Of a stretch of DNA of 64,000 nt, positions 1 to 64,000 are shown piece by piece. Below the pieces are notes generated by a model. It was not told where the DNA came from and searched no databases. It was given only the letters and a program-made list of their open reading frames with translations. Where the stretch lies: the NCBI GenBank assembly GCA_030144725.1, contig JASKMD010000006.1, positions 4,353,555 through 4,417,554 of the forward strand, written 5' to 3'. The DNA comes from Haematococcus lacustris. Its lineage: Eukaryota; Chlorophyta; Chlorophyceae; Chlamydomonadales; Haematococcaceae. Numbering within the stretch: the stretch's first letter is position 1; every line of letters starts with the position of its first letter. The position numbers and the translations under genes are program-made.

Positions 1-452
1 CCTGCGCCCGCCCCCTCCACCCTGCAGCCTGACCTCCTCCCTTGACGGCGCACAGCCGGCCTCCTGGGCCCTGGCCTGCAGCAACCCGCAGTGCAGCGGC
101 CGCCTGGCGCTCTTTGGCCCTCAGGGCACTCGCAGCCCACCCCGTGCGGGCGGTGTGCCGTCACTGCCACCCTCCACCCGGCGGTGAGCTGGACCCTAGC
201 AGGAGCAGCTGGCACATGCCACATCCAGTAGGCCACTCGGGAAAGTCGTTCCACCCGGCGCGGCACATCTGCGACACACTCACATTGTCCTTCCCACCTC
301 CCCTCCCTCCCTGCCCTGCTGCTTCTTGCCCTCCTTCTCCCCTCCCTCCCCGCCCTGCTGCTTCCTATCCACCCTTAACCTAACCACTCCATAATCGACT
401 CAACCATCAAACCACAAGCACATCACTCCAAGCAGACTCCCAGTCTGCACAG

Positions 453-998
453 GTGCAGCTGCCTCCAACACAATCCCTCCTTCCCAGGCTACAGGCCACT
501 GTTGCTGTCACCTCGCCTGACAGATGGGAGGTGGCAAGCGTGCCCTGCCCCTGTGGAGGCATCTACACCAACACCCACCACAGCCAGAGCCACGGGGGAG
601 GTGCTGGTGGCGGCAGCAGCAGTGGCAGCCGCATCCCCTCAGCAGCGGCAACTCAGGCAACACCCGCCACCCCACCCGCTCACCAGGGTGCAAGCGCTGC
701 ATGCTCACCAGGTGGTGGGGCTGGGGGGCTGGGTCCCCCTCCTTCCCAGGGTCTCCCTGCAGGGCCGAGCAGCAGTGGCGCAGGCAGGGGTGCCGGGGGG
801 GGAGGAGCTGGCCCTAGCAGCAGCAGCAGCCACGCAGCGGCCTGTTCAGGGCCTCAGGGGGCAGAGGGAGCAGCAGGGGCAACAGGGGCAGCAGGGGGAG
901 GGGAGGCAGGCCTGGGGGGCCAGGGGGGAGTGTTGCTCCCGCCAAGGCATCAGGGCAGCCCAGTTGTACAGAAGGCAAAGTTCCTCCGGCTGCGTTGA
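453..998 (+). CDS. Possible 3' end of a host gene, Gly/Ser/Ala/Pro-rich
   Basis: This is an open frame of 181 codons ending in a stop at 996-998. Its product is almost entirely low complexity (Gly, Ser, Ala, Pro, Gln). The last residues (VVQKAKFLRLR) look less biased and could be a real C-terminus. Two other frames on the same strand and one on the opposite strand are also open here because the DNA is G+C-rich, so the reading frame is not secure. A further open stretch at 42-383 is equally biased. The region could be the last exon of a gene entering from the left. I recognise no domain, and chance openness in G+C-rich DNA is a serious alternative. Confidence 0.25.
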   Translation: MQLPPTQSLLPRLQATVAVTSPDRWEVASVPCPCGGIYTNTHHSQSHGGGAGGGSSSGSRIPSAAATQATPATPPAHQGASAACSPGGGAGGLGPPPSQGLPAGPSSSGAGRGAGGGGAGPSSSSSHAAACSGPQGAEGAAGATGAAGGGEAGLGGQGGVLLPPRHQGSPVVQKAKFLRLR

Positions 999-1666
999 GA
1001 GGTGAGGGGACTGTTAAGATGTGGTGGTTGACGTGAGCCATCATCAGAGTGTCTCGGTGAATTCGAGTTGGATGTGAGAGAGTTTTTAGTAAGGGAATTG
1101 GCAGTTGGCAGTGCATGGTGGTTGATTGGGGCCTCAACCTCAATGGTGGTGCGTTTGTGACCAACCTGCACTTCATGTTGTTACATCTCACTACCTCAAG
1201 TTGTGCCATCATTCTTGCGCATTGAACATGCACCATGATACGGCGTTGTTAAGAGTCACCAGCTGTGTTGCATGCAACTATTCTTTTGGTAGTCTGACTG
1301 TCGGCGTGTTTGGGACCGTGACTTAACTTCCAGCGCAATGGGGGCAATGTGCAGCGCCTCCCGGAGATGTGCAGCTAGAAGGGCCCCAAGGCGCTGCCTG
1401 CCCCTGGCACGGAGAACAAACAGGGCTTAGACCCGATGAACGTGGTAATTTGCCCTGCATGTAAGCCATCCATATCATGTCATTGGTCCCGGACCATGTA
1501 CTTGTTGAGGTGCCCCTGGGCAGGGGCGGTCAGCAGTGGGCTTTGGCAGCAACAAGAGACTGTAGCTCTACAACACCCAATGCACAGTGCTTACCATTGT
1601 TGCATACGCAAACAACATACACATCTTAAGCACAAATCACCCTGCTACTAGGAGATGCGTTAGCTG
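999..1666. other. Non-coding stretch without recognised features
   Basis: This segment has lower G+C than the preceding one. I see no convincing open frame, RNA gene or repeat family. It ends at the 8-bp target duplication of the small hAT-type element. Confidence 0.4.
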
Positions 1667-2146
1667 CAGTGTTGTGAATCTTCAGATTTTCAGATTTTCA
1701 TTTTTCAGATTTTCAATGAAAATGAAAGTGTTTCATTGAAAAACTGAAAGAGTTTCATCGTCAGTGAAACTGAGCGGATGCCGCTGGTTCTCAGCCTATC
1801 CTTTCAAACGCGACTTGTTTGTAGGCCTGCACTGTTTGAAATGCAGAAATACTTAGGTTGCCAAAGGTCAGACATGCAAGCCATTTTAAAAGATGCAAGC
1901 CGTCCATGCTGTCCGTGGATCCGCCATCTGTGGCGTTTTCTGGCTTGCGCTTCTTCCGCTGTGGCTGTAGCGCGCTGGCGCCAACCAAGTTAATCACAGC
2001 ACAGCCAATTACTCTGCAACACCCGATCTGCGATCTGACCGGGGGCAACACCCGGCACTTTCAGATTTTCAGTGAAGACGTTCAGATTTTCAGGTGAAAT
2101 TTTTCATTGAAAATCTGAATGAAAATCTGAAATTTTCACAACACTG
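1667..2146. mobile_element. Short non-autonomous hAT-type element (MITE)
   Basis: The element is 480 bp long. Its left end reads CAGTGTTGTGAA, and the right end is the reverse complement of the same 12 bases. Both ends continue into T-rich subterminal motifs (TTCAGATTTTCA and its complement), several of them inverted, so the termini can fold back. It is flanked on both sides by the identical 8-bp sequence GTTAGCTG (1659-1666 and 2147-2154). An 8-bp duplication with CAG-type termini is the signature of the hAT superfamily. No transposase is encoded, and the open frames inside are shadows. The perfect duplication suggests a fairly recent insertion mobilised by a hAT transposase encoded elsewhere. 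Confidence 0.9.
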
Positions 2147-2220
2147 GTTAGCTGAAACCCGACTGTCGGTACCCTATGCCCTAAAACAGCCAGCACCAAT
2201 ACCTAATTTCCTATCCCAGG

Positions 2221-2410
2221 AAAGAGAAAAGAAAGAAAACTACTCCGGTACAAACCGGCGTGCATTACGGGAGGAGCTTCCGCCTTTGGCGCGGCCTGCT
2301 CCCACCTCCAAACGTTGGACACAGGCTGGACATGTCCCCATCAAGCTGCCCTAGCTGTAGCCACAGACCACAGCTAGCACCCAAGGCAAACAAAGAGGCA
2401 TGAGAGGAGC
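2221..2410 (-). repeat. 5'-truncated LINE 3'-end copy
   Basis: The plus strand shows an AG/GAAA-rich tract and then the block ACTACTCCGG...CCGGCGTGCATTA...GGAGGAGCTTCCGCC...CTGCTCCCACC. It matches the 3' untranslated end of the Dualen-type LINE at 17157-17250, as a diverged and severely 5'-truncated copy. The orientation is the same as the full LINE (minus-strand sense, purine tract at the 3' end). Confidence 0.7.
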
Positions 2411-3422
2411 AAAGACCAGTGCACTCGGCGGCTGGCCTTATCTCTTCTCCTCGTTGACGAGAGCAATTCCAGCCTTGTCCGCCGGATGTCGCACTAAAAG
2501 CTGAAGTTCAGGCTCCAAAAGTCCAAACTTCAGCTGTCAGCCAACGTCCCGCGTTGAGGTAGCTCTGCTCCCTCCTTGACGACGCCAGCAACTCCACAAC
2601 AGCTCGATGACCCGCAGCGGTCGTGTGCGGCACCCGGACCTCATTTGTATTCCGCTGGACAAAGCGGTGCCCGTTCAAGCCTGGGAAGGCTTTCCCGTTG
2701 CATCCCAATTTATATACCGCTGGGTGCGGTGGTGAGGTAGCTTAGCCAATCCGTGCGACCGAAGTCAACGCGGATTGTTACCAGGGCCACCGCGTGGAGG
2801 TGCCTCACCGCCAGCCCCAATTTCCTATCCCACCCCCTTACGAGGGTGGCATGGGGCCTCCCCAACGCGTTGGAGCTCGAGGGCTGCATTTCAGTCCCTG
2901 TCCCTGTCCCATCTGCCAGTGTCCACAGGGGTGGCCTGGTTTTCTGGCTCCTCCGGGTCCACTGGGCCCGCTGGGTCCTCTGGGGCTTATGCCTCCGCAA
3001 CGGGGCATAGGGCTGGCCTCTTTGTTAGCACGGCAGTTGCTGGGCTCTTCGGCTGCCGTTGAAGCCGATGTAACGGGCAAGATGCCGTAGAACGGCTACG
3101 CATTGTTTAACGGCATCCAGAGATTGGCAATGTGTGACGTGCGGGGACGCGGCGAGAGGTTGGCAATGGTGGCAATGTAGTAGTCGTAGCAACTCCTGAA
3201 CCCCACAGCCCTCATGCTACACCAAAATAAAGCATGAGTTGGAATCGAACCGGGCTGCGAGCTCATCATTGTAAAGGCTACTGACAGTGTGCCTAATGCC
3301 CACTTCAGCTCAGCCTTCTGGTGTGTGTGCCTATTGCCAGTGCCTGTGCATGTGCCACACACATCCCCTTTGTTAGGGGTTCATTGGTTTTCTTTGTTGG
3401 GATTGTCTTGAGCTGTAGCTGG
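2411..3422. other. Downstream region of the Fanzor gene, no confident gene
   Basis: No credible coding region is seen; the open frames at 2710-3090 overlap in several frames and are compositional. A hairpin-forming pair, GATGCCGT (3081-3088) and ACGGCATC (3110-3117), lies about 300 bp beyond the Fanzor stop codon. A box-B-like GGTTCGATTCC is present on the minus strand near 3240-3250, without a complete tRNA. Confidence 0.35.
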
Positions 3423-5237
3423 CTATTGCTGCTGCTGGCGCTGCCACTTGCGCAACAGGGGCTTGTCGGCTATCTCCACCCACTCCTGGCCTGGCTGGCC
3501 TGGCTTTGGCATGGCTGGGCGGTTAGTCCAGTAGCACAGCTCAGTGGGACGTGGCCCTGGGCCGACTGCACAGCGGCGGATGTTCAGCGCGGCTGACACG
3601 TCCCGGTCGTAGAACCTGCACATGGGTGTGGGAGATGCATGACGTCAATTCATATGTCATGTCATGTGGGATATGCTCATGTCATGCACATGTTCAGGGT
3701 TGGGTCAATGCTTACCTGGTGATGTTGTTGATGCTTGTTGAGCACATCAGGCCCCGGACTTGGGAACGCTTTGCCATGCTTTTCACTGGCCGCAGCCACC
3801 TGCATGGACACATGGGGCAATGCACATTTGTAAGATGTCTCATCTTGACTTTACCTAGTCACCTTGACTCTACCACCGCCCAACACTGCCAACAACCCCC
3901 TATCCTCAACCCCCTCACCTGAAGGACTCAGGCGGCGTGTCAAGGAGGGTCTCACTGGGGGTGTTGTCGGCTGAGCTGACCCGGCTGGTGCGGAACTCAT
4001 CCACCAGCACCACACGCTCTGGCCGGAACTGCTTCATTGCCTCCTTCTGCATCTGGCTGACAGGGACACCCCTGCAGCCAATGGTGCCACTGCCCTTGAA
4101 GCCAGCTGCCCCATAGGCCAGGGCCAGGATGCGGTCTGGCCACAGCTTCTTTGCCTGCTTGTTGACCTGCAGCCACATATAGCAAGACACAGTGGCACGC
4201 ATGTGTAAGGTCAGGTATAGCAGCAGCAACCGAGGCAACAACAGCAGCAGCTGGCTAGGTGAGCTGACTTTGGTTGGGTGCTGCCTAGCTCGTGGATGAG
4301 AGTTATTGGGCCTTACCTTGGCCCAGAACGAAGCCACCACGCGCTGCTTGCCACAGTACAGCCGGAACTTGGCGTTGGCCCAGCGCTTCTTCGAGACCTC
4401 GGCCCACATGGCGTCGTACGTCTCCAGGACGGTGTCGGCGAACCGCCGGTACGAGGCCAGCGAGCTGGGCTTGCTGCTGACATGTGACAGGGCTGTGAGC
4501 TGCGTCTTCACCGTGGCCAGCCAGATCTTGGTCGCCTGGGTCTGCCGCGTGATGCCGCTGTCCCGGTAGTATTGACCTGCTGTAAGCGTCCAGTGCCGTA
4601 CGGACACCACTGAGCCGTCGGCGCTGCGCTCCTCGTGCGCCACAGTGGCCATATTCGTCTTGCCCGGGTCCACGCTAAGCCACTCCGCGTGGAGGTGGGC
4701 CAGCGGGTTGACTGCTCCCATGCCCTTGGCCATCCGCGGCAGCTTTGCGGGTGGAGCTGCAGGCTTGGGCCGCAGGAACATCACGCTGATGGCGACTCCA
4801 TCGGTGTGCACGACCTGATCGAATCTGTGCTCTGGGCTGGCGAGCTTCTGGCGGAGAGGGTCAGGCAGCAATGCATCCCACCGGCTGGCCACCTGCAGCC
4901 ACCATCAACACAACATCAGCTTGTGTAGGCAGCTGACAGAACACATGGCAGGCACAAGGCAGTTGACAACACACATGGCAAATGACTGAGCACCAAAGGC
5001 TGGCACCTGACTGAGCACCAAAGGCTGGCACCTGACTGCAAGGAGCACTCACCTTGCTGTTTGCAGGCCCTTCAATGTAGTGGCCCGGCCTCGCTGGGTC
5101 AGGTAGGGCACCGTTCCTGAACTTGTCCAAGGAGGTGACCCCTGCCTCCGTCAGCACCCCCAGCATGCCGGCGTCACTCATCAAGCCGTAGAGGACGTTG
5201 GTGTCGATGAAGATGTGCCGAGCACGGCACTTGCTGG
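3423..5237 (-). pseudogene. Fanzor RuvC nuclease, 3' part (split by the gypsy element)
   Basis: This is the C-terminal part of a Fanzor protein, the eukaryotic relative of bacterial TnpB, an RNA-guided DNA endonuclease family. Inferred exons on the minus strand are 5237-5053 (interrupted at its left edge by the LTR), 4892-4317, 4166-3919, 3799-3716 and 3615-3423; all introns have GT...AG ends and the phases agree. The RuvC-I motif is WLSVDPGKTN in exon 4892-4317. The RuvC-II acidic residue lies in VVLVDEFRTS in exon 4166-3919. RuvC-III is YDRDVSAALNI in the last exon. The short exon 3799-3716 supplies the segment between II and III with one visible cysteine (LMCSTS); the full zinc-finger cysteine set seen in many TnpB proteins is not evident. 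The 5' part lies 38 kb away at 43456-44506. The split means no intact protein is expected from this locus. Confidence 0.88.
5233..5237. repeat. Target-site duplication of the gypsy element, left copy
   Basis: GCTGG directly adjoins the left LTR; the same five bases follow the right LTR at 43456-43460. Confidence 0.93.
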
Positions 5238-5444
5238 TGTAGCGTGCTAAGAGCAGCGCCGATAACCGATAACCACCTCTTTCCCACAGCGTGGCACGGC
5301 CAGGGTTTAGAACGTTTCCCCCGAGGAGTCGAACCTCTGAAGCAGGTGTGCACGAAGGCCCACTTGCCCCTTTCGCCCACCATGTCACACTGCAGTACAG
5401 AAGTACCGTGAGGCGAGCTAGGCTTCGAGGAGCCGTTCGCTACA
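5238..5444 (-). repeat. Gypsy 3' LTR
   Basis: The repeat is 207 bp, begins TGTAGCG and ends CGCTACA. It differs from the other LTR at two positions, both transitions. The polypurine-like tract lies immediately inside it at 5445-5462. Confidence 0.95.
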
Positions 5445-5541
5445 TTCCTCCCCCTCCAAAGAGGAAACGTTCCGCCCTCGTGAGAACACGAGGACTCGCA
5501 ACACTATATCAGTGATGCTAGGACAAACCATGCACTGCATT

Positions 5542-6857
5542 TTATGCAGTCAACACTTCTTGGCAGTTCACAAGGTTATTCCTTGGCTCCCATGTGTTGT
5601 AAGAGTCATCATAACCTTGCCACTTGACCAAGTAGCCACGTGCTCTACCAGCACGGACACCACGATGGGCAAGCAACTTCTCAACCTCATACAGAGGCGC
5701 CTCATCCAACCAATCCACAGGAGGAGGCAAATGAGGATGCTCACTTGTGTAGGGTCTCAACAGAGCAACATGGAACACAGGATGCATGCGCGCCATGGCA
5801 GGAGGCAGGTCCAGGCGCACAGCAACAGGACCTACATGCTCCAGCACTTTGAAGGGCCCAATGAACCTAGGCAACAGCTTCTTAGCCTTACCTGGCTTCA
5901 GCCTGAGGTTCTTGGTGCTCAGCAGCACTAGCTGACCAGGGCTGAACTCCACATCCCTGCGTCCCTTGTTGGCCAGATAGGCCTGACGCTGCTGAGCTTG
6001 CTCCATGAAATGGCGGGCCTGCTTGACATTACTCTGCCACCACTCAGACAGCTTCCTGGCAGAGGGACAGTACACCTCACCTGGCAGTTCCAGCAGAGCC
6101 GGCGTCAAAGGTGACTGGCCAGTGTTGACCAGGAAAGGCGTGGACTGGATGGATTCCTGCCAGCTGTTGTTCACAGCGAACTCAGCCAGTGACAGGAAGA
6201 AGGGCCAGTCAGACTGGGCAGGGGAGATGTAATGACGAAGCATTTCCTCCAGGGTACGATTATACCTCTCTGTTTGACCATCAGACTCGGGATGGTAAGC
6301 ACTAGATTTACATTCTTTTACACCAAGAATGGCCATAACTGACGCCCAAAAATGGTTAGTAAAGTGAGAGCCCCTATCAGAGATTATTTCTCTGGGCACT
6401 CCATGGTGTTTAAACACATTATCAATAAACAGGCGGGCAAAGCCCTCAGCGTTCATAGACTCTCGACATGGAACAAAGTGTACCATTTTAGATAGCCTAT
6501 CCACAAAGACAGCAATGGCATCAAAACCATGATCACCAGGTGGTAGTTTAGTGATCAAGTCCATAGACATGGACTCCCATCTGTCATAGGGTATGGCCAG
6601 TGGTGTAAGCAATCCACCAGGTCTGGTATTCACAGACTTGTTGCGCTGGCATGCGTCACAGTTACTCACATAGTGCCGCACTTCAGATCTCATGCGTGGC
6701 CACCAGAATATCCTGGAGATACGCTCCAGCGTCTTGGTGATACCCACATGACCTGCAAACTGTGCATCATGCATCTCCACCAATATCCTGGTTTTGAGAT
6801 CTGGGCAGTGGGGAACCACTATCTGATTCTTGCCCTTGGTGCGATACAGACCATGCT
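5542..6857 (-). CDS. pol: Gypsy integrase with chromodomain
   Basis: This is the C-terminal part of pol, which integrates the element cDNA. The open frame formally starts at 7005, but codons upstream of 6857 belong to the inserted CACTC element. Counting from 7005, the HHCC zinc-binding residues are H79, H86, C116 and C119, and the DDE catalytic residues are D149, D210 and E246 (MDLITKL, IISDRGSHF, SDGQTERYN). The C-terminus carries a chromodomain (YLVKWQGYDDSYNTWEPRNN), which in chromoviruses targets modified histones. This part is intact. The TAA/TGA end lies about 80 bp before the polypurine tract. Confidence 0.94.
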
Positions 6858-6882
6858 CACTCACACAAATTAGCAGCGTCAC

Positions 6883-7150
6883 CTGCGCAGTATCCATGGT
6901 TGACTGCTCAGTATCCATAATTGACTGCGCAGTATCCATAAGAATACTGCTCTGTAGGCATGGTGATACTGCTCTGTAATTATTTGGATACTGCCCAGCA
7001 AGCATGTGAATACTGCTCTGTATTTATGTGGATACTGCTGTGTAGATATGTGGATACTGCTCTGTAGCCATTGCATACTGCGCATTATAGATGTGGATAC
7101 CGCTCTGTAATTATGTGAATACTGCTCTGTATATATGTGGATACTGCTAT
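6883..7150. repeat. Outer satellite array, left arm of CACTC element 1
   Basis: Degenerate units of about 20-22 bp contain GCGCAGTATCCATGG, CTGCTCTGTA and similar words. It corresponds in inverted orientation to the longer and cleaner array at 15150-15800. Confidence 0.8.
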
Positions 7151-7180
7151 GCATTCACAGGAATTAGCAGCGTCAACTGC
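7149..7180 (+). repeat. Internal copy of the CACTC element 1 terminus
   Basis: TTCACAGGAATTAGCAGCG followed by TCAACTGCGCAGTATCC repeats the terminal sequence of the element about 290 bp inside its left end. The junction data place the true end at 6858, so this is a duplicated terminus or a relic of an older end. Confidence 0.75.
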
Positions 7181-8447
7181 GCAGTATCCATGTAGCTACT
7201 GCTCAGTATCCATGTGGTTACTAGGCAGTATCCATGTGGCTACTGCTCAGTATCCATGTGGCTACTGCTCAGTATCCATGTGGCTACTACGCAGTATCCA
7301 TGTGGCTACTGCTCAGTATCCATGTGGCTACTAGGCAGTATCCATGTGGCTACTGCTCAGTATCCATGTGGCTACTAGGCAGTATCCATGTGGCTACTGC
7401 TCAGTATCCATGTGGCTACTAGGCAGTATCCATGTGGCTACTGCTCAGTATCCATGTAGCTACTGCTCAGTATCCATGTGGCTACTGCTCAGTATCCATG
7501 TGGCTACTGCTCAGTATCCATGTGGCTACTGCTCTGTATCCATGTGGCTAATGCTCAGTATCCATGTGGCTACTAGGCAGTATCCATGTGGCTACTGCTC
7601 AGTATCCATGTGGCTACTGCTCAGTATCTATGTGGCTTCTGCTCAGTATTCATGTGGCTACTGCTCAGTATCCATGTGGCTACTGCTCAGTATCCATGTG
7701 GCTACTGCTCAGTATCCATGTGGCTACTGCTCTGTATCCATGTGGCTACTGCTCAGTATCCATGTGGCTACTGCTCTGTATCCATGTGGCTTCTGCTCAG
7801 TATCCATGTAGCTACTGCTCAGTATCCATGTGGCTACTGCTCAGTATCCATGTGGCTACTGCTCAGTATCTATGTGGCTACTGCTCAGTATCCATGTAGC
7901 TACTGCTCAGTATCCATGTGGCTACTAGGCAGTATCCATGTGGCTACTGCTCAGTATCCATGTGGCTACTGCTCTGTATCCATGTGGCTACTGCTCAGTA
8001 TCCATGTAGCTACTGCTCAGTATCCATGTGGCTACTGCTCAGTATCCATGTGGCTACTGCTCAGTATCCATGTGGCTACTGCTCAGTATCCATGTGGCTA
8101 CTGCTCTGTATCTATGTGGTTACTGCTCTGTATCCATGTGGCTACTGCTCAGTATCCATGTGGCTACTGCTCAGTATTCATGTGGCTACTGCGCAGTATC
8201 CATGTGGCTACTTCTCTGTATCCATGTGGCTTCTGCTCAGTATCCATGTAGCTACTGCTCAGTATCCATGTGGCTACTGCTCAATATCCATGTGGTTACT
8301 GCTCAGTATCCATGTGGCTACTGCTCAGTATCCATGTGGCTACTGCTCAGTATCCATGTGGCTACTGAGCAGCAGCCATGTGGCTACTGCTCTGCAGCCA
8401 TGTTGCTACTGCCCTGCAGCTATGTGGCTACTGCGCAGTAGCTACTT
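7170..8447 (+). repeat. Inner 22-bp satellite array, left arm of CACTC element 1
   Basis: About 58 near-identical 22-bp units read GTGGCTACTGCTCAGTATCCAT, with variants CTCTG and TAGGCAG. The array is the inverted counterpart of 12996-14520. Open frames through it are produced by the repeat, not by genes. Confidence 0.95.
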
Positions 8448-8679
8448 GTCTCCTGCTTTCTTACAATTACAACGTTTGTACTACTGTCTATCTTCAGCCG
8501 ACAACATAGTGCTTTACAATATAGTTCTGACAACGTAGTGCTTTCAATTTAATGCGACTTTGGCTTGACTTGTTCTTTGGCCGTACTCAATTCATGTGTG
8601 GTGATAATGCCACTGCCATTTTCCATTGGCATGTGGCAGCTAGGTGTGCAAAGGGTGACTCCTGCGCTTCCTTTACTGG

Positions 8680-9740
8680 AAGAGTGGTGGGGTGGGGTGG
8701 GGTAGGTGGGGAGGCAAGGAGAGGGGAGGAGGGGGTACTAAGGGGAGGAAGGTGGTGGTGGGTGGTGGTGGCAGGATGGCGGGCGGGGCATGGCGGGAGG
8801 AGAGATGTGGAGAAGGGAGGGGAGGGTGATCGACTGGAAGGTGGTAGTACATGGTGGTAGCACCTGGTGGGTATGGGAAAGGAGAAGGGGGGTGGGGGGG
8901 AGGAAGAAGGTGGGTAAGTGTGACCGTAAAACCTGCAGCAAACACACGGCATGCCAGCGGTGAGGGGAGGCGATAAGGCTGGGTGATAAGGGCCATCAAC
9001 GAACAAGGAGGTAGCCACTTACCGCTCACTCCATGCTACTCCATGATGACTTCTTAATGGCTCTTACCATGCTCTTACTAACCTCCAAACGCCACTGCAT
9101 GTGATGATGATGCCCACTGCCATTGTCCAGGGTGGCTCATGCGCTTTAGATGGTGGTGGTGGGTATAGGAAAGGAAAAGGAGGATGGTGATGGTGGGTGG
9201 GGGGAAGGAGTACTAAGTGCGACCGTCAGACCTGCAGCAAACACATGGCAAAGCATAGGTGAGACTAGGTAATCAGGGCCACTAATCAGCAAGGGGGTCA
9301 GCACTCACCGCTCACTCCATGTTGCCCCTTGCTGCTCCTGTTTCTAGGGCCCTAGCACTAGCTAATCCCTAGCTACCGCTCATGGCTGTTGCTGGGAGAC
9401 AGGCAGGGAGGCGGGGTTATTGATAAAGAGGAGGCGGGAAGGAAAGGTGGAACCATTAGACCTGCGGCAAGCAAGGGGCGTGGTGACATTTTAGTCGGGA
9501 CTATTAGCTGCAACACACTATCAGGGAGCTCGCTACTCACCGGCTAGGAACAGGCAAGGTACTCACCGTGATGGGGCAGCAGGCAGGCAGTATATAGGCC
9601 CGACCTAACCTGATGCGCAGCTGGGAGAGGAGGGGCTGGGGAGGGGAAGGGCTGGGAGGGGAGGGGCTGGGCAATATCTGCGGCAAGGGTGGGACAATGA
9701 AGGAGAGTCAATGAAGGGGTGTCAATGAAGGAGGGCTAAA
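8680..9740. repeat. Purine-rich block with intron-shaped cassettes, left arm of CACTC element 1
   Basis: This is G-rich on the plus strand. On the minus strand it contains segments beginning GTAAGTGG or GTGAGTG and ending TGCTGCAGGT, near 9020-8937, 9310-9236 and 9550-9470. The piece 9205-9325 recurs almost identically in inverted orientation at 11000-11150. Confidence 0.7.
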
Positions 9741-10530
9741 TAATGAGACAATGGAGCAGATAATGGAGTGGGACAACGCCAATGATCAGCAAGGGGTAGC
9801 TGCGTGGCGCTGTGTGCACGCGGCTTGCACGCACGCGACTACACCTCGCAAGATTGCCAGGCCGCGTTGGCGGAGTATTGTTGTGGCTAGGTTGCTTGGC
9901 TACGTGGCTAGGTTGCGAGGCAGCTACGGGGCTGCCGGCTAGGAGCTTTAGGCCAGACTGCAGGGCTGCATTGTTGCGAAGCAGGCTGGCGGAGTTTTGC
10001 TGAGTGGCGAGTTGGTGTGTGGCTGGGTTGCGAGGCAGCTACGGGGTTACCTTGCTCGGAGCTTCAGGCTAGATTGCGGCTGCGTTGTTGGCCGGTTGAG
10101 AGGCTAGCTGCGAGGCTGGCTGCGAGGCTGGCTGGGACGTTGGTACCTAGCACACCTTTCTTTGCGCGCTTCAAAAACGGCATCATGGAGTTATGAATAA
10201 CTTTCCTGAGCCCAGAATCGCGCAGAAACAGCTAGCTCGCCGCAGTCTTGCCTGGGGCCACGGCCCATAGACCACACAGCTCGACTAGCCATCGAGCGCC
10301 TTGCGGCAAGGCATCCCCGCAGCTGCCCAGCCTTGCATCCCCGCAAAGAATCCAGGCACCACGCAAAGCATCCTTTCAGGATGATCTGGACTTGCAACCA
10401 CGCAACCTATGTCTCAGCCAACCTCGCAGCCACACAGATAGCTTCATAGCAAGCGCAGCCCCGCAGCGCTACGCAGCCACCCTCGCCGCCAGCGTCACCA
10501 ATGCAGCCATGCAACTATCTCTGCTTGTGC
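9741..10530. other. Core of CACTC element 1
   Basis: The core is rich in GCGAGGCTGGCTGCGAGG-type words on its left side and CGCAGCCA-type words on its right side, so the two halves are loosely inverted. I find no protein domain or RNA gene. The same kind of sequence forms the centre of element 2 (about 32700-33480). Confidence 0.5.
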
Positions 10531-12990
10531 AGGTGCGGCAGTGCCATGATGACGACCACCACCTCGTTACCTCCCCCTGCAGGTGGGTTGTGTTGCCTTG
10601 TACTAACAAGGTGGTCACATAGGCATAGAGCAGCAACATGTAAGGACACAGCAAGGAGCAAGGAAGAGGAGGAAGAGCAAGGGTCAAATGGTGAGTGGAT
10701 AGCCCCCTGCCAATAAGTGCCCTGAGTACAACTATTGATAGCATGGCTCTTTCTGCAGGTCTGGTGATTACACCAGGTCTGGTGGTCTACTTCTTCCCTC
10801 CCCTCTCAGGAGCAGCGGCTAGGAGGAGCAGCCAGGAGCGGCAGCCAGTGAACAAAGTCAAGAGTTGCCTCCCCTCCCCTCTTGCCTCTCCGTGAGCAGC
10901 GAGGAGGCAGCTAGCCCAAGGTGTGAGCAGGTAGGAGACCAGCTTCGGAGGTTACTACGAGCACGGTAAGAGCAAGGCAAGAGCCACCAATAAGTGATCA
11001 TGGAGCAGCATGGAGTGAGCGGTGAGTGCTGACCCCCTTGCTGATTAGTGGCCCTGGTTACCTAGTCTCACCTATGCTTTGCCATGTGTTTGCTGCAGGT
11101 TTGACGGTCGCACTTAGTACTCCTTCCCCCCACCCACCATTAACATCCTCCTTTTCCATTCCTATACCCACTCCCTCCCTCCCTCCCACCCTCCTCTCCA
11201 TCCCGGACCACCACCTCCACTACCGCCATGACTCCTTGACCGTCCCTTGTTCGCTGCTGTTGTGCACAGCTACTGGCATGGTGCCAGGAGCTAGCAGCCA
11301 GGCGCTTATACCCTTGGCAGGTGGTGCAGAGCCATATGGCAGGTGGTGCAGAGCCATATGGCAGGTGGTGCAGAGCCATATGGCAGGTAGTGCAGAGCCA
11401 TATGGCAGGTGGTGCAGAGCCAATACAAGGAGCCAGCAAGGCGCATTGCGCAGCACGGAGCACCAAGGCGTCAGCGGTGAGTGGTTTGCCCTTGCCTTAC
11501 ATTGTCCACTATCATCCAACCCAACCAATAGCGCGCACTGTGTTTGCTTCAGGTCCGATGGTAACTCTCAGTACCTCACCTTTCCCCCTCTCCCTTCTCT
11601 TCCCCCCATCCCCCACCCCACCCCACCACACCCTCCTCCTATCCTACTTCCCCCTTCCCCCTCGCCTCCTACCCCCTGACATCTCCATCTGCCCTTCCCT
11701 CCCTACCCTTCGTAGCAGCCAAGAGCAGATCTTCTCCTACCTACCTTGGCATCACTACCACCACCTTCCCACCTCTACACACACAAGCTCCCCCTTCCCC
11801 CTCTTCTTCCTGACCCTTTCACTCCCAGCTCTCTGCTAGTGAGTGGTTGCTGGTGGCTACCGGTAAGTGGCTAATACTCAGTGCCCAACCTGATCTCCCT
11901 ACCTCACGTGCACGCCCCTTGGCTGCAGGTCTGATTGGCACCTCTTCTCCCCCACCCCCTACAGAACCACCCCCTCCCAGTTTGTTGATACACTTCCCCC
12001 TTCCCCAGCCCATGTACAATTTATGACACGGTAAGACTGAGCAACCCCTTTGCCATGACAAGAGTCAGGAGGCTAAGCAACGCTCTGACGTATACCCTTG
12101 TCTCACTTGTGCTTAGGTTTGAGTGATAGCAGCAGCCAGGCAGCTTCTTCCCCACCCTCATCCTCATCCTCACCGTCACGTTGGTGGCTCTGGGAGGTGC
12201 AGCTGTGGAGCATACCTCCCCCATCCATTTATGTCCCTGACCCTCCCTTGCCCTCCCTCTTACTTGTCAGCCCCCCCTTCCCAACCCTCCTTGCCCCTTC
12301 CCCATCCCCAAGGCACAAAGAGGACCATGACACGGTAAGACTGAGCAACCCCTTCGCCATGACTCCTTGACCGTCCCTTGTGCGCTGCTGGTGTGCACAG
12401 CTACACCACACTCACCCTCTCCACACCTCTCCTCGCGCCATTCCCCGCCCACCCTCCCGCCACCACCACCCACCACCACCTCTACCCCCCTTCCCTCCTC
12501 CACTCACCCCTCTTCCCCTTGCCTCCCCACCTACCCCACCCCACCCCACCCCTCTGCCCCGGGGGTTGCCCTTGAGACCAGTGCAGGTTGCCCCCCTCCC
12601 TCCCTCCCTCCCTCCCACCCTCCTCTACCCTACCCTACCCTACCGAATTCTACCCTACCCTAACCTACACTACACACCTTCCCGTCTGCCTCCCCTCCTG
12701 CCTCCCCACCCCGCCATGTCTCCCAAACCTCCTCCCCACTTGCCTCTCCTCTTGCCTCCCCTACCGCCATCCCTCACCTGCCGGCTCGCGCCAAACCGAG
12801 TTTAAGGCTGGGCGATAGCTGTCTGTCTGCTGCCCCCCGCTGGTGAGTGCCTCGACATCACCCACACTGTGCTAGAATGCCACGCTTGGTCAATTGCCAT
12901 GTCCCAGCAGCCAGCAAGGAGCATAAGGCAAGCGTCAGCCACATCCCTAGCAGCAGCTAGGAACAAGGAATGACATGGAGCAACAAGACT
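10531..12990. repeat. Pyrimidine-rich block with intron-shaped cassettes, right arm of CACTC element 1
   Basis: This is C/T-rich on the plus strand. Cassettes with splice-like ends lie at 11022-11098, 11477-11552 and 11863-11928 (GTGAGTG or GTAAGTGG to TGCAG or TTCAG). At 11321-11425 there is a 20-bp tandem repeat of GCAGAGCCATATGGCAGGTG. At 12595-12670 there are TCCC and TACCC repeats. The cassette at 11863-11928 and its surroundings match element 2 at 31187-31262, inverted. Confidence 0.7.
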
Positions 12991-12995
12991 CATAA

Positions 12996-14520
12996 GGCAA
13001 GTAGCCACATGGCAACAGAGCAGTAGCAACATGGATACTGAGCAGTAGCCACATGGATACAGAGCAGTAGCCACATGGATACAGAGCAGTAGCCACATGG
13101 ATACAGAGCAGTAGCCACATAGATACAGAGCAGTAGCCACATGGATACAGAGCAGTAGCCACATGGCAACAGAGCAGTAGCCACATAGATACAGAGCAGT
13201 AGCCACATGGATACAGAGCAGTAGCCACATAGATACAGAGCAGTAGCCACATGGCAACAGAGCAGTAGCCACATGGATACAGAGCAGTAGCCACATGGAT
13301 ACAGAGCAGTAGCCACATGGATACTGAGCAGTAGCCACATGGATACAGAGCAGTAGCCACATGGATACAGAGCAGTAGCCACATGGCAACAGAGCAGTAG
13401 CCACATGGATACAGAGCAGTAGCCACATGGATACAGAGCAGTAGCCACATGGATACAGAGCAGTAGCCACATGGATACAGAGCAGTAGCCACATGGATAC
13501 AGAGCAGTAGCCACATGGATACAGAGCAGTAGCCACATGGATACAGAGCAGTAGCCACATGGATACAGAGCAGTAGCCACATGAATACTGAGCAGTAGCC
13601 ACATGGATACAGAGCAGTAGCCACATGGATACAGAGCAGTAGCCACATAGATACAGAGCAGTAGCCACATGGCAACAGAGCAGTAGCCACATGGATACAG
13701 AGCAGTAGCCACATGGATACAGAGCAGTAGCCACATGGATACAGAGCAGTAGCCACATGGATACAGAGCAGTAGCCACATGGCAACAGAGCAGTAGCCAC
13801 ATGGCAACAGAGCAGTAGCCACATGGATACAGAGCAGTAGCCACATGGATACAGAGCAGTAGCCACATGAATACTGAGCAGTAGCCACATGGATACAGAG
13901 CAGTAGCCACATGGATACAGAGCAGTAGCCACATAGATACAGAGCAGTAGCCACATGGCAACAGAGCAGTAGCCACATGGATACAGAGCAGTAGCCACAT
14001 GGATACAGAGCAGTAGCCACATGGATACAGAGCAGTAGCCACATGGATACAGAGCAGTAGCCACATGGCAACAGAGCAGTAGCCACATGGCAACAGAGCA
14101 GTAGCCACATGGATACAGAGCAGTAGCCACATGGCAACAGAGCAGTAGCCACATGGATAAAGAGCAGTAGCCACATGGATACTGAGCAGTAGCCACATGG
14201 ATACATAGCAGTAGCCACATGGATACTGAGCAGTAGCCACATGGCAACAGAGCAGTAGCCACATGGATACAGAGCAGTAGCCACATGGATACAGAGCAGT
14301 AGCCACATGGATACAGAGCAGTAGCCACATAGATACAGAGCAGTAGCCACATAAATACTGAGCAGTAGCCACATGGATACAGAGCAGTAGCCACATGGAT
14401 ATAGAGCAGTAGCCACATGGATACAGAGCAGCAGCCACATGGTAACACAGCGGTAGCCACATGGCAACAGAGCAGTAGCCACATGGCTGAAGAGCAGTAG
14501 CCACATGGCTGCAGAGCAGA
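12996..14520 (-). repeat. Inner 22-bp satellite array, right arm of CACTC element 1
   Basis: About 69 units of 22 bp read AGCCACATGGATACAGAGCAGT on the plus strand. The reverse complement differs from the left-arm unit essentially only at CTCTG versus CTCAG. The right arm is thus a homogenised inverted partner of 7170-8447. The three long minus-strand open frames across it (up to 577 codons) are artefacts of the repeat. Confidence 0.95.
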
Positions 14521-14864
14521 AGCCACTTCACTCACTTACACTTAGGGCCAATGCAAGTGTGCGTCATGTTGTTGTTGCTGCTCATGTTGCCTTCATGGTC
14601 ATGATGTCGTTGCCTCTCATATGTTGTCGTTGTTCATGTTATTGATGCTAGTAATTGAGCCTGATGACGTGTGTAAGAGCCACACAGTGAAAGAGCCCAG
14701 CCAACAGTAATAGTAAGTATCCCATCATCTGCACCCAGGCAACATGGGTTAAGGTTTACACGGACTTCATCAAGGGCAGGAATAGGCTTGCGGCATCAAC
14801 AGGAGGTTAACCATCATCATCAGCAATAACCGCTGTCACACCAACCCACACAACACACAGTAGA

Positions 14865-15020
14865 GAAAAGAAGGAAGAAGAAGAAGAAGAAGACTACTCC
14901 GGTATTCACCGGCGTGCATTAAGTGAGAGCTATAGCCTGCTCCCACCATCAAGCCAAAGAAGTGGCGTCCCCCCTACCCTCACCCCCCTTTGGTAGCCCT
15001 GAGTCTGTAGCTTGTCTTAG
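14865..15020 (-). repeat. 5'-truncated LINE 3'-end copy inside CACTC element 1
   Basis: A (GAA)n tract at 14873-14892 is followed by ACTACTCCGGTATTCACCGG and CCTGCTCCCACC, then GCCCTGAGTCTGTAGCT. This matches the last codons, 3' untranslated hairpin and tail of the LINE at 17157-17310. The tail points left, so the LINE sense strand is minus. Confidence 0.85.
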
Positions 15021-15149
15021 AAAAGAAGGAAGTTGTGCAACAGAGTTGCGCCAGAACATGGTACACACGCGCAATAACCACAATGGCGTTGCAGGGACAC
15101 AATAGCAAATGATGTCGTCACCTGAGCAGTCTCCTTAGTGGACAACGAG

Positions 15150-15800
15150 GTATCCATAGACGACAGCGCAGTATCCATGGTTGACTGAGCAATAATCATG
15201 GTTAACTGAGCAGTATATATGGTTGACTGAGCAGTATCCATGGTTGACTGAACAATATCCATGGTTGACTGAGCAGTATCCATGGTTGACTGAGCAGTAA
15301 TCATGGTTGACTGAGCAGTACATATGGTTAACTGAGCAGTATCCATGGTTGACTGAGCAGTATCCATGGTTGACTGAGCAGTAATCATGGTTGACTGAGC
15401 AGTAATTATGGTTGACTGAGCAGTATCCATGGTTGACTGAGCAGTATCCATGGTTGACTGAGCAGTATCCATGGTTGACTGAGCAGTATCCATGGTTGAC
15501 TGAGCAGTATCCATGGTTGACTGAGCAGTATCCATGGTTGACTGAGCAGTATCCATGGTTGACTGAGCAGTATCCATGGTTGACTGAGCAGTATCCATGG
15601 TTGACTGAGCAGTATCCATGGTTGACTGAGCAGTATCCATGGTTGACTGAGCGGTATCCATGGTTGACTGAGCAGTATCCATGGTTGACTGAGCTGTATC
15701 CATGGTTGACTGAGCATTATCTATGGATTACAGCGCAGTATCCATGATAAGCAGCGCAGTATCATAAAAAAACAGCGCAGTTACCATGGATACTGCGCAG
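15150..15800. repeat. Outer 21-bp satellite array, right arm of CACTC element 1
   Basis: About 29 units of 21 bp read GACTGAGCAGTATCCATGGTT. The unit contains the palindrome CCATGG. The outermost part changes to units with the perfect palindrome TACTGCGCAGTA. Confidence 0.95.
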
Positions 15801-15825
15801 TTATCGCTGCTAATTCCTGTGAGTG

Positions 15826-16528
15826 CTTGTCTAGATCATATTGATCCACAGTGCTGGCAAAGGCCTCATCTGCTGCATACGCTCATACGGTCATATTGAC
15901 AGCGTGCAAAGGGTGCACAGGTAAAGGAGGTGGGGGCAAGGGCTGTTCCAAAACCAGCTGAGGCTGTGGCTCCTGCTGCGGCTGCTGAAAGGCAAGCTGA
16001 GCAGGCTGTACCACACCAGCTTCCTCCCCCTCCAAAAGGCGCTTCCTGCTCCTGGTCATAACCATGACAGGATTGCTGACAGGAGCATCAGGTATGCGTG
16101 ACAGAGGGTCAGCAGGGTTAGTATCACCGGGTAGATACTCAATGGTAAAATCATACCGGGAGAGAAACTCCAACCACCTGGTTTGGCGCCTTGACAAGAC
16201 CTTTTGTGTTTTTAGAGCTACTAAGGGTTTGTGGTCCGTATACAACGTGAAGGGAACACCCTCCAGGTAGCAACGCCATTCTTTACATGCAGTAATAATT
16301 GCAAGTAGTTCCTGTTCACCAGTGGTATAGTTTTTTCAGCTGGAATGAGCTTCTTGCTTAAATAAGCCAGTGGATAACCCTCTTGCATAAGAACTGCACC
16401 TACGCCTTGCAAAGAGGCGTCACAGTAAACCTGAAATGGTTTAGTAATATCTGGGATTTTGAGTAGAGGTACTCTAGAAATGGCATGCTTAATTGAAATC
16501 AGCACCTGCTTTACCAGTCAGGTCAGTG
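15826..16528 (-). pseudogene. pol: Gypsy RNase H and connection region, frameshifted
   Basis: This is the middle of pol, between the two large insertions. The RT-associated RNase H-like domain is visible (PFQVYCDASLQGVGAVLMQE, AYLSKKLIPAEK). Near 16330 one A is missing from an A-run and the frame shifts; it resumes as YTDHKPLVALK and WLEFLSRYDFTIEYLPG up to ADPLSRIPD. A Gln/Pro-rich linker follows. Near 16490 a short deletion disturbs the region after GKAGADF. A TGA near 15873 interrupts the last part before the junction with the first CACTC element at 15825. Confidence 0.9.
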
Positions 16529-16662
16529 CACTCGCAGAAAAGTTCATGAGAAAAGTTGAATTTTTTGACAAAGTGGCTTGATAGATTGTATTTTTGGGCG
16601 GTTCTAAGAATGGGGGTGTAAACCTAAAATCTAGGAAAAATCGGGCTGAGGAGATACGAGAA

Positions 16663-17155
16663 AACCAGTACTGGTCCACCCCCAACCAGTACTGGTTGCC
16701 TCCCAACCGTTCCTGGTTTACCCCCAACCAGTACTGGTTTATTCCCAACCAGTACTGGATTATTCCCAACCAGTACTGGTTTATTCCCAACCAGCACTGG
16801 TTTACCCCCAACCAGTACTGGTTTATTCCCAACCAGTACTGGTTTATTCCCAACCAGTACTGGTTTATTCCCAAGCCGTACTGGTTTATTCCCAACCAGT
16901 ACTGGTTTCCCCCCAACCAGTACTGGTATATTCCCAACCAGTACTGGTTTATTCCCAACCAGTACTGGTTTATTTCTAACCAGTACTGGTTTATTCCCAA
17001 CCAGTACTGGTTTCCCCCCAACCAGTACTGGTATATTCCCAACCAGTACTGGTTTATTCCCAACCAGTACTGGTTTATTTCTAACCAGTACTGGTTTATT
17101 CCCAACCAGTACTGGTTTATTCCCAACCAGTACTGGTTTATTCCCAACCAGTAAG
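16663..17155. repeat. Outer satellite array, left arm of CACTC element 2, left of LINE
   Basis: About 23 units of 21 bp, AACCAGTACTGGTTTATTCCC, each contain the perfect 14-bp palindrome AACCAGTACTGGTT. The array is cut by the LINE after CCAGTA and resumes at about 28521. Confidence 0.95.
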
Positions 17156-17164
17156 AAGAAGAAG

Positions 17165-17250
17165 AAGAAGAAGACTACTCCGGCGGAGCCGGCGTGTATT
17201 AAGGGAGGAGCTTCCGCCTGGGGCGCGGCTTGCTCCCACCACCTAACCTG
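17165..17250 (-). repeat. LINE 3' untranslated hairpin and AAG tail
   Basis: CTCCGGCGGAGCCGG and AAGGGAGGAGCTTCCGCCTT can form stems. Related blocks occur at about 2240-2310, 14890-14950 and (opposite orientation) 49518-49590, which marks them as the conserved 3' end of this LINE family. Confidence 0.85.
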
Positions 17251-17266
17251 GATGTGAAGAAACCCT

Positions 17267-20200
17267 TCAGCCCCCATCCTTGACACCTGCCCTGAGTCTG
17301 TAGCTGGTTCTGGCTATGCTATGTGAGCTTATGACCGCATGTCTAGTAAGCTTATTTAGCAGTTTATTGGTGTTGGTTTGCGTGATGCCTATGGCTTCCA
17401 TGTGTAGCTTGGTATGTGTGTTGTAAGTGATGCCGCCTATTCCCAGCAGGATGGGTCTAACTGAGACCGTGTGTCCTGCTGCGATGATGGCTTCTGCCAT
17501 GGCAGCGTGTTGTGTGGTAGCGTTGTCTAGCTGATCGGCCCATCTCGAGTCAGCGCAGTACTTGATTTCCAGCAGGGTGACGTGTTTGGTTGACTCGTTC
17601 GATCCCTGCTTCCTTTTCTTCGTGTTGTTGATCATGATGATGTCCGGGCGGGTGGTCGTGTTGGTGTCCCTGGCTGAGAGGCTCAGGACTTCTAGTGCCT
17701 TGCGTAGCGTGGCGCTGGGTAGGTCGATGCCTTCCGTCTCGCCTCGTTCGTGGCTGCCGATGTCCGCGAACCTGATGCACCCTCCTTGGGCTCCCTTGCT
17801 GATAGCTTTCGTGATCAGGCGCCCCGCCCCGTTATGTCGTTCCTGTACTAGAGCTGCGGTGCGGCTGCAGCCCGAGAGTAGGTGTGTCGCGCTGTCGGCC
17901 TCCCCGCATAGCGGGCACCGGTCATCCGCCGCCTTTCCCCAGCGCATTGCCAGTTTCTGGTTGTAGAGCCCGCCCGTCCGATAGAGTAGGGCGGTCCTCT
18001 GCGCCTCTGTTGGAATGCCCGCGTCGGTCATCACTCTTTCGCAGGAGCCTTTCGCTGCTGCCTTGGTGATTTCCCGTGACATCTGGTAGTAGATGCTCTC
18101 TTGGTTGGCGAGGCCGAGTTTATGTTTGTTGCTCATGTGCGCGCGTACACTGTGGCGGCAGTCCGGCATCGGGGTGGTGACGTTGAGTTCACTTGTTGTG
18201 CTCAGCCACGCGTGTTGCTCGGTGTGCCTGGGCGGGCAGGGGCCCGGCGTTGTGGCTTGCTCTGGGTGCCTCGCTGCGTGCTTGGCCAGTGCATCAGCTC
18301 CCTCGTTCCCGATGATGCCGGAGTGGGCGCGGACTTTGAAGAAGTGTACCGTGTCCTGGCTGTTAGTCAACATAGTTGCTATCTTTGCCAGTATGTCTTT
18401 GTGGCGGTGCGTGCGGAGCGACATCGGGTTGGCGAGCGCCCTACGTATCTGGTAGAGTGAGCAGAGGCTGTCGGTGGCGATGCGCTTGGCTCCTGCCTGC
18501 AGCGCTGAGAGAATAGCTATGAGCTCTGCTCTATTGATGGTGGTGTCGCCGGTTAGGGCAATGGTGATCCGAGCGTCGCTGGCCGGCGTGTACACGCCTG
18601 CTCCCACTGATGCTCCCTCGGTGCCTTTGATGCAGCTTCCATCCGTGTATGTCACCTTCTTCCACTCTGGTATGGCTCTGTGTGTGTGGGTGGTGGGCTG
18701 GAAGGCAGGCTGGTTAGTTTGGCGTGTATGCCCCGTGGAGGGGAGCTCATGGTCTGCTGGTAGGCCTCGGTGTTTGTGGTTGCCGCTTGGCAGCGGGGTG
18801 GGCTGGTTGTGTTGTGAGGGCTTTGCCAGAGCCGGATGTGTCCTTAGTCGTGGGTGGAGTGCAGTGGCTGTGTTGGCCAGCCAGCCCTGTGGGTTCCCAT
18901 GGGTGACGAGCTGTTGCCCAGCCTGGTTCCAAACGATGTAGGTGATGAGCTTGGCATGCTTGTCTGACTTGGCGGCTGCGTTGGGTTTGTTGAGAGGAAT
19001 GGTGGCTATGTGTTGGCAGTACTCTGGGTAGCTTCTCAACATGTCTATGTGTTTGGGGTACGAGATGCCTTTCTTGCCAGGTATGAGCAGGATGGTGGCC
19101 ATAGCCTCCTCTTGTGTGGCAGAGTGTATGGCATGTCTGATGCATTTCAGGGCTATGGCATCCTCTGCTGGCACGTTCCATGTGGAGAGCCCTGTGTGTC
19201 TGACAAGGAGGCAGTTGTGATGTGCCCCATAGGCTGTGTCATTGATGTCTGGGCTCCAGTATGTTGTGGTTTCAGCCCTGACTGTGAGTGGGTTAGCCCA
19301 TCTCTGGACCGTGCTAGGGAAGTGGTGAGTGTTGTAGAGGGTAGAGATGGCTTGGTCTTGTGCTGCTTGAATGGGTTGGGGGGTGTTTTGTGTGTCGTGC
19401 CTACGGAGGAGGGCTACCAGCTCGGTGGCATGATCCCTTGGGTGTGGGGTGTGTTGCAGCCACGTGGCGAGGTCTTGCTGTTTGCTTTTAGTGATCAGGC
19501 CCACTGTGCGTCCTGCCTCGTCGTGGGCTATCACATGTGTGGGGAGGCTGTATTGGGGCAGGGTGGGTCCCTGGCTCCCTTCACTCGTGGCTGGTGTGGT
19601 GATGTGGGCGTGTTGCTGGATGGTGGTTTCGCATCTCCCCGTTCCTACGATGTCAGTCTGCGGGTTCACGGGCGAGACTTGGAAGGTGGCCTTTGAGTGC
19701 AGGTCGATACAGCGGGGCATCCATGTGTGGGGGTCGGGTAGGCCCTGCCGGGTGTGACCTGGGAGGCCCGCGTCGGGTGGTGGGCGTCCCGTCCCTTGCC
19801 TCCTATTGTTCTCCGCGTCGTACTCCTTTTGCTTGGCGGTGTAGTCTATGTGCGCTTGGATGAGCGCCTTAGGTTCAGTGGTGGGGTGCCAGTGGACCTT
19901 CATCAGGTCAGTTGCCGCTAATTTTCTCATGTCGTCTATGACATCGTCGGGGCCGTGTGCGCAGACGGGGCAGAGCCAGTGTTTGTCAGCCGTCTTCCCA
20001 GTTAGGCCTGTCTGAGCTAGGCAGGCTGGGTGGTAGGCTCTCATGCAGTTGTTACACATAGGGCTCTCTCCTCTTGGTTCCCAGCATAGTTCACAAGTGC
20101 ATACATGTTTGGCATCTGCCCTGCTGATGTCTTCTGTGTGCATGGGCGTGTAGCCTTCTTCCTTGCACATCTGGAGTGCCCATTTCTCTATAATGGTGGG

Positions 20201-22400
20201 TCCCCAATGCACGTTGTAGTAGCTTTCTTTGTTTATGCCATTCCAGTGCCATCCATCGATCTTGGTGATGGATTCTTGGTGATCATACATGGCTCCTAGC
20301 GTGATCCCTAGTTCCTTGGCATTGCGTTCGCACGCGGCATTAGCTTTCCAGCTGGGGAGGCTATCTAGGGTCATGATGGGTATGTGTATCACATCTTCTG
20401 GTATGGTCTGGATGTGTCTGTCGTCGGCTTGTCTCTTACTGCCGATCTTGGGCGGTGGTTTAGGTTGTGGGGTCGGGGGTGATGGCTTTGGGGCTTTGTT
20501 CCGAAGCCTAGAGCTGCGCCGTAGGGTGTCGTCGGGTGGTTGGGCACCCTCCGCACGCTCCGCAATGGGTTCTTGTGTGGGTGGCTGTGTGGGTGGCACC
20601 TTGGCTACCGTGAAGGCCCTGATGTCAGCGTAGCGGTGCGTAGTGTCCTCTTCGGCTCCGATGGGTGCGAGTTCTGTTAGTCCCGCGGCCCAGTGTTTGA
20701 TCTTTCTTTGTGCAGCTGGCAGGTCCATGGTGGTGTCGCGTTTATCTGCGATGGCTTTAGCCTCAGTCGCGGTCGGGCACTTATCCCGGGACGCCATGGC
20801 CGCCAACTTGTTGAGGGCGATGTAGTGTTTTTGCTTGACCTTGTTGCCGAAGCGATCCTTCAGCATCTTTCCCGATATGATGTATGTGTCGGCGGCGATG
20901 GCTTGTTGGAGCTCAGACGCATGCTTGATACCGAGGCTCTTGAGGCATGTGATGCTTGCGTTGACTATGTCATGTGGGAGGGGGCTGTTGTCCTGTGTGA
21001 TGAGCTGCCCAAGTAGTTTGGTTTCCTTAGGGTACAGTTCTTCTCCTTGATGTGTGGCCTTGAGCTGGGCTGTGGTCGCATGAAGGAGTTGCCTGGCGCG
21101 TAGGGTGTGCTGCAGCATACTGAGCATGTGGTGTCCGTGCTTGGCAGCTTGAGCGTATAGCCAAGTGATCTGTTTGTGGAGCATGCTCCTGGTTATGTGG
21201 GCATGTGTGTCGTCCGCAGATTGGAGGCTATGTATGAGGGCTGTGGTGTTCCTTGCGTGATACTCCTGGGCTGTGGAGCTGATGCCTAGGCCGAGCTTGT
21301 CTATGTCCTCCCTGATGACGGCATTGGTTGTGCCTAACGGTAGCCTCAGCTTTTTCTTGACGCATTGGTTGACTGCTCTGTCGTATAGGTCTAGGTCTCC
21401 TGGTGTGCACGGGACTACGCAGAAGCTGTAGGCCAGGCTGGGAATGATGGCTGTCTTGATGATGTGGATGGCTTGTCTGGCGCTAGCGAATGAGCGTCGT
21501 AGTCTTTCTAGCTTTTGTTTGAGTTGTGCCGCCATGGCCGTGTGTTGTGGTTTCCAATTGAGTGTCATGGTGAGCAGGACTCCTAGGTAGGCGAAGGTTG
21601 CGGTTGGGGGGAGGTAGGTGACCGGCTTTCCTTGCAGCCGCACGTGTTGCAATTCCCTGCGGGCTTGCTTCTCCGCGTCCGCTAGTGTGCTGCACCTGCC
21701 GGACTGGTGTGCCTTGTGGAGTGCGGCTGTGGCGAGGGTTTTGCTGTGTGAAATGATGAGGTGGCCCCAATCGGAGTAGGCGGAGAGCTTGTCTGCCTGG
21801 CAGCGTAGATTGCTGATCGAGTTGCATAGGATAGCGATGTCATCTGCGTAGTCGATGCTGCCGATTGTAAACCGCCCGGCGCTGTCGGTTGTATCGGATG
21901 AGAATTTGTACCCCCGCGCTCCTACTTGGAGCCAGCGCAGGAGGGGTTCGATATAGATGAGGAACAGGAAGGGTGAGAGCGAGTCTCCCTGGATGGTGCC
22001 CCGGTCGACGGGTACGGGGTCGGTGTGGCCGTAGGGAGTTTTGAAGCGCGTTGTAGCGCCCGTGTATAGGTCCTTCACAGCGTCAGTAGCGTCCGTGGGG
22101 AAGCCTAAGTCGTGCATGATCCATAGTAGTTTGTCCTGGCAGGTTGTGTTGAACGCACTGGTAAAGTCGACAAGGAGCGCGTAGATATCTGTCTTGGCCA
22201 GTTTAGCATCTTCAAGAGCCATGACTAGCATCTGTAGCTGCTGGGTGGTGTCTCTGTGGGACCGGAAGCCAGCTTGGCAGTTGCTGAGCATCCCGTTGGC
22301 TTCTGCATATTCGTACAGTGTCTTGGTGATGAGACTGGTCCAGAGCTTGTAGATGGTGTTTGCCAGCCCTACAGGTCTGTAGGCATTGAGATCTGTTTCC
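17267..22400 (-). pseudogene. LINE reverse transcriptase, PHD finger, RNase H and restriction-like endonuclease
   Basis: This is the C-terminal frame; positions are counted from the first Met at 22291 (1674 codons). The reverse transcriptase palm has D42 (LLVDFTSAFN), GTIQGDSLSPFLF at 99-111 and the catalytic YADD at 148-151. A PHD-type C4HC3 finger lies at about 731-778 (CTCELCW, MCNNC, YHPAC, WLCPVC) and might read histone tails. RNase H is at about 1211-1345, with D1217, E1256, D1274 and a late acidic residue in GNEGAD. A CCHC knuckle at 1459-1475 (CPLC, H, C) precedes the PD...ExK nuclease core (P1549, D1550, E1575, K1577). Codons 5' of the Met, up to 22400, are in frame. A single extra G near 22401 separates it from the upstream frame. 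Confidence 0.93.
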
Positions 22401-22401
22401 T

Positions 22402-23868
22402 AGGCCCTTGTCTTTGTAGAGCAGGCAGGTGTCACTGGTTTTCCATGTTGTGGGTGTGCAGCCAGTGGCCCACATGATGATGAACAGCTGGTGGATAGTG
22501 TCCCTCATCTCCCATGGCAGCATCTTGATGATCTCGTTCTCAATGCCGTCTGGCCCTGGTGCTTTGCCTCCTGCCAGCCTGCTGAGGCATTCTTGAAAGC
22601 CTGCTTTGTCCATGATGGCTGTGTGCAGCCAGTGTATATTTTTGCAGGTGTGCATTGAGAAGGGGTCGTCCGCTTTGGCGCGGGCCCAGGGATAGTTTCT
22701 GGTGAGCGTGTTGGTGTAATGGCCGGTCTTCGGGTTTGGCGGCGTCAGCTTCTGTCCGTAGGCGGCGGTGATAATCCGGTTGAGGTCGGCCGGGGCTGTG
22801 CAGGTTTTCTTGGTGTCGGGATCCGATAGCGCCTGCAGGCCCTTGTGGTCGGTGCGGGACGGGCGAAGAATGTGTTTGTTAGCTTTCTTAGGCTGGGTGC
22901 TGATGAGTTGTTGCATTCTGACTCGGGCTTGCGCGATGGCGAGAGCGGAGTCGTCGTCGTCCAGCTGGTGTATTTGGTCGCGGTAGGAGTTGGTTAGCTT
23001 GGCGAGTGCGGCCGGCACGTGATCCTCGGTTGGGTCATCTCCCTGGCGCGCTTGTATCGCCTCCCTCACCTCTGCGTTGGTCGTGTCCGTCTCTGGGATG
23101 AGATCTCCAATCGTCGGGTGGGAGCCGTTTTGTTTGAATAGCAGTCTTGCCTGCCGGCAGAGGTTCCTAGTAGTCTTGAGCTTTTCCCCTAGTGCCAGTC
23201 TGATCCTGCACATGGTTCTGCGTTGGTAGTGTTGCCCTCCTCTGGTTAGGGTCTTAGTGTTGCATGTCTGCATGGCAGTCCTCCTGCAGGTTTCCAGGAG
23301 GGTAGTGAGCATAGTAGATGCGGTGTCCACAGCCTCCCTGGCTGTGAGACCTGCCACTTGTGCTAGACGTTGTGGCTGGTGTGGGTTTGCCTTGTCTAGC
23401 GTGGCCAGGAAGTGGGTGGCTTCTGTGTACATGGGTGCCAGGTAGGCTGTCAGTCGTGCATGTAGCTGTGGGGCGCCTGAGCTGGGCTGTTGCACAGCTA
23501 GGCGGTAGGCTTCCCTGTCGTTGTTGGTGATGGGGGTGGTGAGGACGGTATGGCATTGCTGCTGGGGTGTGCGTATGGCTGCTAGGTTTATGCCCAGTCT
23601 GGCTGTGGTTAGGGTGGCGGTGAGTGGTCTGTGGTCACTGAGGTACGCGTGCGTGTCGACGTGGGTGCGGTGCTCTGATCCGTGTCGAGCATCGCGCGTC
23701 AGGATGGCGTCGATGCGGCTGTTGCAGTGTGGTTGTTGGTAGGTCCAGGCCCGGTCGCCGGGGTCGGCCTCGAACAGGAGCAGCTTGTCAGCGAACTTCC
23801 TCATCATGCGGTCTTGTGTATACTCGGTGTGTCCATATCGATCTTCCTTTCTCATCGTGGCGTTGATG
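22402..23868 (-). pseudogene. LINE APE C-terminal part and N-terminal reverse transcriptase
   Basis: This is the middle frame of the LINE. Its first part completes the APE endonuclease (RIDAILT, then YLSDHRPLTATL with the catalytic Asp-His). An Arg/Gln-rich linker follows. The reverse transcriptase then begins with LAGGKAPGPDGIENEIIKML and TSDTCLLYKDKG. At about 22401 an extra base moves the frame away from the expected continuation; the other frame resumes with ETDLNAYRPVGLAN. The junction with the upstream frame, near 23870, also needs one base removed (ISGG then DINATM). Confidence 0.92.
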
Positions 23869-26800
23869 TCTCCCGCCAGAGATGAGTGATCCGGGAGCGC
23901 GTTCTGTGGTTGTTCGTATGTGTTCCTGCATTTTCTCTCGCAGCGGGATCGCGTCGTCGTTGTCTCCTGAGGGCCAGTACGTGGCTACGATGGTAAGCTC
24001 TTCGCATTTGTGCTGGCGTAGGGTCAGGATCACGCATCGAGTGTTTACTTCCGCGTCTGTGCACGGCGGTAGCATAGTGGCATGCGTCTGGATAGCAAGG
24101 TCGTGTTTGATGCCTATGAGTACCTCGCTGTGGCCTCGGTGGCGGTGGACAATATAGTTGGGCATAACTCGTTTTAGCCATCCGCAGCTGGGGTTGTTGC
24201 TCTTTGGTTGGGTCATAGTCTCAGTGAGAATCAGAATGTCCGGGCTCTGCGTGTGCACTAGGTGTAGGACATCTTTTCTGGACCTGTGGAGGCCTCTGAC
24301 GTTGAAGGTAGTGAGGGTGATGGTTGTCCGGCTAGGTGTGGGCTGTGGCATCTGGCTTGGGAGGGTATTGCGTTGGCTTTGGGCTGTTGTGTCTTCAGGT
24401 GGGTTAGCTGTTTGGTAGGCGGTAGGGGGCAGGGTGGGGGCTACATTGAGGTATTGGTACATTGACGTCTGCGTGTGCGTGTCTCTAGGCAGAGCCCTGG
24501 GTTTGGGTCGCCGTATGGTGCTGCAACTGGTGGGACGTGATGATGCGGGCCGTGTAGTGTTGCGTTGCGTGGTGGGAAGGGTAACCGTGGGTGCTGCTTG
24601 GCGGTTTGGCGGCTGCTGGGTGGGCTTAGCCGGTGGGTGGGCATCCTCTCGTGGCGTGTCTTTGCGCTTGGTGCTCGTTTGTTGTGAAGTGTCGGTTCTG
24701 GGTGTTGGCCGATCTGCATGGGGGCTGTGTGCGGGTGTATCCCGGCCTAAGTTCGTGAGGTCCACATAGGTGGTGCGTAGGTGTTGTTCCAGTTGCTCCG
24801 TTGTGGCGCGGGTGGTCGGGTCAGCCAGCCAGCATAAGGGCTCAATGAGGTTGGTGTTTTGCGCGGTCCCTTTTCTGATTTGGACAAGCCTGCCATGCAG
24901 CTGGCTCCAGGCTGCCGGGGTGTCCAGCCGCTGTGGGTGGCCCCGCTCCGAGTCCAGCCAGTGCCAGGCGTTGTCCATGTGGCGGATGGTGGTGGCGTGG
25001 TTGTCGGTGAAAAGGATGGCAGCTATTGTGTTGGTGTGGCTGTCCGGCTTGCCGGTGGTCCCAGTGAGGAGCTCTTGAGTGATGCTGCCGTGGGGTAGTT
25101 CCTGTGTTGTTGGGCATAGGTGTAGGTCTTTATGGTAGTGGTATAGGTAGTGGTTGATGGTGGATATGGTAAAGTTGCCTTGGTCGTGGTAGATGTGTGG
25201 GAGATTGTTTTGTAGTGGGATTGGCCTATGCTCTTGCCTTGCCTTGGTGGCCAGGTCTTGGATGTGCGTGTCTAGTGTTTTGCAGTGGGTGATGACGTCT
25301 TCGGGGTTAATCATTGGTTCTCCCATGGCCATGTTAATGGCGTGCACCAAGCAACACTTCTTGTGTTGGCTTTCCCAGTAGGGCCTATGTGTTTTCCGGG
25401 GGTTGGTGGGCCCTGGCCTTGCCCCGATGCATGCCGCTGCCGTTGTGAAGGTGTGGTTTGAGGTGCTGATGATAGGCCCAAGCCTTGCCCTGGTGCGGGC
25501 CGCTGTCATAGGTGCTGTGGGGTGCGAGATAGTGGTAATAGTTTGTATCTCGCAGGCTGAATGGTACGCGCGATTGCCGGTGACCCGCAGCGGTGTAGGG
25601 GTCGTCGCTTCGGAGTCAAGGAGGTACCATATATCGTTGTGTTTCCTGATCGCCATGCTGTGGGCGGGGGCTTTGCACAGGAAGGCGGTGATGCCGTGGG
25701 TTTCGGCTAGGGCGTCGAGGTGGCGGGTCGACCAGTCCCTTCCAGTTTTAAGGTGCGCCACTGTGTGTGTGCTGAGGCCGTAGTGTGATGTCAGGTAGAG
25801 GTTAACGACTGTGTCGTTGCACGCGCCTTGTTCGTCTCTGGCAAGCGCCCACATCTGGTCGCCTTGTCGCGCGTTGAGTTCCGAAGTGTGGAAGTTGGCC
25901 AAGTCTTGGTTACTTAACCATGGGTGTCCTACTACCATGTTCAGGGCATGGATTTGGCAATGGTGGGCTACTTGTTTCTCAAAGTAGGGTCCCTCAGGGC
26001 CAGGGTTTGGTTCTATGTCACCTGCTGCCATGAGCAGCCAGCCGATGTGTGTGAGGTAGTTAATGGCTCCCATGGTCAACCTCTTAATGTTGTCGGTGGT
26101 GTAGGTCGTGTGCGTGTTAATACGGAAGGTCATGTATGCCTGGATGGTTGTGTTGTACTGGTTTATGGTATAGGTTTTGTTGTTAGTCCTTCCCGTTAGG
26201 TAGGTGTGGGTCTGGTGGGCCAGGTGTCCTATGGTTACCCACCCGCTGCTGGTGCCATCTATATTGTGTAGCCAGTTGTAGGCAGTGGTGTGGGCTGTGG
26301 CTTGTAGTTTAGTGAGATTATTGCGTTGTTTTCTCATGCATTTGTGAGACTCTGTTTTGGTGGGTGGCTGGGGGTGGTGACGCCCAGCTCGTATCATTAT
26401 CCACATGATAATGCCCATGGTGACGATGTCTATCATAGGGCATGTCTGGGTGTTGTGAAGGGGTTCCCAATCCGCATGTCCCATGGGGGGTTGCAAATTG
26501 GCAACAATGTGGAGGGCCCCCTTACAGTTCACAGGCAGGTGGTGGTGGGGCTGGGCGCCATGTCTATTGTCAGCCTGCGTGTCATCATGGTCAGTTGACA
26601 TCTCTGTGACAGCCAGCTTGTCATGCATAGCTGTAGCGGTCAGGGCTGGCAGGTGGTGGTGGGGCTGGGCGCCATGTCTATTGTCAGCCTGCGTGTCATC
26701 ATGATCAGTTGACATCTCTGTGGCAGCCAGCTTGTAGTGCACGGCTGTAGGAGTCAGGGCTGGCAGGTGGTGGTGGGGCTGGGCGCCATGTCTATTGTCA

Positions 26801-28516
26801 GCCTGCGTGTCATCATGGTCAGTTGACATCTCTGTGACAGCCAGCTTGTAGTGCACGGCTGTGGCAGTCAGGGCTGCCAGGTGGTGGTGGGGCTGGGCGC
26901 CATGTCTATTGTCAGCCAACGTGTCATCATGGTCAGTTGACATCTCTGTGACAGCCAGCTTGTCATGCATGGCTGTAGCAGTAAGGGCTGGCAGGTGGTG
27001 GTGGGGCTGGGCGCCATGTCTATTGTCAGCCTGCGTGTCATCATGGTCAGTTGACATCTCTGTGACAGCCAGCTTGTCATGCATGGCTGTAGCAGTCAGG
27101 GCTGCCAGGTGGTGGTGGGGCTGGGCGCCATGTCTATTGTCAGCCAACGTGTCATCATGGTCAGTTGACATCTCTGTGACAGCCAGCTTGTCATGCATGG
27201 CTGTAGCAGTAAGGGCTGGCAGGTGGTGGTGGGGCTGGGCGCCATGTCTATTGTCAGCCTGCGTGTCATCATGGTCAGTTGACATCTCTGTGACAGCCAG
27301 CTTGTCATGCATAGCTGTAGCGGTCAGGGCTGGCAGGTGGTGGTGGGGCTGGGCGCCATGTCTATTGTCAGCCTGCGTGTCATCATGGTCAGTTGACATC
27401 TCTGTGACAGCCAGCTTGTCATGCATAGCTGTAGCAGTCAGGGCTGGCAGGTGGTGGTGGGGCTGGGCGCCATGTCTATTGTCAGCCTGCGTGTCATCAT
27501 GGTCAGTTGACATCTCTGTGACAGCCAGCTTGTCATGCACGGCTGTGGCAGTCAGGGCTGCCAGGTGGTGGGGGGCCTGGGCGCCATGTCTATTGTCAGC
27601 CAACGTGTCATCATGGTCAGTTGACATCTCTGTGACAGCCAGCTTGTCATGCATGGCTGTAGCAGTCAGGGCTGGCAGGTGGTGGTGGGGCTGGGCGCCA
27701 TGTCTATTGTCAGCCTGCGTGTCATCATGGTCAGTTGACATCTCTGTGACAGCCAGCTTGTAGTGCACGGCTGTGGCAGTCAGGGCTGCCAGGTGGTGGT
27801 GGGGCTGGGCGCCATGTCTATTGTCAGCCAACGTGTCATCATGGTCAGTTGACATCTCTGTGACAGCCAGCTTGTCATGCATGGCTGTAGCAGTCAGGGC
27901 TGCCAGGTGGTGGTGGGGCTGGGCGCCATGTCTATTGTCAGCCAACGTGTCATCATGGTCAGTTGACATCTCTGTGACAGCCAGCTTGTCATGCATGGCT
28001 GTAGCAGTCAGGGCTGGCAGGTGGTGGTGGGGCTGGGCGCCATGTCTATTGTCAGCCTGCGTGTCATCATGGTCAGTTGACATCTCTGTGACAGCCAGCT
28101 TGTCATGCATAGCTGTAGCGGTCAGGGCTGGCAGGTGGTGGTGGGGCTGGGCGCCATGTCTATTGTCAGCCTGCGTGTCATCATGATCAGTTGACATCTC
28201 TGTGGCAGCCAGCTTGTCATGCATGGCTGTAGCGGTCAGGGCTGGCAGGTGGTGGTGGGGCTGGGCGCCATGTCTATTGTCAGCCTGCGTGTCATCATGG
28301 TCAGTTGACATCTCTGTGACGGCCAGCTTGTCATGCAAGGCTGTAGCGGTCAGGGCTGGCAGGTGGTGGTGGGGCTGGGCGCCATGTCTATTGTCAGCCT
28401 GCGTGTCATCATGGTCAGTTGACATCTCTGTGACAGCCAGCTTGTCATGCATAGCTGTAGCGGTCAGGGCTGGCAGGTGGTGGTGGGGCTGGGCGCCATG
28501 TCTATTGTCAGCCTGC
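23869..28516 (-). CDS. LINE N-terminal protein: tandem repeats, 2A-like motif, two Josephin-like domains, APE start
   Basis: Positions are counted from the Met at 28452. Residues 1-640 are 17 copies of a 38-residue His/Asp/Thr-rich repeat (MHDKLAVTEMSTDHDDTQAD...). Residues 641-800 contain a hydrophobic segment. At 804-819 a sequence ending GDIEPNPGP matches the 2A/CHYSEL consensus D-x-E-x-N-P-G-P (25996-26019), which in other elements makes ribosomes release the upstream peptide. Two related cysteine-protease-like domains follow, with C832/H931/D946 and C1034/H1152/D1167; the His-to-Asp spacing of 15 and the HxxxIRK...W..LDS pattern resemble Josephin. A Pro/Thr-rich linker leads to the APE domain from about 1378 (TTFNVRGL, N1384; LTETMT, E1411). 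The frame leaves register near 23870. Confidence 0.9.
25996..26019 (-). other. 2A-like (CHYSEL) motif in the LINE protein
   Basis: DIEPNPGP is preceded by GWLLMAAG, matching both the conserved C-terminal octamer and the usual hydrophobic lead-in. It lies directly before the first Josephin-like domain, so peptide release here would free the repeat-bearing N-terminal protein. Confidence 0.8.
26540..28515 (-). repeat. 114-bp tandem repeat at the LINE 5' end
   Basis: About 17 copies of a 114-bp unit are in frame with the LINE protein. Copies differ by a few substitutions that often recur in several copies (CTGCGTG versus CAACGTG; CATGCATGG versus AGTGCACGG), indicating unequal exchange or slippage among subtypes. 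The opposite strand is also open, producing shadow frames. Confidence 0.95.
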
Positions 28517-28520
28517 TTGC

Positions 28521-29046
28521 CTGTTTACCCCCAACCAGTACTGGTTTATTCCCAACCAGTACTGGTTTATTCCTAACCAGTACTGGTTTATTCCCAACCA
28601 GTACTGGTTTATTCCCAACCAGTACTGGTTTATTCCCAACCAGTACTGGCTTATTCCCAACCAGTACTGGTATATTCCCAACCAGTACTGGTTTATTCCC
28701 AACCAGTACTGGTTTATTCCCAACCAGTACTGGCTTATTCCCAACCAGTACTGGTTTACCCCCAACCAGTACTGGTTTATTCCCAACCAGTACTGGTTTA
28801 TTCTTAACCAGTACTGGTTTATTCCCAACCAGTACTGGTTTATTCCCAACCAGTACTGGTTTATTCCCAACCAGTACTGGTTTATTCCCAACCAGTACTG
28901 GTTCACCCCCAACCAGTACTGGTTCACACCAAAACAGTACTGGTTCACCCCCCCCCCCAAATTTAAAAAATTTACAAAAATTTAACCAGTACTGGTTCAC
29001 CCTAGCCAGTACTGGTTCACCCCCAACCAGTACTGGTTCACACTGA
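28521..29046. repeat. Outer satellite array, left arm of CACTC element 2, right of LINE
   Basis: This continues the 21-bp AACCAGTACTGGTTTATTCCC array (about 20 units), then TTCACCCCC variants, interrupted by a C-run and A-rich piece at 28950-28985. Confidence 0.95.
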
Positions 29047-29067
29047 GCTACAGATGTTGCAAGGTAT

Positions 29068-29069
29068 AC

Positions 29070-29114
<45 letters not shown>

Positions 29115-29172
29115 GTAGTAGGGGGTCACGCAGCAGCAGCAGCAGCATCAGCATCAGCATCAGCAGCAGCAG
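29068..29172. repeat. CAG microsatellite
   Basis: CAG units are mixed with CAA and CAT triplets. This is a simple repeat with no evidence for coding. Confidence 0.9.
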
Positions 29173-29280
29173 GGGGGCGGGGGGTGAAGGGCTGAAGGAA
29201 GGGGCTTGCTCGGTAACGGTTGCCAAGATGGAGATTATTACACGTTACAAGGCTAGAGCCGTTGGATGTACTTACACGTG

Positions 29281-29560
29281 ATACTGAGCTACAGATGTTG
29301 CAAGGTATACAAAGTACCATGAGGACAACATGCTATAACCACATGCATATGCTATGACCCACTCCTTGTTATCACAAAGTTACATAGTCCAAAGTGCCGC
29401 ACAATCATCAAGCTATGTAGCGCCAACTAACACCCTCCACAATCTCATGTGTTGGTTGCCCTATGTCAATGCCCTCTTCCAGCGACCTTGATGTAATGAA
29501 GGTACTCGTCCATGCTCCAACCCCTGCAAAGTGACACAGTGTCATCTTACATACAATGCA
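29281..29560. repeat. Non-satellite inverted segment of CACTC element 2, left arm
   Basis: Read on the minus strand, 29550-29480 gives TGTGTCACTTTGCAGGGG then GGACGAGTACCTTCATTACA, matching 38728-38790 on the plus strand. The similarity continues outward, weaker, towards 29350 and 38900 (GCTACATAGC, GTGATAACAA). It links the two arms independently of the satellites and contains an acceptor-like TTTGCAG. Confidence 0.8.
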
Positions 29561-29599
29561 CTACTGTACCCAATGAATGCAATGCATGACACACATTAG

Positions 29600-30420
29600 A
29601 CACCTGGCTGGCTGGCTGTGACCAGTGCTGGCTGGCTGTGACCAGTACTGGCTGGCTGGCTGTGACCAGTACGGCTGGCTGGCTGTGACCAGTACTGGCT
29701 GGCTGGCTGTGACCAGTACTGGCTCGCTGTGACCAGTACTGGCTGGCTGGCTGTGACCAGTACTGGCTGACTGGCTGTGACCAGTACTGGCTGGCTGGCT
29801 GTGACCAGTACTGGCTGGCTGTGACCAGTACTGGCTAGCTGTGACCAGTACTGGCTGGCTGGCTGGGTGACCAGTACTGGCTGGCTAGCTGTGACCAGTA
29901 CTGGCTGGCTATGACCAGTACTGGCTGGCTTGCTGTGACCAGTACTGGCTGGCTGTGACCAGTACTGGCTAGCTGTGACCAGTACTGGCTGGCTGTAACC
30001 AGTACTGGCTGGCTGGTTGTGACCAGTACTGGCTGGCTGGCTGGGTGACCAGTACTGGCTGGCTGTGACCAGTACTGGCTGGCTGGCTGTGACCAGTACT
30101 GGCTGGCTGGCTGTGACCAGTACTGGCTGGCTGTGACCAGTACTGGCTGGCTGGCTGGGTGACCAGTACTGGCTGGCTGTGACCAGTACTGGCTGGCTGG
30201 CTGTGACCAGTACTGGCTGGCTGTCACCAGTACTGGCTGGCTGGCTGTGACCAGTACTGGCTGGCTATGACCAGTACTGGCTGGCTGTGACCAGTACTGG
30301 CTGGCTGGCTGTGACCAGTACTGGCTGGCTGGCTGTGGCTGGCTGTGGCTGGCTGGCTGTGGCTGGCTGTGGCTGGCTGTGGCTGGCTGTGGCTGTGACT
30401 GGCTGGCTGTGGCTGGCAAC
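29600..30420 (-). repeat. Inner satellite array, left arm of CACTC element 2
   Basis: About 35-40 units of 20-24 bp read GTGACCAGTACTGGCTGGCTG, with a variable number of GGCT repeats. It is the inverted counterpart of 36026-38724 but three times shorter. Open frames here (for example 29835-30953) are artefacts. Confidence 0.95.
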
Positions 30421-30640
30421 CAGCGCTGGTTTGCAACTAGCACCGGCTGGCAACCAGCACTGGTTTGCAACCAGCACTGGCTGGCAACCAGCACTGGTTT
30501 GCAACCAGCACTGGCTGGCAACCAGCACTGGCTGGCAAGCAGCACTGGCTGGCAACCAGCACTGGCTGTCAACCAGCACTGGCTGGCAACCAGCACTGGT
30601 TTGCAACAAGCACTGGTTTGCAACCAGCACTGGTTTGCAA
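30421..30640. repeat. CAACCAGCACTGGCTGG array
   Basis: Degenerate 18-20-bp units carry CCAGCACTGG instead of CCAGTACTGG, alternating between GCTGGCAA and TTTGCAA spacers. No clear counterpart is seen in the right arm. Confidence 0.85.
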
Positions 30641-30910
30641 CAAGCACTGCAGCAGCAGGGGGGCAGGGGGGTGGCAACAGCAGCAGGGGGGCAGGGGGGC
30701 GGCAGCAGCAGGGGGGCAGGGGGGCTGCAACAGCAGCAGGGCGCCAGGGGGACTGCAACAGCAGCAGGGGGGCAGTGGGACTGCAGCAGCAGGGGCAGCA
30801 GCAGGGGGGGCAGGGGGCAGCAGCAGGGGGGCAGTAGAAGCAGCAGCAGGGGGGCGGCAGCAACAGAACAGCAGCAGGGGGGCAGTAGAAGCAGCAGCAG
30901 GGGTACCGGT
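30641..30910. repeat. CAGCAG/GGGGGCAG repeat block, left arm of CACTC element 2
   Basis: Units are of the type AGCAGCAGGGGGGCAGGGGG. Their inverted partner is the CTGCTGCCCCCC block at 35738-36018. Confidence 0.85.
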
Positions 30911-32660
30911 GGGGTGGTGTGGGGAGGGGTGATTGGGGTGGAGTGGCACTCACCTAGCAATGTGGGTAGAGGGGCTACGCCATGGTACACGTTTTGTGCT
31001 CTCACTGGAAAAGAGGGGATAGGGGAACAGAGGGAGGAGATAGTGGAAGGGGGTATGGGGAGTGGCTGCCTCCGGACTGCTCGTACAGTGCGCATAGGGG
31101 GGCATAGGGGATAGGGGTAGGGGGGCGGGGGGAAGGGGGGGGCGGGGTTGATGAATTGTTTATGGGGGAAAGAGAAGGGGAGCCCATCAGACCTGCAGCC
31201 AAGGGGCGTGCACGTGAGGTAGGGAGATCAGGTTGGGCACTGTGTGCTGGCCACTTACCGGTAGCCACCAGCAACCACTCACTAGCAGGGAGCAGGGAGC
31301 GAAAGGGTCAGGAAGAAGGGGGAAGGGGGAGCTTGTGTGTGGAGGGGGGTGGGAAGGGGGTGGTAGTGATGCCACAGTGCCAAGGTATGTTGGTGAAGGT
31401 ATGCTCTTGGCTGATGGGAGAGTAGGGAAGGGATGGCAGGTGGCTGCGATGTCAGGGGGTAGAAGGCGAGGGGGAGGGGGGAAGTAGGAAAGGAGGGTAG
31501 AGTAGGAGGGTGGGGTGGGGTGGGGTGGGGGATGGGGGGAAGGGGTGGAGAGATAGGGGTGGTTGAGGTGGGGGCTGCGATGCCACGTCAAATGAAGGGT
31601 GCGAGAGGGGAAGGGGGTTGAGAAGCATGGAAGGGAGTGGGAGGGAGAGGGGGAAGGGAGGGGGTGGTGGTGGTGGTGGGAAGAGGGTGGGTGGGGGAGA
31701 GGTGACGGGGAGGGGGGAAGCGGGGGTTGGGGAGAAGTAGAAGTGGGATTGGTGGGATAGGGTAGAGAAGGGTGAAGGAGGCAGGGGGCAGGAGTATAGG
31801 CGTCAGACCTGCAGCAAGCAAGGAGCGTACTTACAGTGAGGCTAGCAAAACATATTAGGAAGCTAGCTGTCGCGTAGTGCATGACGGAGGCTAGGTTCAG
31901 GAGCGGGGCCACTCACCGCTTGCTCCCTAATCCTCCATGCTCCTCCATGCTTCATCCTCGTTGGCTCTTACCTTGGTCTTACCTTTGTAGTGGGACGGGC
32001 TTCAATGGAGAGGGTACGGGGTGATGAAAGCGGGGTGATGAAAGCGGGGGAGAGGGGGATGGGGGGAGGAAGGGGAGTGAAAGGGGAAGGGGAGTGAAAG
32101 GGGAGGAGGCAGCAGGAGTGGGGGTGGGGGTGGGGCGGGGACAGGGAAGTGCGATGAATGATTTGGAGGGGGTGGTTGTATAGGGAGGGGAGTTGCCCAT
32201 CAGACCTGCAGGCAAGTGAGGTATGGAGATCAGGCTGGGCACCGGGTGTTAGCCACACACTTTTAGCCACTCACTCATTACCTGTAGCCACCAATAACCA
32301 CCCACCAGTAGGAAGGAGGAAGGAGCAAAGAGGAAGACAAAAGGGAGATGAGGGGGACGAGGGGGTGTGTTTGGAAGTGGTGGTGGGTTGCGCCATGGTA
32401 GGTTGGTGAAGGGTGGGTGGGCTTGCTCTTGGCTACTGGGTAGGGTCGGGGGCTTCGATGTCAAGGGTGGGGTAGGAGGGTGGGTGTTGTGTGTGCCCGT
32501 CAGACCTGTAGCAAACACGGGGCATGCTAGCGGTTAGGCATAGTAATGAGGGACACTGACAGGCTGGGTGCTAGCCACTCACCGCTAACGTTGTGCTGCT
32601 CCGTGTTGCACAATATTGTCTTCTTTTTTGCCCGGTCTTACCTTGCAGAGGGAGTGGGGC
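30911..32660. repeat. Purine-rich block with intron-shaped cassettes, left arm of CACTC element 2
   Basis: This is G/A-rich on the plus strand over about 1.7 kb. On the minus strand it carries cassettes from GTAAGTGG/GTGAGTGG to TGCAGGTCTGA near 31262-31192, 31920-31810, 32285-32205 and 32585-32505. The first matches element 1 at 11863-11928. Open frames in this block are long but compositional (Pro/Ser on the minus strand). Confidence 0.7.
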
Positions 32661-33530
32661 TAAAATGAAAATCATCATGTAAACTGTAGGCTGCGACTGC
32701 GTGGCGCTGCATGCGAGACAGGCCGCGAGTTACTTTGTAATGCGTGGCTGCGGAAATGTCGGCGAGTTGAGAAATGGCTGCAGCAGGTGAGATCCGAGCT
32801 GCAATCTGCGTCTGAGACTCGCATCTGGAAGTTATCTGCAAGGCCTTGCACACGGCGCATGCACACTTGCACGCTTTGCGAATGCGCACACACCACACTT
32901 GCGCACTACCCGCGGCTTGCCGAAAACGGCACGAACGAGATGGCATGCAAGAGAGACATATGAAATAGTGAACTCCTTGCACTAAACACGACGTAGCCAA
33001 ACAGCGAAGCATCTCATCAACTCCACAGCTAAACCGCAGCCGTAGTTAGCGGCAGCTACAAATCGAGCCTTGAGGATAAGCCTAGCAAGTCAGCCTCGCA
33101 GCCTTGCAGCCGCGTCTTGCGGCCCCCATCTAGGTAGCCACACGGCCACGAAGCCAACACTCATCTTGCAGGCAACATCGCAGCAGCAGTTGAAGCATCG
33201 CGACGCAGCTAGCAACTCGCTTAACAGGTGTCCTCGCAGCCAACTCAGCAGCCAGCTCCGCAGCCAGTACCTCGCAGCCAACTCACAGCCAACTTCGCAG
33301 CCTGTACCTCGCAGCCAGTACCTCGCAACGAGTCTCGCATGGAGTCCAGCCACGCAACTTCGCAGCCAACTCCGCAACTACACGGGACAGTACCTCGCAA
33401 CGAGTCTCTTATGGAGTCCAGCCACGCAGCGCCAGCCACGCAACGCTAACTTCGTGGTCTACTTGCAAGTCCTTGCAAAGGTAAGAGCATGTTAGCATGA
33501 AGCAACATGGAGGAGCACGGAGCATAAGAG
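32661..33530. other. Core of CACTC element 2
   Basis: The core contains CGCAGCCA-type words in its right half. No recognisable protein or RNA gene is present. It is similar in character to the core of element 1. Confidence 0.45.
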
Positions 33531-35710
33531 GTGAGTAGCCAGCCCCACGCCTTTCGGTGGCTCTTATTACCAAGCCTCATTGTGAGCATACCCCATGTTT
33601 GCTGCAGGTCTTAAGGATACACTTGGGACCTCCCTCCCTCTCCTCCAGATCACCACGATCGCCTTCCCTCCCTCCCTTCCTCCCTCCCTCTACAGGTCCC
33701 CTTACCCCCCTACCTGTACTGCGGGCCTACCTTGTCTCCCTCCCTACCCCTTCCCTACCCACCCTACCCCACCCTCACCTCCACCCTTCCCCTTCCCCCT
33801 CACCCCCTCCCTACCCCTTCCCCCTCACCTCCATCCTGACATCACAGCCCCCTCCCTTACCTTGGTCCGACGCCTATGCTCCCGCCCGTGCCTCCTTCCC
33901 CCTTCCCTACCCACCCTACCCCACCCTCTTTCCACCAACACCACCACAAGTAAGTCCACGGTGACAGCTCACAAGGAACTAGCATTGCGTACAATGGAGC
34001 ACCAAGGCGTGAGCGGTGAGTGGCCAGTACCCCGCCTTTCAGTGTCCAACAACCCATACTAACTGCTAGCACGCCCCGTGTGTGCTGCAGGTTTGACAGT
34101 TACACCAAGTCACCTTCCCCCTTACCCCAACATCCCTGACCCCGCCCTTACCCCGACATCCCACCCCCCGCCCCCCTCCCTCCCTCCCCTCCTCCCTCCC
34201 TTCCTCCCCTCCTCCCTCCCTCCCTCCCTCCCTCCCTCCCTCCCTCCCTCCCTCCCTCCCTCCCTCCCTCCCTCCCTCCCTCCCTCCCTCCCTCCCTCCC
34301 TCCCTCCCTCCCTCCCTCCCTCCCTCCCTCCCTCCCTCCCTCCCTCCCTCCCTCCCTCCCTCCCCTCCCTCCCTCCCTCCCTCCCTCCCCTTGGCTGCAG
34401 GTCTGATGGGCACCGCCGCTCCCCTTTCCTTTCCCCCTACACAACCACCCCTACCCAACTCATCCTCCCCCGCTCCCTCCCCTGCCCCCACCCCCGCCCA
34501 TGCCCTCACCCTATACAGATCCCTTCCCCCTCCCTCGAACCTTCCCTTGAGCCTTCCCCATGGACCTCCCCTTCCCTTTCCTCCCCTTCCTCCTCTACCT
34601 CCCCTCCCCCGCTACTCCATCATCCCGTCCTTCTCTGGGTCCTTTTACCCCCTCCAGCAACAGCAGCAGTCATCTTCCCCCTCCGCCTCCTCACCCTCAC
34701 CATCTACACGCATATACACCCCATTCCAGCAAAAGGTGAGTGTAGTTATGTGGCACCCTGTACCTACACTAACCGCTAGCATGCCCCTTGTCCCGCTGCA
34801 GGGTTGATCGTCACACCCTTCCCCTTTTCCTCCCATTTCCCACGCCCACCACCATCGCCAAGCTGGTCGTCCCTCCACATCCACCTCTCCCCACCCCCAC
34901 TTTCCCCCTCCCTGTTACCTCTCCCTTGACATCCCAGCAGCCAAGTGATAGCCCACCCCATCCACCCTCTTGCCACTACCACCACCACCACCACCCCCTC
35001 CCTTCCCCCTCTCCCTCTCTCCCATGCTTGCCAAGCCTACCCTTCCCCTCTCCCACCCTTTGATTGACGTGGCATCGCAGCCCCCACCTCACCCCACCTT
35101 CCCTTCCCTACACACTACTACACACCCCATCACAGCCCCAACCCACTGGCGCATGGGATATGTTGCCAGGGGTGAGCAGGTAGGAGGCCAGGAGGACCAC
35201 AAAGGTAAGGCCACGGTGATAGCTAACACAGTGCCCAGCCTGGACACCCTACATCACGTGCACGCCCCTTGATTGCAGGTCTGATGGGCACCTCCCCTCC
35301 ACTTTCCTTTCCCCTACACAACCACCCCCTCCCAATTCATCCTCCCCCGCCCCCGCTCCCTCCCCCGCCCCCACCCCCGCCTTCACTCCTCCACTCCCAC
35401 CCCCTTCCCTCCACCTCCTTTCCCACCTCCACTCCCCACTCCACCCAACCCAACCCATGCCCCCAACCCAACCCAGCCCCGCCCAGCCCAACCCGGTTGA
35501 GCCTCCCGCCTCCCGCCTCCCTGCCTATCGCCTCCCCGCCTCCCGCCTCCCTGCCTCCCGCCTCCCGCCTCCCTGCGTATCGCCTCCCCGCCTCCCGCCT
35601 CCCTGCCTCCCGCCTCCCGCCTTCCACATCTACCCTCCCTCCCCGCTTTCACTCCTCCACTCCCACCCCCTTTCCAGCAGCAGTCATCAAGCAGCAAAAG
35701 GTAGGTAGGT
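33531..35710. repeat. Pyrimidine-rich block with intron-shaped cassettes, right arm of CACTC element 2
   Basis: This is C/T-rich on the plus strand. Cassettes lie at about 33531-33608, 34017-34090, 34736-34800 and 35205-35278, each from GTGAGT or GTAAGG to TGCAG, mostly followed by GTYTGA. At 34165-34395 a CCCT/TCCC tract of about 230 bp occurs. At 35500-35620 CTCCCGCCTCCCTGC repeats occur. Confidence 0.7.
34165..34395. repeat. (TCCC)n homopurine-homopyrimidine tract
   Basis: Almost perfect CCCT tetranucleotides run for about 230 bp. Such mirror-symmetric purine/pyrimidine tracts can adopt triplex structure. Confidence 0.95.
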
Positions 35711-35737
35711 GCGATAGTGCCCCTACTATCTGCTGCT

Positions 35738-36018
35738 GCAGCCCCCCTGCCCCCCTGCTGCTGCTGCTGCTGCTGCAGCCCCCCTCCCCCCCTGCTGCTG
35801 CTGCTGCTGCCCCCCTACTGCTGCGGCTGCCCCCCTACTGCTGCTGCTGCCCCACTGCCCCCCTACTGCTGCTGCTGCTGCTGCCCCCCTACTGCTGCTG
35901 CTGCCCCCCTACTGCTGCTGCTGCTGCTGAACCCTGGTTGCGCCTACTATCTGCTGTTGCAGCCCCCCTGCCCCCATGCTGCTGCTGCTCCCCTGCCCCC
36001 CTGCCCCCCTGCTGCTGC
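35738..36018. repeat. CTGCTG/CCCCCC repeat block, right arm of CACTC element 2
   Basis: CTGCTGCTGCTGCCCCCCTA-type units form the inverted partner of 30641-30910. Confidence 0.85.
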
Positions 36019-36025
36019 TGCGTGT

Positions 36026-38724
36026 CACAGCCAGCCAGTACTGGTCACAGCCAGCCAGCCAGTACTGGTCAGCCAGCCAGTACTGGTCAGCCAGCCTGTA
36101 CTGGTCACAGCCAGCCAGCCAGTACTGGTCACCCAGCCAGTACTGGTCACAGCCAGCCAGTACTGGTCACAGCCAGCCAGTACTGGTCACAGCCAGCCAG
36201 CCAGTACTGGTCAGCCAGCCAGTACTGGTCGATCCAGCCAGCCAGTACTGATCAGCCAGCCAGTACTGGTCAGCCAGCCAGTACTGGTCACAGCAGGCCA
36301 GCCAGTACTGGTCAGCCAGCCAGTACTGGTCACAGCCAGCCAGCCAGTACTGGTCAGCCAGCCAGTACTGGTCACAGCCAGCCAGTACTGGTCACAGCCA
36401 GCCAGCCAGTACTGGTCAGCCAGCCAGTAATGGTCGATCCAGCCAGTACTGGTCACAGCCAGCCAGCCAGTACTGGTCAGCCAGCCTGTACTGGTCACAG
36501 CCAGCCAGCCAGTACTGGTCACCCAGCCAGTACTGGTCACAGCCAGCCAGTACTGGTCAGCCAGCCAGTACTGGTCACAGCCAGCCAGCCAGTACTGGTC
36601 AGCCAGCCAGTACTGGTCACAGCCAGCCAGTACTGGTCACAGCCAGCCAGCCAGTACTGGTCAGCCAGCCAGTACTGGTCGATCCAGCCAGTACTGGTCA
36701 CAGCCAGCCAGCCAGTACTGGTCACCCAGCCAGTACTGGTCACAGCCAGCCAGCCAGTACTGGTCAGCCAGCCAGTACTGGTCACAGTCAGCCAGCCAGT
36801 ACTGGTCAGCCAGCCAGTACTGGTCACAGCCAGCCAGCCAGTACTGGTCACAGCCAGCCAGCCAGTACTGGTCAGCCAGCCAGTACTGGTCACCCAGCCA
36901 GTACTGGTCACAGCCAGCCAGCCAGTACTGGTCAGCCAGCCAGTACTGGTCACAGCCAGCCAGCCAGTACTGGTCACAGCCAGCCAGTACTGGTCACAGC
37001 CAGCCAGCCAGTACTGGTCAGCCAGCCAGTAATGGTCGATCCAGCCAGTACTGGTCACAGCCAGCCAGCCAGTACTGGTCAGCCAGCCTGTACTGGTCAC
37101 AGCCAGCCAGCCAGTACTGGTCACCCAGCCAGTACTGGTCACAGCCAGCCAGTACTGGTCACAGCCAGCCAGTACTGGTCACAGCCAGCCAGCCAGTACT
37201 GGTCAGCCAGCCAGTACTGGTCGATCCAGCCAGCCAGTACTGATCAGCCAGCCAGTACTGGTCAGCCAGCCAGTACTGGTCACAGCAGGCCAGCCAGTAC
37301 TGGTCAGCCAGCCAGTACTGGTCACAGCCAGCCAGCCAGTACTGGTCAGCCAGCCAGTACTGGTCACAGCCAGCCAGTACTGGTCACAGCCAGCCAGCCA
37401 GTACTGGTCAGCCAGCCAGTACTGGTCGATCCAGCCAGTACTGGTCACAGCCAGCCAGCCAGTACTGGTCACCCAGCCAGTACTGGTCACAGCCAGCCAG
37501 CCAGTACTGGTCAGCCAGCCAGTACTGGTCACAGTCAGCCAGCCAGTACTGGTCAGCCAGCCAGTACTAGTCACAGCCAGCCAGCCAGTACTGGTCACAG
37601 CCAGCCAGCCAGTACTGGTCAGCCAGCCAGTACTGGTCACCCAGCCAGTACTGGTCACAGCCAGCCAGCCAGTACTGGTCAGCCAGCCAGTACTGGTCAC
37701 AGCCAGCCAGCCAGTACTGGTCAGCCAGCCAGTACTGGTCGATCCAGCCAGTACTGGTCACAGCCAGCCAGCCAGTACTGGTCACCCAGCCAGTACTGGT
37801 CACAGCCAGCCAGCCAGTACTGGTCAGCCAGCCAGTACTGGTCACAGCCAGCCAGCCAGTACTGGTCACCCAGCCAGTACTGGTCACAGCCAGCCAGTAC
37901 TGGTCAGCCAGCCAGTACTGGTCACAGCCAGCCAGCCAGTACTGGTCAGCCAGCCAGTACTGGTCACAGCCAGCCAGCCAGTACTGGTCACAGCCAGCCA
38001 GTACTGGTCACAGCCAGCCAGCCAGTACTGGTCAGCCAGCTAGTACTGGTCACAGCCAGCCAGTACTGGTCACAGCCAGCCAGTACTGGTCACAGCCAGC
38101 CAGCCAGTACTGGTCACAGCCAGCCAGTACTGGTCGATCCAGCCAGTACTGGTCACAGCCAGCCAGTACTGGTCACAGCCAGCCAGTGCTTAGTCACAGC
38201 CAGCCAGTACTGGTCACAGCCAGCCAGTACTGGTCACAGCCAGCCAGCCAGTACTGGTCACAGCCAGCCAGTACTGGTCACAGCCAGCCAGTACTGGTCA
38301 CAGCCAGCCAGTACTGGTCAGCCAGCCAGTACTGGTCAGCCAGGCAGTACTGGTCACAGCCAGCCAGTACTGGTCACAGCCATCCAGTACTGGTCACAGC
38401 CATCCAGTACTGGTCACAGCCAGCCAGCCAGTACTGGTCACAGCCAGCCAGTACTGGTCACAGCCAGCCAGTACTGGTCACAGCCAGCCAGTACTGGTCA
38501 CAGCCAGCCAGTGCTTAGTCACAGCCAGCCAGTACTGGTCACAGCCAGCCAGTACTGGTCACAGCCAGCCAGTACTGGTCACAGCCAGCCAGCCAGTACT
38601 GGTCAGCCAGCCAGTACTGGTCACAGCCAGCCAGCCAGTACTAGTCAGCCAGCCAGTACTGGTCACAGCCAGCCAGCCAGTACTGGTCACAGCCAGCCAG
38701 TACTGGTCACAGCCAGCCAGCCAG
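36026..38724 (+). repeat. Inner satellite array, right arm of CACTC element 2
   Basis: About 120 units of 16-24 bp read CAGCCAGCCAGTACTGGTCA, with rare GATCCAGC variants. Long higher-order blocks are duplicated (36060-36430 is very similar to 37080-37440), showing recent segmental amplification. Frames of up to 592 codons across it are artefacts. Confidence 0.95.
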
Positions 38725-39000
38725 ACTCTGTGTCACTTTGCAGGGGCTGGAGCTTGGACGACTACCTTCATTACAATGAGGTCGCCTTGCATTACAAGGG
38801 AATGAGATAGAGGACGGATGGAGTGTCTTGGTTGATGCTACATAGCATGCGAAGCAGTGTACTATGTAATGTTAGTGACAGTGATAACAAACACACGTAC
38901 ATAGTAATCCCAATGACATTGCTTAGTGAGTGATAGCACATGCAATGTGTTGTAGCGTGTTGCCCTCTTGTTGTAGTCGGTGCCTATACAGTACCTAACC
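38725..39000. repeat. Non-satellite inverted segment of CACTC element 2, right arm
   Basis: This is the counterpart of 29281-29560 in inverted orientation. It is strongest at 38728-38790 (CTGTGTCACTTTGCAGGGG, TACCTTCATTACAA) and weaker to about 38900. Confidence 0.8.
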
Positions 39001-39357
39001 AAGGCTCCCAGCCCTGACCTCAGTCCTCAGCCCTAACCCTTCAGCTATCATCCAATTGTCTGTAAGCATACTCGCTTCATCCACAGATGTTAACCCATTA
39101 CAAGCGCACATGATAGCGCACATCGACTAGACATCGCACGTCAGAAAGACTTGGCATTATGGAGAGTTGTTAACCCATCACAAGCGCACATTGTAGCGCA
39201 CATCGACTGGACATCGCACATCGCACATCGACGTAGACAGCCGTTGGGGAGCTTCCAGCGAAGCGCTAAGACCAGCGATGCAAGTAGTACTATTGGGAAG
39301 GCTTGAATGTGATACGCGGAAACTTTGATATCTCCATGCCCTAACTCTGCCAAAGAT

Positions 39358-39462
39358 TACAACCAGTACTGGAGGGCAACCAGTACTGGATGCCAACCAG
39401 TACTGGTTGAGGTCCAGTACTGGTTAGCAACCAGTACTGGACCTCAACCAGTACTGGTTGCC
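39358..39462. repeat. Short outer array, right arm of CACTC element 2
   Basis: Five to six AACCAGTACTGG units are all that is present in this arm, opposite the long outer array of the left arm (16663-17155 plus 28521-29046). Confidence 0.85.
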
Positions 39463-39622
39463 CTCACAGAAGTGCATGATAGTCAAACGATCAAATCTCG
39501 CCAGCCACTTGGAGTTGATTTTTTTTTCAAGTGCGTTGGCTTGCCAATGGGAAACTGAAGACTTCCATCAAAAAAAAAAGTACCCTTAGGTGGCACTTAT
39601 AGTGCGATCTTTTCTACGAGTG

Positions 39623-40031
39623 TGAGAGGTGCTGAAATAGCACTGAAGTTATGTACAAACTTGCGCACAAAATTGGCAGCACCCAGAAATTGCTGCATGG
39701 CAGTCAGACTGCGTGGCACAGGCCAGGAAGTGATGGATTTCACTTTATCAGGATCAACAGCTATGCCCTGGTCACTGACAACGTGGCCTAGGAATTTGAG
39801 TGCAGTTTTAAGGAACTCACACTTTGATAGCTTAGCTTTAAACTGATGCTTACGTAATAACTCAAGGACCCTTCTCAAATGTGTGAAGTGTTCTGGCACA
39901 TTCTTAGACATGATGAGGATATCATCTATGTACACAAGGGCACAGTCATTAATGACATCAGCAAAAGCATTGTTCATCACACGTTGAAACGTGGCTGGTG
40001 CATTGGTTAGACCAAAGCACAGTACCTTAAA
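39623..40031 (-). pseudogene. pol: Gypsy reverse transcriptase, palm and thumb part
   Basis: This continues the previous frame beyond the TAG. It contains the catalytic YIDD box (ALVYIDDILIMS), then KCEFLKTALKFLGHVVS and the thumb segment leading to FSAISAPLT. At 39622/39623 the coding sequence is cut by the second CACTC element and resumes at 16528, where the next codons (DLTGKAG) follow in frame once one copy of the TG duplication is removed. Confidence 0.92.
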
Positions 40032-41306
40032 CTAATAAAGGCCACTGGGTGTCCTGAAGGCTGTCTTAGGGACATCCTCGTCAGGTATCCTGATCTGGTG
40101 ATAACCAGCTTGGAGGTCAAGTGACGAAAACACTGTACACCCAGCTAACCTGTCAAACAGGTCATCCACTCGAGGTAGTGGGTACTGATCCCTAAGTGTG
40201 ATCTTATTCAGCTGACGATAGTCTACACACATCCTTAACTCACCTGACTTCTTTTTGACAAAGAGGACAGGGGCAGCGTAGGGAGAAGAGGAGGGTTCAA
40301 TGATGCCTTGCTCCAAGAAGGCTGCAACCTGCTTCTTCATCTCCAGAAGCTCTGGCTGACTCATCTTATATGATGGTAAGGCTGGTGGCTTACAGCCAGG
40401 CTGAAGAGGGATGGTGTGCCCTACTGGGCGCTGAGGGGGTAGGGTATTAAAGGGTGCGAAGACATCGTCGTACTCAGATATGAGCGCTGTCAGCTGAGCT
40501 GCAACTGCAGGGGGTATAGAGGTAGGGTAGTTGATAGAGGGGGTAGAAGGTAAGGATGTTGAGTGAGAGTGAGGGTCAGGATAAGGGGACAGCTGATTAG
40601 CTGGAGCAGGGGTTGGGTGATGGATAAGTGGGCAAGAGGGTGAGGTGGTTGAGTGGGAGCGAGGGTCAGGGTTATTGGACAGCAAATTAGCTGGAGTAGA
40701 GGTAGGGTGTACGGACAGCACACTTGCTGGGGTAGGGTTGATGGGCTGAGACGAGATGAGGGCAACCAGAGACTGGCCACCTTTCCTTAACCACCTGTAA
40801 GCTACTTTTGCTGATACAGTAGCTTGTCTGTGTTTAGCCAGGATATGGGCACAATGAGGAGTCATAATGGGCGCTGTTGGCTCACACTTGAGCACCGTTT
40901 TCACAGCTGCCAACTGTACTGTAATAGTACGTGCCAGGTAGTCTAGCAGCACACCATTTGACTGTAACCAGTCACTGCCCATTAACACATCGAAGGCAGA
41001 GAACATCTCTGGCATCACCAGCAACTCAACCCTGCAGCTCAGGGTCTGCACATTCAACTGTACGCTGCATGCATGCGTGCAAACCACAGGCTGTCCATTG
41101 GCCACAAGGAATTCCTTGGGCTGCTTCAGTTTATAACTGGCAAGTTGATACTGCTCAACAGCAGCACAATTAATGAAGCTGGCTGCTGCACCACTGTCAA
41201 ACAGCATAGTACATGCGAAGCCATTCACTCTACCAGGAAACGAGAAGTGTAAGACACCATCGTCTGCTGCATGTCCCTCAGGCATAGCAACCTGATTACT
41301 GGGCAC
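40032..41306 (-). pseudogene. pol: Gypsy protease and N-terminal reverse transcriptase
   Basis: This is the pol segment in the same frame as gag. The retropepsin-type aspartic protease has its catalytic DSG at residue 37 (LFDSGAAAS), followed by a Pro/Ser/Thr-rich linker. The reverse transcriptase begins with [18 protein letters not shown] and includes [10 protein letters not shown] and the first catalytic aspartate region [15 protein letters not shown]. It stops at an in-frame TAG at 40032-40034, directly before FKVLCFGLTNAP in the same frame. A single C-to-T change from CAG would explain the TAG. Confidence 0.92.
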
Positions 41307-41354
41307 TGGGCAACAGGCACCAACACAGTCCTGGCTAGCTGGTTGGGCAACACA

Positions 41355-43199
41355 TCAGCGGCGGCGGTCACCCTTGCTGCCCTGCTGCTTCCATCCACCC
41401 TTGCCTGGGGGGCTGCGGTCACGCTTGCCTGGGCCCCGGGGAGGACGGTCCCCAGCACCATGACCAGAAGGAGGGCCCAGGGAGGAGGGACGGGGGAACC
41501 CAGAGACCCGGCGGGCCTCCTCAGCTGACAGGTGCTTCAGGTTGCAGTAGTCCCTGAAATGGGCGGGGTTCCAGCAGTGGTGGCAGGCGTGGCCAGGAGG
41601 TGGCCTGGGAGGGGCATCAGACACAGGGGCAGCAGGAGGAGGGGGCCGTGGAGGACGTCCACCACCCTGGCTGCTGTGGCGACTTCCACGGTGGCCACTG
41701 CTGCTGCTGCTACTGACATCCCAGTAGGGGCCACGAGGGGCCGCAGGAGGACATCCTCCAGCAGGGGCGGTGAAGCCTCGAATACGGTCCATCTGCTTAC
41801 GGGGCACGAAGGCAGCCACAGGTGCAGGTGGACGACGGCCCACTTGATTAGTGGCCACTGCAAACAAAACCTTCTGTGCATTCACAGCAGCATGAATGGC
41901 ATCAGTCAGGTTAGGGTAAGGCATAAGTGCAAGGTCATGCACCACACGAGACTGCAGTTCAGGGGTGAGGCCCCTGATGAAAGTGGCAACAAGCATGGAG
42001 GGTGCCATGCATGTGGCACCGGCCACTGTCAGAGTGTTACGGAACTCCGTGATGTAGGAGTTAAGGGTGGAACCTGCTGACATGCGTAGGGCACCAGGAT
42101 CCAACAGCTTCCTGCGGTGCACGTCTGATTCATTACGCAGATCGTCACCAGCCATCTCCTTGAAAGAAGCACGCAGGTGGGCCCAGGTTGGCCTAGTGCC
42201 ATGAGCAAGAATGTGTGCATTCCTAGTAGCAGGATACCACACCTCACGTGCCTTGCCAGACAGGAAGTTGGGCCATGCATCAGCAGGATCAATGCGCAGA
42301 TATGCACAATGAACCTCAAGGTCTTCACAGAAGATTTCTGCAACCCTGGATGTGGCCAGGCACTGATCTGTCCACTTGTCAGGACCTGGAACCTTTATCC
42401 TGGGCAGGGAGGCTGGCACAGTGACAGGCACAGCAACCTGAGACGGCGGCAGTTGTCCTGCTGGTGCTGCAGGTGGCGCAGTAGGTGCGGCAGGAGTAGC
42501 AGTGCCCGACGAAGCAGGTGCAACAGGTGCGGCTAGTGCAGCAGAAATGCCACTACTACCATTCACAGCAGGTCTGGCTGACTGTGAATACTGGTTGCGA
42601 ATTGCAGATACAGCTGGCTCACCACCCACCAACGCGTTCTGCAGGCCTTGAAGGCGCTCCATCTCAGCGAGTTCGGCTCGGACCCTGACAGCCTCGTTCT
42701 GGGACGCTTGCAGATTTGCGTTTGCCCCCACCAGCTGCTGGCACAGTCTCTGGATCTCATCAGCTTGCGCGGCTGCGGCAGAGGTGCCAGTTTCAGGCAA
42801 GATCGGGGCAGCTGTCAGGGCTCCTGCATACGACAGCGGTCCAGCTCCAGGGACCACCGCAGTCGGAGGCGCCGTGGTAGCTGGAGGCTGGGCGGAGGTC
42901 ATGGCGTTCAGAGTCTGCAGCACGTTCTTCAGCAGATCCATTGCCTGGGCGGGGGGTAGACCAGTAACTCTCTCGATTCCCGCGAAGGCGGGGGTCGTGA
43001 TAGGCACAGGAAGAACGGGGGCAGTAATAGATACCACCGTGCCAGTAGTTGGCACCCCCGTCGCAGCAGGGACTCCTGCTGGAGCACCAGTAGTGGCGTT
43101 CGGAGTCGCTGGGGGCGGGGAGCCAGGAGTTTGGCCCCCAGGAGCAGAACGCTCCGGTCGTTTATCGCCTCCAGGAGGAGGCTCCTTGTTGGCAGTCAT
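41355..43199 (-). CDS. gag: Gypsy Gag polyprotein
   Basis: This frame of 614 codons is the capsid and nucleocapsid precursor that packages element RNA. It begins with a Pro/Ala/Thr-rich region of about 280 residues. A central retrotransposon-gag-like segment follows, with Trp-rich helices from about residue 290 to 460. A single CCHC knuckle (C-x2-C-x4-H-x4-C, CHHCWNPAHFRDYC) lies close to the C-terminus, followed by a basic Gly/Arg/Lys tail. The frame ends in TGA at 41355-41357. The pol frame continues in exactly the same register after that stop, so the two could be joined by readthrough, or the stop could be a later mutation. The start lies about 50 bp inside the 5' LTR boundary, as expected for gag. 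Confidence 0.92.
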   Translation of the reverse strand: MTANKEPPPGGDKRPERSAPGGQTPGSPPPATPNATTGAPAGVPAATGVPTTGTVVSITAPVLPVPITTPAFAGIERVTGLPPAQAMDLLKNVLQTLNAMTSAQPPATTAPPTAVVPGAGPLSYAGALTAAPILPETGTSAAAAQADEIQRLCQQLVGANANLQASQNEAVRVRAELAEMERLQGLQNALVGGEPAVSAIRNQYSQSARPAVNGSSGISAALAAPVAPASSGTATPAAPTAPPAAPAGQLPPSQVAVPVTVPASLPRIKVPGPDKWTDQCLATSRVAEIFCEDLEVHCAYLRIDPADAWPNFLSGKAREVWYPATRNAHILAHGTRPTWAHLRASFKEMAGDDLRNESDVHRRKLLDPGALRMSAGSTLNSYITEFRNTLTVAGATCMAPSMLVATFIRGLTPELQSRVVHDLALMPYPNLTDAIHAAVNAQKVLFAVATNQVGRRPPAPVAAFVPRKQMDRIRGFTAPAGGCPPAAPRGPYWDVSSSSSSGHRGSRHSSQGGGRPPRPPPPAAPVSDAPPRPPPGHACHHCWNPAHFRDYCNLKHLSAEEARRVSGFPRPSSLGPPSGHGAGDRPPRGPGKRDRSPPGKGGWKQQGSKGDRRR

Positions 43200-43248
43200 T
43201 TGCTCAGAGGGAAAGTGGCGTTAGTACAACGTCGGTCGGAAACCAAAA

Positions 43249-43455
43249 TGTAGCGTGCTAAGAGCAGCGCCGATAACCGATAACCACCTCTTTCCCACAG
43301 CGTGACACGGCCAGGGTTTAGAACGTTTCCCCCGAGGAGTCGAACCTCTGAAGCAGGTGTGCACGAAGGCCCACCTGCCCCTTTCGCCCACCATGTCACA
43401 CTGCAGTACAGAAGTACCGTGAGGCGAGCTAGGCTTCGAGGAGCCGTTCGCTACA
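43249..43455 (-). repeat. Gypsy 5' LTR
   Basis: This is the partner of 5238-5444, with 205 of 207 positions identical. On the minus strand it is followed after three T's by TGGTTTCCGACCGAC, a candidate tRNA primer-binding site beginning TGG. I could not assign the tRNA. Confidence 0.95.
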
Positions 43456-43460
43456 GCTGG
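43456..43460. repeat. Target-site duplication of the gypsy element, right copy
   Basis: GCTGG directly follows the right LTR. It is identical to 5233-5237, giving the 5-bp duplication usual for Ty3/gypsy integrases. Confidence 0.93.
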
Positions 43461-44506
43461 TGGGGGTGAGGGCATAGGGAGTGGGGGGGCGGGGGGGCCT
43501 CGTCAAGAAGATGGTGGGCTGAGACTGCTCCCAAGGCACCATATCAAGCTGCCAGGCTGCCATGGCTGCCTCCATCTCTCTAGTGGTGTGCACCGCATGG
43601 CGCAGCAGCCGGCCACGGTTTGCTGGATCCTCCACCCAGTCATCATCCACCTTCTCCCCCTCCTCAAGCCCCAGCAGGCCCCGCTGCAAAGCCACCTCAA
43701 CCTGCATGGCTGCAGTCACCACCACCCCACCCTCACGCAGCAGCCAGGTGACCTCCAGCCCGCACACCATGCGGCGCACATACGTGCACTGCCGCTTAGA
43801 CCAGGCTGGCAGGTGCCCACCAACCAGCCCCCTCACCCCAAATCGGCGCTGGTGCTCGTTGGTGCCCAGCAGGACCTTGGCCCCGGCCAGGGACACTTAC
43901 TTCTTGAGCCGGCCAGCGAAGAGAAGCGTGAGGATGTTGCTGAAAGCTGTATCCAGCTGCTTGCCGACGTTGTCCACCATGTTGGTGTCAGACAGGTTGC
44001 GTGGGATTGCTTCGAGGCGAGCACACAGGTGGGGGTGCGCGGCCAGCACGGCAGCGACTGCTGCACTCGGCTGAGTGCCCTCGCCGTCTCCGGGCAGGCC
44101 GCGGCAAAGCTGCAGGTACAGATTCCTGCAGCTCAGGTTCGGGATGTCTGCTGCAGAGACTGGGATGTCTGTGTCTGTCTTGCGCGTCAAGCTGGTCGGC
44201 TGCGTGCAGGGTAAACAAGCCGCGCACGAGGAAGCCCAACAACAGGCTGCCAATCACCCCTCGCTCGTGGGCGCACAGCCTTGTCAAGGAAGCGCTTGCG
44301 GAAGGTGGTCGGTAAGGTGGGCTAACTTGGCCTTTCTTGCGTGGAACGTATTGTCCCTGCTGCGGGCAGCGCGGGCCTCCTGAAGCCTTCCTTTTGCGCC
44401 GTGCCTCGGTCAAGTCAGGTTGGGCTGCCTCGTCGCGGTTAGAGTCGGGGTCCTCCGGCACTGCTCTAGGCCCACCCACACCGGTTCGTCTCTTCTTCCT
44501 CGCCAT
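43456..44506 (-). pseudogene. Fanzor gene, 5' part
   Basis: This is the N-terminal part of the same Fanzor gene. The start chosen is the ATG at 44506, followed by a basic stretch (MARKKRRTG). The frame runs to about 44190, where it shifts by one frame into the stretch ending LLFAGRLKK at 43900. It then meets an in-frame TAA (43897-43899) and continues in the same frame from VSLAGAKVLLG to the retrotransposon junction at 43456. The TAA sits inside AAGTAAGTG, so it could be a splice donor, but the frame continues directly beyond it and a nonsense change is simpler. Joining 43456 to 5237 with one copy of GCTGG removed restores an open frame into RARHIFIDTN, a segment typical of Fanzor proteins just before the RuvC half. 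Confidence 0.8.
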
Positions 44507-44514
44507 AAACAATA

Positions 44515-44758
44515 GCAACGCGAGGCAGCAACATGTACTACGGATTTTCGCGCTTGTCACACACATGAGCGCAACTCGACTAGCCTAGTCATCTCGTCTC
44601 GACTCGTCGAGTTGACGTCTCGACTCGACTAGACTAGTCACTCTAGATGGGCATGAAATGTGCATTTGAGTAGCGCACCTGCTTTAGGCACCTGTATGGA
44701 CGTTATGGCGCAGCTCAGATTAATTTGCTGGCCTTGCTGGGTTGACGGTTAAAGTTGG
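44515..44758. other. Upstream flank of the Fanzor gene with AGTCTAG-rich palindromic segment
   Basis: At 44575-44650 GACTAGCCTAGTC, TCGACTCGTCGAG and CGACTAGACTAGTC form nested palindromes. A similar CTAGATCTAG-rich palindromic segment lies at 45228-45308, on the other side of the BED-finger frame. They might be termini of a degraded hAT element, but I could not find a target duplication. Confidence 0.4.
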
Positions 44759-45145
44759 TTGCCCGGACATGCCCGGACATGCCCAGCAGCGCCTAACGGA
44801 GCCTGGGGGCCCTCTCCCGCCCCAGACTCCCGAGCACACCGCGCGATACAACAAGAAACTTCTGACGTAAAAAAATACAGCATCGAGGTTGTTGGGGGCA
44901 AAATCAAGGCGGTCTGTAATGACTGCAAAATGGCCTGTGGCAACTTGAGTGACGCAAGGAAGCACCAGTGCAACAAGCGGCCCCGCTCTGACCAGCACGC
45001 TATAGCTGGTGGCACGTCCAGTGACATGCTCTTCGAGCGCATAACTGCGTGCTGGAACCCAGACCAGCGCATGCCTGCTAACATCATGGCTGAGTTTTGG
45101 CGAAGGATTCACATGTGGTTCATCGATGACCTCGCAAACACATAG
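44759..45145 (+). pseudogene. BED-type zinc-finger fragment, hAT transposase-like
   Basis: This is an open frame of 128 codons. The central part reads GGKIKAVCNDCKMACGNL followed by ARKHQC, giving C-x2-C, a long spacer, then H-x-C, as in BED fingers at the start of hAT transposases and related host proteins. After it come about 50 residues without a recognised domain, and a stop. There is no DDE catalytic region, so this is at most an N-terminal fragment. Palindromic segments on both sides (44575-44650 and 45228-45308) suggest a decayed element. A small host protein cannot be excluded. Confidence 0.45.
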
Positions 45146-45813
45146 TTACATAGTGCCTTGCAGGCGGGCAGATAGACGTCCCTAGCGGGCGGAGCGGGCG
45201 GAGTGAAAATCATTCCATTTAAAAAAAACCCGTCTAGTCTAGTCAATCTAGCCTAGATCTAGCCTAGATTTGACTAGCCTAGATCTAGGCTAGATCTAGG
45301 CTAGATTACGCTCCCTATACATTTTCCACATTCAGTTCACGTTCACATTCGCTTCATGGATGTCTCAATGCCGGATGCCGGATCTCAATGCAACTTCGAG
45401 GCAAGGTGATGCTCAAAGTGTGTATGCAACAGTTGTAGACGGCTCCCGTAAGCCATGTGTTGGCTGCATCAAAGGCTGATGGAGCCTAAGAGTCACACGG
45501 CTGCCCCACCCTTCACCCTAGTGCCCCGCCTCGCCCCGCCCCGCTCAGCGCAAGCAACAAGAATACAACCTTCTATAAGTAACACGTCATCCGTCATGCG
45601 TCACAACAAAAAGATATGCATTAAAACGGAACCCCAACCGACTTCCATGCAACTTGTAATAACCACAGCATTAACGCTAGATTTGCAGTAGTACCACACG
45701 ACATGTGTTGGGCATGATGACATTAGCCTCGAAGGCGAATAAGGTGGCGTAGTACATGATCGCAAATCGCATACCATCCACGTCGACATATTCATTCGTC
45801 AGGGCACACAGGC
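45146..45813. other. Spacer with palindromic CTAG repeats
   Basis: The segment contains the palindromic CTAGATCTAGGC stretch at 45228-45308. Beyond it, the stretch next to 45813 is likely the 3' untranslated region of the large minus-strand gene. No coding region is supported. Confidence 0.4.
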
Positions 45814-47373
45814 TCAGTCGGCCTGCGTCACTAAATCACTGATGCGCTGCTTCAAAGATGCCAGCAGGGCGTCGGGGATGCCCACAAACAGTAGCACCGC
45901 GCCGTTTGAAGCGGGCGTTGCCACACGGACAGCCAGCTGAGTGGCGCCCATGAGCGCCTGCTGCTGTCGCACAGACTCGACATCACGCAACGCTACGCAG
46001 CGTTTCGTGCCGTCCATACCCACGAAATCAAGGCGATTGGGATACAACAAAAGCTCGCCAGGCGTGTCGCGCAACGTGCCCACCAAGCTGCACCGCACGC
46101 TCATCTCCAGCGCTGCAGCATCGGCCGCAGACCCGGGCGCCGTCGCAACACCAGGAGCGCTGAGCGATGAGCCCTGGCGCAGAACTGGGACGTCAGCACC
46201 TAGTGCGACAGGGGCCAGGCCATCCGAGTTATGCCTGCTGCCGCGGGACGCAGTGTGAGGGTTGCTACCTGATGTGTGACCGTTCGCGAAAGCAAGGGGA
46301 GTGGACGGACCGGCTGGCTTGGCCCATCCCGGTCCTGAGGCCTGTCCTAGCGTGGGTGTGGGAGCTTCGTCTGGCCAGCCCTCCTCCTGCTGCCCTGACT
46401 GCTGCTCAGCCGCTGTGCCAGCCGCAGCCAGCCCCTTGCCCCAGCTTTGCGCCAAGGGACTGGGAGCGAGGTGAGGCAGGGAGAGGCCTGCGCCCTGGCT
46501 GCGACTGCGGCTGTGGCCGGGCTGGCCTGCATGGGGTTTGAATACCACACCTGGTGGGTGAAGGGAAGGTGCAGCAGCAGTCTGGGGTGCCCTGCTGTGC
46601 AGCACCCCCGCACCTCTGCTGGCCCTGCTGAGTAGCAACTCATTGCCTCCCCCCTGCTGCTGCTCTTCCCCTCCCCCGGCCTCCCCTGCCCCTCCTGCCT
46701 GCCTGCTGATCCCACCCCCACCCTGTTGAGAGGGTGGGGGGCGTGTGGGGCTGGGCAGGGCAGGGGAGGAGGGATCAAAGCTGGGCGGGTGCTTGCGGTG
46801 CCCCCTGCTGCCCAGCCCCTGGCTGCCCCGCCCATCACTGCCCGCCCCCCCCGTGCTGCTGCTGCCCCCACTGCCTCGCTCGCTGTCCCCTGGGCTGGTA
46901 GTGGGGGTGTCTAGGCCAGGGCGTGTGCCTTGCTGGATGCGCTTTGCCTGCCTGTCCATGCCAGCTGGCTGCCCAGCTTCAGGGGACGCCAGGGCACTGT
47001 TGACCATGCTGATAGTTGAGGTGGGGGAAGGGGGCCACACCTGTGGCTCCGCCCCTGCTGACCCCCCACCCCTGCCCATGCCCTTTGCCAGTGACACCAG
47101 CTGCTGAGCTGCCCAGGGCTGCTGCTGGCCCAGGCCCTGAGCTGCAGCCAGACTGCTGGCATGGCTGGCTGGGGAGCAGGGCGCGTCCTGGGGTGTGCTG
47201 GCAGCAGGTGTGCCAGCAGCAGCAGCAGCAGCAGCAGCTGGGGTGCGGGGGGCCAGGAGGGCCATCACCCTCTCCCCGTCACCCCGGGCAAAGCCGGTGA
47301 AGGCCAGGCAGTCACCCTCCTGGCTGCTCAACATCAGGGAGTCTGGTTCAGGGCCAGGCCACACCGCCTGCAC
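45814..47373 (-). CDS. Last exon of the large host gene, Gly/Pro/Ser-rich with folded C-terminus
   Basis: This is a 519-codon open frame. The acceptor is CGCAG directly before 47373. The first 35 residues look ordered (PGPEPDSLMLSSQEGDCLAF, TGFARGDGERV). Residues of about 40-400 are low complexity with Gln, Gly, Ala and Pro runs. The last 110 residues look like a folded beta-rich domain (VRCSLVGTLRDTPGELLLYP, NRLDFVGMDGTKRCVALRDV) ending in a helix before the stop. The pattern of strands ending in a helix could be a PH/GRAM-like fold; this is inference only. The opposite-strand frames here are shadows. Confidence 0.65.
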   Translation of the reverse strand: MQAVWPGPEPDSLMLSSQEGDCLAFTGFARGDGERVMALLAPRTPAAAAAAAAGTPAASTPQDAPCSPASHASSLAAAQGLGQQQPWAAQQLVSLAKGMGRGGGSAGAEPQVWPPSPTSTISMVNSALASPEAGQPAGMDRQAKRIQQGTRPGLDTPTTSPGDSERGSGGSSSTGGAGSDGRGSQGLGSRGHRKHPPSFDPSSPALPSPTRPPPSQQGGGGISRQAGGAGEAGGGEEQQQGGGNELLLSRASRGAGVLHSRAPQTAAAPSLHPPGVVFKPHAGQPGHSRSRSQGAGLSLPHLAPSPLAQSWGKGLAAAGTAAEQQSGQQEEGWPDEAPTPTLGQASGPGWAKPAGPSTPLAFANGHTSGSNPHTASRGSRHNSDGLAPVALGADVPVLRQGSSLSAPGVATAPGSAADAAALEMSVRCSLVGTLRDTPGELLLYPNRLDFVGMDGTKRCVALRDVESVRQQQALMGATQLAVRVATPASNGAVLLFVGIPDALLASLKQRISDLVTQAD

Positions 47374-50300
47374 CTGCGGTCAAGCAGCAGGGAGCAAGGA
47401 GGAGAAGGCTCGTCTGATCTGTCACTTGTCCACCAGGCTCCAGATCAGGCAGCAGGCTCCAGATCAGGCATCAGGCTCCAGATCAGGCAGCAGGCTCCAG
47501 ATCAGGCATCAGGCATCAGGCTCCAGATCAGACAGCAGGCTCCAGATCAGGCATCAGGCTCCAGATCAGGCATCAGGCATCAGGCATCAGGCTCCAAATC
47601 AGGCAGCAGGCTCCAGATCAGGCATCAGGCTCCAGATCAGGCATCAGGCTCCAGATCAGACAGCAGGCTCCAGATCAGGCATCAGGCTCCAGATCGGGCT
47701 GTAATTCTCAACCGGGATGGTACCGCACCTTGTTGCGCATGAGGGTGAAGGTGGTGTCTGTGGTGCCTCGCAGGTCGCTGTCCAGCATCGTGGTGAAGCA
47801 GGCCACGTGCTGCGCAGCAACAACACGCCACACAGCACCCAGCAGCAGAGGTGGTGGTGTCAAAGGGTGCAGTATAGCAGCAGCATCAGCGTCAGCATCA
47901 GCGGCAGCAAGGTTTGCAAAGAGAGCAGTAGCAGCAGGCATTACAACACTGCACAAGCTGCACAGAGGCTGCCCTCATGCTGCCTTACACAGAGAGTTGC
48001 CTAATTCCGGCCACCCCATATCTCGTGTTCTCTTGTTTCTTCACCGAACGCCCCCGTTTTTTTTCTGCGCAACGCGTCGTTAGGTAGTTGCTAGGGTGGT
48101 TGTCGGGGCGCGTCACGTTTGCGCGGGGTGGGATGCGAGATCTCAACACTGCCGGGTTCGCCGGATTTACCCGCATCCGGAGTTAAGGCCCGGCCGCGTC
48201 TACGGGGAGCGTTTCAGGAACCTTCCTCAACGCTTCCTAATACCTTGGTAGGTAACAAAGATGGCACAATAAGCGCGCTCGGTTAAACATGCGGCTGCAA
48301 TGCGGCAGCGCTTTCCGCATTGGGCTGAAAATTTCTCATGTAGCAGAATCTGACTTTTCTTCTTGCAGAGCTCAATCTTTGGCCCTTGCTTATATGGCCA
48401 CCGCAACTGCCCGACGTGCTAGCACGTTAGCCAAGGCTTCCGACAGCCCAGGCCACAGGGCTAGCAGGCTCGCAGCCGCCGCTCGGGCCCTCTTCAAGTA
48501 CAAGAGGGGGTCTGCACGCCCTTCTGTGCGTGCCGTGGCAAAACAACATGGCGTCCCTCGCTCCACGCTCAACGAGATAGTCAAGAGGGGGGGTAGGGTC
48601 GCTACCAGGGGGAGACCCACAGCCTTGACTGAGGCAGAAGAGCTCCAGCTGGCTGGCATTGTCAAGGGGGCCCAGGCGCAGGGTAGGGGGGTGACCAAAT
48701 TGGACCTCCTTAGAGGCTGTGCAGCGGGCCTGCGAGGTCCGTGTGAGCAAGGGCCTGCCACACTTCTTCCCTAATGCAAGCCCGAGTAGCGAATGAAGCC
48801 ATTGAATTACATAAAATTAGTTAGTATAATTTAAGCCATTGAAGCGTGCATTTGCCAAGACGGGCCTTTATCCCCCCAGCAAGGATCAGCTGCTGGCAGC
48901 TGCAAAAGCCTCCATTCACTCAGGCAAGAGCAAGGTGACCCTAGCACCATGGAAGCGCCTAGTTGGCAGCTATTCAGCGCTCAGCAGAGGAGCAACCAGC
49001 TCTATGTTTCCGAGCAGTGGATCAGTTCTGAAACAGGCAGGAGTTAGAAGAGCAGGTTTCCATGAGGGCGGCAAAGCGTGGAAGAGGTTTGCCGTTTCCA
49101 TTGCAATTGGTGATTAAATCCGCGGTGATTCCATGCTTGAAGTGGCAGAGTGTACTTTCAGGTGAAGTTGAGTGCAATTCCAGTGGCCAGATATAGGTAC
49201 ACTTAGTTTCAAAAACCCATTTCTGAGGGGGTATGTCAGATTTTGGACTGTGTGCTTATGGAGATCAAGCTTCAGTCTCCTGTTGATAAGCAGCAGGCTT
49301 AAAGCCTCACTCAATGTTGTGGGCAACATTTGGTTTGATGCAGTGATGGACTAGCTATGACGATTTCTGCAAAAAAGTGGCCAGAATTAGGCAACTCTCT
49401 GTCTACTGCCAGCGTGCGTCAAAGCACATGCTCACTCGGATGTCATCACAAGGCTGATGACATAGTAGCTCATGGTGCCACAAATGTCATGATAAGGGTT
49501 AGCATTGTATTTTTTCAGGTGGTGGGAGAAGGCCACACCCCACAGGGAAGCTCCTCCCTTACCCAACGCTGGGACTGCCGGAGTATATACCACCTTGTTC
49601 AAAAGCTGCGCAATGGTACCTGGTTTAACTCCTGGTCCCGCATCCCTAACCGCCGACCTCTAGTTCTTGGCTGAGCATTGTCACATCTCAGCTGCAATAA
49701 CACTCCCTTTACTGACAGTTGCCCTTTGCTGGAGCTGACAGGAGCAGCTCACCTGGGTGATGACCAGGCGGCCTCCTGCCCGCACAGCCCCAGGCCCAGG
49801 CAGGCAGCAGCGCACCTCAGACACCACCCGCTCGCTGCTCACTAGCCCAAACACCACCTGGGCGTGACAAACTCCAGCAACTGGTAAGATGGCAGGAAAG
49901 CTGACAGGCAGGCAGGCAAAACAGATGCAAGAGAGGCATGATCGGAACCTGGCGTCAGACCGCCAGCCAGTTGGCAGGCAGGCAGGCAAATGTCAGTCAC
50001 GTGGCAGGCGCTGTATTAGGGGCTGTTCTAGGCTCCCCTTTGTGGGGCACTCAGGACGCAGTCCCTGCTGCCTGGTGATGAGCTGGTGAGGTGCACCTGT
50101 GTGATGATGGCGCTGGCCTCCCTCAGCTTGTCTGTGACAAACGCCTGGGTGCTGGCCTCAGCCTTGCGGCGCTGCCGGAGGATGCGCAGGAGGTCCACCA
50201 GGGGCAGCTGCTGAGGACCCAGCTCCACAAACACATTGCCTGCGTCTGCATCAGCATCAGCAGAGGATACGTGGGACAGGGGCCCGTGTGTCGTTGACAG

Positions 50301-53300
50301 GCAAGCTAGGTGCGAACGCACGAGGTCGAGGTCGAGGTCAAGGTGAGGTCGAGGTCGAGGTCCAGGTCGAGGTCAGGGTGAGGGAGAGGGCGAGCAGCAC
50401 CCACCGCGGGGTGTCAGGCGAGCGTGCTGTAGGCAGCTGAGCTGCACGCTGTAGAAGTCCTGGAGGTCTGCTGAGTCAGCCATGGCGGCCTGCAGCAGGG
50501 CGCTGGCGTAGCTGGTGCTGGCCGTGCGCACTGCTGCGGCATCAGCGCCTACGGAGGAGGCAGCCAGCGTGCGGGAGGCAGGGCTGCCGGAGTGCTGCGT
50601 GGCACAGCACACGACACACGCTTACACAAAATGACCACACCTACTCACATGCTCACATGCATGCATAGATTTAGGTGCATACTATACAAACGTGGCTTGG
50701 CTTACCAGGCTCCCTCACAAGCATTCAAGACTGATATTGCTACATCCCGTCCCTTCGCCTTGTCCCTTTACCTTCCCACCCACTGCCCTGTACCATTCCC
50801 GTCCTCTTACCCTTCCTCTGCATATTTTCCCCTTCCCCACCTTCTGCCACCCTGCCCCTATCTCCCCTCCCCCCCCCTGACCCATCATTAGCCCCTGCCC
50901 CTGGCCCCTGCACCCCGCACACGATGACTGCTGCCTGCATAGCGATACCACCCTCACCCCGTTTGCTTCTGCAGCATTATGGTGTGCAGGCATGCGTTTG
51001 CCACGCAGAAGCTGATCCGGGTAGGCAGGGTCGCCGATCCGCTTGAACTCTAGACGTGGCTGTCCAGCAGCATGGGGCACAACACACCCCATGAGCCACA
51101 TCCCGGCCTTCATACCCCACGCCGCCCTGCTCTCATGTAGCCACCAGGCCCAGCCCAGCCCAGCGCCATCATCACGCAAGCCAGTGGCAATGAACGCTTG
51201 GCTGTGCCATGCAGGGTAGAGTAGGCCCTCACACCCTAGAGTATCCCCTCACACTCTGCCCCTTACACAGCCTGGCTCGCCTGACCTCCTTCCTGCGTAA
51301 CCCTACCCTAACCCTAACCAAAACCCAAACCCAAACCCAAACCCAAACCCAAACCCAAACCCAAACCCAAACCCAAACCCAAACTTTAGCCTAGGTGACC
51401 TTGTTGCCTAGTTTGACCTTGTTGCCTAACCTGGCATTAGATCTCATAATGGCAACTCCATGCATGCCTCACTAAGGGCTCCTGGTGCCAAGTGCCAAAC
51501 CAGGTGTGAAAGTCACTGTGTGAAGCATGGGATGGGGAGCAATGTGAGGGGCTTGCATGGCGTGAAGTGAGGGGCAGTGTGAGGGGCTTGCCTGGTTAGG
51601 GCGAGTGAGGTGAGGCACCTCGTCCTCGAACATGGCCTGCAGGCTGACGAGGAACTGGCGCAGCACGTCAGCCTCCTGTAAACAGCCAAGGCAGAGCACA
51701 CCACGCAGCCTAGCACGCCCAGCAGCAGCCACACCACCCTACATGGCTCCTGATAGAGGTACTACTAGCCATGTGACTGCAACATCCAGCAAGCATCTTC
51801 TCCAACGCAACACAACAGCTGAAGCAGCCACTAACAGCACAGAGAGAGACATGACACAAGAGGCCACATCACAGGCCTTGTCTAGATCCACGGCCACTCA
51901 GTCTGATTACAACTGCCTGAGGGCCTAAATGCCAAACCATCCCTTGCCATTTCCTTCCATTACTGACAGACTGCCTACAGACTGCGGCACCCATTGTACA
52001 GACTGGGCATTTGTGCATCTAGTGCGTCTGTTGCAACAGTGCTTGTAGTCAAGTTTGACTCTGACCGCGCCTCTAACAGGCCTTGCACTCCGCCTGTAGC
52101 TTCCCTGTACCTTCCTTCCTCACCCCTGAGCCCGATCAGGCTCGCACCTCCTCCCTGACGGGTCTGAACCCCGCCTGGTTCAGCACCAGAAGCTGCAGGG
52201 CGCTCAGGGCAGCCCGCCAGCAGCAGCCAGCAGCCTCAGCCGCCAGCGCTGCCTGACTACCCAGGTGCTGTTGGATGCAGCGCAGCTCATCATGAATGGC
52301 GGTCAGGATCCCTGCGGCGCAGTGGCTAACTCATGAAGCTTGGCTTGAGCTGAGCAGGTCAGGATCCTAAGTGATGGGACTGTAGGAAAACGATCAATGT
52401 GACAAGGCTTGGGACAGCAGGCTAGATTTTAAAAGGCATGGCAGCAAAGGAGTCAAGGCACAGGGTGGTATTGAGGGGAGGGGAGGCTGAACCAAGGTGG
52501 TGTGGTTAGGGATGGAAGGGGATGAAGTAGCAGACCACAGACTCTCGGAACAAGGGTTGGGACATCAGGTATGCAGCTCATTTGGGCAGAGAGGGAAACC
52601 AAGGCAGCAAGGGGTTGTGAGGTGCTGAGGCAAGGGCTGAGACTGGTAGCAGGATGGGAGAGGCAAGGAGTCGCACGTGGGAGCGCAAGAGGGCCTTCCA
52701 GTGATGTGTGAGGTGGCGTCATATAGGTAGCTTGGTGAGGTGGCAGGTTTTTGGTGCAACCTCAACCTGGCACCAAAAAGGTGCCAGGTTTTTAGGTGTC
52801 AGGTGGCAGGTTCATAAATTATGTGTTTGGTGTGGGACGAGGAACTTCTTATTGGAGGGGCACAGTCAGAAGAGGAATGTGGGGCTGTGGGGCTGCTGGG
52901 CCTGCTTTGACGCCCTAGTTAAGCACATCTCATGCCTTTGTAAGATGGCAGTTGAGTTGTTACTTTGGTGGGGTGGGGGGCTGCTTTGATGCCCCTGTAC
53001 AGCTAGGCACCCCGCGTGCCCCTCAACGGCGGCATGGCAGCAGCAGTGGCAGCAGAGCACGGCCAGGCAGGGTGTGGCATGGTCGGCCACCACAGCCGCC
53101 CATCACGTGTCTGGCAGCTGCTGCTGGCACTGCCCTCTGCCACCCTTGCTGTAAGCCCCAACCTCACCTGCCTCCTCCTGCCCCTACCCCCTGCACTTGT
53201 CCACCAGCCAACAATTCTTTCACAGCCAACTGCTCTTCTACAATCTGTTACTCTGCACCCGATTCTGTCATGTCTTGATTCAACTCTGCCCCAGCCTGTA

Positions 53301-56300
53301 GCCTCACCTCCCAGCACCTTGACATTGGTCCCCTCCTCTGGCTTCTGCCCCACAGCGTTGGTGAGCAGCGTGATGAGGCAGGAGCGCAGCTGGTGGGGTC
53401 CAAGGCACAAGTGGGCAAGTGCAGGGATGAGGGGCGGCAGGGCTGGGACAGGCTACAGCACACAGGGGTCAGGGCTGGGTCACTCCTGCTCCTGTGGCCC
53501 CTGCCCTGCCCCTGCCCCTGCCCCTGCCCCTGCCCCTGCCCCTGCCCCTGCCCCTGCCCCTGCCCCTGCCCCTGCCCCTGCCCCTGCCCCTGCCCCTGCC
53601 CCTGCCCCTGCTCCTGCCCCTGCCCCTGCCCCTGCCCCCGACATGAAACCTGACAAGCATCCCTAGCCCTGCAATGACATAATCCCAAAGCCCCATCGCA
53701 CCTGCAGTGAGTAAGTAGATCGGAAGTGTGCCGCAACTTGCAGCTGCACCAGTCTCAGCAGCTCCCATTCTGAGCTCACACAGTCAGCTAAGAGTGACCC
53801 AGGAGTGAGGGAGCCATGACCCTGCTCAGCCCCGCCCCTGGGTTGCCTTCCTTCCCAGTGTCCTTGCACCGGCCCCCCTGGCTCCTTGCTGACCTGCTGT
53901 CCCCCGGGGCCCTCTCCCTGGGCGCCCCAATCCCCTTGGCCGCCCAAGGCTGGACCGCCCAGGTGGTGAGGGTGCACTGCTGCTCTGAGTTGTCCATTGG
54001 CATAAGGCTGGGCGCCAGCAGCAGGAGAAGCAGCACTGCCGTCGGCGCCTCTGCTGCCAAGACGTGCCAGGGGTCCGTCAGGGAGGGGCCCAGCATACCC
54101 ATCATAGTCGGCTATGTGGCTGGGGCTGAGGTAGGGGTCAGTGACCAGGGCGCTGTGCAGGCGGCTGCCTAGCTCACGGCTGTCCTCCTCTACCTGGCGC
54201 AGCAGCAGCAGCAGCAGCAGCAGCAGCCGCAGCGGCGGCGGCGGCATCAGCAAGGTGCATGGGTAGCAGCTGATCATCAGCAGCGAGGCCTCCCAGAGCT
54301 TGCAGAGCAGGATGCATGAGTACCTCTGTCTACTGGCTGCAGCATGTGACCCCACTCTCAACCTTGCCAGGGCCACTCCATCACCTAAGCCCCCACACCC
54401 ACCCTTTCCTGTTGCTGCCAGCAAGCCCACCCGCACTGCCCCAGCTCAATGGCACCCTGATGTGCCATTACCCAAGCCAGGGTCAAGCCAGGGTGCCAGC
54501 CCCGCTCTTGCATACCATATGCCTAGCTAGTGTGTTCGTGCACGCCCTGCTCCTCCAGGGCATTTGACTAACTGGTATGTTGGTCTTGTGACTGTGTTTC
54601 TCCAGTTTCCTGTGTCAGCTTGCACTTACCTTGTGCAGGCTGCAGCGCAGGACCGCCATGCGCTCCGTCATGCAAATGCCAGGCTCGGCATCTAGCACGC
54701 TCTGCAGGTCAAAGGCTTTGCCGGCGTGCCCTGAACCCAAGGCGTTTTGGCGACTTGCTGCTGGCTCAGCTTGCACCACAGCCACAGCTGTTGCCTCGGG
54801 CGGGACATAGGGTAGGAGACAGGGGAGTGACCACTCCCTGTGGCCCACTGCCATGCTCCTCACCAGTAGGCCAGTGCCAGCAGCCCCGTGGCTTGCTGAG
54901 AACGCACCAGAGAGGTACTGGGGCAGCCCTGCACCCAAGGCTTCCATGGCGCCAAGGGTAGAAAGGCTTGTAGGCTGGCTGCCTGTGTGTCTGGGGTCAT
55001 GGGGTAGGGGCATCTGGTCAGGGCCAAGTGCGCCACAAGGTGATCCAACTCCAGATAGCAAGGAGCCGTGCCGAGTGCTAGATTCGCTGGGAGCAGTGTG
55101 CATGGCAAGCCCATCCCGGGCACCAGGGACAGGCGGCAGGGGGACTGTGGCTGTGGGATGTTTTCCACCTCGGGGGCTAGGGGTTGCTGACAGAGACCCC
55201 AAGGCGGCGGAGGGGGGAGGAGGGCCTTGGCCATGACTCTGAGAGCGGGTGTGACCAGGGGCGGCAGGGTCACTGCCTACAGCCAGCAAAGCATATGCAG
55301 CAAAGCATGATGCACAACCTACAACCCACTGGCAACTTCTATGCGTATTGCAACTCTCATTGCCATGGTTGAATGCACAAATACAGGGACGTGTTACTCC
55401 TAACATTCAGCGGTGAGCAGGATTAACGAATTGTAACTTGTACGGCCTTCTCAAAATGTGATAATCGACAGCTAAGAAACACACTAATTTGTTGTGCTCT
55501 GTTGAGTCCACGTTGTCATGTGCAGCAACTGTATAATGCACCATACTAAGTATGTTAAGTATGTGTTATGGCGCGTGAAGATAGTGAAGCCACTACAATG
55601 TCAGGCCGTGGTGGCTCTAATGTTATGGAGTTCGGCTGGCATGACAAACGCCTGATCCCCCTGGCAGGACACTGACGACGCCTGACTTCCTTGAAGTCTT
55701 TTTTCGGCTCGAGTTAGCGGGTGTTCCGATGAGTTGATATGTGGCACTGGTAGATGCACAACCTGCTTGTGCAAGCCATGAATGAGGTGCTATTGTCGAT
55801 GCAAGATACAGAGCCTGGCTTCCTTGGACTCACAATCCTTGTACATGGCCATAAAGTACATGGTAGGTGGTATTTGTATTGCAACTAGATCTACACGTTA
55901 CATCTGTGCACTAATGAGGGTGAAGGTTGTGTTAGTGAATGGGAGCATGAGTTTCCAAATCCTTATCCATACTTTCAACATTTTGATTGACATGTCGTGA
56001 TTGACATGTCGTGTTGCAAGGAATACAGCAGTCGCTAAGCAATGAGGGACGGGTGGCAATCTAGTCTATGTCGCTCACAACTAGCTTTCCACAACACCCT
56101 AGATGGTGATGTCAAGGTCCCGGGGCTGCTAGGTATTTGTTCTGCCTTTCGCACTACAGTTAGCTTTAAACGCAGGAAAGGGAAGCAACCACAATGAGTG
56201 CGTTCGCGGTGCTGTTGGCTGAGCAGCAGTGCTTTTGGCGAAATGTGTACATCTTCCTGTATTTTCTTTCATTTATTTCAGTGGCGAGGGGTGCAGTGCA

Positions 56301-59300
56301 CGCTCCTCACCCATACAAAAATGAAACCGTGCAGTAACCCATGAGAGCCACTGCTACTGCGACCGCAAGCGGAGTGCAATGCAAGCAGCTGCAATACGTG
56401 CACCCCCTTCGTGATCAGGGTGACACGCCGGTCAGGTAAGTATGCTCGACGAGAGTACACCAAGGGGGTGGGGCCACAGCGTGGCCGGCCGGCCTGCGTG
56501 CGCCCAATGGTGGGTTCGCGATGCCGTCATTTAACATTACCTTTAGCGCTGTGCGTCGCACGATGCTGTCGAACTGCTGCGGTATGCGTGCCTTCAGCAG
56601 GGCCAAGGAATAGGCGGCCCCTTGTGTCGAGCTCCTGCAACGCAATGACACCGTGAGACAACTAAGTAGACAACTTCGCCAGCCAATGTTCATGACCATG
56701 CGCCTTGCCATGGGCATGCATGACAATGGGCGTCGCCTGGCGAAGGGGTCAACCGCAGCACCACTAGGCCCCCCGGGCGCCATGAACTGACAAACGGAGC
56801 ACGATACCCACTGACCTTATCCCAGACGGGCGGTAGCAGTGCAACGAAGCCAGCTAACAGCTGAGACAAGCAGCGGGTGATTGTACCGCCCAAGATTGCA
56901 CGGCGGCGACGGCCGCCCCCACACGCACATTCCATCCAAGGTCCAGAAGCTGCCTGGCATGGGAAGAGGTCATTGAAGAAACAGGCAACTTCTGTCACTG
57001 CACTGGAACTGTGTCTAGCACCCAAGAGGCACTGATGCCTATTCTTAAGTGATGAGTTTGTATTGCTAGGCTTTCTATACTGGTGGAAACAGGTCCATGC
57101 CCGGTCTAGCCCGCCAGTTTCGTGAGGCTGTCGGGCACATACAGCGTTTGGAGTGATTGAGGTGGACAGTTGTACATGACATGCTCACGCATCTATCTGT
57201 AGTGCCAGTCCACTATCCACTAGGAATGAGTGTCTTGACTGCATGGAGCTGGTGGCCTCCTTCCCACCTCAACATCATTGAGCTGACTATGCCTCCGCCC
57301 TCACCATACCAACCCCAAGCCCGTCCCCGTCACACATACCTCACTAATGCGCTCCAGCTCCAGTGCACTGGCTGCATATGCCTGGCTGCTGCCCAGCGGG
57401 TGCCAGCTCTCTGCCGCCACCATGCGTGCCACCTGGCCCGCCACCTCCACCGCACCACTCACGACCCACCTGGTGATCAGGCCATGTCACAAGTGCCAAC
57501 ACACACAGGTCTCTACCATCAGCATGCAACATCTTCTCTACACCTCTCCGCCAGCGTGCTCTGCCAGCGCAGGATCTGCCATTGACACCACTGAGCCGCT
57601 AGCCTGACTGCTAGTAGGTTACTATGACTGCTGGGCTAGGGTGCATGTGCAAAATGCGCATGCAGCCATTCATTGTCAGGCAGGGTGGGAGCTGAGCAGG
57701 CCCGGGCCTGGCTGCACCGACACAACTGAGGCTGAGGGCCTCGCAAGGTATCAGGGTGTGTACATGGCTCACACAGCTTGGTCGGGGCTCGTGCAGGAGG
57801 CTGGAGACGTGGGTCAGATGGGTGTGACTCACTGGCTGAGCGCCTGAATGAAAGCGACCTCAAAGTCCCAAAGACTGATGGGAGGTCCTTCCTGCCTGTG
57901 GGCGGTCACACCACAGGAGGGTGACGAAAGAGTGAGTGCGCAATGGGGCCCTGCCACCTGCCTCCCGCAATTGGCTTGTTCAACTTCCAGCACAGCAGCT
58001 GGTAAGAGGGGCAATGATCAAGGTGAGGGGTGAAATTGGTGAGAAAGATAGAGAGTAGAAGAGTGAGGGGTTGTGTCCATGTCACACTCACTTGCGTTTC
58101 ACCGGGCGCCCATTAGGAGGTGGCGCCTCTTGGTACCTGCGCCCCTTGCTGGCCCGCTCCTGCTCCACGCCGCAGCTGTTGCCGTCTGCCGTCTCTCCCG
58201 GTGGTGGAGCCACGACTGCAAAGCCAGCTTCTTTGAGCAGGCGGTGGTGCTCTAGCACAGCCGACTCCAGCTCCCAAAGCACCTGTGGCGCCAGCGGAGC
58301 AGTAGAGGCAGCAGCAGAGGTAGCAGCAGCAGAGGTAGCAGCAGCAGAGGTAGCAGCAGCAGGGTCAGCAGCAGCAGGGTCAGCAGCAGCAGGGGTAGCA
58401 GCAGCAGGGGCAGCAGCAAGGGTAGCAGCATGCCTGGCAACACATAGGGACACATAGGGACACATGGGGGCCAGCTTTTGCAACTCACACACCAGGAGGT
58501 GTGTATGAAGTGTGGTATGGGAGGTGGGCACGTAGTGCGCTGTGCTGCCCGGGGTTGAGGGTTGGATGAGGTTGTGGTGCGCGTGCAGGCACCTGCATTG
58601 CCCCTGCATTGCTGCCAGGCTGGTACATGAACGCGGTCTCCAGTTGGTCCGTCAGTGTTGTGTACCGGGCGCGGCTATTGGACAGCGCAAAGCCAACCAG
58701 GCCAGGCAGAGCAGCCTGGGCGCATCGGGCAACATGCAGGCAGCTCGAATGCCCCAGAAGCCATGCAGGCCGGGGAATGGGATTAGGGTTGGGTTTAGGA
58801 TCAGGATTAGGACTAGGGTTAGGGTAAGGGCAGTCTAGTGGCCATCAGGTAGGCTGGCGGGCAGGTAGGCTGGCAGGCAGACTGTCACACCTAACAAATC
58901 ATTGGATGCCCCACTCTGGCATGCATTTGCAAGGTGGTGACTACCCCCATGCCCTGGCCAGCGGCCTCCAAAGGTCCTGTATGGAACCATAGCTGGCTAC
59001 CCAGTAGCTGGCCAGCTGCTACCCCATGCGTGGTGGGACGTGCAGCTGACACGAAGCTGTGTGCATTCCCAGGGCAGTGTCGCCTAGGCCCAGCACCTGG
59101 ATGTCCATGTCCCTCATCAAGTCCTGGCTTGCTGCCTGCACCTCTTCCACAAGGAACGACATGACCTGCAGGCAAGCGGGCAGAGTAGGCAGGCAGAGAG
59201 GTCAGAGGCAGGTGGGCTGCTGGACAGGAGGCCAGGGTCAGCGTGCACGCAGGCAGTTCAGGAGTTGGGGCAGGTGGGCAGCTAGGGAAGGTATGCAGGC

Positions 59301-62300
59301 AGGAGTGGTCGGCAGAGTAGGTGAGCGGGCAACCAAAGCAGGGAGGAAATGAAGGGCAGCAAGGCATTTGCAGAGGGGTCTAGTGTGGCACAGCCAGTGT
59401 GGGATGCCACACAGAGCCAAGAGTTGGGAGCCAAGATCCACATGTCTGATGTGGTGCCATGTCTGTTGTGGTGAAGGTGGCAGGGCAGATCAGCAGGGAG
59501 GGTAGGGACCCCTCCTCAGCCAGGCCCCTTTGCCATCCAACACATCAGGCAAACACCACAGATCCATGGCCGTCTTGGCCACCTCTGCGTGCTGAACCAC
59601 CTAAACTACCTCAACCACCTCAACCATCTGCACCGCCTTGGGCTCCCTAGCCCATCAGGCTAGGGAGTTATCATCACCCTGAGGCTGTTGCCACACTGAC
59701 CTCGGCTAGGTTCTGGCTGCCAGGTCTCAAATTCTTGACCAGCCGGCTGGTGGCGGCCCCGCGGATGTGATCACGCAGCATCGTCACCGGCGTCTCCTGC
59801 TCCAGCGAGCATACACAGGCGGGGCAAGGCAGGGACTCACGAAGGGGGTAGCAGCAGCGGAAGAAAAAGAAACAGCAAGGAAGAGAAGAAACAAAAGGAA
59901 ACAATGCAGCAGCAGCGGCAGAGGCAGCAGCAACAAGGAAGGAAGAGGAAGCAACTGTCAGGACCCCATGTCAGCTGTGGGCCCAGGGGCCAGGCAGTCC
60001 GCTGCCAGCTGCCGCCACCCACCTGGTCCGGGTTCCAGGTCCAGGCCCAGCCTACCATCTCCAGCAGCAGCATGAAGCATGCCACGCCCTGCACAAGGGG
60101 CCACAGCGCGGTGCACAGCCCTGGGGCGCTTCAGGCCACAGCGCAAACCTTGCAGCAAGGCAGGAAACAGACAGGGATGAGGTTTGGTGCCACACTCACT
60201 GCACATGCAGGTGACATGCTCACACTGCATGTTTAAAATCACATCAAGACACTTGTGAGATGCAGACGAGGATGGGAGGCACAAAGTACCGGTAGTGGTG
60301 CTGAGAACCACATCGCAGGCACACGGCATGCAGTGACACCGTGCCAAACTGTGAGGCATGGCCGTGCCCGCATGAAGCAAGCGTTGAACCATTGCTTGTT
60401 GAGTCCATGAGAAAAGGGTGTTGCAGCAACGCTGACAGGCGAACGCCAAGGCATGACGACAACATGCAGTGGAACATCAGTGGGTGTGGCAGCGGGGTGG
60501 GCATATCCAGTTTAGGCCCGCCTGCCAGCTCCACTGCATCTCACAGCCCGGCCAGGGGGCTCTACCATCTGCACCTCACTGCCACCTCATGGCGACCCCA
60601 GCCGCACCCTGCTGCTAGCTCCTGTCAGTGACGGCTGAGTCTTGAGCACCTACCTCGTGCCGCGCAAACACAGCATAGTGGCAGTTGAGGGTGGGGAGCG
60701 CCCGAGCCAGGAACAGGCCCATGCAGCCCTTCAGCCCATCCACCTCGTCCTGAGTGTGGACAAGTAAGGCCCAAGGGGTCAGTTGGGCAGTTGCAGACAG
60801 GCTTGATCCGCATGCAAGCGCATGCCGATGATGAGCAGTGCTGTGAGTAAGTAGCTACAGGCAAGCAGGCTGGTTCATCAAGGCAGCCATGGACAATTCG
60901 TTGATGTCCACAAAGCTGATGCAGGAGCCAGATGCGGCTGCTAGACAAGGCCAAGACAACCCACACCTCAACATGAGCACAGCCTGATGGGCAGGTCAGT
61001 TCTCAGCCGGCATCACGGCTTCACAATTGCTAGGTGCAATGAGCCACACAAGGTATGGCATGCATTGCACATGGCTCATCAGTGTGTCATTGCCATGCGT
61101 CACACGCCACTCCACACTCACGTCACACTTTCTTCAAGTTCACACCTGGGTAAGGGTGCTTGCATTGTACCAGGTCAGACATGGCTCCCAACATGCTTTG
61201 AAGGCGGCCAGGTAGTCCTCTGCTGTGCCCTCCACACCTCCCATGCCTGCACCAACAGCCACACTTGCTTGTCCCATGCCACTCCTGCAGTTATGACTAG
61301 GCTCCCACATGCAGGCTGGATGGCAGCAGAAAAGCGCGAGGGCCACTGCTGGTACAGAGTGTTGTGCACACCTCTGCACAGCTTTAGGTGCGGTGCCCTG
61401 CAGAGTGTGGCGCAGTGCCATGGAAATGCCAGGCCACAGTCAGCACCGCCACATGTATTGCCCCATGGTGTTGCCTTCTGCTTTGGAATGGACTAGTTGC
61501 ATGCCTGACATCAGCAATGCGTGAGGCCCTCCTTTAGCCTCAGCCTCAATGTGCAGTCGGTTATGCACTACAGTGCAGCTCACCAGTGGCAGAGGGTGAC
61601 GTAGCACCCCGGCCACCATTGGTCGCTGCTTGCGCCCTGCCTGTTGCAGGAGACATGTGTGAGGGTGACGGACGAGACCCCAAGCTGGGCCGTTCACAGC
61701 CACTTGGCTCCACCCCTGGGCCTGAGGGCGGTGGTGGAGGTGGAGCGATGAACTGATGCCAACATGACAGCTGGTGTTGCACTAGCAACAGTGAGACGGT
61801 CTCTGACCTGGAAGGGCATCAGATGCGAAGGGGCAAAAAGGGAGGGCTATGTTGTTTGGTACATGCTATGACATGCACTGTGGCACTGGTAGATGCACAA
61901 CCTGCTTGTGCAAGCCATTGCTATTGTCGATGCAAGATACAGAGCCTGGCTTCCTTGGACTCACAATCCTTGTACTTGGCCATAAAGTACATGGTAGGTG
62001 GTATTTGTATTGCAATTAGATCTACACGTTGCATCTGTGCACTAGTGAGGGTGAAGGTTGCATCAGTGAATAGGAGCATGAGTTTCCAAATCCTTATCCA
62101 CACTTTCAACATTTTGATTGACATGTCGTGTTGCAAGGAGTACAGCAGTCGCTAAGCAATGAGGGAGGGGTGGCAATCTAGACTATGTCGCTCACAGCTA
62201 GCTATCCATAGCACCCTGGATGGTGATGTCAAGGTCCTGGAGCTGCTAGGTATTTGTTCTACCTTACGCACTGAAGTCAGCTTTAAATGCAAGAAAAGGG

Positions 62301-63693
62301 GAAGCAACTACAATGAGTGCGTTCGCGGTGCTGTTGGCTAAGCACCAGTGGTTTTGACGAAATTTTTGCGTCTTCCTGTATTTTCTTTCACTTATTTCAG
62401 TGGCGAGGGGTGCAGTGCACGCTCCTCACCCATACAAAAATGAAACCGTGCAGTAACCCATGAGAGCCACTGCTACTGCAGCCGCAAGCGGAGTGCAATG
62501 CAAGCAGCTGCAATACGTGCACCCCCTTCGTGATCAGGGTGACACGCCGGTCAGGTAAGTATGCTCGATGAGAGGACATCAAGGGGGTGGGGCCAAAGCG
62601 TGGCCGGCCGGCCTGCGTGTGCCCGATGGTGGGTTTGCAACATGTACCTTGCAGCCGTGTTGCTGGTGCTGTGCGAACCATAGTCATGTGACAAGAACAC
62701 AGATCTGTGGCCCATTGCTCTGTGGCACATTGACATAGTGTAATGCAATGGTAAACCACAATCTGGTAAGTGTTGTACTGCGTGTCACACACCGGATACG
62801 GTAAAGTTGTGCGAAGCGCAACAAGATGCCCAACCCATAGCCCAGAGGTAAGAAGGGTGCCACGTCTGGTGATTGCAGGTGTTGAAGCAGTACCTGTGGT
62901 CAGTACTCCAGGCAACCAGTCACACCAGCTGTCCGCGTGCACGCCCAAAGGAGTTGGTGCACAAATGGCTGGGAAGAGTTGCACTTGGCTATTTCACTTG
63001 GCATGCATGGCAAGGAACCGGTGAGCACAAGGTTATGTGGCCTGTCGCCTGGTCTTGCTACAGGCATTTGGCTCAAGAAGTGGTGAAGTAGAGGCAATGC
63101 TGGATCCTTAGCTATGGTGAGAGCGCATATGCAACGAGTTCTGAAGATTTTCACACCTCACACCTTGCCTGCAGAGCCTGAGGCAGCGGGCTTGAGGCTA
63201 GGCAGTGGCAGCTGGGCTAGGGGGTGGGTGGGTGGGCTATCCGAGCGACCTGCAGCAACCGGGCACAGAAGACCAGGGTGAGGATCAGACACAGCTTTGC
63301 AGGGGACTTAGGACAGGAAGAAAGGTACAGGGGAAAGCATGTGTCGTCGCCAGGTCTTGAAGAGAGGGCCTCACATTTGAGGGCACAGCTCAGGCATTTG
63401 AGCGATCTGACAGCCACATGCCACTCGCGACAACCCTTTGCCCTGAATGGACCCAACCTGTGTCTGCCCACCACCTGTTATGTCCCAACGTGTGCATGCA
63501 AGATGTTCAGTCTAGGCACCATGCCTGTTTAGGCCACGGCACGGTCTTACCAGGCAGGAGTCCAGCCTGGTGAGCCCTGGCCAGGTGGGCCGCCAGCTGC
63601 TTGGCCAGGCTGTGTGGGTTGAAGGTGGCGAGGCTGGTGCAAGGCGGCAGCTCTTGGGGCTGCACCACCAGGCGCACGCTGGCGGCACGGAAC
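45814..63693 (-). CDS. Large multi-exon host gene, function not recognised (5' end outside window)
   Basis: I trace 23 exons by consistent GT...AG boundaries and open frame: 63693-63551, 61808-61584, 61284-61146, 60749-60654, 60088-60056, 59796-59701, 59165-59097, 58715-58593, 58282-58092, 57895-57833, 57469-57340, 56953-56816, 56634-56541, 55272-54630, 54193-53702, 53389-53318, 52311-52148, 51675-51619, 50594-50405, 50239-50097, 49857-49753, 47809-47729 and 47373-45814. They sum to roughly 1,680 residues. Most short exons are helical and Leu-rich (SQLLAGFVALLPPVWDK; RQFLVSLQAMFEDE), suggesting an alpha-helical scaffold or trafficking protein, while exons 55272-54630 and the last one are disordered. 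I do not recognise the family; splitting into two genes is possible. One weak candidate exon near 51050-50960 was not included. Confidence 0.6.
47430..47700. repeat. Intronic minisatellite CAGGCTCCAGATCAGGCAT
   Basis: About 14-15 units of 17-24 bp, built of CAGGCTCCAGATCAG with CAGCAGG or CATCAGG spacers, lie in the intron before the last exon of the large gene. Confidence 0.92.
48289..48835 (+). pseudogene. N-terminal part of pogo/CENP-B-type transposase
   Basis: From about residue 60 the frame reads SVRAVAKQHGVPRSTLNEIV then GRPTALTEAEELQLAGIV, which is the psq-type helix-turn-helix followed by the second CENP-B-type DNA-binding segment. The annotated frame shifts near 48730. In the next frame the sequence continues RACEVRVSKGLPHFFPNASP and stops near 48808. 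The DDE catalytic domain that should follow is absent. Confidence 0.78.
48836..49117 (+). pseudogene. C-terminal remnant of the same transposase
   Basis: The frame begins KRAFAKTGLYPPSKDQLLAA, the usual C-terminal segment after the DDE domain in pogo-like transposases. It follows the N-terminal part after only about 60 bp, so the catalytic region was lost by internal deletion. Confidence 0.7.
49505..49680 (+). repeat. LINE 3'-end copy in inverse orientation, intronic
   Basis: GGTGGGAGAAGGCC, GGGAAGCTCCTCCCTTA and GACTGCCGGAGTA match the sense strand of the LINE 3' untranslated region at 17250-17165. The copy is diverged and truncated. Confidence 0.65.
50320..50390. repeat. GAGGTC simple repeat
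   Basis: Short run of GAGGTC, CAAGGTC and CCAGGTC hexamers in an intron of the large gene. Confidence 0.85.
51299..51386. repeat. Interstitial telomere-like repeat
   Basis: CCCTAACCCTAACC is followed by about 12 copies of the six-base unit ACCCAA. It lies between exons of the large gene and so is not a chromosome end. Confidence 0.85.
52312..53317. other. Intron of the large host gene
   Basis: No coding or RNA feature is supported in this intron of about 1 kb. A short direct repeat of GGTGGCAGGTTTTTGGTG and GGTGCCAGGTTTTTAGGTG type occurs near 52738-52800. Confidence 0.4.
53500..53640. repeat. (CCCCTG)n hexanucleotide array
   Basis: About 23 copies of CCCCTG lie in an intron of the large gene. 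Frames in both directions stay open across it (Cys-Pro or Gly-Gln repeats), which is an artefact of the 6-bp unit. Confidence 0.95.
53702..55272 (-). CDS. Two long exons of the large host gene
   Basis: Exon 55272-54630 encodes about 214 residues. It is Pro/Ser/Gly-rich in its first two thirds, then ordered at its end (VRSMAVGHREWSLPCLLPYV, DAEPGICMTERMAVLRCSLH). Exon 54193-53702 encodes 164 residues, beginning VEEDSRELGSRLHSALVTDP and ending CVSSEWELLRLVQLQVAAHF. Donors are GTAAGTGC and GTGCGATG and acceptors are GGCAG and GCCAG. Both are in the same strand and phase as the rest. Confidence 0.6.
54205..54247. repeat. CAG/GCG microsatellite
   Basis: CAGCAGCAGCAG is followed by GCGGCGGCGGCGGC in an intron just upstream of exon 54193-53702. 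Confidence 0.85.
55741..56518. repeat. Dispersed intronic repeat, copy 1
   Basis: The segment is about 780 bp, begins GTGGCACTGGTAGATGCACA and ends near GCCCAATGGTGGGTT. It shares roughly nine tenths of its bases with 61881-62632 in the same orientation. It lies in the intron between exons 56634-56541 and 55272-54630, reaching within about 25 bp of the splice donor. I see no terminal inverted repeats or poly-A tail, so its class is unknown. Confidence 0.85.
58296..58436. repeat. AGCAGCAGAGGT trinucleotide-type repeat
   Basis: Imperfect 15-bp units GTAGCAGCAGCAGAG change to GTCAGCAGCAGCAGG. They lie immediately upstream of exon 58282-58092, in the intron. Confidence 0.85.
58780..58830. repeat. 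Degenerate telomere-like repeat
   Basis: GGGATTAGGGTTGGGTTTAGG and GGACTAGGGTTAGGG are TTAGGG-like words in an intron, opposite in strand to the run at 51299-51386. Confidence 0.7.
61881..62632. repeat. Dispersed intronic repeat, copy 2
   Basis: This is the second copy of the repeat at 55741-56518. It differs by substitutions and by short indels (about 9 bp lost near the start, about 15 bp lost in the middle). It lies in the long intron between exons 63693-63551 and 61808-61584. Confidence 0.85.
62633..63550. other. Intron of the large host gene
   Basis: I see no supported exon or RNA gene between the dispersed repeat and exon 63693-63551. The open frames here lack splice-compatible ends. 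Confidence 0.35.
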
Positions 63694-64000
63694 CTGAGGG
63701 GGGTGGGGCAGCAGGCTGGGTGTGAGGTGGGGTGTGGTCTGGAGGCTGACGGCTGGGGGACACTAGTGAGCTGCTAGTGACCTGCTCTGGGCCAGGGGCA
63801 GCAGGAAGGTAGGCGGGCGGGCAGTTGGGTGGGCAGCTGGGTGGGTGGGCTGCTGGGTGGGTAGCTGGGTGGGTTGGTGAGCAGCCAGTTGGGCAGGTGG
63901 GTAGGCAGCTGGGTGGGCAGGTGCTACCTGGACATGAAGTCAGCAGCGGTGCGTGTTGATGTCAGGGGATGGCTGCTGCTCCCCTGCACAGCAGGATTCC
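63694..64000. other. Intron or upstream part of the large gene with GGGTGGGCAGCT-type repeat
   Basis: Imperfect 12-16-bp units of GGGTGGGCAGCTGGGTG occur at 63810-63930. The acceptor of exon 63693-63551 (CCTCAG) is directly adjacent on the minus strand. The gene continues beyond the window. Confidence 0.5.

Follow-up and report, generated by a model that had tools for sequence, protein, structure and literature searches.

CACTC-ended transposons with satellite arms and a common core of intron-like cassettes in Haematococcus lacustris

The window, that is, the whole stretch of DNA analysed here, comprises 64,000 nt of Haematococcus lacustris (assembly GCA_030144725.1, contig JASKMD010000006.1, positions 4,353,555-4,417,554, forward strand). 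A Ty3/gypsy LTR retrotransposon lies on its minus strand (5238..43455), as indicated by an LTR pair (5238-5444 and 43249-43455, 99.0% identity of 207 bp) and by the Pfam domains RVP_2, RVT_1, Integrase_H2C2, rve and Chromo; its gene content includes a gag-like ORF, protease, reverse transcriptase, integrase and a chromodomain. Two DNA transposons, both non-autonomous, are inserted in this element: insert 1 of family A (6858..15825, 8968 bp) and insert 2 of family B (16529..39622). Insert 1 extends from CACTCACACAAATTAGCAGCG to CGCTGCTAATTCCTGTGAGTG between copies of CT (6856-6857 and 15826-15827), and insert 2 from CACTCGCAGAAAAGTTC to GATCTTTTCTACGAGTG between copies of TG (16527-16528 and 39623-39624). 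When each insert is removed together with one 2-bp duplication, the gypsy pol frame is continuous over both joints, in agreement with the CACTC ends and 2-bp duplications that a first-pass annotation had assigned to both inserts. Elsewhere, the gypsy copy bears a stop codon as well as changes of frame, and the first of these lesions lies a few codons beyond the insert-2 joint.

The left terminal inverted repeat (TIR) of insert 1 (6858..6878, plus strand) matches the right one (15805..15825, minus) at 19 of 21 bases. It is followed by the left outer arrays (6883..7148), with 21-bp units on the plus strand up to 6941 and inverted 22-bp units after that, by an internal near-copy of the TIR (CATTCACAGGAATTAGCAGCG, 7152..7172, plus), which copies C90 and C166 also have, and by the left inner array, 57.5 copies of the 22-bp unit ACTGCTCAGTATCCATGTGGCT (7176..8467, plus). 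The core (8468..12994) carries intron-like cassettes pointing away from its centre, three in the left half (8895..9568, minus; donors near 9540, 9308 and 9022) and five in the right half (10651..12157, plus; donors near 10691, 11022, 11477, 11863 and 12031). Beyond it lie the right inner array, 69.4 copies of the same 22-bp family in inverted orientation (13000..14526, minus), a spacer (14527..15149) and the right outer array, 28.4 copies of a 21-bp unit (15150..15781, plus). The spacer contains a truncated LINE-like 3' end (about 14868-15015), flanked by copies of AGAAAAGAAGGAAG and with counterparts in copies C100 and C166. Within the window, CAGTATCCAT is confined to insert 1 (125 matches with at most one mismatch).

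The left outer array of insert 2, with the 21-bp unit AACCAGTACTGGTTTATTCCC (16663..17153, plus), is broken by a LINE-type retrotransposon (17155..28516, minus) and continues past it (28523..29041, plus). Pfam recognised a Josephin-like domain, reverse transcriptase and RNase H in this LINE, the match to an APE-like endonuclease being weak and below the cut-off; the best protein match of its 1674-aa ORF was H. lacustris QJQ45_005113 (96% identity over 96%). The left inner arrays (29604..30649, plus) consist of CCAGTACTGG-based units, mostly of 20 and 24 bp, and then of 17-bp units. The core (30904..35700), homologous to family A cores in alignments, has four intron-like cassettes in its left half (31164..32618, minus) and five in its right half (33491..35317, plus), one of them partial in each case. 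The right inner array (36024..38720, minus) is inverted relative to 29604-30417, the spacings in these two inner arrays being mostly of 18, 20 and 24 bp, and is followed by a right outer array of 17-bp units (39360..39460) and by a right subterminal segment with the TIR (39521..39622, minus), which is 96% identical to a 731-bp family B element. All 195 exact matches to CCAGTACTGG in the window fall in insert 2. The inversion of arrays between arms, initially described for outer and inner arrays alike, holds for the inner arrays of both inserts. In insert 1 the outer arrays do not form a plain inverted pair: 6883-6941 has the same direction as 15150-15781, and 6944-7148 is the inverted one. The purine and pyrimidine blocks described at the same time are present, the plus-strand purine fraction of the left and right core being 0.64 and 0.34 in insert 1 and 0.69 and 0.26 in insert 2.

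These structures recur in the genome. We found 366 termini of the TIR A type against 0 for a reversed-pattern control, and 520 of the TIR B type against 3, so that a family of elements with recurring CACTC ends, as had been suggested, is supported. Such ends occur in families A and B and in a third family, C, which is nested inside one copy. A 2-bp target site duplication (TSD) was present in 19 of the 23 terminus pairs examined (P about 1e-19 if each pair matches by chance at 1/16), and three of the four misses were short inner arms. A genome-wide search with the exact insert-1 satellite unit gave 88 matches in four places, every one of them a copy of the insert-1 element. Ends, duplications and arrays were found together at many loci, and the refuting observation named in the first-pass annotation, namely arrays independent of the elements with ends and duplications that do not recur, did not turn up when checked to this extent, the arrays with the exact insert-1 unit. 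As the copies at these four loci have arrays and core in common (99.76% core identity over 4527 bp between C166 and insert 1), it is the whole unit that moves.

We consider it probable that the elements are large CACTA-like cut-and-paste transposons mobilised in trans, in which the arrays are overgrown binding sites and the core is a non-coding passenger. With their short CACTC TIRs and 2-bp TSDs, they would be moved by the transposase of relatives that have the same ends. Each array begins close to an end or right at it, and in outer arrays and those of family A a short motif, particular to the family, recurs every ~21-22 bp, which would correspond to two helical turns; in three series, the spacing was 22 bp in 51/52 (left inner array of insert 1), 21 bp in 16/20 and 21 bp in 16/19 cases, the others being multiples. 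We infer that the arrays are putative subterminal sites to which the transposase, or a partner protein of the TNPA kind, would bind; in CACTA elements, TNPA binds subterminal repeats that are variable (PMC2613891). Gene conversion or unequal exchange would have lengthened and homogenised the arrays, so that satellite and binding protein would drift together, family by family.

The arrays could also be neutral and without a role in binding, whatever short sequence lies between inverted arms being amplified by slippage and unequal exchange; elements would then carry arrays because inverted arms are prone to amplification. We regard this as rather unlikely. Array sizes do vary among copies (57.5/69.4/28.4 units in insert 1 and 70.5/53.6/32.8 in C100), the simple repeats CCCT, CAG and telomere-like ACCCTA are likewise amplified within elements, and among 19 A and B units dyad symmetry of the dimer-site kind was significant in the B outer unit alone (shuffle P 0.004), leaving every A unit without it. 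Against neutral growth stand the start of a 21-bp array at position 135 in five of the eight family B arms read, as well as in the 731-bp element, and the period of 21-22 bp seen again across families A and B. So does the 731-bp element itself, which has the TSD GG and is almost nothing but ends and an array of 23.9 x 21 bp. The binding-site reading, for its part, is weakened by the scarcity of dyad symmetry and by the family B ends, which are free of array units for their first 134 bp or more.

The cores of the two inserts match over more than the stretch noticed at first (11863-11928 with 31262-31192): 11599-11949 aligns with 31542-31172 at 84.8% over 374 bp (E 8e-116). More generally, A and B cores align at 71-73.5% over 1.4-1.6 kb, so the claim of a core common to elements with different satellites stands. 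Carriers of families A and B have a 110-bp cassette in common at 93-95% identity, and it reached 93-100% in each of the 40 places at which it was scored; where the TIR-B list covers the contig, it lay within 12 kb of a TIR B in 9/9 cases (random mean 0.36). The splice-like sites are internal to the elements, several per half, and point outward on opposite strands (80/81 cassettes, taking the best split per element). Donors were GT in 70/70 aligned cases and acceptors AG in 77/77, with a profile seeded from window copies picked for GT...AG and with 11/81 matches stopping short of the donor and 4/81 short of the acceptor; outside the window, the counts were 56/56 and 63/63. At the splice columns, the mean majority frequency was 0.97 and 0.995, as opposed to 0.685 inside the cassettes. 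One core, intron-bearing as judged from these signals and carrying the splice-like cassettes noted in the first-pass annotation, is common to element families with different arms and ends.

In the proposed mechanism, this core would be a passenger module of two outward, spliced, apparently non-coding predicted transcription units. That it is instead a protein-coding accessory gene in decay, TNPA-like and split into numerous small exons, or else an exon-intron block captured from the host, seems doubtful to us. Maize TNPA is indeed pieced together from many exons (PMC2613891), and a similar peptide of the EHQGVSGLTV type is readable around some cassette junctions. Against this, only 18/91 indels between cores 91-95% identical in aligned parts were multiples of 3 (seven comparisons, each with insert 1, with events shared among them), and no steady codon-position bias of substitutions was seen in these cores. 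Moreover, the two window cores differ in how their longest frames run through the cassettes, and the spliced frames are of low complexity and rich in pyrimidine. The core has kept its splice signals without visible coding constraint.

The comparisons do not demonstrate that satellites are replaced on a persisting chassis. Some elements, with lengths of 731 bp, 2.4 kb and 5.0 kb, consist mostly of ends and arrays, so that these look like the chassis that moves and the intron-bearing core like a passenger shared among elements; a common descent on which the arrays diverged fast and in concert would also fit. The satellites, which had been called unrelated, are so only for A against B, whose units gave no alignment when compared, since those within family A are mutually related (68-82% unit identity).

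As to the autonomous partner that the first-pass annotation proposed to look for, a relative with the same ends has transposase-like exons, whose motif order presumably resembles that of tnp2; an EnSpm-type assignment was not confirmed. Such exons lie near or between family A ends. The contigs that the TIR-A list covers have 13 transposase loci of the family A type (85% or more), of which 10 were within 10 kb of a TIR A (random mean 0.31) and 3 had no listed TIR A nearby. In the single element retrieved whose ends enclose transposase exons, only residues 148-662 of the protein P0128 are represented. P0128 itself had no credible match in Pfam or NCBIfam, none at all, and its relatives had only weak low-complexity matches there, all below the cut-off. 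A genome search with PF02992 gave 0 matches, as it did equally in its 14 control genomes. For family B, no transposase could be tied to TIR B: all three loci of the second clade whose contigs appear in the TIR-B list were 81-753 kb away from any TIR B listed there.

Among CACTA/EnSpm elements, CACTG is an alternative terminus and some members have a 2-bp TSD. Like the elements described here, Spm/En, Tam1 and Tgmt have CACT ends and short TIRs, direct and inverted subterminal repeats with a family-specific motif, spliced internal genes and non-autonomous relatives (PMC2613891, PMC8978399). In contrast to them, our elements have a 2-bp instead of a 3-bp TSD (PMC2613891, PMC4158355), and subterminal repeats, direct and inverted, that are far larger than usual, extending over kilobases and not several hundred nucleotides (PMC8978399). 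They further differ in the common core of intron-like cassettes, in the lack of a tnp2 match in Pfam and in the fifth terminal base, which is C, so that CACT alone is in common.

Foldback elements, which include the sea urchin TU elements, do not to our knowledge typically have short TIRs such as CACTC, which counts against assigning our elements to foldbacks of another superfamily, P-like of the Galileo type or MULE type. Such an assignment appears improbable, even though the transposase has no Pfam placement and long inverted arms of tandem repeats around a variable middle are present here as in Tetris, Galileo and FB, which also resemble our elements in their non-autonomous copies, modularity and link to satellites (PMC4079207). 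Galileo arms bear extra transposase binding sites as well (PMC4079207). However, Tetris, the transposase of which was not found, has a repeat unit of ~220 bp and a TSD of 8-10 bp, whereas 2 bp were duplicated here, and the passages of PMC4079207 consulted mention no middle common to families with different arms. Finally, that the arrays are independent genomic satellites, in or beside which elements were inserted to give a false look of one unit, is extremely improbable: nesting does occur, as the LINE in the insert 2 array shows, and the genome-wide search covered the exact insert-1 unit alone, but that unit was found at element copies only, which contradicts it for insert 1, each motif is restricted to its own insert in the window, and the TSDs flank most TIR pairs.

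Two other systems are partly similar. Jozin, a Chenopodium CACTA with a captured satellite, also has an array inside a CACTA-like element, but a single one, of a 171-bp unit near the 3' end (PMC8978399), instead of mirrored arms of short units. Introners have splice signals and some have TIRs and TSDs, but they create single introns with a median of 30-654 nucleotides (PMC9860276), whereas our elements have several intron-like stretches, with exon-like stretches between them, within several kb.

The elements take CACTA-like subterminal repeats to the kilobase scale and join them to foldback anatomy, with hundreds of ends comparable in one genome. The proposed co-diversification of subterminal repeats and their binding proteins (PMC2613891) thus becomes directly testable in one species, as family A by itself has several satellites, related but distinct, on cores that are 91-95% identical in their aligned parts. 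The elements also show concretely where satellite DNA can come from, and they provide an example of a transposon core that retains splice signals with no coding constraint visible. A bolder reading, which we hold only tentatively, is that of a modular platform in which at least three end-and-satellite families of one genome share and exchange a conserved, spliced non-coding core, itself a selfish module of non-coding RNA under selection to be spliced; kilobase arrays would co-diversify with the DNA-binding protein of each family, and the elements would therefore breed and disperse family-specific satellites.

The Ty3/gypsy element that hosts both inserts (5238-43455, minus strand) has Pfam domains and 207-bp LTRs that are 99.0% identical, and it is interrupted twice: by insert 1 (6858-15825), flanked by a duplication of CT, and by insert 2 (16529-39622), flanked by a duplication of TG. 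Upon the removal of the inserts together with one copy of each duplication, the gypsy pol frame is continuous across both joints. This gypsy copy has other lesions, the first being a frame change a few codons beyond the insert-2 joint. Insert 2 is enlarged by a LINE (17155-28516, minus strand), which is located between two parts of one 21-bp array, and whose top two protein matches are Haematococcus lacustris predictions (96% and 93% identity). The LINE carries a Josephin-type domain, RT and RNase H; in the vicinity of its 5' end (26534-28516), a 114-bp repeat is present in about 17 in-frame copies. At 2218-2313 and 14872-15015 there are further LINE-like 3'-end fragments; their tails are purine-rich, and they are related to the LINE 3' end at 17155.

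The first-pass annotation had proposed, from these two inserts, a family of satellite-armed elements with CACTC ends. The observation proved real, and the family is far larger than two copies. In the 307.9-Mb assembly (597 contigs, with the window at C373:4353555-4417554), the terminal inverted repeat of insert 1 (TIR A) had 366 matches and its reversed pattern had 0, while that of insert 2 (TIR B) had 520 matches versus 3 for the control. Positions were listed for 100 of the 366 and 100 of the 520 places, and we fetched 15 neighbouring convergent TIR-A pairs; the family B material consisted of 2 elements and of 8 loci that surround ends. Identical 2-bp flanks were present in 11 of the 12 long TIR-A pairs and absent in the 3 short ones, which are probably inner arms; the single long pair without a target site duplication (TSD), C74_5.6, looks composite. 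All four further family B pairs had TSDs (TC, GA, GG and CT). A 3704-bp element with ends CACTCACGATAAACAAGG, arrays of ATCTGTACAGAT and the TSD CA represents a third family, C. Counting insert 1, insert 2 and the insert-1 copy on contig C100, 2-bp duplications accompany 19 of the 23 pairs examined (binomial P ~1e-19 at 1/16 each). A blind pairing of CACT...AGTG ends with a TIR and a 2-bp duplication returned 12 pairs in the window versus 0-2 in 10 shuffles; two of them were the inserts, five were repeats within or between cores, and five lay elsewhere in the window. Three fetched loci (L036, L037 and L038) each hold a TIR-array-TIR unit (1.06-1.5 kb) that lacks TSDs and has the flank GTACAAAC in common with the others; each unit is probably one arm of a larger element, bounded inside by a second TIR. 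Searches of open-licence PMC papers brought up no description of such an element.

Exact matches to the 22-bp unit of insert 1 numbered 88 in the genome and lay in four places only, the window and contigs C90, C100 and C166, and all four are copies of the insert-1 element. The C166 core is 99.76% identical to that of insert 1 over 4527 bp, and the family C element is nested in this copy. On C100 the copy measures 7936 bp (TSD GC), with both ends present and with arrays that differ in length, and a 5-kb gap interrupts the C90 copy. A match to the truncated LINE 3' end of insert 1 (about 14868-15015) occurs in both the C166 and C100 copies, which indicates that arrays, core and passenger moved together.

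From the end to the centre, the elements consist of a short TIR, an outer array, an inner array and the core, followed by the reverse order. The units of insert 1 are based on CAGTATCCAT and measure 21 and 22 bp; those of insert 2, based on CCAGTACTGG, measure 21, mostly 18 to 24, and 17 bp. Their spacing is strict: insert 1 has intervals of 22 bp in its left inner array (51/52) and of 21 bp in the outer array of its right arm (16/20), and insert 2 has intervals of 21 bp in the outer array of its left arm (16/19), the remaining intervals being unit multiples. Of the 42 intervals in the right inner array of insert 1, 29 measure 22 bp, and the other 13 measure 44 or 66 bp. The arrays had also been described as inverted between the arms. 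This holds for the inner arrays, but the outermost units of insert 1 form no simple mirror. A clear dyad symmetry, which would speak for a dimer site, is present in the B outer unit and in the family C motif, a perfect 12-bp palindrome; in a shuffle test that covered 19 A and B units, the A units were not significant. A general model of palindromic sites with compensatory changes between families (ACTGCGCAGT, CCAGCGCTGG, CCAGTACTGG, ATCTGTACAGAT) was rejected, since the B outer unit alone among these 19 units had a significant dyad. Exact-match scans of viral contigs for the satellites gave 0 and 0 matches.

Family A elements with a common TIR have units that are related yet distinct; compared with the insert-1 unit, their best circular identity is 0.82, 0.73 or 0.68 (1000 shuffles: 95% level 0.55, maximum 0.68), and the cores of the same elements are 91-95% identical within aligned parts (971-2935 bp). 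Between families, the B outer unit failed to align with either of two A units (0.48 and 0.43 versus a shuffled 95% level of 0.52), yet the core of insert 2 shows homology to those of six family A elements (71-73.5% over 1.4-1.6 kb). A 110-bp cassette of the insert-1 core had 40 genome matches at 93-100% among the 40 of 971 candidates that were scored; the three at 99-100% were insert 1 and its C166 and C100 copies, and insert 2 matched at 95%. Nine further places on contigs with a listed TIR B (93-94%) all lay less than 12 kb from TIR B, compared with a random mean of 0.36. The random placements, here and for the transposase loci below, took the lengths of C49 and C83 from a protein listing, and these may be wrong. 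One cassette match was present in the family C element. In family B, none was present in the 731-bp and 4987-bp elements, and a 2442-bp element holds arrays. Arms can thus occur with no core, and families with different arms have the core in common. The core may have been exchanged among families, or it may have been inherited while the arms changed faster; the data fit either.

The cassettes of the core have the look of small spliceosomal introns, with the pattern GGTRAG ... YAG|G and a length of mostly 66-90 bases. When a profile derived from the copies in the window was run on 17 elements, it gave 81 matches in 14 of these elements; 14 matches belong to the window itself, and 80 of the 81 fit an orientation on the minus strand to the left and the plus strand to the right of a split freely chosen per element. 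GT was present in 70/70 aligned donors (56/56 outside the window) and AG in 77/77 aligned acceptors (63/63 outside), with mean majority frequencies of 0.97 and 0.995, respectively, versus 0.685 inside the intron; the seed copies were chosen for GT/AG sites, and 11 matches stop short of the donor and 4 of the acceptor. In seven core comparisons with insert 1, only 18 of 91 indels were multiples of three, with events shared between comparisons, and substitutions had no steady codon-position bias. Thus, the pyrimidine-rich exons are without visible coding constraint, and protein coding in the cores was rejected in view of these counts. We read the core as two putative outward, spliced, non-coding transcription units.

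A transposase candidate is a 693-aa H. lacustris prediction, P0128, whose motif order may resemble that of tnp2 transposases. It had 143 genome matches (64 of 1450 candidates scored), and among loci of this type of at least 85% identity on contigs with a listed TIR A, 10 of 13 lay less than 10 kb from TIR A (random mean 0.31). P0128 had no Pfam or NCBIfam match, and its relatives had weak low-complexity matches only, below the cut-off; a search with PF02992 gave no match, and neither did its controls. P0128 aligns in pieces to a family A element without cassettes (C2:1221645-1232738, TSD AT), whose ORFs match H. lacustris proteins of unknown function. To call this element a candidate autonomous one would be too strong, as only residues 148-662 of P0128 were matched there. 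Its transposase-like exons are accompanied by (GTTAGG)30 and (ACCCTA)48, two telomere-like arrays that run in opposite directions, at about 4732-4913 and 7271-7555 of the fetched locus L029. No transposase could be assigned to family B: a second-clade transposase was rejected as its enzyme, since none of 3 loci was near a listed TIR B. Next to the C100 family A copy lies a divergent transposase with about 28% identity to P0128 (L012 ~6246-9107; G000:C100:251246-254107), and a zinc-finger-like ORF is in its neighbourhood. Another family A element without cassettes contains a 298-aa RGG-rich ORF (L039:1158-2051, minus strand), and the stretch beside it matches the spacer adjoining the right inner array of insert 1.

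In CACTA elements, according to PMC2613891, a conserved transposase presumably acts at the TIR, and TNPA-like proteins bind fast-diverging subterminal repeats. PMC4079207 attributes extra transposase binding sites to the arms of Galileo and proposes a like role for Tetris repeats. After this pattern, the arrays would be binding sites for element proteins. They fit such a reading, since they are subterminal, have one motif per family and near-helical spacing, and are kept in the 731-bp element. The elements described here work like a CACTA-type element with foldback arms. However, they differ from CACTA in the fifth end base and in duplication length, and, as the transposase is also unplaced, we set them outside CACTA membership.

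Near the gypsy element, an ORF (3915-4892, minus strand) has a C-terminal motif that presumably recalls Fanzor/TnpB proteins; this assignment was rejected, as the ORF had no match in Pfam, NCBIfam or PDB. Elsewhere in the window, two U1 spliceosomal RNA genes (56283-56443 and 62402-62562, minus strand) lie within a 91% duplicated segment (55740-56519 and 61879-62638).
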